Shown here: piece by piece, positions 1 to 64,000 of the stretch
Numbering within the stretch: the stretch's first letter is position 1
How the letters are laid out: each line of letters starts with the position of its first letter
NCBI GenBank assembly: GCA_011316305.1
Contig: SAUG01000123.1
Location: 1 to 64,000, forward strand
Source: Rusavskia elegans
Taxonomy: Eukaryota > Ascomycota > Lecanoromycetes > Teloschistales > Teloschistaceae
Length of the DNA stretch: 64,000 nucleotides
Direction: 5' to 3'
Notes under the pieces: generated by a model
What the model was told of the DNA's origin: nothing
Databases searched by the model: none
What the model saw: the letters and a program-made list of their open reading frames with translations, nothing else
Translations under genes and position numbers: made by a program

Positions 1-263
1 CCCCGCCCCCCCGGGCGGGATAATGGTGGCATTCGATTCAGGGGTCAAATAGCTTTCCCTCCTCTTGTTAACAATCGATCGCAATATACAAACGATAACT
101 AATTTGATAAGTAGCTCAGTGCACGAACCTAGGTTGTCGTTATAACGAAATCCTACATCGAAATAAATACTGCCGTATCCCCTGATCGCGATCGACTGGT
201 AATACGACAAACCCCGAAACGAATGCCCTAGCAGGGGGGGCGATACTCTCTCAAGGGCCTATC

Positions 264-350
264 GCAAGTGACTATTCACTTTGTGAAGTGTTTTTGCTGG
301 ATGGATCGAGACGTCGGAGGTTCATTGTTGGCAAGTGAAATCCTTTGGAA
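264..350 (+). promoter_or_regulatory. Shared upstream block, copy 1
   Basis: About 87 bases lying 250 bases upstream of the first secreted-protein start. It resembles the blocks at 1381-1461 and 2172-2256 and keeps the order GTGACTATT, TTGTGA, TTTGCTGGAT, GCGTCG-like, GGGTTC-like, then GAAATCCTTTG-like. The spacing to the ATG is similar in all three genes, so it is either a promoter element or the edge of the ancestral tandem duplication. Confidence 0.55.
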
Positions 351-602
351 CCCCTGAAACCCGGTGGAACAAGTCTCAACATTCAGGGGCATATGGAATC
401 CTTAAGTACTCTCGACTATGTCACGCCTTTGGTCTCCTCTCTTATTCTCTTATTAATAAGCTTTCTTCCTCGCTCCCAGTCCTTTTCTACCTCCGTTCCT
501 CAAATAAATAATATCATCATCAGCAAAGCACATCTATCCACAACCAAAAGTAAACACCCTATCTCAGTAAAAGCAGACCTATCCTCGTTCATCACAGCAA
601 CA

Positions 603-1076
603 ATGCATGCTCCTCTCATCCACCTCACAACCCTCACCACCCTCCTCTCTCTTCTTATCCTCCATATCAACCTCACCACCAGTCATCCACTACCGCACAA
701 GGGAGCTGAGCATGAACATGCGGCGGAGATGGTGCCAGGAGCACCTCCGCCAGAAGATATGATGTCAAAAGCACCCGTTACAGCAGACATGATACTGCCA
801 CCCAACACCCATCCAACAGACCCGATGCCATCAAACCCCCAACCAGAAACGATGAGGCTAGAAGCAGCCCATCGTTCCGAAGTACCGCCTCCAACCGACA
901 CGATGCTACACACTCCCCATCGCCATGGCGGCCCGCCCAAATTCCAAGCCCCATCCAACGCAAACAACCTTGGTCAGCAGACAGAGGGGGAGTTGGTGGA
1001 AAGGGGGTTTCGCGAGTGGCTGGAGAAAGGGGGGAACAAGTTCTTTGGCTGGTTGAGTGACTTGGGATTTAACTAG
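603..1076 (+). CDS. Small secreted His/Met/Pro-rich protein
   Basis: Encodes 157 residues; function not recognised. The start at 603 is chosen because it opens a clear signal peptide (residues 1 to about 27, a Leu/Thr-rich core ending near SHPLP), while the frame remains open further upstream without a signal. The mature protein has no cysteine and is rich in Pro, Met and His, with loose repeats of the type PPPxDxM between residues 43 and 110. It ends in an amphipathic stretch (ERGFREWLEKGGNKFFGWL). Its promoter block and the bases of its signal peptide closely match the next two genes, but the mature part does not, so it may be a 5' module fused to a new body. Candidate secreted effector or surface peptide; this role is inference from size, secretion and context. 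Confidence 0.7.
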   Translation: MHAPLIHLTTLTTLLSLLILHINLTTSHPLPHKGAEHEHAAEMVPGAPPPEDMMSKAPVTADMILPPNTHPTDPMPSNPQPETMRLEAAHRSEVPPPTDTMLHTPHRHGGPPKFQAPSNANNLGQQTEGELVERGFREWLEKGGNKFFGWLSDLGFN

Positions 1077-1380
1077 TGACTGAGTCACTGGAACATCGGG
1101 TTGGAGTCGAACTCGCATTTGTGAAGGAGTAAGGATGTATAGGGTAGCGAATTGTAAATATTTTATGACGTTGAGTCCATGTAAGAGCTAGTTAGTACCT
1201 CTGTACGAATCATGTAACAACTCCCACTCTTTCCCGTGATTCGCAATTTTCGAGGCTTGCATCCTTGTACAGTGAAAAGTACGTTGTGACTCGAATCGAA
1301 ACACCTATCTACCTAGCTACCTACCAAGAAACCCTGATACAATAGACCCAAGCTTATGCGACTTCCTTGGAGGGCCCATT

Positions 1381-1461
1381 GTGAGTGACGCCACACGTTG
1401 TCAGGACGATATCGAGGCGTTGGAGGTTCTTTACTGGGAAGTGAATTTCTTTGTTGGATGT
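1381..1461 (+). promoter_or_regulatory. Shared upstream block, copy 2
   Basis: Second copy of the block, with GTGAGTGAC at its start, GAGGCGTTGGAGGTTCTT in the middle and GTGAATTTCTTTG at the end. It lies about 250 bases before the ATG at 1708. A further match to gene 3 follows near 1494 (AAAAGGCCATTACT), so homology extends into the leader. Confidence 0.55.
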
Positions 1462-1707
1462 AGGTCCTGATCTTCGACTCCTTGTTTTATTAAAAGGCCA
1501 TTACTATTCCTTTGTTCCGTGAGAAAGACATTCAAATACTTTCCATCGCCCACCATATCCTACCCTTCTGCTAAAAGAAAAACCATCAACCTCCAAAAAA
1601 TATTGTTTTGAAAACAAGAACCTTACAAATCTTCTTCATCGCTCTACGCTCTATCTAGCCCCAGCAAAACATCAAACCCCAACAACAAAGAAAGACCATC
1701 ACGCAGA

Positions 1708-2034
1708 ATGCTTCTCACAACCCTCCTCACAACCCTCACCCTTCTGACCCTCACATCCACCACCCCCATCGCCAAAGACGAGGGAAAGAAACCCACCTTC
1801 TCCCTCCGCGACAACAAAAACGGAGGCTGCAACCTCAAGTTCCATGATATCTTCGAGTGCAAAGCGACCGTCACGGTAGACAAGAAGCACAAGTCTAAGA
1901 TTTATAAGGGCGATACGTGCGGGAAGGGGCACTGGAAGGTGGATACACGCGATCCGGTTATTGTTTATTTTGATAATGGGATCGATAGTACGGTTTCTTG
2001 CAATCGGGAGAGTACGAAGGGGTTGGTTTGTTAA
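1708..2034 (+). CDS. Small secreted cysteine-rich protein A
   Basis: Encodes 108 residues with a Leu/Thr-rich signal peptide (about residues 1-19) and a lysine-rich mature chain with five cysteines. The mature pattern is G-x-C-x-L near residue 40, D-I-F-E-C about ten residues on, then a DTCGKGHW segment, V-x-V-Y-F and two late cysteines. The same spacing recurs in the next gene and in the protein at 22468. No known domain is recognised. One intact exon; neighbours are tandem relatives in the same orientation, each with its own promoter block. A secreted effector-like role is inference from the size, signal peptide and cysteines only. Confidence 0.8.
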   Translation: MLLTTLLTTLTLLTLTSTTPIAKDEGKKPTFSLRDNKNGGCNLKFHDIFECKATVTVDKKHKSKIYKGDTCGKGHWKVDTRDPVIVYFDNGIDSTVSCNRESTKGLVC

Positions 2035-2171
2035 GTGTGATTGGGGTTGGATGGTGCTGGTGTTGTACTGTACGGCATAGATTTCTTTTAGCGAGACTTG
2101 AAAAGATGGAATGGGTACGTACTGCGAGATGATTATTTGATAGACAAGCCGGTTTACGTAAACTTGTGATT

Positions 2172-2256
2172 GTGAGTGACTATTGATATTGTGAGGCGTC
2201 TTTGCTGGATATGTTGAAGCGTCGTGGGTTCTTGACTGCCGGATGAAGTTCTTTGT
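2172..2256 (+). promoter_or_regulatory. Shared upstream block, copy 3
   Basis: Third copy of the block: GTGAGTGACTATT, TTGTGAGGCGTC, TTTGCTGGAT, AAGCGTCGTGGGTTCTT and GAAGTTCTTTGTC. It is closest to copy 1 in its first half and to copy 2 in its second half. It lies about 310 bases before the ATG at 2567. Confidence 0.55.
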
Positions 2257-2566
2257 CTCGACCATTTCCTACATTGTTACAGAAAAAGGCCCATTACTGT
2301 TCAGAAATCGTAAAAGAGAATCCTGTGTTCCATATGAAAAATCCAGTCCAGATATTTTCCAGGGCCCATGATACATTCGATCGTCGTACCAGAACAAATC
2401 ACATTTTTCTGGGACGTTATTTGGAAAACAGTCCATTCAAGTTATTTCCATGTACCTTCTTCGACTCCTTATACAAGCCCACCACAGCAAAAGAAACTCA
2501 AGCAATTTCAAAATCAGCTAATCAAGCCTTCATAAAGAAAATATTACATTACCTCACCCACTCACC

Positions 2567-2975
2567 ATGCATCTCCTTCCCCTCCTCACCACCCTCACCA
2601 CCCTCCTCACCCTCACAACCGCCAACCCCATCACCCTCCCCCCCAGCACCCGCCCAAAAGCCAAACAGGACCCTGCAAAACCCGTCATGACGCTCCAAAC
2701 AGTCAACGATAGCTGCCTCCTCGAGATCCACGGCTTCGCCGATTGCCACAAAATGGTCCTCGTAGACAAGAGACACAGGTGCTACGAGTTGCCGTGGGAC
2801 AATCTGTATAAGGGTAAGACGTGTGGCATGGGGATTTAGCAAGTCGATACGCATGACCCGATCAGTCTTCATTTTCAGCATGTGGGCAAGGGTCAGACGA
2901 TCATGTGTGAGATTCAGCCCCAGGGGCCTTCTTGCGTGCTGAGTAGAAGGATTGGGGCTGCATTGGATGTGTATG
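2567..2975 (+). pseudogene. Secreted cysteine-rich protein B, broken by a nonsense codon
   Basis: Tandem relative of the gene at 1708. The open part (2567-2839) gives 90 residues: a signal peptide, then DSCLLEIH, a second cysteine (FADC) and KTCGMG. The frame stops at TAG 2837-2839, exactly where the neighbour has a Trp codon. Beyond the stop the same frame continues with recognisable family sequence (VDT-HDP, then two cysteines) to about 2975 and stays open further. TGG to TAG is a CpA to TpA change on the other strand, which is the RIP preference. A 26-base GT..AG stretch spans the stop but is too short for an intron. It may be a truncated 90-residue product or a recent pseudogene. Confidence 0.65.
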
Positions 2976-3474
2976 GTGAGAAGGATGGTTCCTATCCTGG
3001 CGAAAGAGTGAGTATGTTGGGGGCGTTCTTGCTTTTTGGTAGAAAGTTGATTTTTTCTTTTAGTCTGTTGTACTGTGTGCTGTGTTTAGCAACATTGTTG
3101 TGTTTGTTTCTTGCATTCCAAATGTTGGAAAATTGCATTCGTTGTGCTTCGAATGATTTATGTGTTTTGATGTTTTGACCTACACGCTTGGAGTGATGAA
3201 ATTGAGAATCTTTGCTGCGGAGAGGGATGCTTCTCGTAAGGGGGAGTTGGTTCGGAGTACGAGCCACGATATTGCGAAGCTGTTGAGGTATTCAGAAAAG
3301 ACGGACCGAGCAGAATATATGGGACGATCTGATGGACCAATTGAATAGGATTATGGAGATGGCGACGATGTAGATTGGATTGAGTGAAGTGCTATGTCTT
3401 CTGAACTATCAAGCAAAGGATGGCATTCCCGAACAACTTCATTAGGCTCTCATCACCCGAGAAGACTGCTATGC
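2976..3474. other. Intergenic, no supported gene
   Basis: GC-normal DNA between the broken secreted-protein copy and the 3' end of the minus-strand gene at 3475. Only overlapping short frames are present and none has a convincing start, signal or motif. Confidence 0.5.
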
Positions 3475-5201
3475 TCAGTCGTATACCGAAGGCTTCCTCA
3501 AGCCAACCGTTGATGTAAGACTGGCGCTTGAAGGTCGCCTCGGCACTACCTTTTTGAAGCCTTGGCTAGACTTTCGTATGCTGAATTCCCTCTCAAGGAA
3601 ATCATTAGTGAAGCGCTGCACTGCTTTAAAGATCTCTTCCAAAGCGAGTTTCTGCCGGCTCCGGAAAAATTGAGTACCCAATCCTCGCTTTTCCGACATG
3701 ACTTCAGGCAATTGAATGGAATTCGGCAGGTCATATTTGCTGAGCCTCGCGGGTTGTTTCTCTTCCATGTCTTCATCTGCTTTGATACGGGCAATACGCT
3801 GGACATTGGCTTCCAAATACTGAAGGAACGAAGGCGACTCGAGATAGATGATATGATCGAATTGGAGAATGTCGCCGAGATAGAATTCTGGTATCCTGTT
3901 GTACGAGTCGGCAGTGGGGACCTCGACTCCTTTCGTCAGTAGAAGTTCCTTGATCATGTCATCTATCTGGACCATGTCAATTCCACCACTTTCTTGCATC
4001 TTCCAGCCTGTGGAACGGACTGTGTCGATCCTTTCACGGATCAATGGCTGATTTATCGTCAAGGAGCGTAAGTATGCGTGCATGATCTTGGAGAATGCTT
4101 GATGGTCGTTAGCAGCCAGTGAGTCCCGGGGGCCAAGCACGTACATGAATGGATAGGGTCTATGATCAGTATCATTTGTGTCTGTGGGCCCAATAGACTG
4201 CGATCCCGTCCGTAATCGACCGATCGTCGATAGCGATAAGTCCTCATGGTAGATTTGCCAAAGGTGAGCTGTCCAAAATGCCGGGCGGATCCGGCAGGAA
4301 TGAATGCATCCGACGGGGCCTGTTGGGGAACCCTCGTGAAAGGAGCAAAAGAGACCTGGAGTGGTTTTTCCGGGAATGCAGGGGCGGCTCCCGGCTCAAG
4401 CTGCTCACGGGCTGTGTGAAATGACTGTTGGCTCCCGATGGTATCCTTTCTCTCCACACCTACAAGTGGTCTGTCTGAAGTCTCGCTTGGACTGGACATT
4501 TTGTTAGCAACGAAGCTTGAGCCAGAACCCGTTTCGACAGCTGAAGCAACGTCGTGGAAGGAGAGATCGTCGGCGCTGGAGTCTTTCAACCGACCTAAAA
4601 GAAAGACCCTGATGGCAGCTTTATGTTCTACCACATCTGCTGATGTGATACCGTCTTGGGCCAATTCCGATTCGAGCTCTTTCCACCCGGACGTGTCTTG
4701 AAGGTGGTCGATCGATACCAGGGTAGGGGGACGTCGGCCTTGACGCACTTCTTCCACCAGCTCCAGCATCACCGTCTCCATTCGGGCCAAAGTTCCGCGT
4801 TCTAGGCTGTCGGTGAAAGCTGTGATTGCAGACAAGTGGTAGGTCAGCTTATCTCGGATTCCACCCAGATCTTCACTTGCCAGCCTGAGTTGGTCCCAGA
4901 TCCTTCGTTCTCGTCTGGATAGGCCCCGATACTTGACGATTATCCTATCGAAGTCCTCAAGCGCTTTCTGCAGTCCGCTGACGAGGCTAAGTAACTCTTG
5001 CGTCCGTGCGGCTCCACGCCGGTTGAGCACGGATTGCTCGTCTTTGGCCTCTTCTATAAGCTCTTTCACTACGATGTGGGCTGCTCTTGCTTCGCTCCCC
5101 ACCTCGGCGAACTCCTTTCTCATACCTTTGCATGATCGGTAGACATTCCAAGCTATTGTTCCCGCAGCGATGAAATCGCCAATGGCAAAACCAAAAGACA
5201 T
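3475..5201 (-). CDS. Hypothetical protein with fungal N-terminal helical domain
   Basis: Two exons, 5201-4145 and 4097-3475, give 559 residues. The 47-base intron has a GTACGT donor, a CTAAC branch site and a CAAG acceptor, and it keeps phase 1 on both sides. The start MSFGFAIGDFIAAG is the common opening of fungal proteins with a helical N-terminal domain of unknown role, often found in NLR-like or signalling proteins. Residues ~20-180 are helical and charged, followed by a Ser/Pro-rich linker (~200-330). After the linker comes MILIIDPIHS, then SKIMHAYLRSL, and later EFYLGDILQFDHIIYLES. This order recalls a low-molecular-weight phosphatase fold without the catalytic Cys and Arg; that comparison is inference. 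No ankyrin, NACHT or kinase motif is visible. Confidence 0.7.
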
Positions 5202-5500
5202 GGCAAAAGAAATAGACTAGGGTAAAGCTCGGCAGAGACAAATATATATATATACCACTCTTAGAAACCTTTCTTCAACTGGACAGCTACGAAGATACTC
5301 TGATTGCAGGAGACTGATACAATCTACCTGTCGGACTGGGAGGTGATGGGAGACCTATCTTACGTCAGTCAGCCTTATTGCTATTGACACTGTAGGTGGC
5401 CTCCGTAGCCTAGCAGTTCCCAGGCTTGAGCGAGGCTATCTTGCACAAGGTAGCCATGATACCACTCCCAAAGTAGGGGTCTTGCTAACCGTGCCCCTCT
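5202..5500. other. Promoter region of the minus-strand gene
   Basis: Contains an AT-rich TATATATATATA run at about 5241-5253, 40-50 bases upstream of the ATG at 5201 on the minus strand, which could serve as a TATA element. Nothing else is recognised. Confidence 0.35.
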
Positions 5501-5739
5501 GTTTGTCTGCGCGTGCCCCCTTCCTATATTATATCTTCTACCCTAGATATCGACTTATTATCAATGTTCAAAAAAAAGTTGACTGGTTTTATCGAATAAT
5601 CTATCGATAAAGAGGTCTCTTTAAAATAAATAAGGCTACCCCCGCTTTTAGATCCGGAAGCTATTTTCTCCCAGCTTATATACAGTTTGATTGGCTGTAT
5701 TAGGCGCTTTGAACTAAATGGAGGCACGCGCAGACAGAC
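5501..5739. mobile_element. Short TIR element (MITE candidate)
   Basis: A 17-base inverted pair bounds about 240 bases: GTTTGTCTGCGCGTGCC at 5501-5517 and GGCACGCGCAGACAGAC at 5723-5739, with 16 of 17 positions complementary. The inside is AT-rich and has no credible gene. No clear target duplication is visible, so the family is not assigned. Confidence 0.5.
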
Positions 5740-5810
5740 AACCTCAAAGCAGCTACGCAGAAATGGTCACTTTCTACCAATTGTCGATGTTACTTGAAGA
5801 CCTGCGAACA

Positions 5811-6035
5811 TGGCATTTATAGTCGATACGGAGACGATTCCGGGATACGCGATAGAAAACGAATCTCTAAAGTTATATATACTTTCTATTATCGCTAGTA
5901 TCATCTATTTAGGTCTAGCGTTTATTTATTACGCGTACTATTTAGCTATTTATAGATTTTTTCTTTTCCTACTTCCTAGAATATATAATATATATCTATT
6001 TTTTATATAAATTTTTACTTTTATATTAAAGTTTA
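5811..6035 (+). repeat. Left LTR of the outer Copia element
   Basis: 225 bases aligned end to end with 20899-21123, starting TGGCATTTATAG and ending with the RIP form of GGAGCTCA. Differences from the right copy are almost all C/T or G/A. The first ~30 bases are less mutated than the right copy and the last ~70 are far more mutated. The small hydrophobic open frame here is LTR sequence, not a gene. Confidence 0.7.
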
Positions 6036-9000
6036 TAGTTATAAATTCGATATTATATATTAAAATACTATTACTATTAATTAATCGCTAGTATTAAATA
6101 CTATAACGTATAAAATTCTATTATAAAAATCTATTATACCGCCGCTATTTTTTACTACTAAAAAAATTCGCTATATATTATATAAAGTTTAATATATTCT
6201 AGTAAATAATAAAAGAATTTATAATTAATTAATTATTTTATATAAACTACCGGAAGTTTACAGCTATAATATAAAAACAGATTTTATTATTTAAAAAAAT
6301 CTTTTTTCCGATATATATATATTTTTTATACGTTATAAAAATTTAAAATAATTATAATTATCGTTAAACGTAATATTAAATTTATTTTAGTAAAGGACTA
6401 GAATTTATAGCTCGTAGCTATATAGAATAAAGCGACCGGCTAGCGCGTTTAGAAGTTTATCGATCTATCTATTATTCTAAAATCTAAAAATCTTTCGAAA
6501 TCTATTAAACTAATTTTATAATAAATATAAACCGGTACTATAAAAATAATAGCTAAAATAAAATTAAAATTTAAAAAAATAAAGCTAGATTATATTAATA
6601 AAAAAAAGACTATATATAAATAGCCGATATATTCGTTAAAATAAACGACTTTATCTAGAAAATAGTAACGAGTAATACTTTCGTCTTTATTAAATATAAA
6701 GAATTATATCTATAGAATTATTTTTATATATTTAAATTTAGGCTCGTTTTAATAGATTCTGTTAGATTAATAGAAATCGAATATTCGTATAAATTACTTT
6801 CGGCAGAACCTATTAAAAATTAGAATTTCGAAATATAATTTAATATCTATATTTCGATATATATTTATATTAAACAAGTCGGTATTATAGAAATTAAAGA
6901 ATATAAAAAAATATATAGAAACTTTATCTTCGCTATTATAATTCTAGTACTAATTTTTATTATAAATTATTTATTAAAATTCGATAATAAAATAGATTAC
7001 GAGATCGAATATTTTAAATTTATTAAAAGTTTCTATAATTATATTAGGCTAAATAATATTAAATGTATTATTACTAATTTAATATTCGCTACTATCGAAA
7101 GTAGTTCTAAATTGAAAAGAAATAGAAATCTATTATTTCGGAATAATAATAGTAAACTTTCGAAATATATCTATAATTACGAATATTAGTTCGGCGATTA
7201 TTATTATTTATATTATTATTTTAATTTTAAATATTTAAAAATATTAGCGAATTAGAAACTAAAAGATAATATAATAAAAAAAATACGCGAAGCTTTCGAT
7301 AATAATATTATATAGAAAATAAAGATTAAAAAGGCTATTAATTATTCTATCTAGTATAAAAAATATTCTAGTAAAAAGGAAAAAGAAATTTAAAATAAAA
7401 AAAAGATATAGATAGAAATTTATATCGTCGTTAGCGGAAGCGTCGTTTTCGAATTCTAAATATTTCTATAATATAATATATTCTATATAGTCTTTTAAAA
7501 AACCTTCGCTATCGATTCCTATTTATAAATATTATAGATATTCGATAGCGATTTAGTAATTAATATCTATAATAATTTAATAGTTTATCGTTTTATTTAG
7601 AGAAAACTATATTTTAAAAATATATATATCGTCTCCGGGAAAGACTATATATCTATTATAGCCTATAGCTAGAAATAATCGAAGTTAACGTTTCTATAGA
7701 TAAGAAATTTATTATAATAATAAATATATACTATATTTCGGAATTTATAATTAATTTAATTTTCGAAAGCTATTTAAAAAATAAATATAATCTCTATTAT
7801 AATAGAAAATATCGCTATATATAATAAAGAAATTAAACGGTCTTTAATTATATAAAAGTCGGCGGGTATTATTTATTTAAAGATAATCGAAATAGTAAAG
7901 ACGATATAGCGTCTATAATATTCGTAACTATATTTATTAATTCCGATACTATATATAAATAGTACTAGCTTCAAGTTTATACTACTAATAACTCTATTTA
8001 ATATCTTTTATAAATTACTAAAGAGATAAAAATTATTAATTTAACGAAGATATTTCCTATAAATAAATATAAAATCGACGTTATTTCTAAAATCTATTAG
8101 ATTGTTTCGCTTTTATTATATAAAAGAAAGGATTTCGATAAACTTTTTTTCCGTATTATATTCGATTTTATTCCTTTTATAATTATTTTAAATAAAAATA
8201 AATATATTTTATATATTATATATATTAAAACAGACTTCTATTTTATATTTTATTTATCGTTATAAATTAAAGGCTGTTCGAATAATTTATAAAGCGATTA
8301 AACTAATCGAAATTCGCTATAATAGTAAAATAATATTTCTAAAATCGAATAGAAAAAAAATCTTTCTAGAAAAAAAATTTAATAATTTTCTATTCTAGCT
8401 AGATATTTTTTAGAAACCTTTATTACTATTTATATCTAAATAAAACGGTTATTCGGAACGTCTAGACTATATTTTTATTATTAAAATATAAGTAATATAT
8501 AATATAGTTATATTTTTCTATTATTTTTAGCTATAGATCTACCGTATAGCTAGAATAATTATAAACTATATACTAAAGAAAAAGCTCGTCTAGAAAATTC
8601 TATTCGAGACCGTTATTAAATTTCGTTATTATTTAGATTATTTATATATATATAGCTATAAAGTCTATCCGTTTAATAAATATATTATATATATAGAAAA
8701 GCTTTTTCTAAAAGTTTATATTAGATTTCTAGTAGGATATAATAGTTCTAATATCTATAATATCTAGACTTCTAGCTAGCGGAAGATTATACGAAGCCGT
8801 AATATTATATTTAATAAAGATTCGTTTTACTTTTCGAAAAAGATTAATATAATTTAGTTTTAAACGAAGCTATTTCTCTATATTACGTTTAATATTCTCT
8901 ATATAGACCCGCCTATATATAATAAACTTTCTAAATTTAGCGATAGTAATAATAATAAAGATATCGTTATTTAAAAATCTATAGAGGCGTTAAATAATAT

Positions 9001-10969
9001 TAAAAAAAGAAGAAGAAATATTTATTTCTATTTTCTTTAAATCTTTTAATTTTAGAAAATAATAATAACTATTATCTAGATAATATATTCTAATATAATA
9101 ATATCCAAAGTATTTTCGAATAAATTTTTCTATTATAGAAAAAATCGAAGCCGTATAAAAAAGTTTAGAAAATAAATATTATTACTAATAATATATCTTA
9201 TATTTAAAAGAAATCGGAAAGAATTTAAATATATATAATATAACTAATATTAATAGATAATATACTATTAGTATTTTATATAGCTTTCGCAGTTTACCAG
9301 GCAGCTCGAGTATTATATAAAGATAATTCCCCGCTAGATCTACCGCTATACGAGTTAATTCCTATTAATATATACTATTATCGCGATTAACTTCTATCGG
9401 AACCTAAATACTAGAATAATATATTTAAATACCCGTTAAAAAAAAGTTTTATAAAAGCTATATAAATCGAAATTAAAATATTCTAGAATAAAAAAATCTA
9501 GAAAGAAATAGCCGGTAATAAAGTCTCTAAAATTAATAGTATTACTATTTCTACTATCTTAATTTTTAAATATAAATTTAATAACCAGAGATATTTTCTT
9601 AAATTTAAAGTTCGTCTATATATTAAAAGAGATTTTTAAAATACTAAAGTAAATATATACGCTGCTATACTAGCTATATATATTTTCCGAATCTTTATAG
9701 CTATTATTACCTATTTTAACTACGAGACTCGGCAGTATAATACTGTTAACGTTTTCGTTAATAGTAATATTAACGAACCTATCTATATTAAACCTCTATA
9801 GAATTAGAAAGGATCGAAAACAGTTTTACTATTATTTCTATAAACGCTATACGGGCTAAAATAATCTCTAGCGTTCTAGTTTCGCTATTTATTATCTATA
9901 TTAAATAATTTGGAATTTTAAACGGTTTTCGATACCGAATATCTTTTTATCTATAAATATATACTTTTATTCTTTTTCGTTAATAATATTACCGTTATCT
10001 TCGAAGCTAGAAATATTAAATATATAGAGAAATTCTAGACTAAACTATTTAAAAAATACAATATAAGATTTTTAGATACGATTATATAATTTCTAAATAT
10101 TCGAATAATACGCGAAAGAAAACTATATAAACTATTTCTATACTAAAATTTCTATATCGATAAAATTACAAAAAAGTATTATATTAATTTCTCTATAAAA
10201 AGTTTTAGAACTCCGCTAGTAAATATTAAGATTTTTATAAAAAAATACTAAATAAACTATACTATAGTAAATTCTCGTATACTAATAGCTCGTCGGTTTA
10301 ATATAATTCGCAGCTATTATAAACCGCGTTAATATCGGTTTTATCTTTTTTAGACTGGCCGTCGGGTCGGGTTTCGAATCTAAATTAACTAATCCGATCC
10401 GACCCGAGTCGGGTTATAGTTAAATCTAACCTGACCCGAATCGGATTAGATTTTTCTATAGTTCGACTCGATTTAAACCCGGATCGGAGTCGAGTACCCG
10501 GGTTCGACCTATTAAAATACTAAAATCGCGAATAAAGATATAATTCTAGTATTAAAATATAATTTATAAATCCTATTTTTTTCTAATATTATATTAAAGA
10601 CTTTAGATATTTCTAATATTAATATATACTATTTATTATTATCTATTAAATAATTAATACTATTTATATTATTATTTAATATCTATATATCTATATTAGT
10701 TTATTATATTACTATATATATCCGACTATATTAATTTTTTATAGATTATTAACTAGCTATTATCTATATTAAACGTGTTACTATTTAATAGAAAGACGTC
10801 TGGTTTATTAAAGAATTAATATAGAATCTGGAAATATAGCCCGAGACGTAATAATAGCTAGTTAATAATAAATTCTAAAAGATTAAAAACTCTAGAAAAG
10901 AGATATATATCTATAGAATTATTTAGAAAAGGATAATACTATTTATATAGTACCGATATATAAATTAAT

Positions 10970-11568
10970 ATATCAGCATTTTCTAAAACCGGCTTGAAAT
11001 CGGTTTCAGCTATTTTAGTCGTCTCAGCCGGTTTTTAGCCGGTATAGCTGAAAGCGGCTTATAAACGGTTTATTAGCCGGTTTCGGGTATACCCGAAGCT
11101 ACGTAGCTGCGCGGCTAAGACGGCTAAAACGGCTAAGCGGCTAAGACGGCTAAAACCGGCTAAAAAGATTTAGAGATTCGATTTTAAATTCGTTTAAATC
11201 CTTTTTAGTTAATAGGCCTATATACGCCTGTATATACCGCTAGACTAGCTTTATCTAGATTAAAAATTTTAGATTTTTTTACTAGAATCTAATTAGATTA
11301 GGTCTAGCGTGGTTTATTAAATAGATATTCGACTTCTATTATTCCCGCTTTTAGCGGCGGCCGTTAAATCTTATTTTCGAGTTAGGTTATATAGGTTTAT
11401 TTTTAGCTTATATATAGATTCTATTTTAAACTGTTTACTAAGTAGATATTCGTACTATAGATACTATTAGAGCTTTAATCTATCGAAAATCCATTTTTTA
11501 GATTATTTGAATTGAAATAGCTGTTAGCCGGTCTAATTTGAAAATCCATTTTAGAATTCGCTGATATA
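10970..11568 (+). mobile_element. ATATCAGC-type MITE, copy 1
   Basis: About 600 bases with ends ATATCAGCATTTTCTAAAA and TTTTAGAATTCGCTGATAT, an imperfect inverted pair. The inside carries runs of CGGCTAA/TTAGCCG units (10981-11155). Two further copies in the window lie at 37335-37972 (opposite orientation) and 49179-49813. No coding capacity. Confidence 0.75.
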
Positions 11569-11829
11569 TTTATAGATAACTATTATATAAACTAGTATTA
11601 AATAGAATATATTAATATTTTATATTATCTATAATTATTTTCGTATTTAACTATCGAATATAATTATAAGTCGGGTCGGATCGGATTTTTAAATCGAATT
11701 TTTAAATTAAAGTCTATAATCTAATCTAAAAGTCGGGTTAGAATCTATAATCCGATCTAATCGTTTAGCGGGTTAAATCCGGATCGGGTTACTAAAATCG
11801 GATCGGATATCCGACGATTCGACGGAAAC

Positions 11830-12060
11830 TATTATAGATCGATTTAAAATAATAATAATAGTTTGATGTTTCTATATAGGTGGAAAGTTCCTCTATAAAC
11901 AAGCGAACAAGGCTGAACGCTAGGCCTAATTAGATAACGAATCCCGTAGAACTAATAAACCGCGGTTAACGGGGCTTAGTCAGCGTATTAGTTAGCCGGC
12001 ACTATCGGCTAGTATCTCTATATCTACTAAACTTTATATAAGCTTAAATAGTTTATAATA
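11830..12060. repeat. Left LTR of the nested Gypsy element
   Basis: Aligned without length change to 19083-19313. The left half keeps G/C (for example GGTGGAAAG, CAAGCGAACAAGG) that is A/T in the right LTR; the right half shows the reverse. As the element is minus-strand, this is its 3' LTR. Confidence 0.75.
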
Positions 12061-12174
12061 AATATTATAAAACGAAAAAATAGTATCGCCTTTAATACGC
12101 TCGTATTGAATATTTAAAAACTTTAAAAACGTTAAAAATAAAGGCGCTAAAAGGTTAAAAAGAAAATAACGCTA

Positions 12175-12250
12175 CTAGAAATCGAACCCGAACTATACTA
12201 GAATCTCTAAATAATAAAAAGCGGCTAATAGAACAGCCAAGCTAATTTCT
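12175..12250 (-). other. Decayed tRNA-like segment
   Basis: On the minus strand there is a D-arm-like GGCT..AGCC hairpin, an anticodon-arm-like stem and a B-box-like GTTCGATTTC after GTTCGG. The acceptor ends do not pair, so this is a degraded tRNA or a tRNA-derived SINE fragment, not a working tRNA. Confidence 0.3.
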
Positions 12251-15200
12251 TTATTATTTAAATAGAGGCGGTACGTACTACTACTATACTATAGCGCCTA
12301 GTAATAGAATTTTCGAATTAGAATCTAATAGATAGTAGTAGTACTTTACCGAATATAAAAAGAAATATAATTATACTAGGTCGAATATATAAAGCGCCGG
12401 CGAGATATAATAATTTATAAACGCTTTAATTTTAATCCGGAATAATATAGAAAATCTATTAATAATATAGATATTTAAAGTTTCGGTTACTATAATACCG
12501 CTAGAATATAATTAGATTATTACTAATAATAAAATCTAGATAGAAGAAAAAAATATTCGTTATATTCGTTAATAAAGTCTATATAGTACGTTAAATTTTA
12601 TAACCTATACTAGCTATTATATTACGGTCTATAGCCTTTCTATTTAACTAGATACTAGAAGCGCTAGCGTACTTTTTACTAATCTATAATTCGTTCTATT
12701 TCGAACTAATTAGAATCTTTTTTCGGGAATTTTATTTTAATAGTAGGAAGCTTATTATTAACCGAAAGCCGGTTAAAAAGATTATCGCCGATAGGCGCTA
12801 GTTCTAATTAAATTATAGAGATAATAGAATAGATTTTTATAGTAGTAAAAAGTTCTAATTCGTATACGAGGTATCCGATTTTATAAATTACTTTAAATAG
12901 ACTAGCTTATTAATATAAAAACTTTCGATTAGTAATATCTAGTAGTATATATCTATAATAAAATTTTAAAAAAACTTTATTACCTGGTTTAAAGAACCTA
13001 GCTTTATATAGGTTATTATAACGGACTTTAGAAAAAACGGTACTAAAAGCTATTATATCTTCTATTTCTACGCGTTTAATAGATTTTAAATATTCTATAT
13101 TTTCCGGTAGTAGGTCCGATAAAATACTAACCGTATCTTTAAATCGAAAATCTAGTATTAGTTTATTAGAGGCTGTACTAGTAGCGAAGCTAGTTATATT
13201 ATTAAATACGAACTATAGAAATAGAATAGTTTTAATCTAATTTTTATCCGGATATTCTATAAACTAGAAGCGAAAACTAATTTCTATTATTTAATTAATT
13301 CGTTCCGATTATCTATCAGTTTAAAAGTAATATACTATAGATACTAGAATTTTTATTTCTAGCTTCTAGAAAATCTAGCGCTAGAAAGATAATATAAATT
13401 TATAATCTCTATTACTAATAATAGCTAATAGAATTCTCTAGTTATATTCGAATAAAGTCGTAATAACGAGGTTCGTCTAATTAGCTATAAAATAAATAAT
13501 CTATTTAGAAATTAATAGAACCTTTTTAATATATTTATATATAATTATTAGTATATAATCTTTAGTAGAAAACTTCGTAGATAATATAAATACGAAGTCT
13601 ATTATAATTATATAAAATAGTACTTTCGGAAAAATTAAATTAAAGAAACTATAGAATCTATACCGTTTTCTTTAATTTAACTAGTATTACTAGTAGTACT
13701 TTATATATTCTTTAATATTTTTATATATATTATAAATAAAGATCGATAGATAAAGTTCCTTATATATACGATAATATTTTTAATAATATCGGTTATAAAT
13801 TTCGCCGATAATTTCGCCTGCGAGTTTATTTAAAATATAGAGTTAATTTCGGCTATTTCTAGAAATATAGTAGAAAAGTTTATTATATATTCGGAAATTA
13901 ATATCTAGTATATAATATTTATTATTTCTAATATCCGGATCTAATTTCTAAATTTATAGTATTATAATAATTTTAGTCTATCGTTTATTATTAGCGTAAC
14001 CTTTTTTAATACGCTATTTAAATTTATCTACTATTTCGACGAACGTTATATAATATATCGGTATAATAGTATTCGAAGCGTACTATAGAATATTTTCTTT
14101 ATTATTAAATTCGCTATTTTCGTATAATACGTCTAAAATATCTTTTTTATTTTTAACCGGCGTATAGAAAACCTTCGTTATAAATTATAATAAGGTATTA
14201 AAAACGATATTAGTTTTATCTATTTTATAGTATAATTTAATATTAAAAGCCGAAAGATATTATAATAAATAAATAAGTCTTAGATTTAATTTATCGGTAC
14301 TTATTATTTTAAGCGAAATCTATTTCGAAATCGGAACTACTGCCGAGTAATTAGTATATATAATTACTAGTAGCTTTAATAATAAATCGATAAAATAGCG
14401 AACCTTTCTTACTATTTAGATAATTCTAACGACTTCTAATTCGGTAGATTAATAATTTTATTCGACGCTATTAAAATATTTATTTAGAAATATTATTAGT
14501 TATACTTTAGTAGATAGAAAGTCTTTATCGGAATTTCCTTTAATATAGTAGAAAATTACTATAAAGCCGAATTATTTTAATATATTTAGATTAATATAGA
14601 GCTTTTTTATAGAGTCGAAATAATAGAAGAAAGTTAGTAGTTCGAATACTATTTATAGTATCCGAAATAATTATTTTTTTCTAAAATAGAATTATATTTT
14701 AATTTTATTAATTAGAATTTATATTCAAATTTCTTAAAATCTCGTCCGAATTCTTTTATAAATAGAATTTTTCTTTTCTATAGAGGTTCGGCGAGCTATA
14801 TATATCCTGCGATTATATAATATAACTAGCTAGTTATTCCGAAATAGATTTCTAGATTTTATAAATATTTAGAAAAAGTCTTTTCCGAAATAGCTTTAAT
14901 TTTATTTTCTAAAATAGTTATTTCTAGTATATTAACGCGTTATCTAAGTAAACGAACTAAAGGATATTCTATAAATAATTTAAAAGGCGTAAGGTTTATT
15001 TATTTTTTTCGGAATAGAGTAAAAATTTAATCTAGATATTTTAGATACTCTTTTAAATTATATAAAAAGATTATAATATTATTTATTTAGATTTTAGCGA
15101 AATCTTTAAATAAATAAAATAGTTTATTAATTTAGCGCTATATATATAGCAGTAAATTTTTATATTTTATAAATATTACCGAAGCTTATTTCTGTCCGCG

Positions 15201-18200
15201 ATAAAAAATTATAGTAAGTTTATAATAATTATAGTATTAGATTCTAAATTAATAAAACTATCCTATAATATTAATAATAGAAATATAAAGATATTCTAAT
15301 ACTAAAGCGATAATATCCGTTTATAATAGAAAAAGATAACTATTCGTTTCCGTAATAGTATTAAAGCTTCGGATATTAACTACTATTCGTTTCTTTTTCG
15401 TATTATCTAAAAAAGTCTTCTATATTATAAAAACAGAATATACGAAAAACGTTAGCTATTTAGAATATTTTATTTTACTTTATTTATAGAATTTATTAAA
15501 AGTTTTATTAAATTTAATACGGTCTATATAATTTAGATTATAAATTTTTAAAGATATAGACTTTGTTCTTTTCTTTAGAAATATTAGTATCTATTTCTTT
15601 TTAAGAATATCTATTATAGCTTTCTAATCGATAAATATATTTTAGTATTTTTCGGTAATAGTAGCTAGTTATTATACTACTAGTAGTTTACTATAAACCG
15701 TAATATTATTAGATAAACGGTACTCTAATTTAAAATTAATAGATATAGTAAAAAAAGTTTATTTAGCGAATTCGATATTTTTAGCTAGATTCACGCTAAG
15801 TTTCGCTAAATTTTTATTAAGATTTACTTTATTAGCCGAATAAAAGACGTTTTAATTTATTAAAATATTCCGCGCGCTAATTATATTAGATAATTCTAGA
15901 CGATATACGATTTTATTTTATATAACTATAATAGCGGCGAATATCGCTATAGCTTTAATAGCTACCTTTTTTATTAATTTCTTAATAGTATATTTAATAG
16001 TACTTTATATTAATTCTACTATAAATAGAATTGGATTAGAAATAACAGTATAGTATCTTTTATACCGATTTTTAATAATTTTTCTAAACCGAATTTATTT
16101 AAATAAAACTACCGACGAATAGTTTACGTAATAGATATTTATAAAACTAAATAAAACGTCGACTATATAGATAAAAGCGCTACTATTAGAACTAAAATTT
16201 ATTTTTAGAATTAATTTTAATTTAGATTCGAAAAAGAAATTATAGTTTCCGGAAATATTATTTTAATATTATACTAGAATTTATATAATTCTATTAGATT
16301 TTAAAATAATATTACCTTAAATTTTAATAGTATATCTAAAGTTAGATTCCTTATATATATAAAAGTTAAAATTAACTTTAAGGTTTTTATAACTGCCGAT
16401 AATAATTTACTATTTTTAATAATCCAAAATTATTTCTTCCGGAGTTAAAATATCTATATCTAGTAGTAAATTAGTTTATAGATTTTTAATAATATAGATT
16501 TCCTTTATAAATTCTATAATAGCTAAATCGCCCTTTTAATAGAAAATAAAAATAGTAAATTTATTAGTTCGATAGATTTATTCGCCTATATTACGAATAG
16601 GAATCTTTTTTAGTAGTTTTTTAATTTTAATATCTTTTAAAATAAATTTTCTATCGGCTATTAATATTATATATTCTAAATTAATATATACGTTTTTAGT
16701 ATTAGATATATCCGAACGGAAAGCTAATAGAAAAATAATATAATAAAAGTATTTAAAGGCTAAACCAGTTTCTATAATATATTTATTATTTAAAGCGATT
16801 ACGCGAAGTATAAAAGTATCTTTTTTACTAGAAAATTATTTATCGGCGATAAATATTTATATTTCGGCTTTATTACTTTCTATATTTAAGTAAATAGTTT
16901 TAAAATACTTAAATAATTTATTATAGAATTCGAATAAAACGTTATACTTTTAATATAAATATAAAATCTTCGGTCTAATATTAATAAAATTCTAGTTTAC
17001 TTTTTTATATTCTAATTTTTTATAAGTTCTATTATAGTATTCGACTTCCTCGTTATAAAGTTCGGCGGACCTATTATTATAATATCTATAGACGGGATTC
17101 TATTTAATATATTAGATATAAATTTCTTTTATAGTAGAATAATCCTTGCTATATATATCTTTATAAACTCCTATTTAATAGGTTTATTAAAGCGGAACTA
17201 GTAGTATTAAATATTAGAAATTCGGATTAAAATAAAGTCTTTTTTAGAACTGGTTATTATAAAGTCTCTAAAATTTATTACTATACGCTAGCGTAGAGTT
17301 CTACTATATTAGAAAGAAATTTCTTTATAGATTTTCTAATCTATTTATAAATATAAAGTAAAGAGAATTCGCGCCGCTTTAAATAGAAAATATTCCTAGT
17401 AGATTCCTTTTAATAAAAGGAAGCTAATATTTCTAAAAAGGCTAGAAAGTTTACTAAACTATAGAATATTAATATTCGTATCCGGAAAAACCGAAACTAA
17501 ATATTAATTAATATACTAGATTTTCTAGTACCGATTAAAACCGGAATAGAAACGAATTCTTTATTTATTAACGGCTAGAATTATTAGAAGGTATTCCCCG
17601 GGATTACCAGAAGTAATCTTTTTCTATAGTCTAAATTTCGAGTTTATAATTATTTATTTAATTAAAAGAACGTATTAATAGTAATCTTTTCTATTAGTTT
17701 AGAAATAAAAGTAGTATAAAAAGGAATAGCGAGATCTATCTATATCTATATAATAATTTACCGAATATTAATTATTTTAGCGATCTTTATAGCTCGAAGC
17801 CTAGTTTAACCGTATTCGCGAGATTCGTAATAGCGACTTATATTTTTAATAGTATACTTTTTTCTATTTAAAATATATATTCCTTTTTCTATTAGTAATT
17901 TAAAGTAAGTAATTAAAATACTAATTTATATATCGAGATCTTTTATTAGATATTTCTTTTCTATATCCGAGAATTCGTTAAAATATTATTATAGAACTTT
18001 ACTATAAAGATATATCTATAGGTTCTCTTTAACTTTATTATTTAATCTAGCGACGTCTTTAATTTATTCGGTAAAAATATAAATATTATAGAAAAAGATA
18101 TCCTTATCTATATATTTAATATAAGGGCCGGTCTCGGCGGATTTATTATTATAAAAGGAATAGAAATAGCTAATATCGTCTATAACGAATTTTTCGTATT

Positions 18201-19082
18201 TATCGGCTCTAATAAAAAATATAAGAAATTTAGATAGTAATAAAGATATTTTTTTCCTTTATTAGTTTTATTAGCGAAATTCTATAAATTCTACTTGGAT
18301 TATAATATTCTATTTTTCTAATTTTTTAAAAAATCGTATTACTATAAAATCAGAACTATAGTTTTACGTTATATTTAATTTCCGGATTATATCCGATTTA
18401 GATAAAATAAAAAAGTCTGCTAGAACTTTATTAACTATATTTTTTTTTTTTTTTTTTAGTAGAGATTCGATAATTTATAATAGTTTATATATATATAGAA
18501 TTATTCCGGAACTCTATAATATTTTTTTTAAAATATTTAATAGTAGTTTATATTATAGCCCCGCTATTTAACTATTCGTCGGGCTATTTAAATAATCGGA
18601 ATAACCGGAAGGATAATTTTATTTTAGCGCCTACGGTATTATCTACTTCGGTTCTAGAAAATCTAGAATCGCTATAATTATTATATATAAAGTTTAATAA
18701 ATCTAATATATTTTAGTCCTAATTAATAGTATATCTAGAACCGGTTCTATTTATAAATTCGATAAACTAGTACTCGAAAAGGATAATACTATTATCGAGA
18801 AATAGAAGTAGTTTATCTATCGCTATTATAATTAGTTAAAATCTAATTAATAAACCGGTTTATTTCTATTATATCTAAATATATAAGATATAATTAGTAA
18901 AAAACGGTAGTTATTTAATAAATACTACTAATTAAGTATATTTAATTAAAATAATTAGTATTTCCGAAAATACGGATAACGTTACTAGTATTATTAGTAT
19001 TTATAAACGAGAATTAATATTTATAAACGCTATATATATATATTATATAGTACGTATAAATAAATCTTTTATTACTACTAAT

Positions 19083-19313
19083 TATTATAGATTGATTTAA
19101 AATAATAATAATAGTTTAATATTTCTATATAAATAGAAAACTCCTCTATAAATAAATAAATAAAGCTGAACGCTAGACCTAATTAGATAACGAATCCCGC
19201 AGGATTAATAAGCCGCGGTTAACGGAATTTAGTCAGCGTATTAGTCAGCCGGCACTATCGGCCAGTGCTTCTATATCCACTGAATTCCATATAAATTCAA
19301 ATGGTTTATAATA
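19083..19313. repeat. Right LTR of the nested Gypsy element
   Basis: 231 bases paired with 11830-12060; the 5' LTR for the minus-strand element. Its right-hand ~70 bases keep ancestral C and G (GCCAGTGCTTC, CCACTGAATTCC) that have become T or A in the left copy. Confidence 0.75.
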
Positions 19314-20154
19314 GGAACCCGACCCGAACCGGCCAATCTAATCTTTTTTAAATTTTTAAAAATTTTTTATAAACCTTTCCGAACGTTATTATATAGCTAC
19401 CGTTCGAGTTTTATAATATCTGGAGTATTTAAAATTCCTTTTAATTATCTATAGTATTTCTATAGCAGATCTAAATAAAATATTCGTCGATTTATCGGAT
19501 ATATCCTTTATAGATAATTTTAATACTCGCTATAGCTTTTAAAGCTATTATTTTAAATTATTTAACGATATTATCGATTAGAAAACCTTTAAATAAAAGA
19601 TAGTTATAATACATTTAATAGAAGTCGAGCTATTCGGCGCTATAATAATAGGAAAAGAATTTATATAATAAAATAGATTCTTCGAAAAAATCGCTATAGA
19701 TCTAAGCTATAAATCTTTTATCGAAGTCGATAATATATAGACTATACGAATTCTCTAGAACGTTAATTTATAATTTATATCTAAACTCTATTATATTGAT
19801 ATTTATTATTATTAACTCTGCTAGAAGATTTATAATAGAAACGTTTTAAATAAATATATAGCTTTCGTAGCTATTTTAGTAGATAGCTTTATAAAAACTC
19901 TTCTAGTATAACGTTATAAAGAGTTTATTAAATTTCTAAAATTCCAGAATATAGAATTAAACGAGGCCTTCTATAATAACGCCGCTACTACCGTCGTTAA
20001 TATTCTAGATCCAATTAAAAATCTTTCTATATCGTTTTTAAAATTATATATTGCTCTAATATCTCGTAAATATAACCAGACGGAATAGTATAATAGTTAA
20101 TATAGATATAGTAGAAGTTCTATAATAGTAGAACTATTATAACGGCGTTTACTA

Positions 20155-20218
20155 TCGCTATAGCTCTAGTATTATAGATTTATATCTAATAAATCCCGGT
20201 TCGAATCCGAGTTCCGTT
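20155..20218 (+). other. tRNA-like A/B box segment (SINE-like)
   Basis: Contains an A-box-like TAGCTCTAGT near 20160 and a canonical B-box GGTTCGAATCC at 20198-20208 inside a nearly paired T-arm (CCCGG / CCGAG). The flanking acceptor sequences do not pair. It is best read as a RIP-altered tRNA-derived element lying between the Copia RNase H remnant and the hAT-like MITE. Confidence 0.35.
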
Positions 20219-20302
20219 AATTTCTTTTTATTCTTTTTATATATTAAATTCCAGCTGTTTTAGTTTAATATTTAATTTATAATTTAACCTAAAATTTAAA
20301 TT

Positions 20303-20746
20303 TAGACTGGCCACTTCGGGTCGGATTTCTATCGAACCGTCGGGAATCCGACCCGATTTTAACGGGTCGAACCGGTTCGATTCGTTAAACGATCGGATTC
20401 GGATCGAATCTAAATCGAATTCGAATATCCGTTAAATCTTTTTATTTAATTATATAATAATATATAATATTAATTAATATATTAATTAATTATATATAAA
20501 AGTAAGATAATTAGGTAATATAATTAATTTAACTAGAATCTTTCTAGCTAGCGTAGTTAATTAATTAGAATTTTTTTAAATTATTCGTATAATTTTTATA
20601 CTAGAATTATACTTTTATATTTAAATCTAGCGCTATAATCTAGTCTTGGCAGGTCGAATCGAATTAGCTAACCCGGGTTCGAAATCCGGTCGGATCGGAT
20701 CGGGTTAGCTAATCCGGATTCGAAATCCGATCCGACGGCCAGTTTA
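20303..20746. mobile_element. Second hAT-like MITE
   Basis: 444 bases with ends TAGACTGGCC and GGCCAGTTTA and the same GGGTCGG / CCGATCCGAC sub-terminal motifs as the 10351-19340 element. Flanks TTTAAATT (20295-20302) and TTTAAACT (20747-20754) form an 8-base duplication with one C/T change. It carries no gene. Confidence 0.7.
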
Positions 20747-20898
20747 TTTAAACTTTTTAATTTCGATTTTTACTATCTATAATACGGTTATTTCTATACT
20801 AATTTAAGAAAAGGATATACGCGGTAATACTATTAATAAAAGTTATATAGAATTAAAGTTTATCGGCGTTCGCTATCGATTCTAAAAAGGTATAAAAA

Positions 20899-21123
20899 TA
20901 GTATTTATAGTCGATACAGAAACGATTCCGGGATACGCGATAGAGAACGAATCTCTAAAGTTATATATACTTCCTATTATAGCTAGCGTTATCTATTTAG
21001 GCCTAGCGTTTACTTATTACGCGTACTATTTAGCTACTTATAGATTTCCTCTTTTCCTGCTTCCCAGAATATACAATATATACTTATTTTTCATGCAAAT
21101 TCTCACTCCTGCACTGGAGCTCA
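20899..21123 (+). repeat. Right LTR of the outer Copia element
   Basis: Partner of 5811-6035, of equal length. Its last ~70 bases are almost unmutated (for example CACTCCTGCACTGGAGCTCA), while the left LTR has T or A at the same places. An open frame runs through it into the flank and stops near 21198; this is probably chance. Confidence 0.7.
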
Positions 21124-21477
21124 TATTACTAAAAGCCAATATTTGGTACCTGGAAGCATTAAACTCTCTGCCTCATTGCTGTCTCGATGAAATTTAGGCG
21201 CTGTGTAGTGGCGTACCTCCAGCCTTCGCTGGCTGAGACTGAGACGCGAAGACATACAAAGTCCGAGATCAACCAAGGTTATATATAGGCCACCAAATAG
21301 GTCTGTACAACCATTCACCCCGTCCAGAGCCCTAGAGTTCGTAGGGCCTTTCAAAACCGTCGGCAGACAACCTCGGTATAACTGGCTGGGATTTCTTTCT
21401 CCTTGCCTGCTCTGCCCAACAATCGCATCTAGACAATAATAGCTAGCGCTACTGAATCCATTCTGGGGATTTGGAGC
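21124..21477. other. Intergenic, no supported gene
   Basis: GC-normal DNA directly right of the Copia LTR. Short frames only, and no motif recognised. Confidence 0.45.
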
Positions 21478-21740
21478 ACCCGCCTTGAGATTGGTGTGTG
21501 GCGGAATATATAGTCTTCACTATGAGAACGAGATTATAGTCATACCCTACGACGGTCGATGTACTGGTAAAGGAGCCTGGTCTGACTTTCCCTGTTGAAA
21601 ACTGCTCTGACACTCAAACCCCCACGTTGAACAATCCTTAGCGTAGAACTTTGAGCAACTCCTCATGTGTAAGTGCTCTTCAAATGGATCCCAACACCCT
21701 CCTAGGTTGTGAGAAGGATGTTCCTTTCCTGGCAAAAGAA
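21478..21740 (+). pseudogene. Relic of a secreted-protein gene start
   Basis: This stretch resembles the upstream region of the gene at 22468 in order: GGAGCACCCGCCTTG, GTCTTCACTATG, GCTCTGACACTCAAACCCC, CCTTAGCGTAG. It then has an ATG at 21684 followed by ACACCCTCCTAGG, matching ATG..ACCACCCTCCTCGG in the intact gene. The reading frame then departs from the family and ends within about 20 codons, and no cysteine-rich body follows. It is a partial tandem duplicate with only promoter and signal-peptide start remaining. Confidence 0.5.
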
Positions 21741-22250
21741 TACCGTTCGGGACGTTCTTACTTCTCCTGTGTAAGGCCGAATTCAGCTTTCCTAGGTTTA
21801 TTATGCTGAATGCCGTTTTAGCAATGATACTGTCTTTTTTCTTGTTATTCCTAGCTTGATTTTTTTGTTCGCTGTGTTTCCCATATTCCGTATGGTCTTT
21901 TCACCTCTTATTTCCATGGCTTGACTAGGATCTTTCAGGAGTATGTCGATGTGTAGCCGGTTGAGTATATTCCGCTTTCTCGGGTCGAACACACGCGAGC
22001 CCTTCACATGTTCCAGCCATTTCACCACAGCGACACGGACTCGTGATCCGTAGACCGAGGACGATGGCATGTTCTGGTAGAAGGAGTGGTCAATCGAATC
22101 CGACCCGGTTCCCTGTCAACGGGGGTTGTGAACCGAGGCTCGAGGGATCATCAAGCATGAGAAGCGGTCAGCTGTCCTTCTTTCCTCTTCTACAGCTCAG
22201 AAGGTTTGCTTCATTCACTTACATTGCAGCAGGAAGCACGTTGAAACAGG
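21741..22250. other. Intergenic stretch
   Basis: Lies between the relic and the promoter of the secreted-protein gene at 22468. A minus-strand frame of 89 codons (22070-21801) is basic and matches nothing recognised; it is not called as a gene. Confidence 0.35.
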
Positions 22251-22467
22251 GGATCAGAGCACCTGCCTTGGAAATGGTGCATGACCGAGGAACGTGGTCT
22301 TCATCATATGCTGCGTGATGGCATGTATACTGGCAATGAAATCTGTTCTTCCTTCTTTCGCCAACCGCTCTGACACTCCAACCCCTCCCTCTGAAACACC
22401 AATCCCTACCTACTACCTTCCTCAGCGTAGTATTTCAAGCGACTCACCAAACAAAATTCCCCTGAAA

Positions 22468-22809
22468 ATGCATCCTACCACCCTCCTCGGCAGCCTTGTC
22501 TCTCTTCTCTCCTTCACCGCGCTGACTACCGCCGGCACCTTCGAGCTTAAGAACAATCGAGGATCTTGCGTCCTCACGCTTAATGATCTCTGCGGCTGCA
22601 CTAACCAAGTCTTCGCCAGCACCAATTTCAAGTGCAATAAGATGCCGGACCACGTGCGTGGAAACCCGCCATCAGGATGCTGGGGATCTTGGGACGTGAC
22701 AAGGAAGTCAGGGAGCAAGTACGAGGTGGTATTCGACCGCCATTCGGGGTGTCGTGTCAAGTGTTCACTGAAGAATGGAGGAAAGTGCGAGGGGAAGCCT
22801 TATTCTTGA
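22468..22809 (+). CDS. Small secreted cysteine-rich protein C (eight Cys)
   Basis: Encodes 113 residues in one exon. The start at 22468 opens a signal peptide (MHPTTLLGSLVSLLSF... to about residue 22, TTAG); the longer upstream frame lacks one. The mature chain has eight cysteines: RGSC, LCGC, FKC, SGCW, SGC, VKC, GKC. The patterns G-x-C-x-L-x-x-x-D-L-x-x-C and C-x-G-x-W-x-V ... V-x-F ... C line up with the proteins at 1708 and 2567, so it is a distant family member 20 kb away, across the transposon nest. Role unknown; secreted effector-like by inference. Its upstream region is duplicated as a relic at 21478. Confidence 0.8.
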   Translation: MHPTTLLGSLVSLLSFTALTTAGTFELKNNRGSCVLTLNDLCGCTNQVFASTNFKCNKMPDHVRGNPPSGCWGSWDVTRKSGSKYEVVFDRHSGCRVKCSLKNGGKCEGKPYS

Positions 22810-22826
22810 TCAATCTGTAAGAGGAC

Positions 22827-23051
22827 TTGCCGTTGGCGTACGCCGATTTCGTATGATGACTTTTCATGAATTAAGGGATGATGCATGGCTGACGAGTCCT
22901 TGAATAGCGATGTTGGTGGAGGGCTATGACTGATGAACCTATGAAAGGAACTGTAGTTGGTTAATGGCGAATCTTGTATGATATATTTCATGATTTTGGA
23001 TGGATGATGGATAACTGATAGGTTCTTGGTTGGTGGTGTTGGTGGAAGGCG
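22827..23051 (+). repeat. Imperfect tandem duplication in the 3' flank
   Basis: Two ~80-base copies, about 22850-22925 and 22973-23051, share GTATGAT, TTTCATGA, GGATGATG, TTGGTGGTGTTGGTGGA-like and GGC. They fall between the convergent ends of the secreted-protein gene and Sfm1. Confidence 0.5.
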
Positions 23052-23118
23052 GCATGACATGATCACTGGATTCAGGATATGAATGATGGGAAGGATTTGC
23101 TTTGGTAGTCTCCCAGCT

Positions 23119-23966
23119 CTAGAGTAATTCTCCAAATCCCTTTTCCGAGTCTTTCTTGATAAGCTCAATCATTCCCTTTCTTACAGTTAGAAGTCACGAA
23201 AGGGAGAACTCAACACATCTGGAAAGGAGTATGGGGATCGAAGCGAACACTAACCTCCGGCATTACAGGCTTCCCATCTCCGTCTTCGACGTAGCGGAAG
23301 GGCATCTCCGTACTTTCATGCTCGTCAATGCGTATCTCTGGATAGTCGATATATGGGATCTCCTTTAGAGCAGCTACCCAAACTGTAAGATGGTTGAATG
23401 ACAGAAAGAACGGCATATCTGACTTTGACTCTGGATGACTATGCGAGTGACGCGAACGGCGGTATCAGTGGTCATCTGAACAGGTCCAAGTCTCCTCCCA
23501 GTGAAGCCTTTCTTGCGAAGTTCAGATGTTCTATCTGCATGATACTTAGCTCAGATACAGAAAAGCTCCAAAGAAATTGTACCTCGTGGAGGGTCATCTC
23601 CTATTCTTGGCCTGCCGATTGGTCACCAAGATCTCGTGGACAAGCAGACGGCTTCGTACCCAAAATACCGCCAAAGACGAAAATATCGAAGTCGTGAGCA
23701 TCAGCGGGTTTTAGCTCCTCTTTTGCGGCGGGATCAAGCAAGCAGACGCGATCCTTGCGGTCTCGGTAGACATCCTCTACGCTACGATGGTCAATGTTGA
23801 ATCCTCGGACGGCCTTGACAGAGTCTGGAATATCAAGATCTATCGGAGCAGATGACAAGCAGAAAGCAGCCCCGGCATCAGTAGACTCTTTAGCGATGGT
23901 GATATATTCGAGAGTCGACCAAGGTCCGCATTCAGGATCCAGGTGTTCCACGACGTAGGTTTTCAT
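23119..23966 (-). CDS. sfm1: SPOUT-type protein arginine methyltransferase, Sfm1-like
   Basis: Five exons: 23966-23660, 23600-23583 (18 bases), 23534-23430, 23382-23255 and 23175-23119, giving 204 residues, all phases consistent. Family hallmarks are YVVEHLDPECGPWSTLEY at the start, DRKDRVCLLDPAAKEELKP, FDIFVFGGILGDDPPRDRTSELR, GFTGRRLGPVQMTTDTAVRVT (the cofactor-binding knot region) and EIPYIDYPEIRIDEHESTEMPFRYV. In yeast, Sfm1 methylates an arginine of ribosomal protein Rps3 in the cytosol. The length matches the family. The last intron uses an AAAG acceptor with CTAAC before it, and the third has a weak GTCAAA donor, so that junction is the least certain. It is divergent from endosulfine across a ~920-base promoter region. 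Confidence 0.9.
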
Positions 23967-24888
23967 GCTGTCTCTCCTGGAGGCGACCTGCGCAGTGCCA
24001 GTACCGTTATATCGGCTTCACTTAGCACATGACCAATGTCGACAACAATCATGAACAATGAATGGAAGTGTGCAGCCAACCAATGTTCGATGCGATCATG
24101 TGACGGTTGCTCATTGGCAGATCTACTAGTAGAAACTGAACGCCCGGCTTAGCCTTTCCGGGCTAGACGCGTAAGGCTGGCCCTCGGCTTGGCATCAGGC
24201 CTGCTTCCTCCTTCGTGCACATAAATCTCGATGTTCATCGTCATCAATATTATTATCATACCCACATCACTACTGTACAGTCGCTTCAGATCACTTGTCA
24301 AAGGAGGTGAGGTGGGCATTGGCCAATCATGGCATTTCTCCACTTGTAGGGCTGCAGCGCTTGGGCCACATCGGGTAAATGTGGTGTCGATCGGACTATC
24401 GCCGTTGTTCCTCGACAGGAATTCCTTCGACCTGTCACTTTATTTCCCCTCCTTCGAAACCATAAGAATAGTCAACTCCCACCATCCTATTCGTATCTGT
24501 ACTCGACGACCTCCCACTGTTGAGAATCACCTAGACCCTTCATCGTTCTTTGTTGAGATCTCCAAACTTCACGGGGCACTGTCGAACCCTCTTCCGCCGA
24601 TCCCACTTCACTATCAGACCTTCACACCGGTCCTAGGAGCCAGAAACAGTGAAGCGTTCGGAGATAGACCCGCTACCCTGTCAGTCACGAGCTTATACCT
24701 GCATAAAGCACCGTTCGGCGTGTTCTGCCCTCTCCAAAGTCACAAAGCCGATACAGTCAACCGGAGAAACCATCGTCGAAACTTTGGAGACGTCTTCAGC
24801 TTCAACTACCATTTACGACTTTGGAACTCGCCAAAGTACATCAAACTATTTGTTCTCGAAAAGCTCGGTCAGGAGCCATCCACCCGTC
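23967..24888. other. Divergent promoter between sfm1 and igo1
   Basis: Holds the 5' regions of both genes. Several overlapping open frames exist on the plus strand but none has a motif. No ATG lies in frame immediately upstream of the endosulfine start. Confidence 0.5.
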
Positions 24889-26248
24889 ATGAATCCCCAC
24901 CAGAAGAACAAGGTCGACGTTAACGTACATCAATTCTATCCCGAACGGAAACATTCAACAATTGACGTAATCTCTAGTCCATGAACGAAGAAGAGCAAAA
25001 GCTTTTCCGTCTCTACGGGAAACTACCCAACAAAAAGGACCTTCTCCAGAACAAGCTCAAGGTACGTTATCTCCCCAAACCGCTCCAGAGATCGCACCCA
25101 ACACCGCACCCAACACCGCACCCAACACCGCACCCAACACCGCACCCAACACCGCACCCAACACCGCACCCAACACAGCACCCAACACCGCACCCAACAC
25201 CGCACCCAACACCGCACCCAACACCGCACCCAACACCGCACCCAACACCGCACCCAACACCGCACCCAACACCGCACCCAACACCGCACCCAACACCGCA
25301 CCCAACACCGCACCCAACACCGCACCCAACACCGCACCCAACACCGCACCCAACACCGCACCCAACACCGCACCCAACACCGCACCCAACACCGCACCCA
25401 ACACCGCACCCAACACCGCACCCAACACCGCACCCAACACCGCACCCAACACCGCACCCAACACCGCACCCAACACCGCACCCAACACCGCACCCAACAC
25501 CGCACCCAACACCGCACCCAACACCGCACCCAACACCGCACCCAACACCGCACCCAACACCGCACCCAACACCGCACCCAACACCGCACCCAACACCGCA
25601 CCCAACACCGCACCCAACACCGCACCCAACACCGCACCCAACACCGCACCCAACACCGCACCCAACACCGCACCCAACACCGCACCCAACACCGCACCCA
25701 ACACCGCACCCAACACCGCACCCAACACCGCACCCAACACCGCACCCAACACCGCACCCAACACCGCACCCAACACCGCACCCAACACAGCACCCAACAC
25801 CGCACCCAACACCGCACCCAACACCGCACCCCTCCCCTCAATGCAATAAACTGACCCCCAGTCTCACTTCTCCGTTTCTCAGGAACGCAAATACTTCGAC
25901 TCGGGCGACTACGCCCTCTCCAAAGCCGGCAAAGCCTCCGAAGGCGGCGTCACCTCCATCGGCTCCCAGCACCCACTCCCAGAAAACATCCCCCACCTCA
26001 CCTCCCCCGTCCCAACCAACGGCCACAGCAACGGAAGCAACGGTCACTCGGGCTCCATGAGCCACTCCGGTTCAATGAGCGCAGGTTCGGCGATTCCGGG
26101 CGGGCAGGGTGGGAGTCCCGTCAAGGAAGCGAGTTTCTTGCATCGAGGAGAGAGTGTCGATGAGCAGGCAGTGGAGAGTCCTAAGGATGAGGGGGGCAGT
26201 AAGAGTCCGCTGGGGAATGAGAATGTGCCAGCGAGATGGCAGGGTTAA
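24889..26248 (+). CDS. igo1: Endosulfine family protein (Igo1/ARPP-19 type), PP2A-B55 inhibitor
   Basis: Three exons, 24889-24924, 24978-25061 and 25883-26248, give 161 residues. The start [12 protein letters not shown] and [18 protein letters not shown] are typical of fungal endosulfines. The key FDSGDY motif is at residues 45-50; in the family its serine is phosphorylated by Rim15/Greatwall, turning the protein into an inhibitor of PP2A-B55 at quiescence or mitotic entry. The tail is Ser/Gly-rich, low complexity ([21 protein letters not shown]). Intron 1 is 53 bases; intron 2 is 821 bases and is almost filled by a 12-base minisatellite. Intron 2 has no stop in the frame entering it, so retention would add a long HPTP repeat and then shift frame. 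Confidence 0.93.
25093..25832 (+). repeat. 12-base minisatellite inside endosulfine intron 2
   Basis: About 61 head-to-tail copies of CGCACCCAACAC spanning 740 bases. Only two units differ visibly (CAGCACCC instead of CCGCACCC, near 25175 and 25790). Because the unit is a multiple of three, several frames on both strands stay open (HPTP on one strand; LGAV and WVRC on the other); these are not genes. The array lies between a GTACGT donor at 25062 and a TTTCTCAG acceptor ending at 25882. Confidence 0.95.
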
Positions 26249-26738
26249 GACTGTGTCCGCCTTGGGCATGGACATGAGCGAGTGGGGGTTTCGGTTACCG
26301 AGCGAGACGGCGAATGAGTGCATGACGGCGCTTCCTACGGTCCTTACGGGTACGCTTTTCTAAGCGGGGATTTTTGTGTACAGGGCGTTGGAAAGGCGCT
26401 CGAGGAGTGCTGGCGGATGGCGAATAGGATTTCGGTACTCAGCGTGTATGCTAATGGGGTTATGGTAGGACAAGCAAATGACATTTGATACATAGTGATA
26501 CCTTTGCCACGTGCTGTTGATGACTATTGTGAGAACGGGTACAGGGATGGACATGCAGCGGTACACCGGTCTTAACAAAGCGCAACTTTTGATATCCTAT
26601 GACCTCCAAGTCGTCAGCGCCGTTCGCTATGCATACAAAGCGTAATCCGATGCCCCCGGGTTCCCATTTCTTCTATATTCTACCCGTGGTAAACAGTAGC
26701 GCATCTCAACCTCACCGCATACCTCACCACCCAACCCT
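26249..26738. other. Convergent intergenic region
   Basis: 3' flanks of endosulfine (plus) and MYG1 (minus). No gene or RNA recognised. Confidence 0.5.
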
Positions 26739-27848
26739 TCACATCTCCACCGCCCTCCTCGCTATCTCCCTCGCCCCTTCTTCACTCCCATTCCCCCCAA
26801 TGAACCCACTCGCATGCACAAATACACAACCCTCCACCCCGCTCTTAGCACTCAACTCCTCATCCCTCAACCCCCTCCAAGCCTCCGGCAACGGCTTCCG
26901 CGACTCGAAACTATCTTTACTAACAGGCACGGCCTGGATGCGCCACTTCGCGCCCGGGGTGCTGGATTCGGGGTAAAGGACATAAAGGACTTTCGACTTT
27001 GAGGATGAGGATGACGATTCGAAATTATAGAGATGATCTTTCCAAGGCGTTGGTTCTCGGAATACTAAGATCCTGCCCTGAGGATCGTCCTTGTGCCGTT
27101 TTTCGTAAGCGGCGAGAACCGTGGAGCGAGCCGGTAGCCAGGAGGTATGGTAGCCGTTGAGTTTGCGGAGGAAGGATGTTCCCATCAGGTTGCTGGCGGC
27201 GAGGAATCGGGTGTCTTCTGCGGCTTGGGGGTCTGGATTTGAGACGCTATTCGTGTCATTGGTTTCGTGATCTGTGGATTCGGGGGTGGCGGAGATGGAT
27301 AAATCGTTGTTGAGGTCGCCGACGAGAGAGGAGAGAGTGATACCTGAGTCATTGAAGCGTTTGGTTAGGTTAGCGGTTTCGAAGGCAGGATAGACGGATA
27401 TGCCGTTGTCGTTTGCGTCGATGGCCTCGATGAATTCGTTGTAGAGTTTTCGCCAGAGGATATCGACGTCTTCGCTTTCAGGGTGCAGACCGGTGCGTTG
27501 GGCGACGATGGCTTTGCCGAAATGGAGGTATACGAGCCCGGCAGAGGAAAGTTTGGTGGATTTGTTGGGAAATGTGGTGTCGAAGGTGCGTTGGTGGTGG
27601 TCGTATCGGTTTTGGGCAGAATCGTATTCGCCGCCGACGTCTACGACGGTATGACAGTTGGAAAGGAGGGATGGGTCACGGGTCCGGAGAAGGGTACTGG
27701 GGTTATAAGTGGGGAGGAGGCGGAGGAGGTAGATTGCCAGAGCTTCGTCGGCGTGGAAGTGACCATTGTGGGTTCCAATGAGGGGAGGGGAGGTTTTGAC
27801 ACGTTTGGGTGCTGGAGACGTGGACATCTTAAGAAGTCCGCGAAGCAT
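26739..27848 (-). CDS. MYG1: MYG1-type exonuclease
   Basis: Single exon of 369 residues (362 if the second Met, MSTSPAPK, is used). Family marks are GTHNGHFHADEALAIYLLR near residue 24, VVDVGGEYD followed by YDHHQRTF (metal-binding DHH-type motif), SSAGLVYLHFGK, LYNEFIEAIDANDNGI, and late HASGFIGGN. MYG1 proteins are DHH-superfamily 3'-5' RNA exonucleases of nucleus and mitochondria. The first eight residues before MSTSPAPK are short and basic, so a mitochondrial signal is not clear. Length is normal. The insert between about residues 190 and 215 is acidic and low complexity. Confidence 0.92.
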   Translation of the reverse strand: MLRGLLKMSTSPAPKRVKTSPPLIGTHNGHFHADEALAIYLLRLLPTYNPSTLLRTRDPSLLSNCHTVVDVGGEYDSAQNRYDHHQRTFDTTFPNKSTKLSSAGLVYLHFGKAIVAQRTGLHPESEDVDILWRKLYNEFIEAIDANDNGISVYPAFETANLTKRFNDSGITLSSLVGDLNNDLSISATPESTDHETNDTNSVSNPDPQAAEDTRFLAASNLMGTSFLRKLNGYHTSWLPARSTVLAAYEKRHKDDPQGRILVFREPTPWKDHLYNFESSSSSSKSKVLYVLYPESSTPGAKWRIQAVPVSKDSFESRKPLPEAWRGLRDEELSAKSGVEGCVFVHASGFIGGNGSEEGAREIARRAVEM

Positions 27849-28488
27849 TCAATGCGAAGAGAATGAGAGAAGCTGCCGTTGCGGATATAAAAAACGTCAG
27901 AGTGGACTATGTACATATTATTGATACATCGACATCTCGGTTTCTTGGAAATCCTTAGCGCCCAGGGAGATTACTCTAGGGTTTACGATCCAAATTATGG
28001 GGAACAATCTGACATGTGAGAACGCTTGAGATCCTGCTTTTCTTGGTCGTAAACCGCAATTTCGCATTTTCCATGGTTCCATTCAGTCCCATTCTCCTAG
28101 AAATCAAAGCGCTTCCCAAGTTTCTCCATACCTGTTGTACCACCGCACTACTTGGAGCCTCACGTAAGATATCCTTGTCTTATCAGTCTGCAGCTCAAGG
28201 CAGGCACGCGACATCAGCCAATAGATCGTGCGATCAAGCCCAGGCAACCCACACCGCAGGATCACAACATCTTTGACAGAGCCTTGTCCAAGGCAAGAGA
28301 TTTCCTGGATCCGAGCTTGCAATTCAACAGCCTCACCGGTCGAACGTGGCATCGCTTATCACCACGCCGTCCTTGTCGTTCTCAAAGCAGTGGATGGGCA
28401 GACCAGGGCGACGAACTTAACATGAAAAGACATGCCACGATATAACAGCAGACTTTAATCCTCAGTCATCGAATCAGCCATTGATCCG
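27849..28488. other. Divergent promoter between MYG1 and ICE2
   Basis: About 640 bases with overlapping short frames on both strands, none with a recognised motif or good start. Treated as promoter and leader DNA for the two flanking genes. Confidence 0.45.
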
Positions 28489-29851
28489 ATGTGGATCACA
28501 CGAATTCTCTCGTCAGTCATCTTCTTGACCTCCACCATCGTCACTATACCGCTGGCCTTCGATCTTGGTGGTAGAGCATGCGGCCTAGCCTTTTCACTTT
28601 CCCTGGCCTCTTTTTACTTCTTCTACTCTATCCTACGGCTTGCAAAGCCCAGCAGATCCCGGTTCCGCTGGCTGTTGGTTAACGTGGTTGCCACGACCCA
28701 GTGGATCATTCTACCATCGCTTCTGATATGGTCCCTAAATCGATTCTCGGTTGACCCGACTGATACGAGGGGCTGGGTGGAGAGAACGTTCAGCGGAAAA
28801 AGAGCGACAGATACATCTTGGAGCCAGCGGATCCTCGGCCCTGATGGTCTGGCGGAGAAAGTTACGGTTGGCGTATGGGACAAATTCTTGACATGGTCCA
28901 CACCGGTTTTCCAGCTCTCCGAAGGTTTCTGTAGCTTGCTTGTCATTCAAGCAGCTGGACAGGTGACGCGATGGCTCGTCAATAGGAGTGGAAAGAGTGA
29001 CAGCTGGATGGTACGTTGGCCTCCCAAGGTCTAGCTTTGGAGCTTACATTGTACAGATTGGACTCTTAGTCATGTCCGCTTCCATTATTTCCAGCTCAGT
29101 CTACTTCCTTTGGCGGGTCACTCAATTTCCGGAAATCAGTAACGTTGACGCTACCCTTATCGGCATGGCGATCACCTGCGCCGTTTTCCTATGCGCATGG
29201 GGAATCGGGAGCGGGAAGGGAAATCCTGTTGAGAGTTCGCTACTCTTCGCCTACATCGTCCTATGCATCTATCAAATATTCACTGACTATCAACCCTCCA
29301 ACCCTATCGAACCACCACCTCCTTCCGAGGCCGCCGACTTTCCACCCTTTCCGCCGATCATCATGGCCTCGTACACTACCCTACTTCAAGCGCTTTCGAC
29401 GTTGCCTTCGGCGATGCATGCAACTTTCAGCTTCATCGTAGCTGCTCTTAGCACGATTACGCCATCGGTCATCATCTCGTTAGCCTATCGCCTTTTCGTG
29501 CTATATGCGTCCACCCGCATCATCCCTGCAGTACGAGAGTCAGGAGCCAGAGCACTCTCGCAGGAACCCTCACTTGAGGACTCGGACAGTGCTAATCAGA
29601 TCCTCGGTAGTCTTAGCTGGTTTAGTCCAAGCATCCTGATTGCCGTCTACACCAGTCTGTTAATGCAACATTTTGCAACAACGAGCAATGGCGAGAACGG
29701 AGACTGGTGGGTCAGTCAAGGCGGCGACGTTGGCAACAATCTATGGCGATGGATCAATGTCGCTGGCACCATGGCACTATATGCTTTGGAGCTCCAACTA
29801 AGCAAAGAAGACCTCGACGGCGGGGTGACGGGACACTGGAAATCAGATTGA
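28489..29851 (+). CDS. ICE2: ER membrane protein Ice2
   Basis: Two exons, 28489-29010 and 29057-29851, joined in phase 0 by a 46-base intron (GTACGT donor, GTACAG acceptor), give 438 residues. The N-terminus has the family pattern IPLAFDLGGRACGLAFSLSL-ASFYFFYSILRL, then SRFRWLL and IILPSLLIWSLNRFSVDP. Eight or so hydrophobic segments are visible, with a Pro-rich loop (PSNPIEPPPPSEA) after the sixth. In yeast Ice2 shapes cortical ER and balances membrane lipid against lipid droplets by restraining the Nem1-Spo7 phosphatase. Length is normal and no damage is seen. Confidence 0.9.
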
Positions 29852-30483
29852 AATCTGCGATTAACCGCATGACGAAAGAGCTACAGCAATCCTCAGAATG
29901 ACAAATGTGGAAAGAAGAAACACAACACGACTGTGATCTACCAATCTTGCCCCTGGGGCTAGGTACAAAAAGCCTGAGATCAGGTTCAGCCTACACCCCC
30001 GCCCATTGTGTCAACACACATTCTGCCAATGCATCGAACGCCACAGACAGCGGACGTCTACAGCGTAGAGTAGCCACGACAGAACACAGAATTGGAGGAT
30101 TGGTATGGCGGAGGAAGTGGGAAGCTTTCGTGGAGATGCGGTAGAGGCGGTTGCCGACGCCAACGGACTGTGTACATAGGTAATGATCTTATCCTAATAT
30201 TCCAACTTCATCCGTCATATTCCTACTCTACTTTTTGCTGCAATCTGCTGCAGGATGTCATACTCAAAAGGAGTAATTACAAGCGACGGGAGGAATAGCC
30301 GTTGGAAAGAAAGGGTCCGATGACGTCAAGCTATGGATTCAATTAAATTTGATTTGTGCTTCAATCCAAAAGCATTCTCCATTTCAATAGTTATCAGTCT
30401 TTATAGGCAAACCCACCTCAACACCCTTATAGTCCGCCAACATCTAACCATACCTTAGCATAGCCGTCGGGGATTCTGACAGG
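29852..30483. other. Intergenic between ICE2 and SDR
   Basis: 3' flank of ICE2 and promoter of the dehydrogenase. Contains a CCTTATAG at about 30424, 60 bases before the next ATG. No gene recognised. Confidence 0.4.
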
Positions 30484-31543
30484 ATGGCTGCGACTCAATC
30501 ATTGCAGATAGAGAAACTCTTCTCGGTCAAAGACTATGTTTGCGTGGTCTCGGGTGGAGGGACAGGTATTTACCGATGAAGCCAGTAACAACTTTCTACG
30601 AAATAACGACGGTTCAGGTATTGGATTGATGATAACCCAGGCTCTGGCCGCCAATGGTAAGCCTTTTCCCCAGATAATCCAATTGGAAAGGAAAACATTG
30701 TACTGAGCGGCGGATGCACCAGGAGCGAAAGTCTACATCACCGGGCGCCGGATGGAAGTCTTGGAGAACGCAGCAAATACCCACAGCCCAGGGGATGGGG
30801 GACAAATTATCCCGTAAGCGATTCCCTGGACTTGATGGGACTGCAAGCTGAAGTTATCATTCGCTTCCAGAGTCGGACCGTGTGATGTGACATCGAAAGA
30901 GGATCTGGAGAAACTAGTCCAAGACATCTCTTCGAAGGAAAAGCACATCAATCTTCTCGTTGCAAACGCAGGGATCGCAGGACCCAAAGGCATACCTGAA
31001 TCCTCGGATGCGACTCAGCTGTCTAACGATTTGTGGAGCTCGGAATCCCCTCCCGAATGGGCATCAGTCTTCAACACGAACGTCACTTCTGTCTACTTCA
31101 CCACCGTGGCTTTCTTACCTTTGCTACAAGCTTCGCAGAAACACCCTGACCATGCGACACGCTCACCCTCTGTGATCGTTATTAGCAGTATGAGTGGCAT
31201 TATGAGGAACAGTCAGGGCCACTTTGCATACAACGCTGCGAAAGGCGCCACGGTGCACCTGTCGAAGCTCATGAGCTCCGAGTTTGAGAAGGCGAACATT
31301 CGAGTGAACAGCATCGCACCGGGCTACTTTCCCTCGGAGATGACGGCGAAGAGCAAAGACGAAGATAGCAACAAGAGTGACTTGCCGGATGAGAAAGTTC
31401 AGGAGAAGGGGCATGTACCGGCCGAGCGGCCGGGCAGCGACCAAGAAATGGCCATGGCAGCGTTGTTCCTGTGCAAGAATAATTATGTCAATGGAGAAGT
31501 GATTGCAGTGGATGGAGGAGTGCTCAACCTCGTTCCTGCATGA
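30484..31543 (+). CDS. Short-chain dehydrogenase/reductase
   Basis: Four exons, 30484-30565, 30618-30656, 30723-30813 and 30871-31543, give 294 residues with consistent phases. It has the Rossmann motif SGGGTGIG (residues 23-30, cofactor binding), the basic ITGRR after the second strand (suggesting NADP), CDVT, LLVANAG, the catalytic serine in ISSMSG and the YNAAK active-site pair, then NSIAPGYFPSEM and the C-terminal GEVIAVDGG. These make it a classical SDR related to 3-oxoacyl-ACP reductase or polyol dehydrogenase types. The substrate cannot be read from sequence. No signal peptide, so cytosolic. It stands alone between housekeeping genes with no secondary-metabolite neighbour. Confidence 0.9.
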
Positions 31544-31823
31544 TACGAGGAAAGCTCGGAACGTTGCGTGGAACAGAGTATTAATTGGGCGGCGGAACGG
31601 CAGCAGAGGTGCAATCATAGGCGCTGTAAACTTGGAGCACGGTCTTACCGACCGTAGCATAGGAATTCAGTCTCTCACCATGACCATGATTTCGAATCTT
31701 CTGGGTGTTGCTGTAGTAATCAAACATGATATAATACAGGTGACGGAATTCCACCGCGACATATGATTTGGTGATTTCGAAACCCGGGCGAACTCCTACA
31801 ACATACAGCCAGGTCTTACAACA

Positions 31824-32447
31824 ATGTCTTCTGATCCTCTGGACCAATTGTTGGAGTTGGAGAACACATTCTACAAAGAAGGCTACGAACTTGGAGTCCA
31901 GGATGGCAGTCGTACAGGTCGAATCGATGGCAGACTTTTTGGACTCACCTCAGCTTTCGAAAAATTCAACGCCATGGGAAACCTTCACGGCCGGTCTATC
32001 ATCTGGTCTGCAAGACTCTCTGCCCCTCAGCTCCTCTCTAGATCAGAAGATTCGACAAATGACCCTGATGCTTGGGCGACAGATGTTCTTCCCAAGAACC
32101 CGCATGAGCATCGAGATTCCAGACCAGCTGGGACCTCTCCCTCAAGCTCTTCTCTACCTCAAGTCCCGCACAATTCTCGTCTGGAAAAGCATATTCGAAC
32201 CCTCTACGCACTCACAGAGCCAGCAAGTCTATCTACGGACAACACGGAGGATGCCGTATCTGATTTCAACGACCGGTTGAAAAGAGCAGAAGGCAAAGCT
32301 AAGATCATTGAGAAACTCCTTGACCAAGGCCATTCCAACCAGGGTCCACAGCAAGCCGATGGATATCTGGAGATGGATTTTACGAGCAGTCACTCAACGC
32401 CTTCCAGAGGGGACCGTGGCATTGAGGGCGAAGGTGGTCTGTTGTGA
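31824..32447 (+). CDS. LTO1: Lto1/ORAOV1-type protein (Yae1-domain)
   Basis: Single exon, 207 residues. The N-terminus has the deca-GX3 repeat: glycines at residues 20, 24, 28, 32, 36 and 40 in FYKEGYELGVQDG..GRIDGRLFG. In yeast Lto1 pairs with Yae1 to bring the cytosolic iron-sulfur assembly machinery to the ABC protein Rli1. The rest is a Ser/Pro-rich linker and a helix (DFNDRLKRAEGKAKIIEKLL). The yeast protein ends in a tryptophan that the assembly machinery uses; this product ends in GGLL, so either that feature is absent here or a 3' exon is missed. Confidence 0.85.
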   Translation: MSSDPLDQLLELENTFYKEGYELGVQDGSRTGRIDGRLFGLTSAFEKFNAMGNLHGRSIIWSARLSAPQLLSRSEDSTNDPDAWATDVLPKNPHEHRDSRPAGTSPSSSSLPQVPHNSRLEKHIRTLYALTEPASLSTDNTEDAVSDFNDRLKRAEGKAKIIEKLLDQGHSNQGPQQADGYLEMDFTSSHSTPSRGDRGIEGEGGLL

Positions 32448-32963
32448 ACGACTTCGTTCGATGAGATTATGCTTCGCTGTGTACAGAACGCCACGATTCC
32501 AAATGTCAGCTTTCTACTCAATCGCCCTTCCTACGGCTTCAGCAAAACCGCTCAGGACCTCAACTTCTTCGACCCCGACTGGCATCACATCTCGACCCGT
32601 TCGACTAGCCGAGAGAGGCATGATTAAGCGATTATATTCCCCACGTCATGGCATGCTCCTCCTTTGCCCTGGAGATCCTTCCATTGCTCCTTCAAACGTC
32701 ACCGAAATTTCTTCGTAACGTCACTGGGACCAGGATGTGAAGCTTCTCATAGTAAGCTTCAATGCCGTTCTCGGCATTCGTTCCTGGTGGCTTCGCAATT
32801 CCCCGCAAACGCGGCCCTCATAGAGCTCACCCCTCTCGGTCCTCCTCGGAAGCTTTTACCGGAACGTAGGTGGTACAGATCTACTTAATAAAAGGTTATG
32901 CTGGGACAGAGCAGATGGCTTCCATTTCGAATCTGACTGTCCTACAGGCACTCACTGTCGACC
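32448..32963. other. Intergenic between LTO1 and the lactonase-like gene
   Basis: Open frames here (up to 136 codons) overlap the LTO1 end in another frame and show no motif. Treated as 3' flank and promoter. Confidence 0.4.
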
Positions 32964-34345
32964 TTGATCACGATGCTTGCATCTATCATAGCTTCAATTG
33001 TTCTTTCAATCAATGATGGCTACGCTCAGACAGGTTTCGTTGGGCCCCTTGCTCAAACCTATAGCCCATCTCTTCACAATATTGTCTCTCTCAATAAATA
33101 TGCTTCTGTAATGCCATATCATTTCTTCCGAAATATATCAGATGGCACCACTACACCTACCTTTGGCTCTACTTCTGTGCCGAATGACACTTCATTTGCT
33201 CTTGTAGATAAGGCCGACTTCCTAGTGTTTGACCACGAGCGAGCTTCGGAGGTTCTAGGACCGAACCCGTCTTATGAGTTTGTCTTCGAGGTCTCTGAGG
33301 CTGTACATGAAGCTCCGGTCTACGTGGCCTCCCAAAACAAGCTCTACCTCTCACAGGTATATCGACGTGATGGGTGTAGTTGTGTGAGACTTTTGCTTAC
33401 ATCGATAGCTCGCGCCTCCGCCCGGCTACCTCCCGCAGCTGGTGGTTGATCTGAACCAGGACCCCCCAACACTGTCAGAGTACCTTTCCGATCCTCCGGT
33501 ATATGCTCCCAATGGCGGAACTTTCCATAATGGACTCATCTACTGGGGTGCATCTGGCGGAAACAATAGCATAGGCGGCATGGAGCAGAGAGTCGGCCTA
33601 AGAACACTCGACCCGTCAACCAACAAGAGCACCACAATCCTGAATAATTACTTTGGCTACTACTTCAACACCGTCGACGATCTGTTCGTCCATCCAAACG
33701 GTGATATCTGGTTCACTGATCCAGGTCAGTCATTGCTCATCCATCCCCGTGAACATCAATCAACATCATATCAACCCTACGGGCTGACACTCCACTCTAA
33801 CAGACTACAGCTGGTTCAACAAACTAACCGACACACCCCCTCAACTGGAAGCCGCCACCTACCGCTTCCGGCCCAGCACCGGCGCCGTCAACGTTGTCGA
33901 AGACAGCATTGTCCAACCCAACGGCATCGCCCTCGCCCCCAACCACCGCACCGTCTACATCTCCGACACTGGCGCCGTCAGCGGCCCTATATCGCCTTTC
34001 CTCCCGCCCCAAGGCTCAACCTTCAACGCCACAAACAAACGCACGATCTACGCCTTTGACCTCAGCGACGACGCCGCCTACTTGACTAACAAACGGGCAT
34101 TCTACCTCTCGCCCGATTGGGCGCCGGACGGATTAAAGGTGGCGAGGAATGGATACGTGGTTGCGGGTACGGGGAAAGGGATCGATGTGATAAGTGAGAC
34201 CGGGGTTTTGCTGGTGAGGGTGCAAACGAATTACACGGTGCAGAATTTCGCTTGGGTGGGTCAGGATCTAAGGGAACTTTGGTTGATGGGCGAGGGTGGG
34301 ATTTCGAGGGTGCAGTGGGGACTGCAGGGGCAGGTGTTGGTTTAA
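32964..34345 (+). CDS. Secreted SMP-30/gluconolactonase-like lactonohydrolase
   Basis: Three exons, 32964-33356, 33409-33724 and 33804-34345, give 416 residues. An N-terminal signal (MITMLASIIASIVLSI..) is followed by a six-bladed propeller of the SGL family. Marks are YVASQNKLYLSQ, the NGGTFHNGLIYWGASGG loop, the metal-site DDLFVHPNGDIWFTDP, then PNGIALAPNHRTVYISDTGA, AFDLS, and PDGLKVARNGYVVAGTGKGIDVIS. The family opens lactone rings such as gluconolactone with a divalent metal. Secretion is inferred from the signal. Introns of 52 and 79 bases have matching phases 0 and 1. Confidence 0.9.
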
Positions 34346-35098
34346 TGAATGAAGCATGTAAGGTACAACTTGAGATACAGCCTTTGGCGAGGTGACGACA
34401 AAGTGTTTGTGAAATCTCCTTTTGTCAGATAGTGCGTAATCAGGCTTAGGGCAATCCCTTCCGCTGCTAGATTGGGTTCTAGTTGAATGAATTCCGCCTG
34501 AAAAGCCCCCTGGATTTAGAACCCTGGCAGCTGAACGGATAATTGTGGGCTCCCACTCACCTCATGTATATTGGCTTCTCCATAGATTACTGATCATCAT
34601 CATGAATTATCATGCCTCAACCTCAAATGCCTCCTTCGTCCGGCTTACAGATTGTTAATGACTTTGATTGATTATTGCCTAGCAGGGTTAGATAGATGAA
34701 AAAAACCCTCTTCGGCAACTTAGTTTCAATGGGGATACTACCATTCCCGAGGGTTGACATGTAGGTGCAATTTGTTTTACGGATGCAGAGTTGAGTTTGG
34801 GGGCCATAAGTGAGCATAAATGTTGGTCTGAGTAAGGTTTGTAGCGTCTAGGAACGGAATTGATGGTGATATATAATTTGACGGAGAAAAAACGGACCAT
34901 GAGGTTCATGGTTGGGGATACAATTATGACTTTGAAAGGGGTGAGAGGCATTAGGATGCAAAAGGGGGGAGGGGTGCGAGGAAGCCAAAAAAGACTATGT
35001 TTCTGCCAATGTACTCAGCTTATCGATAGTCTACCCCTGTCCGTAATATATCCAAACTCCCTCGTCTGTCACATACTCGTAAAGCACTTCTAGTTACC
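34346..35098. other. Convergent intergenic region
   Basis: About 750 bases between two convergent genes. Short frames only; moderately AT-rich. No RNA gene or repeat recognised. Confidence 0.45.
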
Positions 35099-36123
35099 CT
35101 ATCGCAACGAACGAGTCTGACCCCCCTCTGGCATCTCCCATGCCTGATGGTAATTCCCAGCCGGCATCTCATAATGCGGATTACCAGATAGCTCACGATG
35201 ATGTTCGCCAGGCATCTCATGCAATCCGGAGCCATAGTAGCTTTCTATCTGGGCCGTTGCTGGATCTGCATAGATTCCGTTCTGTGGGTCATCGTTTTGT
35301 GGAAGCAGCGTCCCATTATTCTGTGCATGGGTTTGTGGCCTACTTGAGCCTCTCCTTTTCCAGACGAAGAAGATGACGGCGAGGATGTTTATGGCGCCCA
35401 ATGCGCCGCCGATCCCTATTCCAACCTTTGCGGCGGTGCTCAGTCCGGGAGACGACAACGGTGGGTCAGGGATGAGTGTAGGCGCAGAGGGGGGTCTGGA
35501 AGGCAACGTGGTGGTTGCCTCAGATGTGCTGGTTGTACTCGTCGATGTACTGGTTCTACTCGTCGATGTAGAAGACTTTGGCATTCTTGTAGCCGTACTA
35601 GCAGCGGAGCTAAGGGTTCTCGTAGGTTCGCCAACGGAATCGAGGCGAAATCGACCGGCTTCGACGTCGCAGCAGAAGATATCGCTGTCGCAGCAGAAGT
35701 CAAGGGGGTTGGAAGTCACGTTTTCGCATGGTATTAAGTCGGTACCGCCTGTGGAGGCGTCTGCAACTTTATCAGTATTTGATGGCGGGGGAGGGGGCCC
35801 CTGTAGTTGGATCGGGGATATATACACAAGCAGTACTGGGGGCAACCTGGTGAGTCCCAGGACTGATCGGTGCAGGAACCTCGTATTCTTTTGCCGTTGC
35901 CGGACCCGCATATACCGTTGTCGAGACAGATGGAGCCGACTGAGCAGCAGGCACTGTGGTCTGCAGAAAGGTCGCAAGCGTAATCAGCCCGAGCGAGTGC
36001 GCCGTTGGGATAATAGCATGTGGGTACATCTTTCCGTGCCAGGACGGCCACTCCCAGCAAGAGCAGACTGAGAATATCGCATGCTGGATGTCTATGGGTA
36101 TCGACGGCAAGGAAAGATTTCAT
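35099..36123 (-). CDS. Cys-rich single-pass membrane protein with Ser/Thr stalk
   Basis: Exons 36123-35826 and 35760-35099 give 319 residues. The 65-base intron has a GTATAT donor, TACTGAT branch site and TTGCAG acceptor, with phase 1 kept. Layout: hydrophobic signal (ILSLLLLGVAVLA, residues 16-28), an ectodomain with 16 or more cysteines (CYYPNG, ACDLSADHSACC, ICLDNGICGSG, GSCTDQSWDSPGCPQYC, FCCDSDIFCCD), a Ser/Thr-rich stalk, one membrane helix (VGIGIGGALGAINILAVIFFVW) with a KRR stop, and a Pro/His/Asn-rich cytosolic tail with repeated GEHH / HYEMPAG. The architecture resembles fungal wall-sensor proteins, and the Cys pattern is common in filamentous ascomycetes without known function. A longer N-terminal frame exists, but the chosen Met gives the best signal. 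Confidence 0.75.
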
Positions 36124-37015
36124 GGTGAAGAACATCAAAGTGATAACGGCCAGTGTGAAAATTCGTGCGACAGGAAATTTCCATCTTACAAGAAAGCGAT
36201 CAAGGTACCATCTTAAACTGAGGGAGGACCAACCAACCGTCTGGGGTTGATCTCTTGGTCCTAGTATCACCAATATCGACATGGGCGCCTATGGCTGCAA
36301 AGGATATGCAGGTTGATCCAATCAACTCGCCTTGTTGCGGTAGATGAAACAGCCAAGACGATCCTCGTAGACGCCGTAATGCGAGGAGTGCCACATAAAA
36401 CACATCTAACGCAAGCGATTCGCCTTGAAAGCTCTGAATTGGAAAGAATGGGTGACTTCGAAGGAAAATTGGTGGAGGCATAACACATCTCATAGCACCC
36501 CAAATGGAGCAAGGCTTGGAAGAGGGTTAGCTCCAACTCTGCCCAGAGTGCCTGTGTCGCTCCCTACTCATTCTTATGACCCTTTGCAACACGCTAAAAT
36601 TGGCTTTGGGCACCCGGGCAACCGGATAGGCGGTGGAGATGATGTTAAGCCTGATAAGAGCCCCCGTGGTTCCTTAGCAGGCGCCTTCTAGGCATCGGAC
36701 CCGCCTATAACCCGCCTTATTACTCAATAGCGTGTTGCAAAGAGTATCGCGTTGCAAAGGGTCATAGGAAGGAGTATATGCTTGCGGTTCTCACCAGATA
36801 GATGCCAAATCACCCCAGCAGATGGAGGGCAGGGAGACTCGGCGGTATGAGCGGTCAATACTCGATAGGCAGCTCGCTTTGGGATCTGCAGGAACTCGGG
36901 CAGGTGGTGAGATAGAGATGAGGACCATTCGATCAAGCGAGGACAAGCTGTTATGTGGGATAACGATGGCACCTGCGGCTGGTGGCGGCGTGAAGGCAAC
37001 TTAGGGCTAAATGAA
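36124..37015. other. GC-normal flank left of the second nest
   Basis: No gene supported; short overlapping frames only. Base composition falls sharply to AT-rich at about 37015. Confidence 0.45.
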
Positions 37016-37334
37016 ATTCCTTGCTTACAAATATTAATGATTAAAAATACTTACGTATACCACAGAAAAAACAAGCTTTAATTGATTAGTATATGTAAAA
37101 CGTTGTATCTTCGGAGCGTAAAAATCTTTTATAATAATTTTAGATTCGCTATAATTTTAAATCTTTGCAGATATATATAGCTATTACTATTACGTTTTTT
37201 CGGAATTTTGAAAAATATAAACTATAAAGTTTATTAAAATTATTTATTGATTGTAAAGGAATAATTCTGCGATCGTATAAATCGATCAATATTTAAAAAA
37301 AAAATCTATTTACTATTTAAATTTTTAGCGCGCT
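37016..37334. other. AT-rich margin
   Basis: AT-rich, stop-dense DNA with no readable protein remnant, between normal DNA and the MITE at 37335. Confidence 0.4.
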
Positions 37335-37972
37335 ATATCAGCGAATCCTGAAATGGATTTTCAGATTAGACCGGCTGACAGCCAAATAATCCAAATAATC
37401 CAAATAATCCAAATAATCCAAATAATCTAAATAATCCAAATAATCCAAAAATCCAAAAATTGAATTTTCGATAGATTGGAGTTCTAATAGTATCTATAGT
37501 ACGAGTATCTGCTTAGTAAGCAGCCTAAAATAGAATCTATATATAAGCTAAAAATAAACCTATATAATTTAACTCGAAAATAAAGTTTAGCAGCCGCCGC
37601 TAAAAGCGAGAATAACGGAAGTCGAATATCTATTTAATAAACCACGCTAGACCTAATCTAGTTAGTTTCTAGAAATCTAATATTTTCGATCTAGACGAGT
37701 CTAGCCTAGCGCTATATATAGGCGTATATAGGCCTACTAACTACTAATAAAGACTTAAACGAGTTTAAAATCGAATTTCTAAATCTTTTTAGCCGTCTTA
37801 ACTACTTAGCCGTCTTAGCTGTCTTAGCTGCGCAGCTACGCAGCTTCGAGTATATCTAAAACCGGCTAATAAGCCGTTTATAAGCCGCTCTTAGCCGTAC
37901 CGGCTAAGAACTAGCTAAAACGGCTAAAACGGCTGAAACCGGCTTTAAACCGGTTTTAGAAAATGCTGATAT
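37335..37972 (-). mobile_element. ATATCAGC-type MITE, copy 2
   Basis: 638 bases, inverted relative to copies 1 and 3. Ends ATATCAGCGAATCC and GAAAATGCTGATAT. It carries the same CGGCTAA-rich segment (37785-37945). A private 9-base microsatellite (CCAAATAAT, about seven copies, 37382-37450) lies near its left end. Confidence 0.75.
37382..37450. repeat. CCAAATAAT microsatellite
   Basis: About seven tandem 9-base units within MITE copy 2. The related region of copy 3 has only two or three diverged units. Confidence 0.8.
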
Positions 37973-38526
37973 AGCGATACCGCTAAAATTATTCGAAAAA
38001 TTTATAAAATCTATATTTTACCGAGTTAATATATTTAGCAAATAGATTAAAATTTTAAAAAAATAGATTTTTAGAAAATATAAAATTTTAAAAAGATTGA
38101 ATGACGTAGTAGTAAAACTACGTGATCTGGCAGTCTAACGAATCCAGCGTTTTCGGAATTAACGGAATTAAATTCGACGGGTCGGAAATTCGAATCTTTT
38201 AAAAACTAATTAATATTTAAATTTTTTCTATCGATTAAAAAATCGATTTTATATATAGTTTTTATATAGAAAAACTATATAGTAAATCGTTTCGTAATCG
38301 TATAAATCGATCGAATTAAAGTTGAATTTTAAAGTTTAAATAGATCAAGGTTTCATTGAATTTTCGATAAAATACTTGAAATTTTAAATAATTACGTGAT
38401 TTGATCAATTAATATCTCTAGTATTAAATCGTAAACGACGAAAATTAAAATCCGAATTTTTAAAATTTAAAAAAAATTTACTATAGTAGATATATATATC
38501 CATAAATTTCTTGAATTGCTACGAGA
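37973..38526. other. AT-rich spacer before the Gypsy LTR
   Basis: RIP-like AT-rich DNA. Nothing coding can be read and no repeat partner was found in the window. Confidence 0.35.
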
Positions 38527-38975
38527 TATTATAAAACTATCTGGAAGTCTGGTATTTTCAAAAGTTAGTTAAATTTATTAGAATATCTATAAACGAAAGT
38601 ATAACGGGTAATTATTTAAATTTAATTAAAAATAAATCAATTTAATTACTAAAGCAGTATATAGCGATAACTAATAAATTAAATACGAGTTATAAAAGCG
38701 TCGAGTTCGGAATTTATATAAATAAATAAAATTCTTTACTATTTAGATTATTTATTAATCGTAATAACTAAAATAGCTTTATTTTAAAGTATTTATTTAC
38801 TAAAACTACTAAATTTAAACAATTTATAGTATTTATTTACTAAAACTATTAAAATATTCTTTAGTACTAATATCTTGCTATCCTATATATCTCTATCTAT
38901 AAAAATATAATAGAAAATCCTATATTATACTAAATACTACCCCGTTTTCTAAAGTACGCTATCTATATTTATAAT
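38527..38975. repeat. Left LTR of the second Gypsy element
   Basis: About 449 bases starting TATTATA, paired with 51919-52406. It has two copies of an internal ~50-base unit (GTATTTATTTACTAAAACTA), where the right LTR has three. Its left end keeps CTGGAAGTCTGG that is mutated in the right copy. The exact 3' limit is uncertain by about 10 bases. Confidence 0.65.
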
Positions 38976-41900
38976 ACTAGATTTTCTTTTTAGATTTTCG
39001 TTTTAAAAAATCTTCCGTTCTTCTTTTTTATAGATAAAAGGAAAAGATTATTAACTAAAAATCGTCGTAATAAAGTCCTATTATTAAATATCGGTATATT
39101 AGCTATACGTTTTTATCGGAACTATTTTTAGTCAGAAAAATTTTATCGCGTTAATAAAGATTTCGAAAAGTATATTAATTATATAGAATAAATTTATCTT
39201 TATAACTTTACTCTATTAAATACTACGCGTTAGCGTCGTTTTAAAAACAAATATAAAAAGTTAAAAAAGAAATTATATAAAATATATACGAAGTAATAAT
39301 ATCTATTTTATCAATTAGATTATATTTAAAAACAGCAGCGTATTATATTTAATAGTAAACTATAAAATATTAAAAAGTTAAAATAAAAAAAGGTTTCGGC
39401 GAATCTATTTTTATCTATTAATTTAAATTCTTTTATCGATATAATTTCCGAATAGATTATTCTATCTAATAATTTCGGCTAGTTAATAACTTTTTTAATT
39501 TTTTTAATGGAATTATTATAGGATTTTCTAGTAGTTTACTAAATATTTTTTAGATTTCTAAATATTTTCCGAAGTAGAGTAATCTTTTTATTTAATTAAA
39601 TAGTTCTAATCTTTTTACTATAGAATCTTTTCGATTATAAAAGTATTTTCTTCCTATATTTTAAAATTAAATATCTATTTTAATAGCGTTCCGGAATCGG
39701 CTGATTCTAAAAGAAATATATAAAATACCGGATATACTTTAATATCTTTCAATAGATCGAATTCGAAATTCTAAAATCTTTTAATTTTTTTAATTAAAAA
39801 TAGTCCGACTTTAATATAGTTAAATTTTTTACTTAAAGTCTTTATTTTTAGATTTTTTATAAAAAGATATATTTTATTTCCTTTCTTTAGTTAAAATACT
39901 ATTTTTCGCTTTTTATTTTAATAATTACCCGAGTATTTTTATATTTTTAGAATATTTCTATAGATTTTTTTCTTAATATCGACTTTTTAAATCGTTAATT
40001 CCGCTAATATATATAGTAGCGATTATTTAAATAAATTTATATTTTTTCTATTATCGGCGTAAAATGATATTTTTTTAATTATATTTAACTCTTTTATATT
40101 AAACGCTAATTATACTATTAGTAAAAACGAAATCTAATTATTTTAAATATCGTTAATATAGTATTTTAAATACTATTATAAAGTCTAGTTAGTACGTTCT
40201 ATCTATTTATCTATTATCGGATAAAAAGCTATTAATAATTTTAATTTAATACTAAATAAAAGAATAAAAGTTTTCTAATAGTTTAAAGTAAAAAATTTAT
40301 TTCTATTATTTATTAATACTTCTAATAATCCGTAGTATCGAAATAGTCGATCTAAAATAATAAATCTAAATTATTTTACTATAAAATCTTTTTATAATAA
40401 AATTATATAGATATATTTTATAAATCTATTTACTATATTAAATATTAAATCTTATTTTATATTTATTATCGAATTTTTCGATTTTAGAAACTTTATAATA
40501 AAGTCTAATATAATTTCTTTTTATAGTAAATCCGGTAGTTTCTAATATTGGATTTTTTTATAACGAGTATATATAATATACTTGTTTTACTAATAATTAA
40601 AATATTTTCTAATATATATTTCGACGTAATATTTTATATTAGAAAACTAGTAATATTATTATAAAATTTATATTATTTTTATTATATCTAGATATTTTTA
40701 TAATATTTTATTATAGTATTTTTTAATATATTTATCGATTTTATCGTCTAGTATTTATAGTTTTTTTTTTATAGAAAATTATTTTTAGTCGTTTCTAAAT
40801 ATATATAGCGTTATATTTATTTTATATTAATTTACTAATAGTAATCTATTTTTATTAATTTTAAAAATATTATTATTAAAAATCTTTTTTATTTTTATAT
40901 AATTACTTTTTCGATTTAAAATATCTATTTTTCTATTTTCTTTATCTAGTATATAGTATATTTTCAATTTATATTAACTAAAAAGTTTAGACTATTATAT
41001 TTATTTTTTATTAAATTATTTTATCGTTATAAAATATAAAAAGTTTTTATAATCTATAAAAATTATTAATTCTAATAATCTTTCGATATATACTTTCTGT
41101 TATTTTAGTATAGTTACTATAGCTAATAGTTCTTTATTATAAATATCGTAATTCTATTTTACTAGCGATAACTTTTTTAATATATATACTACCGGATATT
41201 ATTTACTATTATATTATTATAGAAAATATATATCTATAACTAGATATATTATATTATAAATCTATTTCTATTTATAATAATTTTTTTAGATTAAATATTT
41301 TAAATACTAGATCTTTTATATATTTTCTTTTAAAATTTTCGAATATTTATTATTCCTTTTTTTTCTAATACTATTTAACGGTATCTTTTATTAAAACTAT
41401 AAAAGTAAAAGTTTTTTTAAAATAGTTTTTTTATAAACTTCCGATTATAGTTTATAAATCCGAAGAAATTTTATATTTCTTTAATATTTATTAATATTGC
41501 CTATTTTATAATAGCTTTTAATTTACTAGAGTCGATATATAATCTATTATATCTAATAATAAATTCTAGAAAATTAACTTTTTTTTATAAAATTTATACT
41601 TTTTAATTTAAAGTATAAATCTTTTTTTTCTCTAAATATTTAGAAACTTTACTAATATATTATTTATATTTTTTAAATATTTTAGAAAAAACTAAAATAT
41701 TATCGAAATAGATAATAAAAAATATATCTAGATATTTTTTAAATATATTTTTAATTATATTTTAATAGATTATTAGAATATTTATAAATCCGAATAATAT
41801 AATTATATATTTATAATAACTATATTATATTCGGAAAACTATTTTTTATTTTTTTCCGGTTTTTATCTATATAAATTATATATCCTTCGAAGGTTAAATT

Positions 41901-43196
41901 TTATAAAATATTATATTCTAGAGAATCTATTTTAAAGTTTTTTAATATTTAGTAGTAAATATCGATTTTTAATTATAATATCGTTTAGCTTTCTATAATC
42001 GATATATAGACGAAATATTCCGTTCTTTTTAGATATAAAAAAGATCGGATATTCTATCGATAATTAAATTTTTTTAATAAATCCTTTTTTTATATTTTCG
42101 TCTAGATATTTATAAAGTATTTTAAATTCTATCGCGGAAAATAGATAGATAGATCTAAATATAGATTATTTATTCAATTTAAATCTAATTTTATAATTTT
42201 ATAATTGATATTTAAATAATATATTTATAATTACCTTTTTTCGAAATAAATTTATCTAATTTTTATATTTACCTAAAATTCTTTCTAATAAATTTTTTAT
42301 TAATTTTTTATTAAATAATATAGAGTTTTTAAAAGATTTGTAATTTTCTTTTCTACTTCTATTTTATTAATCTAACTAACCTCCGCCGGTATCTAATAAA
42401 TCGGACCTAAATAGTTTTTAGTTATCTTTTTTCGAAGCTATAAATTCGCGCTTTATATTCTATTTTTTATCTATTCGAAATTTCTATTTTAATATAGACT
42501 AGATATTTTCTATATAGAAATATTATTTAAAACTAAATACTTTTTATCTCTAATCTATTACTAGATTATAATCTTTTAATTTAGAAATTCTAAATATAAT
42601 TTCGTAGCTAGCTATCCGAATAATATTAAACTAAAGTTTTTTCTAGTATTAGTTAATTATTATTTAAAGCGGTATTATTTTTTCTATAATCTTTTTATTT
42701 CTATTTAATATTTTATTTCTATCGATAACTATTAAATTATATAGATTCTTTTTTTTAATTTAAAAGAATTCTTTTCTTTTAGTTAAATTCTCTAATATGA
42801 AATTTCCGGTTATATTTAAATTAATAAATATTTTAACTTTCTATAATCTATTATTAGTTTTAATAATTATTTTTAATCTCGAATATATATATATATAAAT
42901 AGCTAAATTTAGTTATTTTTTCCGAACTATATAGTTATACGTTTATAGTATATCCGTTATTATAAAATTTTAGCTTTTTTCGAATTATTTTTTATATTTT
43001 CGTATTTTTTATTTTTATAATTTACTTATAAAATATATCTATAGAATTTTTAATTAAAGATTCTATTTCTTTTCTACTATTCTTTCTATCATTTATATCT
43101 ACTATATATAGTATATCCGGAATTGTTATAAATATTATAACTTCCGATTTTAATAGATATTATAGAGATATATTAGTATAGCTTTATATTACGTTC

Positions 43197-43595
43197 ACGA
43201 CTCCACAGAGGTTCTTTGGAAAATTAGTTAGACAAGCGAGCCTAATTATCTATAGCCGCCTATAGCCGCTATAGCCGCCCTTTCTAATAGAACTTTTAGT
43301 AGACGGTTATCTATCGGCTTTTATAGCTACTTTTACTATATATATCGTTTATTACTCTTATAGATGGTTTCTTTTATTAGTTATTAATATAATTATTAAA
43401 TATATCTCAATTATTCTCTTTTTAATTACTTTATAACGAAGATACCTTATAATATTATAACTATATCTCTATAGCTATAAAAAATTAATTATAATAATCT
43501 ATACTAGGATTTCTTTACTATTTAGTAGTTCGAACTACGTCTACGGCTATAGCTAGGCTCGAGTATAACGTCCTTTAATATATAGAAATATTATA
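43197..43595. repeat. Left LTR of the gag-only element
   Basis: 399 bases. The first ~110 bases keep C and G (ACGTTCACGACTCCACAGAGG) where the partner at 46114 has T and A; the last ~70 bases show the reverse. Confidence 0.8.
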
Positions 43596-46113
43596 TTTTA
43601 ATAATTTACTATATTAGTTTCGTTATCCCGACCTATAAATCGAAGCGATACTATTAAAGTAGTAATACTAAATATCTATAAAGGAGATAAAGAATCTTTA
43701 AAACTATAGATTATTTAGATAAATATCTATTTTATATTATATATAAACCAGTTTCCGAATAAAACGGTTAAGGTTCTATTTATAATATTATATCTAGAAA
43801 AGGCTGCCTTTAATTAGGTATAGCCTTAAATAGAAGATTACCTCGATAACCTAGAAAGATAAAAAGAAGATAAAATATTATAGATTTTCTACGCCTTTAG
43901 TAATCTTATTATAGCTATAAAAAAAGCCTTCGGAAATAATAATAAAGATAGAGTAATAGATAGAAGACTAATAGTTCTAAAGTAATAGAAATCGGTCGCT
44001 ATCTACGTTATTTAGTTTAGAATATTAGTTTATAAAATAGACTAAGAAGATTTAGCTCTAAAAGCCTATTTTTATAAAGAATTCTAGATAAAAGTTAAGA
44101 AAGCTATAGTAGCGATTAAAGAACCAGATTCGTTAGTAGATCTTATTAAATTTATAATAAAGATTAATACTAGATAGTATAAAATATATTTAGATAAACA
44201 GGCGTTTAGTAAAATAGGATCTATTAAAAGAAAGTCTAGAGAAAATCCGATAGAATTTAATACTACTAAAATTAAAAGATTATAAACTAAAGATTATTAT
44301 TTATATAGAAAAATAGAATATCTTAAAAAGAATTACCTAAATAAAGAAATAACTAAAGTAATTAAATACTTTTTTAAAATAATAGAAGAAGTACCTAATA
44401 AATATATAGTAAAAAGCTAGTTAGCCTACTATAATAACTATTACCCTATCTACCTATTAGATAGAAAAGAAACTAGATAGTACTTTAAAAAACTAAAGAA
44501 AATATAGGAAATAAAATTAATATTCGATTTTAAATTATATAAAACCGAAAAACCTCTTATAGTAGTATTTAAAATTAAAATCGGAAATTAATAAATAATA
44601 GCTTTTATAAATAGAGAGAAAGATAATAAAGTTACTAAAGGATTTTATAATAAAATTAAAGGATATCTCTATAGAAAAATAATAAAAAATAATAGAATCT
44701 TTAATATCGAAATTAAAATAAAGTACGGATTAATTAGATTAATAAATTTTACTATAATTAAAAGTTAGAAAAGTTATATTATTTTAGAAAACGAATAAAA
44801 AAAATCGATTTTAAAAAAACTAATAGAAAAAAGTACCGTCGGTAAGAAAATAGAACTATAAATAATATATCTTCTAGGCTATAAAAACCTTTTATATAAA
44901 GAAATAGACGAAGTTTTAATAGCGAACTATAAAAATATTAAAGACTTAGATACTAATTTAAAGAAGGCGGAAAAGTTTAGAAAATAAAAATCTAGAAGAA
45001 ATACTACTATCTTTTTTAATAATTTACTAAAAAATATAATAAAAGTAGAAAAATAATATAATAACTTTAGATAAACTCTATTAGAAAAATATACTAGAGT
45101 ATAGTTAAAGCTATAGATAAAATTAAATATTATAAACTGAACTAAATAGATTAGAATAAAGTAATACCGGACCTAGTATTTAGTATCTAATCTAAAAATA
45201 AAAAATTCGATTAGTATCTATCTTTATCGTTATAGGACGAAATAGTTACTAAAGAATAAAATTTAGTAAAACTATTAGAAAAACCAGAAATAATTTATAA
45301 TATAAATATATAATCCGGATTATATAAAAATAGTAGTAAAAAAACTCTTTATTAGACTTTTTTTAGAATTCTATAATTTCTATAGGTTAAAAAAAGTTAA
45401 AATCTTTTAAAAATTAATCTAGATTATCCGAACTAAATTTAGATATTAATTTAATAGACGCCTTCTACGCAGCTAGCGTAAAATTAATAGAAAAGTAAAA
45501 TATAACCGGATTATTAAATTTATTAAGTCTAGAAAGTATATATTATTTCTAAATAATAAAATTACTTTTATATTTATCTAAAATACGATAATAAATAATA
45601 AAACGCTTTTATTTATTAAAGAGTCGGCGGAAATCCGATTTCTAGGCTAAATATTTATTACGAATTTCCTTTTTAGAATTAAAAAAAGATTTAATATAAT
45701 AGCGAGCCTCGGAATATTTATTAAAAATACCCGCGATATTAAAATAAAATTTATTTTTTTTATTTTTAAAACGCTTCCCTACAGGGATTAGTAGAAATAA
45801 CGAACTAAAAAGATAATATATAGGTAGTATTAAATATTAGAAAATCGTACGATTACTAAATATAAATATATTTACTATAAATTTTATTACTAATTTTAAT
45901 CTTATATTTTTTTAAAAGATTATAGATATATAAAAAATAAGGAAAAGATATTATAATTCTTTTTAATTAAATATAACGAAATAACTTTAGCCGATTTCCT
46001 CTTCGAAAATATATAATAGAGGTATTAATAAAAAATAAAAAAAAAATAAAAAGATTTTTTTATATTCTATAGATAGATTATACGCTAGATAAAAAGCAAT
46101 ATAAAAAGTGCTA

Positions 46114-46522
46114 TATTATATCTATAACTTTATAGAAGTTCTTTAAAAAATTAGTTAAATAAACGAGCCTAATTATCTATAGCCGTCTATAGCTACTATA
46201 GCCGTCCCTCCTAATAGGACTTTTAGTAGACGACTACCTATCGGCCTTTACGGCTACTTTTACTATATATATTACTTATTACTTCTATAGATAGTTTCTT
46301 TTATTAGTTATTAATATAAATATTAGATATATTTCTACTATTCTCTTTTTAATTACTTTATAATAAAGATATTTTATAATATTATAACCGTACCTCTACG
46401 GCTATATAGAATTAGTTATAATAATCTATACTAGGATTCCTTTACTATTTAGTAGTTCGGACTACGTCTACGGCTGTAGCTAGGCTCGAGCGTAACGTCC
46501 TCTGATATATAGGAATGTTACA
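46114..46522. repeat. Right LTR of the gag-only element
   Basis: 409 bases, partner of 43197-43595, with its right end preserved (CGTCCTCTGATATATAGG, then GTTACA). Confidence 0.8.
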
Positions 46523-47244
46523 CTTTAATAAATACTATCCGGGTTCTTTTTTTTCTAATTTATAAATCCTATAATTATTATTATAGCAGGCTATCTAACT
46601 AAATAGCGCGTATAAATCTTCTATTATTATATTTCTTTATTATAATATCGATTTAGAAAGAATTTTATTTTTAGAAGTATTATTTCCGAGTTTTATTTCT
46701 AATATATCGATAATATTATTTATTTTTTAATTCTACTAACTATTTTATAGATATTCGTCGTTAATATATATTTTATAAACTTTTTTATATCTTTTATAGA
46801 TTATTATAAATCTTTTCTTTACTAGTTTTTTATTATAAAAAGCTTAAAAATATATTAGTTTAACGTCTTCTATTATTATAATTTTTTATCTAGAGGCGGC
46901 TTTTTTCCTAGTAGATTTTATTAATATTTACAACGAAGCGCTATTTATTATAGCTTTTTATAATAATTTATCGTTTTTTATAAATATAAATTCTTTATCT
47001 AAACTAATTTTCTAGAATTTAAAACTACTATTATTATCTTTTAAGACTATTTTTTACTAGTTTTTAGGTTTCTTTAACGTAGTATTAAATTATCGTCGTT
47101 ATATTTTATTTAATCGATATTCTTTTATAAAATAACTTGGTTTACTATAGTTATAATACGTTTTAGAATTTTTATTCCTTTTACTATTTCTAGAATTTTT
47201 CTTTTTATATCGCTATTATATAAAATCTAATTCTATTAGTATTA

Positions 47245-50200
47245 GAAAAAGCTTCCGTATATATCCCCACGTCGCTAATATATATTCTGCGTATCGCTAA
47301 TATATATCTTTTCTAATCGGGTTAAATCCCGGCGGTAATTAATCTAATAAAGTAAAATATAGAATCCGATAACTCTATCTCTTTATAATTTTTATTAAAA
47401 ACTCTTTTTCTTTAACTATCTCCTATATATTTATACTATATACTAATTATCTAAACGTTAAAGTTAAAACTTTTAAATATTTTAGCTATATATTTATACT
47501 ATTAGACCTAAAAGAATCCAGTATACGCGATAAAGATTAGAAAAGTAATACCTTTTTAATATTATTTACTTCAATTCTAGAAAACGTTTTTACTATTAAA
47601 AATCGTTTAAAAAGGCCTATAGATAGAGCTAAATCTATAAAAACTCCGTATTTAATTCTATAATATATAACCTTCTTCTAATATCTGTCTATTTAAAATA
47701 TTTATCTGCTTTTTAATTAATATAGTTATTTTATATTTAAATTATTAAATTAAGCATTCGTTAATTCTATATAATATTATCTAATTAATAAACGAAAGCG
47801 TAATTATATAATATATTTTAAAGGCGGAATATATATATTATCGTTTTACTAGCTACTTTTTTATTCTTAGAAGTTTTATTCTACCTCTTTTACTATTATC
47901 TCTACCTCGGCTTTTTAGAAACTAGCTTTAAGGTACCGGGAAGCAGATATATTAATAGCGTAGAAATCTAAAAAATCTAACTATTTCTAAATATATTTAG
48001 GCCTTTTAGATAATTATCCTTCTAGATACGAGGGTTAATATTACTATATTTATTATTTTCCTCGTTTTTTTTATTATTATTCCTATCTAATATCGTTTAT
48101 ATACGCCTAGAAATCTTAAAAATATAGATATAACTATTCGAGATATTATTTATAGTAAATTAGAACTAGAATTTTATCTACGTAGTCTTCTACTATATAT
48201 ATTAATCTATATAGCGTTAAATATATTTAAATAATAAAGGATCTCGGCGTATACTATTTTTATAGATCTAGAATCGTTTTACTTTTTTATTTTACTTTTT
48301 TAAAGCTGTTTTCGCTTTAGTACTATCTTTTAGTTTTCTTTTACTTTATAATTTAGGAGAATCGAAAGTCTGAAAGATAGGATCGATAGAATCGGAATCT
48401 ACTATTTTATTATCTTTTTTATTAAATATTAAGGTTATAAAAGGTTCTATTTTATAGAGAAATAATCTCGTCTCTATATTAATAGTTAGCGCCTTAATAT
48501 TCGGAAAAATCGTACGAATAAAATTTTGCTCGTTTAATATTTAATTAAAAGAGCGTCGACAGAAATAGAGATCGTAGTACTAATATTAGTAAATATCTTT
48601 AATATATAGAATTCCGAGTCCTCCGAAAATTAAATTTATATAGTTTTAAATTTTTTAATAATAAAGTAATTCTATTATCCGATAGAAAACTCCTATATAT
48701 AGTTTAAAAATCTTTTTTTTACCGAAATCTTTAACTATTTAGTTTTATTTTAGGATATAGAATCGTACCTTATCTCTCGTTTTATAGTTAAAATTATAAA
48801 AGAGATTCGGATTAAAATCGAAAGGAATTATATTTTTTATAGCCGAGATTTAGCATTTTTTAGCCTTTATTTTATCTTTAATAAAAGCTTTAATTTTATT
48901 AATTACTATTAAAATATCGCCGGTCGAAAGCTCTAGATAATATTTAAGCGCGGCGTAACTTCTTTTAATATAATTTATTAAATAGTTACCGAAATATACT
49001 ACTTTATTTAAAAAATATCTAATAAATTTCTCTTTATAATATAACTACGTATCTTCGATATAGGCTAGTATATTAGGCAAAGTACTATATCTCTTTTTTA
49101 TCGTCTACTAATTCCGCTGGTATTCTATTCGAAATATTAAATAGATAACCTTCTACTATATCTGTTTAAAGGTTTTCTATATCAGCATTTTCTAAAACCG
49201 ACTTAAAGCCGGTTTTAGCCGTCTTAGCCGTCTTAGCCAGTTCTTAGCCGGTATAGCTAAAAGCGGCTTATAAGCGGCTTATTAGCCGATCTCGGGTATA
49301 CTCGAAGCTACGTGGCTGCGCGGCTAAGACGGCTAAGACGGCTAAGACGGCTAAGACGGCTAAGCGGCTGAAACGGCTGAAAAGATTTAGAGATTCGATT
49401 TTAAACTCGTTTAAGTCTTTATTAGTAGTTAGTAAGCCTATATTCGCCTATATATAACGCTAGGCTAGCTTCGTCTAGATCGAAAATTTTAGGTTTCTTT
49501 ATTAGAATCTAACTAAATTAGGTCTAGCGTGGTTTATTAAATAGATATTCGACTTCCGTTATTCCCGCTTTTAGCGGCGGCCGCTAAACCTTATTTTCGA
49601 GTTAGATTATATAGGCATATTTTTAGCTTATATATAGATTCTATTTTAGGCTGTTTACTAAGTAGATATTTATACTATAGATATTATTAGAGCTCCAATC
49701 TATCGAAAATTTACTTTTTGGATTTTTGAATTATTTGGATTAATTAGATTATTTAGATTGAGATGGCTGTCAGCCGGTCTAATCTGAAAATCCATTTTAG
49801 AATCCGCTGATATAATCTTTTTTATAAAGAAGGACCTCGCTTCTAGTATCTATAATATTTTTATTAATATACTATTCGTATATTAGATATTTAGTATTAA
49901 AAAACTTAAATTTAATAGTATTTTCTAAAGTTGGATCGGCGTCGGTAATAATAACTTTAGAATTAGAAAAATCGTAGAATTAATAGAATATTTTAATTTA
50001 TATAAAAGATTATATATAATTACTTTCTATTTTATATAGAATAAATATAAAGCCGACGATAAATAATAAATCTATTACGGTAACGCTTTAGATTATTCGT
50101 AGAAAAAGACGGTATCGGTTAGTCTTATATATATAATCTATAGAAAGAATTTCCGGATTCTTTTTAAATAATTCTATCGAAACTTTATATATAAAAAATA

Positions 50201-51128
50201 AATAATTTAATTAGCCGAACTTATTTTTATAGTAGTCTATTTTCTAGTTATTATAATTCTATAGCTTTTTTAGAATATAATAGTTAGTATAAAACTTTAG
50301 AGAATTTATTATCGGATTTTATATTTAATATTACTGATATTCTTCCTTTTTATAAAAGATTCCTCGCCTTTCTCCTCGGCGTTTTTACGTAGGAAGCTAA
50401 GAATTTTATTAGAGATAACGTATTATTTAGTTATCTATAGAATAATCTTTATAATTTCGAAATTATTATCTTCGATTTCTGCGCGGCGGTAAACCGTAAA
50501 GCTATTAGTATCTATCGTTTTATAATTATAAGATTCTATATATAAATTAGCTATATTTTTACTAAAGATACTAGAAAACCTCGTCGTTTTTCTATATAAA
50601 CTTCTATATTTCTAAACTTTTTTTATAAACTATATAGCTATTAAATAGATACTAGTACCGCTAAATTTCTATATAACGCGGCTTTTTACTTTTTTTATAT
50701 TACCGAATAGATCCTACTTTAATATAGACGAGGTAGGCTTTATAGATAAACGCGTCGCGATCTTTTTTAAAAATTCTAGTATAACTAATTATATAGCCTT
50801 CGTTTTTTACGAATTTATTAATAATATTAAATATTTCGACGGTAGTATCGTATATAATATCAATCGGTAGAGGCCGGAGTATTATAACTAGATATACTAT
50901 AATAGCGTTACTAAAATAGCAGGTAGTATTAATAGTAGAAATAACAGAGATTAAATATTAAAAAAAATCCCGGATCGGATTATTTAATAGTAGAAAGATT
51001 AGAATTATATTTTATATTAACTTTATTAGGCTAGTTGCCACCGGGATTTAATTCGATTAGAAAGAATATATATTAGCGATACGCAGGATATATATTAGCA
51101 ACGTAGAAATATATACGGAAATCTTTTC
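47245..51128. mobile_element. Long-TIR DNA transposon inside the Gypsy gag
   Basis: Inverted arms of about 110 bases at 47245-47353 and 51020-51128 begin GAAAA..TTCCGTATATAT and include two GCTAATATATA direct repeats and a shared TTAAATCCCGG. Flanks carry TAGTATTA on both sides (47237-47244, 51129-51136), an 8-base duplication, or 9 bases with one C/T change. Long arms fit Mutator-like elements; the 8-base duplication would also fit hAT. With the MITE at 49179 removed, about 3.25 kb remains, enough for a transposase, but no catalytic motif can be read through the RIP damage. Confidence 0.65.
49179..49813 (+). mobile_element. ATATCAGC-type MITE, copy 3
   Basis: 635 bases in the same orientation as copy 1. 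Ends ATATCAGCATTTTCTAAAA and TTTTAGAATCCGCTGATAT. A run of CGGCTAAGA units lies at 49321-49375. It is inserted in the long-TIR element. Confidence 0.75.
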
Positions 51129-51918
51129 TAGTATTAATCCGAAATAACTATCTCCGGACTATTTTTTATTTAGATACTATCTTCTATAGAGCTATTCCGA
51201 ATAATATTTTATATTATTTTATAGTCTTTTATTATAGTATTCTTTTATATCCCGTTTATATAGTTTATTATCGAAATCGATAGATGATTTAATTAGATTA
51301 TCTAGTATATAATATATTCGACTATTATTTATTTTTTAAATCTTCGTCTAAATATTATATATAGAATGTTATTATTTTATTCTATTAATAGTATCTATTT
51401 TTTCAATTATACGGCGTAGTTAGATACTATATTTTTCTACTAAAAATATTAAATAAAATATTTAATAATATAAATTTCGTTAAAGATTCTAAAGATTTTA
51501 TAAATAGCTTTTTTAAATTTTATAAACTATACGAAGATATATTTATTATCTTTATCGTCGTTTATATATTATCGAAAAATAGATTTTATCTAATATTAAG
51601 CTCGTCTTCGAAAGTAGAATATAGTAAAAAGTATTTTTTTTTTTTCGAATATAGAATAGAATACGAAGTATATATCTAATTATATAAACTAATCTTTTAA
51701 TTTATTATAATTTCTATAATATTTATTAGATATATTAATTTTAATATTATAAAAACGTTAGGTAATAGTAGTAGAAATACTAACCTCTTTATTACTACTA
51801 TCGTCTTTTATCTAGATTTCTTTTTCTTTAGATTCGGACTTTTTAATTATATTACTAGAATTATTTAAAATAAAAATTTAATATTAACCTGCGATAGATA
51901 TTTTAAAAATATTTAAAA

Positions 51919-52406
51919 TATTATAGAGCTATCTAAAGGTCTGATATTTCTAAAAATTAGTTAAATTTACTAGTATATCTATAAATAGAAATATAACGGA
52001 TAATTATTTAAATTTAATTAAAAATAAATTAGTTTAATTACTAAAGTAGTATATAGCGATAACTAGTAAATTAAATACAAGCTATAAAGGCGTCGAGTTC
52101 GGAATCTATATAGATAAATAAAATCTTTTATTATTTAGATTATTTATTAATTAAAATACCTAAAATAGCTCTCTTTTAGGATATTTATTTACTAAAACTA
52201 CTAAAATTAAAGTATTTATAGTATTAATTTATTAAAACTACTAAATTTAAAGTATTTATAGTATTTATTTACTAAAACTATTAAAATATTTCTTAGTACT
52301 AATATCTAGCTATCCTATATATTTCTATCTATCGAAACGTAATAGAAAATCTTATATTATACTGAACACTACCGCGTTTTCTAAAATACGCCACCTGTGC
52401 TTATTA
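51919..52406. repeat. Right LTR of the second Gypsy element
   Basis: About 488 bases, partner of 38527-38975, longer by one internal ~50-base unit. Its right end (CGCCACCTGTGCTTAT) is unmutated, while the left LTR has TATCTATATTTAT there. Confidence 0.65.
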
Positions 52407-53615
52407 GACAGCTTGCTGTCTTTTTACCGTCGATTTTAACACGAGACTAATATTGGCTGCGAAAGATTATTGCGCTTCGAAGATACTACGTATATAAAGC
52501 GCCAAGAGATTACCACACGTGATTTCCCGCACTTGATATAAATTTGAAAACTTTTCATCGCGTCTTTACTATAATACCTGACTCTATACTGTTTCTTTGC
52601 TGTTCCGTATCAATCTTTATTAATCTGTTTCTACTTGGTCTATTGCTGCGTAGGTCTGAACTAATCTATCTAACGCTAAAACCTGCCACCACGAATCATG
52701 GGGCGGAGCTCTGACGAGTCTGGAAGCCGTTTAGGGCCGATATAAGGCTGCGAAGCGAGGTAGAGTACGAGCTGAATGCAGCCATATCGGTCCGGTATGG
52801 CGACTGGCTCGTCCATCGTAATACAGATGTATAATGGGGGCACAGAACGGCCACAAAAACAAGACCCAGAACCCGACTTATCAACCACTCCACACTATCA
52901 GCGATCAAGTCACTCACCGATACTGATACCAGTATACACCGAATCCTTTGATCCACAAAATTTCCATGCTATTCGGGTATACGAGTGCTTGTTGTCCTTA
53001 TCCTCTACGGAGTACGCCTCACATCTAGAGCAAGGAGTGCATTCGCTGTTGATCTTACTTGTCGAAGTTTCACTAGAGTACGGTCTCTTCAGTTCGATCA
53101 TTGCATCACAAAGCTCGGGTATTTCCTCTGAGTGACCACGGCAACTTTTCGGGTTTTTTGCGGCAAGCGCAGACATTATGGAAGTCGTACGTATGTGTCC
53201 GTTTCGTTGGCCGTAAATCAATTTCATGATTGGACTGGTCATTTTACTCGCTTGGCTGATGTTCTATGCCGTGATTACATATAAGAAGCGTTCTTGTGGC
53301 GGTGGAAAGACGGAATCCAGGTCCCGGGATTAACATGTATCAACCAGATTTTTCATGTAAGCGGATCATGCTGAAAAGCATTTGAGTGTCTGGGTTTGAC
53401 CGTTGCATGTCATTAACGAGAGGACTTCATGGTGGTTGATAAGCTTTGAATAATGGTAACGGAGTTGAAGTCGGTCTAGCCTGAGCAACAGGTTTATAGA
53501 AACCGAGATTCACCACCAGAGAAGATGTCGTTTGACGAAATCACACTAATACACGACATTGAGCTACAGTCTTGCATGTTATAGAAGGACATGACGTATA
53601 GCTGGAAAGCCCTCC
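52407..53615. other. Right flank of the nest, no firm gene
   Basis: GC-normal DNA. Opposed frames of 119 codons (plus, 52776-53135) and 110 codons (minus, 53242-52910) overlap, and neither shows a signal, motif or clear start context. Not called. Confidence 0.4.
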
Positions 53616-55359
53616 TTACAGCAGCCGCTGTACTTTCCAGGCGATCCGAGGACGATAGACCATACTGAAAAACACAACGTAGATGGTAAGCTGAATGCCC
53701 AGTAGCAGAAGAACGAGAAAGATCCACATCAGTCTACGCGCTTTTTGCTGCGCCAATGTACCCCAAGTCATAGTGCGACGCCTCCACCATGATACGAGCT
53801 TCGAACTTCCAATAACGTTGAAATGGAAGGCCAGAGCTAAAGACGCAAATATCGTTGATGCTAGCATACTGCAGCCGAGAGCAACAACGTAAACGACCAC
53901 GACATGATCGGTAGCATAGTAGAATGTGTCACCACCCATAGAGGAGGCCGCGGGGGACAAGAATGATGAGGAGAAATTATAGATAGTACCTGCTATTAAG
54001 GTCAAAGCAGTCCCAAAGAGAAACCCTGCAAGGCCTCGAAACCAATAACGATCACCGAGCCGATCGAGTCCGGTAACGTTGTGCAGAGCCATGGTGGTTG
54101 TCTGGATCGACAAGGGTTTCTGGATCGCCTCCTGCAGTGTGCTGTAGAAGGACCATAAGGGCAGAGCTGACAGTATTAAAGTCAGGACCTGTCCGAAGCC
54201 CCAAGTATTCTCTCCGGACAGTGACGAGTTGCGCTTGTGTCCGACCAAGCGCAAAGTTCCAAAAGCCAAAGCCGCAGCAAGCCACGCTATCTCCCATAGC
54301 GTTGAGTCTCCTATCTCGTACATGGCCTCGGACATCACAATGCAGGTGAGCCAACAACCCCTCCATAGTCGCCATAGGATTCGACATTTGGGATTAGATC
54401 TTGCATTCGATTCGTAGATTCGGCACATGAGGTTGACTGGGGCGACCCGAAACCATTCGTTCGCACGCTCGGACAAGGGTGCAAAAAGACGAATGACCCT
54501 AGTCAAGTAGCCGACCACGAAATAGGTCAGTGAGAGGGTGACTAATGCGGTATTGAAAGGAAGAGAAGTCGCGTTGTGCTGTCGAAAGCCGTTTTCTGAA
54601 GCAGATAAGCTGCTTGCAAGCTCTGCGCGCCGGTGGGCGCTCAAAAGGCAGATCGCGGGACTTGATAATAGACCGGTAAACGCAGCTGTGGTGTGGATAG
54701 GGGTTGGATATGGGCTGCCATCGTCATCGAAATATTGGGGGACATAGCCCACCGGGTACAATGCCGACCCCAGAAGGCCCAAGGTGATTCCCATGAATAT
54801 TACACGCCACAGAGCCATTGCAGGGCGCCGTCGGAAGTAGTGACGCAGCGTTGTTAAAGCCGCTAAGTGTGTAAGTGCCGAGAACCACGCAAGATCCACA
54901 ATCATTTCCCAATGGTATGTAGAAAGTCCACATGGTAGTTGTACATATCCACTCAGAAGGATCGCAACACTTGTGACGATTTGAGTATCGCCGAGAAATA
55001 AGACTGCCGCCTCGAAGGCCCGAGTCCATAGTTCGGAGGTCTCTCGTGTTTGGTTTATCAGCTTTTTTGGCACGACAGCAGCAAGGAATGCCCGATCAAC
55101 AGAGTTCCGTTGCTGTTGGTGATCGACCAGATAGTGTACGAAAACGAGTATCAAGGTGAGGTAGGCAGAGAAACCGAAAGCGATAAGTACCTGCATCAAA
55201 TCAGTGAGACTTTACAACGTGAGTGTTGAGTATAGGGTCAATCTTTTATTCAACAGCATCATACACATCGACTTTGAGAGTACTTACTCCGATGCCAGAA
55301 ATATCGGGGTTCGGCTGCAGAGGTAACCACGATGTGCAATTTGTATTGGGGCACGACAT
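53616..55359 (-). CDS. Multi-spanning fungal membrane protein, unknown function
   Basis: Exons 55359-55288 and 55190-53616 give 548 residues. The first exon supplies MSCPNTNCTSWLPLQPNPDI (residues 1-20), then SGIG and a GTAAGT donor; the 97-base intron ends GATGCAG and joins in phase 0 to VLIAFGFSAYLTL. About ten hydrophobic segments follow. Conserved-looking stretches are LSGYVQLPCGLSTYHWEMIVDLAWFS, LTTLRHYFRRRP and WRVIFMGIT near residues 105-165. This belongs to a family expanded in filamentous ascomycetes whose role is not known to me; the luminal N-terminus with CPN and NPDISG is typical of it. A start at the second exon would lose that N-terminus. Confidence 0.8.
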
Positions 55360-56842
55360 TGCGTCTCGGACGACTGATCCCTGGTTATCCAGAGGATCGG
55401 AGAATTGAACCCAAGATAAAAGAAGTTTCGCAGTGGCGTTCCAGCGTCAGCATCGCACTATGGGTCATGGCAAGCTTATAAGAGCGCCATCGAGATAGGT
55501 TTGCAAAGTTAAGCTTAACCCTGTCCCGACAAGGCAGTGCTCGATACCCAGCAATGGCGAGTCCATGTTTCACATCATGTTCTCATGTTCTACAGGTTGT
55601 ACGCTGACGCGTTCCCCAATGCCGAACCAGCGAAACCTTGTCATGCGTGATGCATGCAGTCATCTGCTGCAGGCCCACAACATTGGGATTTGCCTGAAAC
55701 CAGTGCGATCTTCTTCCTAGCAAGCTGGGATAGTTAGCTCCTTGAGGGCTCCTATAGTCTCTTCCATGCACTCCAAGGATTCATCCAGCACTCACGACTT
55801 GGTAGCGGCCATATGCTATGAAAGACTCGTTTGAGTGTAGGTAGCCCAAGTCCTTAGCGGAAGGAAAACCTAGAATGCGCTAAGACGGTCCAGGAGTATC
55901 TCCCACAGAAGTCGACTCGTAGATAAGTATTCCTCTGCTGACGAGTGTCCTCTTGCTGCCAGGTTGCACAAACCCCGCTTGGAGTATTCGTACACTATGC
56001 AAGACGAACACGATCAATTTGGTGTTGCTGCAGCACGTAGGGTTGCCTGTTCCAGAATCAGCTGAAGCCCGTTTGCTGTGCAGAACTGCCTTGCGGAATC
56101 CCGAGAAGGGCGCACACCTGTGCTTCCTGGCGTTTTGTGCCAAAACGCAAAATGAAAATGTGAACCTTCAAAACCACACCAAAACGGGGGCCCCACAGTT
56201 GACTTGATCTTAGTGGGTATTTGAGGTCTGATAGAGGTTTACAGAAAAGAAATCTGCAGAGGCCCATCACATGTATGGTGTATGAGCTGTCGTGAAATAG
56301 TAGCAAAGAAGGCTAGGCTGAGGACTTCTCCAAGGGCATATTTTCGGAGGCAACACCCATAGCCAACGAGAATAATGAAACGATTCCCATTCTGGAGTCG
56401 GAGAAGAAAAGAGCGGCGTAGATCATGCGGTATCAGATCATGTTGTAGACGGACATAGACCAGGAGTTGTCGAGGCGAGGTGCAGGAAAGGAGGGAGATG
56501 TCTATTGAACTGGGACCAATAATATTATTATTACTTTACCCTACCACTGTGGCTTGGCAAGGCTACTTCTACATTGGTCAGGGTTAGGGTTAGGGTAAGG
56601 GTATACCGCCGATCCGCCTGCACGGCGCTCGATATTTTCAGGAAGGCAGCTCGTACAGCAGACGCATGTACTGCCTTTCTGCAGCAGTGCCGCTAGATTG
56701 CTCAAAGCCCAAGAGGGGCCGAGTCCCCAAGACGTATCGTGTCGAGCACTCAAGAAAGGGCCTTAAGCAGTCATCACGCCGCATCAATGCTGTCACTAAT
56801 CATGGGATCTAGTCCCGGCTAGCAGTGACTTCTGATCAGGTC
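55360..56842. other. Intergenic, with a short telomere-like array
   Basis: No gene is supported in about 1.5 kb; only overlapping short frames. It holds the telomere-like repeat at 56581-56602 and upstream DNA of the prenylcysteine-oxidase-like gene. Confidence 0.45.
56581..56602 (+). repeat. Interstitial telomere-like repeat
   Basis: GGGTTAGGGTTAGGGTAAGG then GTA: two perfect TTAGGG steps and one TAAGGG variant. It is too short to show an old chromosome end by itself. Confidence 0.7.
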
Positions 56843-58557
56843 ATGGCTTTCACAAAGCCAAAATTTGCTACATCGAGTCGCTTTTGGTATTGGGCATCCG
56901 CTTCGTTCTTTGGTTTTCTCACGACAGCATGGCTAGTCTATTCATACTTTACCTCAGCCGCTCGCGTATGGCATCTCAAGCCGATCACTGTTGCTACTGA
57001 CAACAAGCTCAGCTGCCCAAGCGAGGCCAAGCGTGTTGCCGTAATCGGTAAGTCGACTCTGAATAACCTTACATCAAGCTAGCTCATGAGTATCTTTCAG
57101 GCGCCGGGTCCGGAGGAGCTTCCGCGGCCTTTTATCTTCACCAAGCCTATCCTTGTCTACTGAATGTTACTGTCTACGAGAGAAAAGATTATATTGGTGG
57201 AAGATCGACGACCGTCGGTGTATATGGAGACTTTGGGGAACAGGTTGAGCTCGGTGCCAGTATCTTCGTCGATGTCAACCACAACCTGGTATCTGCTGTT
57301 GAACGCTTCAATCTTTCCACTGTGGGTTATGCTGGTGAGGACTTGGATGGTCTGGCAAAGTCACTGGCGATCTGGAACGGGAAAAGTTTCGTCTTCACCC
57401 AGAATGAAGACGATTACGACTGGTGGAACGACGTTAAGCTCCTCTGGAAATACGGCATGAGCACCATCCGGACACAGCGTCTTATGAAGGACACGGTGAA
57501 CAAGTTTCTGAAGATGTATCAAGCGCCGATATTCCCCTTCAAGTCTGTCGCCCAAGCTGCGGTTGACGCAGGTCTTTCAGCTTCGAGCAAGACTTCAACA
57601 CAGCTGTTGGAGGAGAACAGCATTTATGCTCCATTCTCATCAGATATTATCCAAGCAGCCACGCGTGTCAATTATGCTCAAAACCTGGCGCAGATTCATG
57701 GCCTGGAAGCTATGGTCTGTATGGCTGCTGATGGAGCCATTTCTGTCTATGGAGGGAATTGGCAGATCTTTGACAGGATGCTTAGGCATGATGAGAATGA
57801 GATCCTTCTTAACACACGGGTCACTGACATCTCTCTGCTTGAGGATCGTGGGCAATATCTAGTAAAATCAACATCCTCTATGGGCAACGGGCTCGAAGGT
57901 TCCACGAGCACCAAGACTAAACCCTTTGATACCGTCATTCTTGCTAGCCCTTTACAATACTCCAACATCAGCATCAAACCTGCACTCGCTTTCACACCGC
58001 CTTCGATACCATATGTCACCCTTTACGTCACACTGTTTACCTCGCCATACCGCCTGAATCCACGCAAATTCGGTCTTCATGATTCAGCGGACGTTCCCAC
58101 CACAATCCTCACGACGCTTCCGGCGGATGGCGGGTCACCTCCGGCTTTCTTTAGCCTTAGCACTCTTCGCACAGTCACAAATCCTAATACCCAGCCATCT
58201 CGGAAGGAATATCTTTACAAACTCTTCTCTCCCTCCCCTCCATCCCTCAACGACCTGCTAGGAATGATCAACATTCCAGCCGAAAACCGTACTTCGTCTT
58301 CGATCAATAACCTTCAAGACGTCATCACCTGGCAATACGATAAGAAATGGCATTCATATCCCTACCTGCCACCTCGGGCGACCTTCGACAATCCACAGCT
58401 TGATATGATGGGCAGATTGTGGTATACGAGTGGCATTGAGCCATTCATCTCGACCATGGAGACGAGCTCGCTAATGGGGAAGAATGTCGCACAGTTGATT
58501 GTCGATAGCTGGCTGCTCGAGCAAGCGATATTGGAGCCGGAGAAAGCTGCGGGATAG
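56843..58557 (+). CDS. Prenylcysteine oxidase-like FAD enzyme
   Basis: Exons 56843-57047 and 57101-58557, joined in phase 1 by a 53-base intron (GTAAGT donor, CTTTCAG acceptor), give 553 residues. A membrane anchor or signal (FWYWASASFFGFLTTAWLVYSYF, residues ~13-35) is followed by the FAD-binding VAVIGAGSGGASAAFYL (~65-81), VYERKDYIGGRS and VELGASIFVDVNHNL. Later come GLEAMVCMAADGAISVYGGN and, near the end, LWYTSGIEPFISTMETSSLMGKNVA. These match prenylcysteine lyase/oxidase, which splits the thioether of farnesyl- or geranylgeranyl-cysteine released from prenylated proteins to give an aldehyde, cysteine and peroxide, in the vacuole or lysosome. The anchor fits an endomembrane location. Confidence 0.88.
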
Positions 58558-59325
58558 CAGAAAGCGCTTCAATGAGCAGAGATTTTGAAATAGAATGACG
58601 ACATACATCTCGAGACAAGTTCTTCCCAGTGAGCTTTGCAGCTAGAAAGAGGACGTAATCTCGTGGAATCGCCTAGTGCAGGCGCCAGCATGGTCCGACA
58701 GAAACAAGATCCTGATAGGTTGCTTATTGCAGAGGTAGGTTTGAAGTCTGGAGGTGCTGGAGCTTGAGTATGTCTTCAAGCCGGCCACGGGTTCTGCTTG
58801 GGAAGGCAATAAAATATGTGACAGGGTCTCAGCTACTATCAGATGGCTCGCGTGAAGAATAGTTTCCCCATAAGGCATGCACCGAGGCTGATATCAACAA
58901 ACACACTTCTCGATCGTGGACCATTGAGTTGGGACTCATCAGTGTGGTTTTAAGATGGGGGGAGGGCTCTGTCTAAGGTAGGCATCTTCAGAAGCGTTGA
59001 TATGGTAGTATATCTCAAACTTCTTCGTAGATGTACGGAGGTCAGTAAGCTCTGTAAATGTAAGGTGTCCAGATACCCTAATGATCTATGGTTGTTCTTG
59101 ATTATCAGCAATCACAAGACGGCCGCTGAATGCGTGAGAATGAGGCCCCGTGTCCGAAAAGATAAGTGACTTTACCCCATATAGCCTACACGCTCATTAC
59201 ATAAATGGTTAGGGATTGTAAATCAGTCGTATCAATAATTCCAGTAACAAGTTTCCTGATCGAGGAGAATATACCTATGGAGACTGGTCCATAACCTCTT
59301 CTCTCTAAACGACCCCTTTCCATCT
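58558..59325. other. Intergenic, no supported gene
   Basis: Only short frames without motifs. 3' flank of the oxidase and leader of the decayed surface-protein copy. Confidence 0.4.
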
Positions 59326-59335
59326 GTGCACACAC

Positions 59336-59697
59336 ATGAGATCCCGACTCACATTTCGTGGCTCCTTCCTTTCTTCACAGCATCTGCCGATTGGAAGCGA
59401 TTTCTTCGACGTCCCATTGATACAAAGCTTTTCGATCTCACGAAGATAAAGTCCAGAAGACGGCCCCATTCACAGCCGCAGCCGGGCGTTCTCTCGGAAC
59501 TGGCTCCTCCTCCTCCTCTGATGAAGCAACCCCCGAGTTATCATCCGGCGCACGATGCCCCTTCAGCCGCCGTGTTGTCGATAACCATAGATTCAAATGT
59601 GCTGGGATGGCTGGCTGTGGTGGGTGTAGGGGTATTGGTGTTTTTTGAGATGTTGGGTAAAAGCGTAGTGGTGGTTATTTACAGAACAGGGAAGTAA
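59336..59697 (+). pseudogene. Decayed GPI-anchored-like surface protein, copy 1
   Basis: The C-terminal part (frame ending 59697) has a Pro-rich segment and a tail hydrophobic stretch (VLGWLAVVGVGVLVFF) like that of the intact gene at 60111. The frame has no ATG near its start (59326 is GTG). An ATG at 59336 with a family-like opening (MRS) lies in another frame that stops near 59447. No intron with correct phase was found to join them, so the copy looks frameshifted. Confidence 0.45.
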
Positions 59698-60110
59698 GAT
59701 TACATAATGTTTTTTCATGAGTTTTGCTTGGTGTGTTCAGGCGCAGTAGTGTTGAGGCTGAAGGGTTTCATGTTTCGGAATTGAAGATGAAAAAGCCTGG
59801 GGGTTACAGATACGGGGCTTCCACCCGTGGGGTTGAGATGATGGGGCTGAAGATTTTGCCCGCAGAACATCGAATTATTAATAGCACTTCGAAGGATTCC
59901 AGAATTGGAGGGAGGTAGATGTATAAAGCCAGGAGCCATCATCTTCTACGGATTCGAAAAGACAAGTCAACTCTTCTCTTTTCTTCATCCGTTTCGCCCC
60001 GTCGCGGTCCCTATTACATCTTTGATTCATTGCTTCCAATTCGCATCTGTCATCTCCAATTACCGTTATTAATTCAGACTCGCTACATCGCACATCGCAC
60101 ATCTAACACG

Positions 60111-60761
60111 ATGCGCACCGCTCAAGTCTTCCTGGTCTTCCTCTCTCTCCTCTCCCTCTCCCTCGCTGCAGGTTCATCTCCCGGCGCCGCGGCAGGATCT
60201 TCGTCTTCACGCTCAGGTTCATCTCCCGGCGCCGCAGCAGGATCATCGTCTTCACGCTCCTCCGCCTCACCCAACAGGGCCGGAAACCGGGGGACTCCGG
60301 AAGCGCAGACGCCCCATTTTTCGAAGAATGGAAGTTTCAGGAAGGACGAGAGCGGGCTACAAGAGACTGACGAAAAAAAAGGCATGACAGACCCACCGGG
60401 GAATCAACCCGAACCACCTGATAGTGATAAGCCTGAATCGCCTCCAGGCGATGGAGATGATCCGACACCCCCGAAAACAAGCAAGACGACGACTGCGCAA
60501 CGACAAAAAAGTACGACGTTTGAAGCGAAAGTTGATGGGATGTTGACGACGATGACGGGTGTTGAAGTGTCATTTACTAGTACGGGGATGAGTACGCCAA
60601 CGTCCTTGTCTTTGGCGAGGAGCACAAGGCCTTCAACCGCAGGACCAACGACAACACCAGCGCCGGACCGAGTGCCGGCGAGTGGTACGAGTATTGACTC
60701 GGCTGATATGAATTTATTGGGCCTCTTGGTTGCTGTGGGCATGGGTGTACTGGTGTATTAG
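60111..60761 (+). CDS. Ser/Thr/Pro-rich GPI-anchored-like surface protein
   Basis: 216 residues in one exon. The start at 60111 gives a signal peptide (MRTAQVFLVFLSLLSLSLAAG). Then come two perfect GSSPGAAAGSSSSRS repeats (residues 21-50, encoded by two near-identical 45-base units at 60171-60260), a charged Pro-rich middle, a Ser/Thr-rich stalk and a hydrophobic C-terminus (MNLLGLLVAVGMGVLVY). No lysine or arginine follows the tail, as expected for GPI-anchor signals. Function unknown; cell-wall or surface location is inferred. Decayed relatives flank it at 59336 and 61283. Confidence 0.75.
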   Translation: MRTAQVFLVFLSLLSLSLAAGSSPGAAAGSSSSRSGSSPGAAAGSSSSRSSASPNRAGNRGTPEAQTPHFSKNGSFRKDESGLQETDEKKGMTDPPGNQPEPPDSDKPESPPGDGDDPTPPKTSKTTTAQRQKSTTFEAKVDGMLTTMTGVEVSFTSTGMSTPTSLSLARSTRPSTAGPTTTPAPDRVPASGTSIDSADMNLLGLLVAVGMGVLVY

Positions 60762-61282
60762 ACATGAATTCGATGTTGATGATAGAAATGAAGGCGTTCT
60801 GGTGGAAGAATGATGTTTATCGCTTAGTACAGTGCCTCTAATGAGATTATTGTGGCTTTGTCATCCAAACATGGTGCGACGTGATTTGAGCTGGGAGGCA
60901 GACTATCGGATGGATAGATCAATAGATCTAGAACATGTCCGCAGCCAAGGACCACCAAGCCACCAAAGCGGTCCGCACGTGGGGGCTGACGGCGGCCCGC
61001 CGGGCCGAGGGGGCGGTGTCCCATGGGGGCTTGGGCTGAAGATTCGTGATCTATCTTTAGTTCTGCAGATCGCATCTCAGAGATTTCTGTTCCTGGTCAC
61101 CTCAGCTATCGCCTAGCTTCTTCTTGGGCTAATAGTTATGATTCTCTTCGGATTTCTGTCGTAAACCCACTTCTGTTCATCATCTGCTCTGAATTAGCAC
61201 AAACCCCGTCGTCTTTAATCCTAATGCTCATTATTACCGGTATAGAAACGGACGTAGCTTTACCCAGCGCTGACCTTTGACA
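60762..61282. other. Intergenic, GC-rich patch
   Basis: Contains a very GC-rich stretch at 60965-61025 with a CACGTG core. No gene recognised. Confidence 0.4.
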
Positions 61283-61563
61283 ATGCGATCGGCTGAGATC
61301 CTTATTTTCTTCAACCTCCTTCTCTCATTTACCTCAGCCATAGAACCAGCACCAGCACCAGCCGGCCAAGTCGCAGCCCCTAAACCCGCAAACAGAGGCA
61401 CAACTTCATACCAAGATCTTTGACACCGAGTACCAGGGCAGCCCCAACCGGAACGCCGGCGCCGACGCCAGCTGCAGGATCGAATTCAAACAGTGCGATC
61501 GTGGAGTTGAATGTCTTGAGCTTGGTGTTTGCGATGGGAGTAATTTTATTGTCGTGTCGGTAG
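61283..61563 (+). pseudogene. Frameshifted GPI-anchored-like surface protein, copy 2
   Basis: ATG at 61283 opens a signal peptide (MRSAEILIFFNLLLSFTSA) and an Ala/Pro stretch, then stops at TGA 61421-61423 after 46 codons. Another frame from about 61410 to the TAG at 61561 carries the family tail: TPST, TGTPAPTPAAGSNS, and the hydrophobic LNVLSLVFAMGVILLS. No intron with matching phase was found, and the charged middle of the family is missing, so it looks like a deletion plus frameshift. Confidence 0.6.
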
Positions 61564-62017
61564 TAAGTGCCGTGGATGGTGCCGTTGCCGGAAATATTTT
61601 ATAGAGGACCTGATGATCTTGCAAATGTAATTGTAATTGTTCAATCGCGGAGATACTGTCTGCCTTCTGGGAAATTATTTCCACGAATCTCCAACAGCCA
61701 ATTTCACGGTCTTGTCTTTTGCGAAGCCACTCTCGCATGCCGTGGGAATATTAAATGCAGAGGGCCATGCACCTTCGACTAGCGGGGTGGGCATCTGATG
61801 GCTCGACTGCAAGCCAAATCGAATGCCCGACCAGTGGATGGGATACTGACCATGTAGCATTGCCTTGTAGGCACTGCAGTGTACGAAACCACCAATGCCA
61901 GAAATTGGCCTGGACCAAGATGTCGAAGCATTGTTTTCTGAAGGCAAAGTACTGCAGAATGGGCGACTGCTCGGCCACACACATGCTGTAAGGTTATCCA
62001 ATCCACAGCGATTGCCA
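61564..62017. other. Intergenic, no supported gene
   Basis: Several overlapping short frames on both strands without motifs; 3' flank of the ferroportin-like gene. Confidence 0.4.
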
Positions 62018-63918
62018 TCATCTAGCTGTCAGCTCCACATCCGGATCATCAACCCTAGTATACTTTTGCCTCGCTAGACATCTTGATTTGTGGAATAGAT
62101 GACCTCGATTTTGTTTCACATAGGTTGTGAAGCACAAGTTCGCGATTGCTATCGCCCCGACGCTGATGAGTGCAGGGTACTGGAACTGCTCCGGCTTTGA
62201 AAAGATCGAAGTTGTGGCAAATGAGAGCATTTCGAACAGATTCTGTAGAGCAGCCTCTGTTGCAGAGAATTGCGAGCGAGAGTCGGAAGATACCTCCTGC
62301 ACCCAGTGAGTAAACATAAGTGATATGACGAGTATTGAAAGTGCGGATACACGTACTTCTTGAACAAGATATTGTACGCTCAGGTCAAATCCCCATAGTC
62401 CTATGCGACTCATGATCACACCGGACATCAAAGCAAGGTTCCTCAAGCGTACCTCTAGAGCTACTGTACAGAATAAAGCCACCCCTGCAGCGGCACATGC
62501 AGTTTGCCAAGTAATGAACCAAAGGCCTGATCGAGTAGGGCCGATTCGAGACATTAGCATCGGTGCAGCCCATGTTGCACCCAGCTCAACGACCACAGAT
62601 ATAAGCCTGAACACTGAAATCCAGATCGCAGTCAACCCAGAGGCCAGCAAGTAAGTGATCATCTGAGCGTTGAAGGATAGCACCGTCAAGTAGAGGATGC
62701 ATAGCGACAGGGATGCCAAAAGAACAGGACTCCGGAAGTAGCCATACCGTGACGATCGGATCCCGTTAAAATAGGCCAAGACATGTTCTAGACTCGATCT
62801 CCGGACAGGTGTCGTAGCATCTTGGGTATCCGCACTTGCCAAGGCGTGATCTGATAGTTCCAGTGTTTCTGATGACCGTGCAAGTTCGGGCACAGCATGG
62901 TATACTTGAGCAATGGCAACGTATTCCATGGTCACTGAGACTAGACTGGAACCCAGTACAACCCAGAGCGCTACATGGGTCGATGCCGCGTCGACCAAGG
63001 AAATGAACAACGGAGCCACAAGTTTTGCGATAAGATCTATTCTTCGCATTGACGCATTTAGGTCTGTCGTCCGTTACATTTCTGCGTTGAAAAGCGCCAG
63101 ATGTGTCTTACCTCGTCTCCGAGTGTCATGACCCCCGGATACGGTGACAACCTAATAGCTCGAATTTATTTCTTGTATTTAGAATGTGCGGAGGTCGCAA
63201 CACATGACTCACCCAATCTCTCTCCACAGCGACGGTATTTGCCGTTGCAGCAACCTTCTCTATACAGGCGAGGGCCGCAAGTACAGTAAATAGGAAATGA
63301 GAATGATCTTCAAATTGTGGGAGAGACAAGAGACCAGCGAAGATGATGCACGAAGCAGCAACCGGGAGCCGCTGCCACACTGCGCTTTAGTCAGCTCAGG
63401 GATAGCATAGCTGGTTGTCCTATTCAAGAGCCGAAGGAAAGTAGAAATCGCTCACCGATCGAATGCCTAATTGTCACAAGCCGGTTGGACCTATCCATCA
63501 ATTTGCCAATGGATGATGACAGAAGGAAGACAGCGCAACTTCTGGCAAGCGCATAGATTGAAGCGAAGAGTAGAGTGCCAGGAAAGACAGCAGCGAGGAA
63601 AAGAAAAGCAGCAAACTCGAACATACGAGAGTTCCATGTGGACAGAAAGTGGGAGATGTAGAGCCGGATGGTGATATGTGTGAAGTCTGCAGCATCATTC
63701 TGCCCGACAAGGAAGGAACGATGGCTTGATTGTGCAGGACTTAGAGATCTGCTCCTGTCTATCATGATGTTGGATTCACCAACATCGTTGTCGTCCTGTT
63801 GGTCATCACAAGGAAGATAAAACAGAACAGAAGAGAACTGACGGAGGGCCGTGCTCACGTGATCTCGTGTTCGGGACTGATGCCACTGCATGTCGTCTGC
63901 CACGGGTTGCCATGTCAT
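62018..63918 (-). CDS. Ferroportin-type iron transporter (SLC40 family)
   Basis: Five exons, 63918-63456, 63379-63213, 63151-63112, 63063-62357 and 62296-62018, give 551 residues; all phases agree. Family marks are LYISHFLSTWNSRMFEFAAFLFLAAVFPGTLLFASIYAL, DRSNRL, SIVWQRLPVAAS, IEKVAATANTVAVERDWV, LNASMRRIDL-AKLVAPLFISL, and IGLWGFDLSVQYLVQE then ATEAALQNLFEMLSFATT. About ten to twelve membrane helices are visible. The family exports ferrous iron across membranes in animals; fungal members are less studied and may act at the plasma or vacuolar membrane. The last intron (60 bases, GTACGT donor) is in frame and stop-free, so its splicing is inferred from the family alignment. The N-terminal ~70 residues are polar and less certain. 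Confidence 0.88.
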
Positions 63919-64000
63919 CTCGCCGCAAGAGCAGCAACGACCCGATCGACGTTGACTTTACTCTTCGTCGTGTGTTTGGCAAGACAAGCTTTAGGTATCG
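63919..64000. other. Upstream of the ferroportin-like gene
   Basis: Short promoter stretch to the window edge; no feature can be called. Confidence 0.4.

Follow-up and report, generated by a model that had tools for sequence, protein, structure and literature searches.

To our knowledge, it is still open how repeat-induced point mutation (RIP) recognises homologous DNA in the absence of recombination. According to the part of the work of Gladyshev and Kleckner considered here (PMC4858203), mutation of duplications in Neurospora crassa occurs within the shared homology, with few mutations outside it, and the first ~130 bp of one weakly homologous construct were poor in mutations. In the section of the RIPCAL study dealing with repeat X0 of Stagonospora nodorum, slightly more RIP was detected toward the ends of the alignment (PMC2621366). 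Excerpts on two further systems concern short repeats. In Podospora, the LTRs of full crapaud copies carry RIP and solo and fragment copies mostly show little, which the authors tie to their small size (PMC10787394); in the lichen fungus Cladonia rangiformis, two DNA transposon families of ~730 bp are much less RIPped (PMC12542154).

The LTR retrotransposons of Rusavskia elegans resemble the N. crassa duplications in that RIP is confined to shared homology. However, the end effect in the consulted part of that study (PMC4858203) is a remark on one construct, whereas here it is seen in four families, in matched pairs and in wild insertions, and its length is measured. RIP was resolved by position along the repeats of S. 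nodorum, as here, but the end trend described for X0 (PMC2621366) is the opposite; the two results need not conflict, as detected differences may peak at unsaturated sites. The passages available from the Cladonia study, which worked with window sizes between 200 bp and 1 kb, contain neither end sparing nor an LTR comparison (PMC12542154), and those from the crapaud study mention no left-right LTR asymmetry (PMC10787394). Searches of an open-access library turned up no title or passage on LTR end asymmetry under RIP; there may be earlier accounts outside it.

The window, by which we mean the whole 64,000-nucleotide stretch of contig SAUG01000123.1 that was analysed, contains four LTR pairs, one from each of families A to D, and three copies of a MITE-like repeat. 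LTR ends were set by target-site duplications (TSDs), and the features are as follows.

5795..6037, + strand, left LTR of family A; TSD TTACT at 5790-5794; left end spared
20883..21125, + strand, right LTR of family A; TSD TTACT at 21126-21130; right end spared
11830..12060, + strand, left LTR of family B; TSD GAAAC; element nested in A
19083..19313, + strand, right LTR of family B; TSD GGAAC
38527..38976, + strand, left LTR of family C; without TSD; weakest case
51919..52404, + strand, right LTR of family C; final 4 bp absent
43187..43595, + strand, left LTR of family D; TSD CTTTA at 43182-43186
46114..46522, + strand, right LTR of family D; TSD CTTTA at 46523-46527
49178..49814, + strand, MITE-like non-LTR repeat, copy 1; 637 bp, TATATCAGC...GCTGATATA
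37334..37974, - strand, MITE-like repeat, second copy
10969..11568, + strand, MITE-like repeat, copy 3; sits inside element A

The initial annotation had begun the left LTR of family A at 5811; the true start lies 16 bp further out, where TTACT is found on both sides of the element. The D element (3.34 kb) is nested in C, the sole window pair without a TSD. The first ~16 bp of the right A LTR align ambiguously with a polypurine-like stretch, and the right C LTR carries one 40-bp tandem unit more than the left.

We asked of each pair whether sites mutated in the left LTR lie further right than sites mutated in the right LTR (corrected bounds, 2000 permutations each). This position statistic gave p=0.0005 for A, 0.0015 for B, 0.034 for C and 0.0005 for D, so that all four pairs lean in the direction proposed for them, C weakly. 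In the first 60 bp, sites mutated only in the right LTR and only in the left LTR numbered 9:0 in A, 7:1 in B and 14:1 in D; thus the left end is less mutated in the left LTR of these three pairs, as had been claimed for all four, but pair C was tied at 5:5, with no left-end sparing within 60 bp (9:6 in the first fifth of the LTR, at provisional bounds). The converse claim for the right end held throughout, the counts in the last 60 bp being 1:16, 4:9, 2:7 and 0:8 for A to D. The pattern also occurs, as suggested, in elements nested within mutated elements, at AT-rich edges that include those of D inside C.

Across the genome we tabulated 66 LTR pairs of the four families. A TSD confirmed 57 of them (12 in A, 18 in B, 8 in C and 19 in D), and the other 9 (3 each in A and B, 2 in C and 1 in D) were set aside because no clean TSD could be made out. 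The 5-bp TSDs were equal up to transitions in 57 of the 66 pairs and identical in 41, and 19 of 100 C/G positions in them were discordant (at least one side intact); the LTRs begin with TG or TA and end with CA or TA, matching a mutated TG...CA. The change of sign from outer to inner, set beforehand as the check, extended well beyond the window: the position statistic was positive in 66/66 pairs, with p<0.05 in 53 of the 57 verified ones, and the 9 TSD-less pairs were likewise positive (L090/L091 weakly, p=0.26). Among verified pairs, the left end was spared in the left LTR in 56/57 (none reversed, one tie) and the right end in the right LTR in 57/57. Over the first 60 bp of these pairs, 452 sites were mutated in the right LTR alone and 70 in the left alone, as against 123 and 624 over the last 60 bp; at CpA sites the counts were 137 to 2 in the first 40 bp and 4 to 217 in the last 40 bp. 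L023 carries a further candidate for a D pair (7241-7652 / 635-1064, minus strand), which lacks a TSD and is not among the 66. It showed no left gradient (8:7) and a reversed right end (12:2); both of its LTRs seem to be of the left type, so that they would not form a pair. No LTR family beyond A to D emerged among the direct repeats of 130-900 bp in a self-comparison of 35 loci >3 kb; two direct repeats from this comparison, in L020 and L030, match no LTR.

The mutations show the transition bias, the CpA preference and the restriction to repeats that mark RIP. Transitions from C:G to T:A dominate, with 2690 polarised in the 57 pairs (polarising assumes the C to T direction) and only 0-20 other differences per pair, transversions and gap positions together, apart from C (6-53) and one A pair (41). 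In the fitted model, CpA mutates 11 times as readily as CpT. Internal parts of the elements are heavily mutated, and mutation is confined to repeats: at 19 edges of family A with GC-rich flanks, the CpA+TpG share falls from 0.62-0.76 outside to about 0.05 inside. The outside share, at ~0.70, is slightly below the baseline of gene regions (0.74-0.76), so mutation may leak a little outside A. The genome holds one DIM-2-like gene, in which a methylase match is accompanied by a BAH match just under the cut-off, and three further DNA-methylase loci (L010-L012); RID/DIM-2 enzymes may be behind the mutation.

The comparison depends on the two LTRs of a pair having started out identical, as the initial annotation supposed. 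Indeed, at the 26 transversion columns whose rarer state is present three or more times, the two LTRs of a pair match in 356/369 cells, which indicates that they did. We also considered whether sampling, misaligned ends or LTRs that differed from the outset could have produced the pattern. Copies were sampled by rank of similarity to the window's own LTRs, which could transfer the window pattern onto other copies, and family B left-end columns in which both window LTRs are intact show no lean (7:8). Against such an artefact, besides the concordant transversions, the effect persists when only those columns are counted in which ranking by the left LTRs opposes it: mutated sites in inner versus outer copies, at the left and then the right end, were 39:6 and 36:2 in A, 46:6 and 42:20 in B, and 35:9 and 95:28 in D (C not included). 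Columns in which both rankings oppose it are few; there the counts were 5:0 in A (left end only) and 6:2 and 15:10 in B. Furthermore, left LTRs compared with right LTRs of different elements gave a positive sign in 132/132 (A), 305/305 (B), 51/55 (C) and 342/342 (D) comparisons (one tie omitted in each of B and C). No comparable lean appeared, in the same alignments, between left LTRs (A 36/64, B 57/141, C 12/25, D 62/159, without ties) or between right LTRs (A 32/64, B 66/142, C 13/28, D 108/157, without ties), the least balanced of these same-side controls being the D right LTRs at 69%. We regard an artefact as scarcely credible. The same starting sequence thus has opposite outcomes at the two ends, so position, not sequence, governs the level of mutation.

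The outermost 50-200 bases of the examined transposon copies are largely spared, and RIP dose climbs across roughly 150-220 bp inward from the border, with family C suggesting more. A dose model over 6643 sites gave a linear ramp 222 bp wide (203-240; 40 bootstraps over pairs), starting at an edge dose of 0.145 of the plateau (nll 5256, vs 5738 without an edge effect). Family D alone fits best at 190-220 bp and family C alone favours at least 350 bp; the LTRs of A and B are not long enough to limit the width. Ramp, step and sigmoid fit within 2 log units of one another, and exponential decay of dose was rejected at 19 log units worse than the ramp. When all families share one strength, an exponential in absolute distance beats relative position by 6 log units (1429.6 vs 1436.0), a lead that shrinks to 2 (1373.4 vs 1375.3) when strengths are family-specific. 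The cross-over had been placed within 30-110 bp for three of the window pairs, a figure that reflects single-pair noise; pooled logistic fits put it near mid-LTR, at 0.45 (A), 0.52 (B), 0.42 (C) and 0.51 (D) of LTR length.

The U3 of the left LTR and the U5 of the right LTR are untranscribed in LTR retrotransposons. If the mutator were guided by RNA or an RNA-DNA hybrid and only the transcribed part were mutated, these two segments would escape, giving the same left/right mirror image. The ramps of the left and right sides are unequal in B (p=0.0006), in A (p=0.02) and in all families together (p=0.003). In C and D the difference is not significant, the widths in D being 229 vs 174 bp (p=0.17). 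In 17 D copies the CpA+TpG share is 0.35/0.22 in the outermost 50 bp and 0.00-0.06 in all inner bins, and on the left side CpA is nearly gone (0.007-0.025) from 50 to 200 bp inward, where U3 should still be untranscribed. With cross-overs near mid-LTR in all four families, and CpA kept near both ends of the short MITE-like repeat, we consider guidance by transcription highly unlikely.

That repeat (about 637-641 bp) has no LTRs, retains CpA/TpG near both ends and has mostly lost it in the middle. In 17 copies, residual CpA/TpG columns per 100 bp number 12.5 in the 80 bp next to the ends, 7.5 between 80 and 160 bp and 2.0 further in, with an uneven left side (0.14, 0.32, 0.23 at 80-200 bp). End sparing in a non-LTR repeat is suggested by this case, which lacks a matched partner and is uncontrolled. 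It also bears on the notion that an element's own two LTRs pair in cis, with DIM-2-type mutation between these close repeats hitting their inner sides more. In Neurospora, single-copy DNA lying between close repeats is described as undergoing mutation (PMC4858203; PMC12543289), and a DIM-2-like gene is present here. Yet the MITE-like repeat keeps CpA near both ends without an LTR pair, if without a matched control, and D is evenly mutated across its whole interior; we think cis pairing very unlikely.

Another possibility is that heterochromatin nucleated within the element and fading toward open chromatin sets the mutation level. Sparing in the outer 80 bp is stronger at GC-rich unique flanks (333:16) than at AT-rich ones (843:200), as such a chromatin edge would have it. 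This effect of flank GC is largely confounded with family, being present within A (Spearman 0.60, p=0.002) and absent in each of the other three families, and hints at an added influence of surroundings or age on sparing. However, 83 of the 114 edges adjoin flanks with <33% GC and are spared nonetheless, including those of D inside C; sparing in such AT-rich, previously mutated surroundings means that a heterochromatin edge is unnecessary. Outside the 17 D copies, moreover, the flank is mutated right to the border (CpA+TpG 0.03-0.19) and the share then rises inside, to the 0.35/0.22 given above. A chromatin edge is, in our view, improbable. The host sequence adjoining D shows no sparing, which is what already saturated hosts would predict, so these flanks are no test of a homology border. 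Inside family A the share, per 30 bp from the border, is 0.80, 0.41, 0.26, 0.095 and then 0.04-0.08.

The initial annotation held that position relative to the edge must set the mutation rate. The 57/57 TSD-verified insertions support position; "must" was too strong, as the end of the element and the end of homology coincide in every element examined, so that the rivals above had to be weighed. They fit less well than a homology border, though some keep a small probability. We therefore think it likely that pairing among whole dispersed copies directs RIP, which grows weaker close to where the shared homology stops, and we infer that this end, rather than that of the element, decides. RIP would act on blocks that pair with homologous copies at other loci, at a dose dropping toward the border so that mutation dwindles over the outermost 150-220 bp; in insertions into unique DNA the last ~30 bp would stay almost unmutated, with little or no spill outside. 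In the left LTR it is the left end that would lie at the border, the right end being deep in the block, and in the right LTR the opposite; this placement would yield mirror-image divergence despite identity at insertion. If the two LTRs of one element paired with each other, each would be bordered on both sides and no left-right contrast would arise, which argues that whole-element pairing does most of the work. More tentatively, and somewhat against the odds, pairing tracts of some 200 bp may underlie the gradient: border bases could be covered by fewer tracts, dose per base would be proportional to the number of paired tracts able to cover it, and the gradient would reflect the unit of homology recognition.

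LTR pairs are thus a matched natural control, identical save for distance to the border, from which a recognition length could be estimated across fungi from genome sequence alone, without crosses. Mutation load is uneven along the element, with ends better preserved in otherwise ruined copies, and divergence between LTRs makes an unreliable clock in fungi of this kind. The ramp alone would turn short repeats into partial escapers. If the reading in terms of tracts is true, any RIP-active genome has in its LTR pairs a built-in ruler of the pairing tract, repeats of less than about two tract lengths would never be fully dosed, so that short elements escape, and the termini of dead copies would stay legible to integrases and transposases.

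The window (C29:1-64000 of a 44.16-Mb assembly in 217 contigs) consists of gene-like DNA at 46-56% GC alternating with AT blocks at 13-28% GC; the strong depletion of CpA and TpG in these blocks is the signature of RIP. A tandem array of a 60-bp unit occupies 25074-25831 of a GC-rich part, its shifted copies being 93-99% identical. The assembly encodes one DIM-2-like methylase (L009), 84% identical to a Calogaya cf. arnoldii protein and 84% identical over 81% of length to a Xanthoria mediterranea protein, which makes a lichen fungus of the Teloschistaceae the probable source. Three further DNA-methylase loci (L010, L011, L012) may include RID; besides the DIM-2-like gene this would be an unusual number if all were RID-like, and L010 and L011 have stops within the matched stretches that could be introns.

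We reset the bounds of the LTR pairs from related copies and target-site duplications (TSDs):

5795/20883, family A pair
11830/19083, family B pair
38527/51919, family C pair
43187/46114, family D pair

The left end of family A proved to be TGAAGACC, 16 bp to the left of 5811, the start in the initial annotation, with TSD TTACT on both sides. TSDs are present for B and D; family C has none in the window, where its right LTR ends four bases short. In the right LTR the alignment of A's first 16 bp is ambiguous; these bases were excluded from the dose models, the ranking-restricted count and the control comparisons between LTRs of different elements, but kept in the permutation tests, the pooled cross-over, the flank-GC count and the inside/outside profile.

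We used a position statistic that is positive when sites mutated in the left LTR lie further right than those mutated in the right LTR. Outer-edge sparing, as initially proposed, was seen in all four window pairs (permutation p = 0.0005, 0.0015, 0.034 and 0.0005 for A to D), although the left end of C alone is unconvincing. Genome searches kept the best-scored 40 places each, so that the sample represents better matches to the window copies and not all copies. Candidate pairs were picked by eye from the listings, and 14 of 16 (A), 20 of 26 (B) and 9 of 11 (C) were sampled; for D we sampled 20 of 39 listed places outside the window, where 19 pairs came from 17 loci and no pair from the other three (L015, L019, L033). 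Together with those of the window, the set comprises 66 pairs (A 15, B 21, C 10, D 20), and 57 carry a clean 5-bp TSD. The statistic was positive in 66/66, extending the claimed lean to further pairs of the four families, and in 57/57 of the TSD set (p<0.05 in 53). In these 57 pairs the first 60 bp held 452 sites mutated in the right LTR only versus 70 in the left only, and the last 60 bp 123 versus 624. The cross-over positions initially given (within roughly 30-110 bases for three pairs) are not supported: pooled copies of each family place the cross-over at 0.42-0.52 of LTR length, about where both LTRs are equally far from the outer edge.

Transversions are not produced by RIP. They were concordant within pairs in 356 of 369 cells (26 columns with the rarer state at least three times; rarer, private changes left out), and the LTRs were therefore identical at insertion. 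One clear exception is a 40-bp tandem unit of family C, present in the right and absent from the left LTR in 4 of 8 TSD-verified pairs (L095-L102), never the reverse. The window C pair also has it at 52193-52232 in the right LTR and a gap at 38800/38801 in the left. This one-sidedness is possibly a sampling effect, left and right copies being ranked against different window LTRs. Left-left comparisons gave a positive sign in 39-56% by family and right-right in 46-69%; left versus right LTRs of different elements were positive in 830/834, all families included. Because the ranking of copies rested on similarity to the window LTRs, we recounted at columns where the left-LTR ranking opposes the claim, and the effect persisted in A, B and D (C lay outside this count). 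The few columns where both rankings oppose it gave 5:0 in A and 6:2 and 15:10 in B; at the left end of B, columns intact in both window LTRs showed no lean (7:8).

Over the outer 80 bp at 114 edges, we compared mutations found only in the LTR whose same end faces the element interior with the reverse class. The ratio was 843:200 at 83 edges with flank GC <33%, 131:24 at 10 intermediate edges and 333:16 at 21 edges with flank GC >42%. Sparing inside already AT-rich, mutated surroundings, which bears out the initial annotation, argues against a chromatin border being the sole cause. Family largely confounds the stronger sparing seen beside unique flanks, since A supplies 19 of the 21 edges, and a correlation of sparing with flank GC is confined to A. 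Family A mostly adjoins GC-rich DNA (19/24 edges >42% GC); B, C and D lie mostly in AT-rich surroundings (80/90 edges <33% GC). Two D elements (L017 1913-8613, L028 2504-9129) contain a nested second D, and two same-strand B left-LTR matches (C17:37764-38112, C17:38508-38851) lie 744 bp apart.

In the window's gene-rich parts CpA+TpG make up a share of 0.74-0.76 of CpA+TpG+TpA. Outside 19 A edges with GC-rich flanks this share was 0.62-0.76; inside these 19 edges it was 0.80 in the first 30 bp, then 0.41, 0.26 and 0.095, and 0.04-0.08 further in. Mutation thus mainly ends short of the border instead of spilling over it; a slight leak beyond it may occur. In 17 D copies (3.29-3.35 kb) the share was 0.35 and 0.22 in the outermost 50 bp and 0.00-0.06 in every bin towards the interior.

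Dose analysis covered 6643 sites at which the C or G survives in at least one LTR. Right-only versus left-only mutation was 137:2 (CpA) and 61:1 (CpG) over the first 40 bp; the last 40 bp gave 4:217 and 5:114. The split was much weaker for CpT (67:26, 61:89) and CpC (31:17, 22:49). A linear ramp was 222 bp wide (203-240 in 40 bootstraps), with a dose at the very edge of 0.145 of the full dose; step and sigmoid shapes were comparable in fit, and an exponential was poorer. Fitted separately, D preferred 190-220 bp and C at least 350 bp. Left and right ramps differed in B, A and the pooled set, with no significant difference in D and C.

A 641-bp MITE-like repeat without LTRs has three window copies:

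10969-11568, MITE-like repeat
37334-37974, MITE-like repeat
49178-49814, MITE-like repeat

Its ends are TATATCAGC...GCTGATATA, with an internal CGGCTAAGA-type minisatellite, and we took the best 40 main places of 238 candidates in the assembly. In 17 copies CpA/TpG is kept near both ends, residual columns per 100 bp numbering 12.5 in the outermost 80 bp, 7.5 at 80-160 bp and 2.0 beyond, in a profile uneven on the left side, without a matched partner and with original composition uncontrolled. Both LTR-LTR pairing and retroelement transcription are irrelevant to this repeat. Pairing in cis of an element's own LTRs cannot by itself produce the left-right contrast, because homology ends then flank both LTRs on both sides. 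This contrast points instead to whole dispersed copies pairing with one another, mutation being sparser towards the limits of the block they share.

Laboratory RIP work describes mutation restricted to shared homology, with few changes outside, and one construct whose first ~130 bp were mutation-poor (PMC4858203). A search of open-access literature turned up no description of LTRs diverging in mirror image under RIP. RIP in N. crassa is described as typically affecting repeats above ~400 bp, with repeats as small as 150 bp observed (PMC10787394), and the ramp length is of about the same order as these shortest repeats. Homology pairing between dispersed whole elements would drive mutation, its dose declining near the end of the shared block, and in a tract-coverage picture the ramp would arise naturally.
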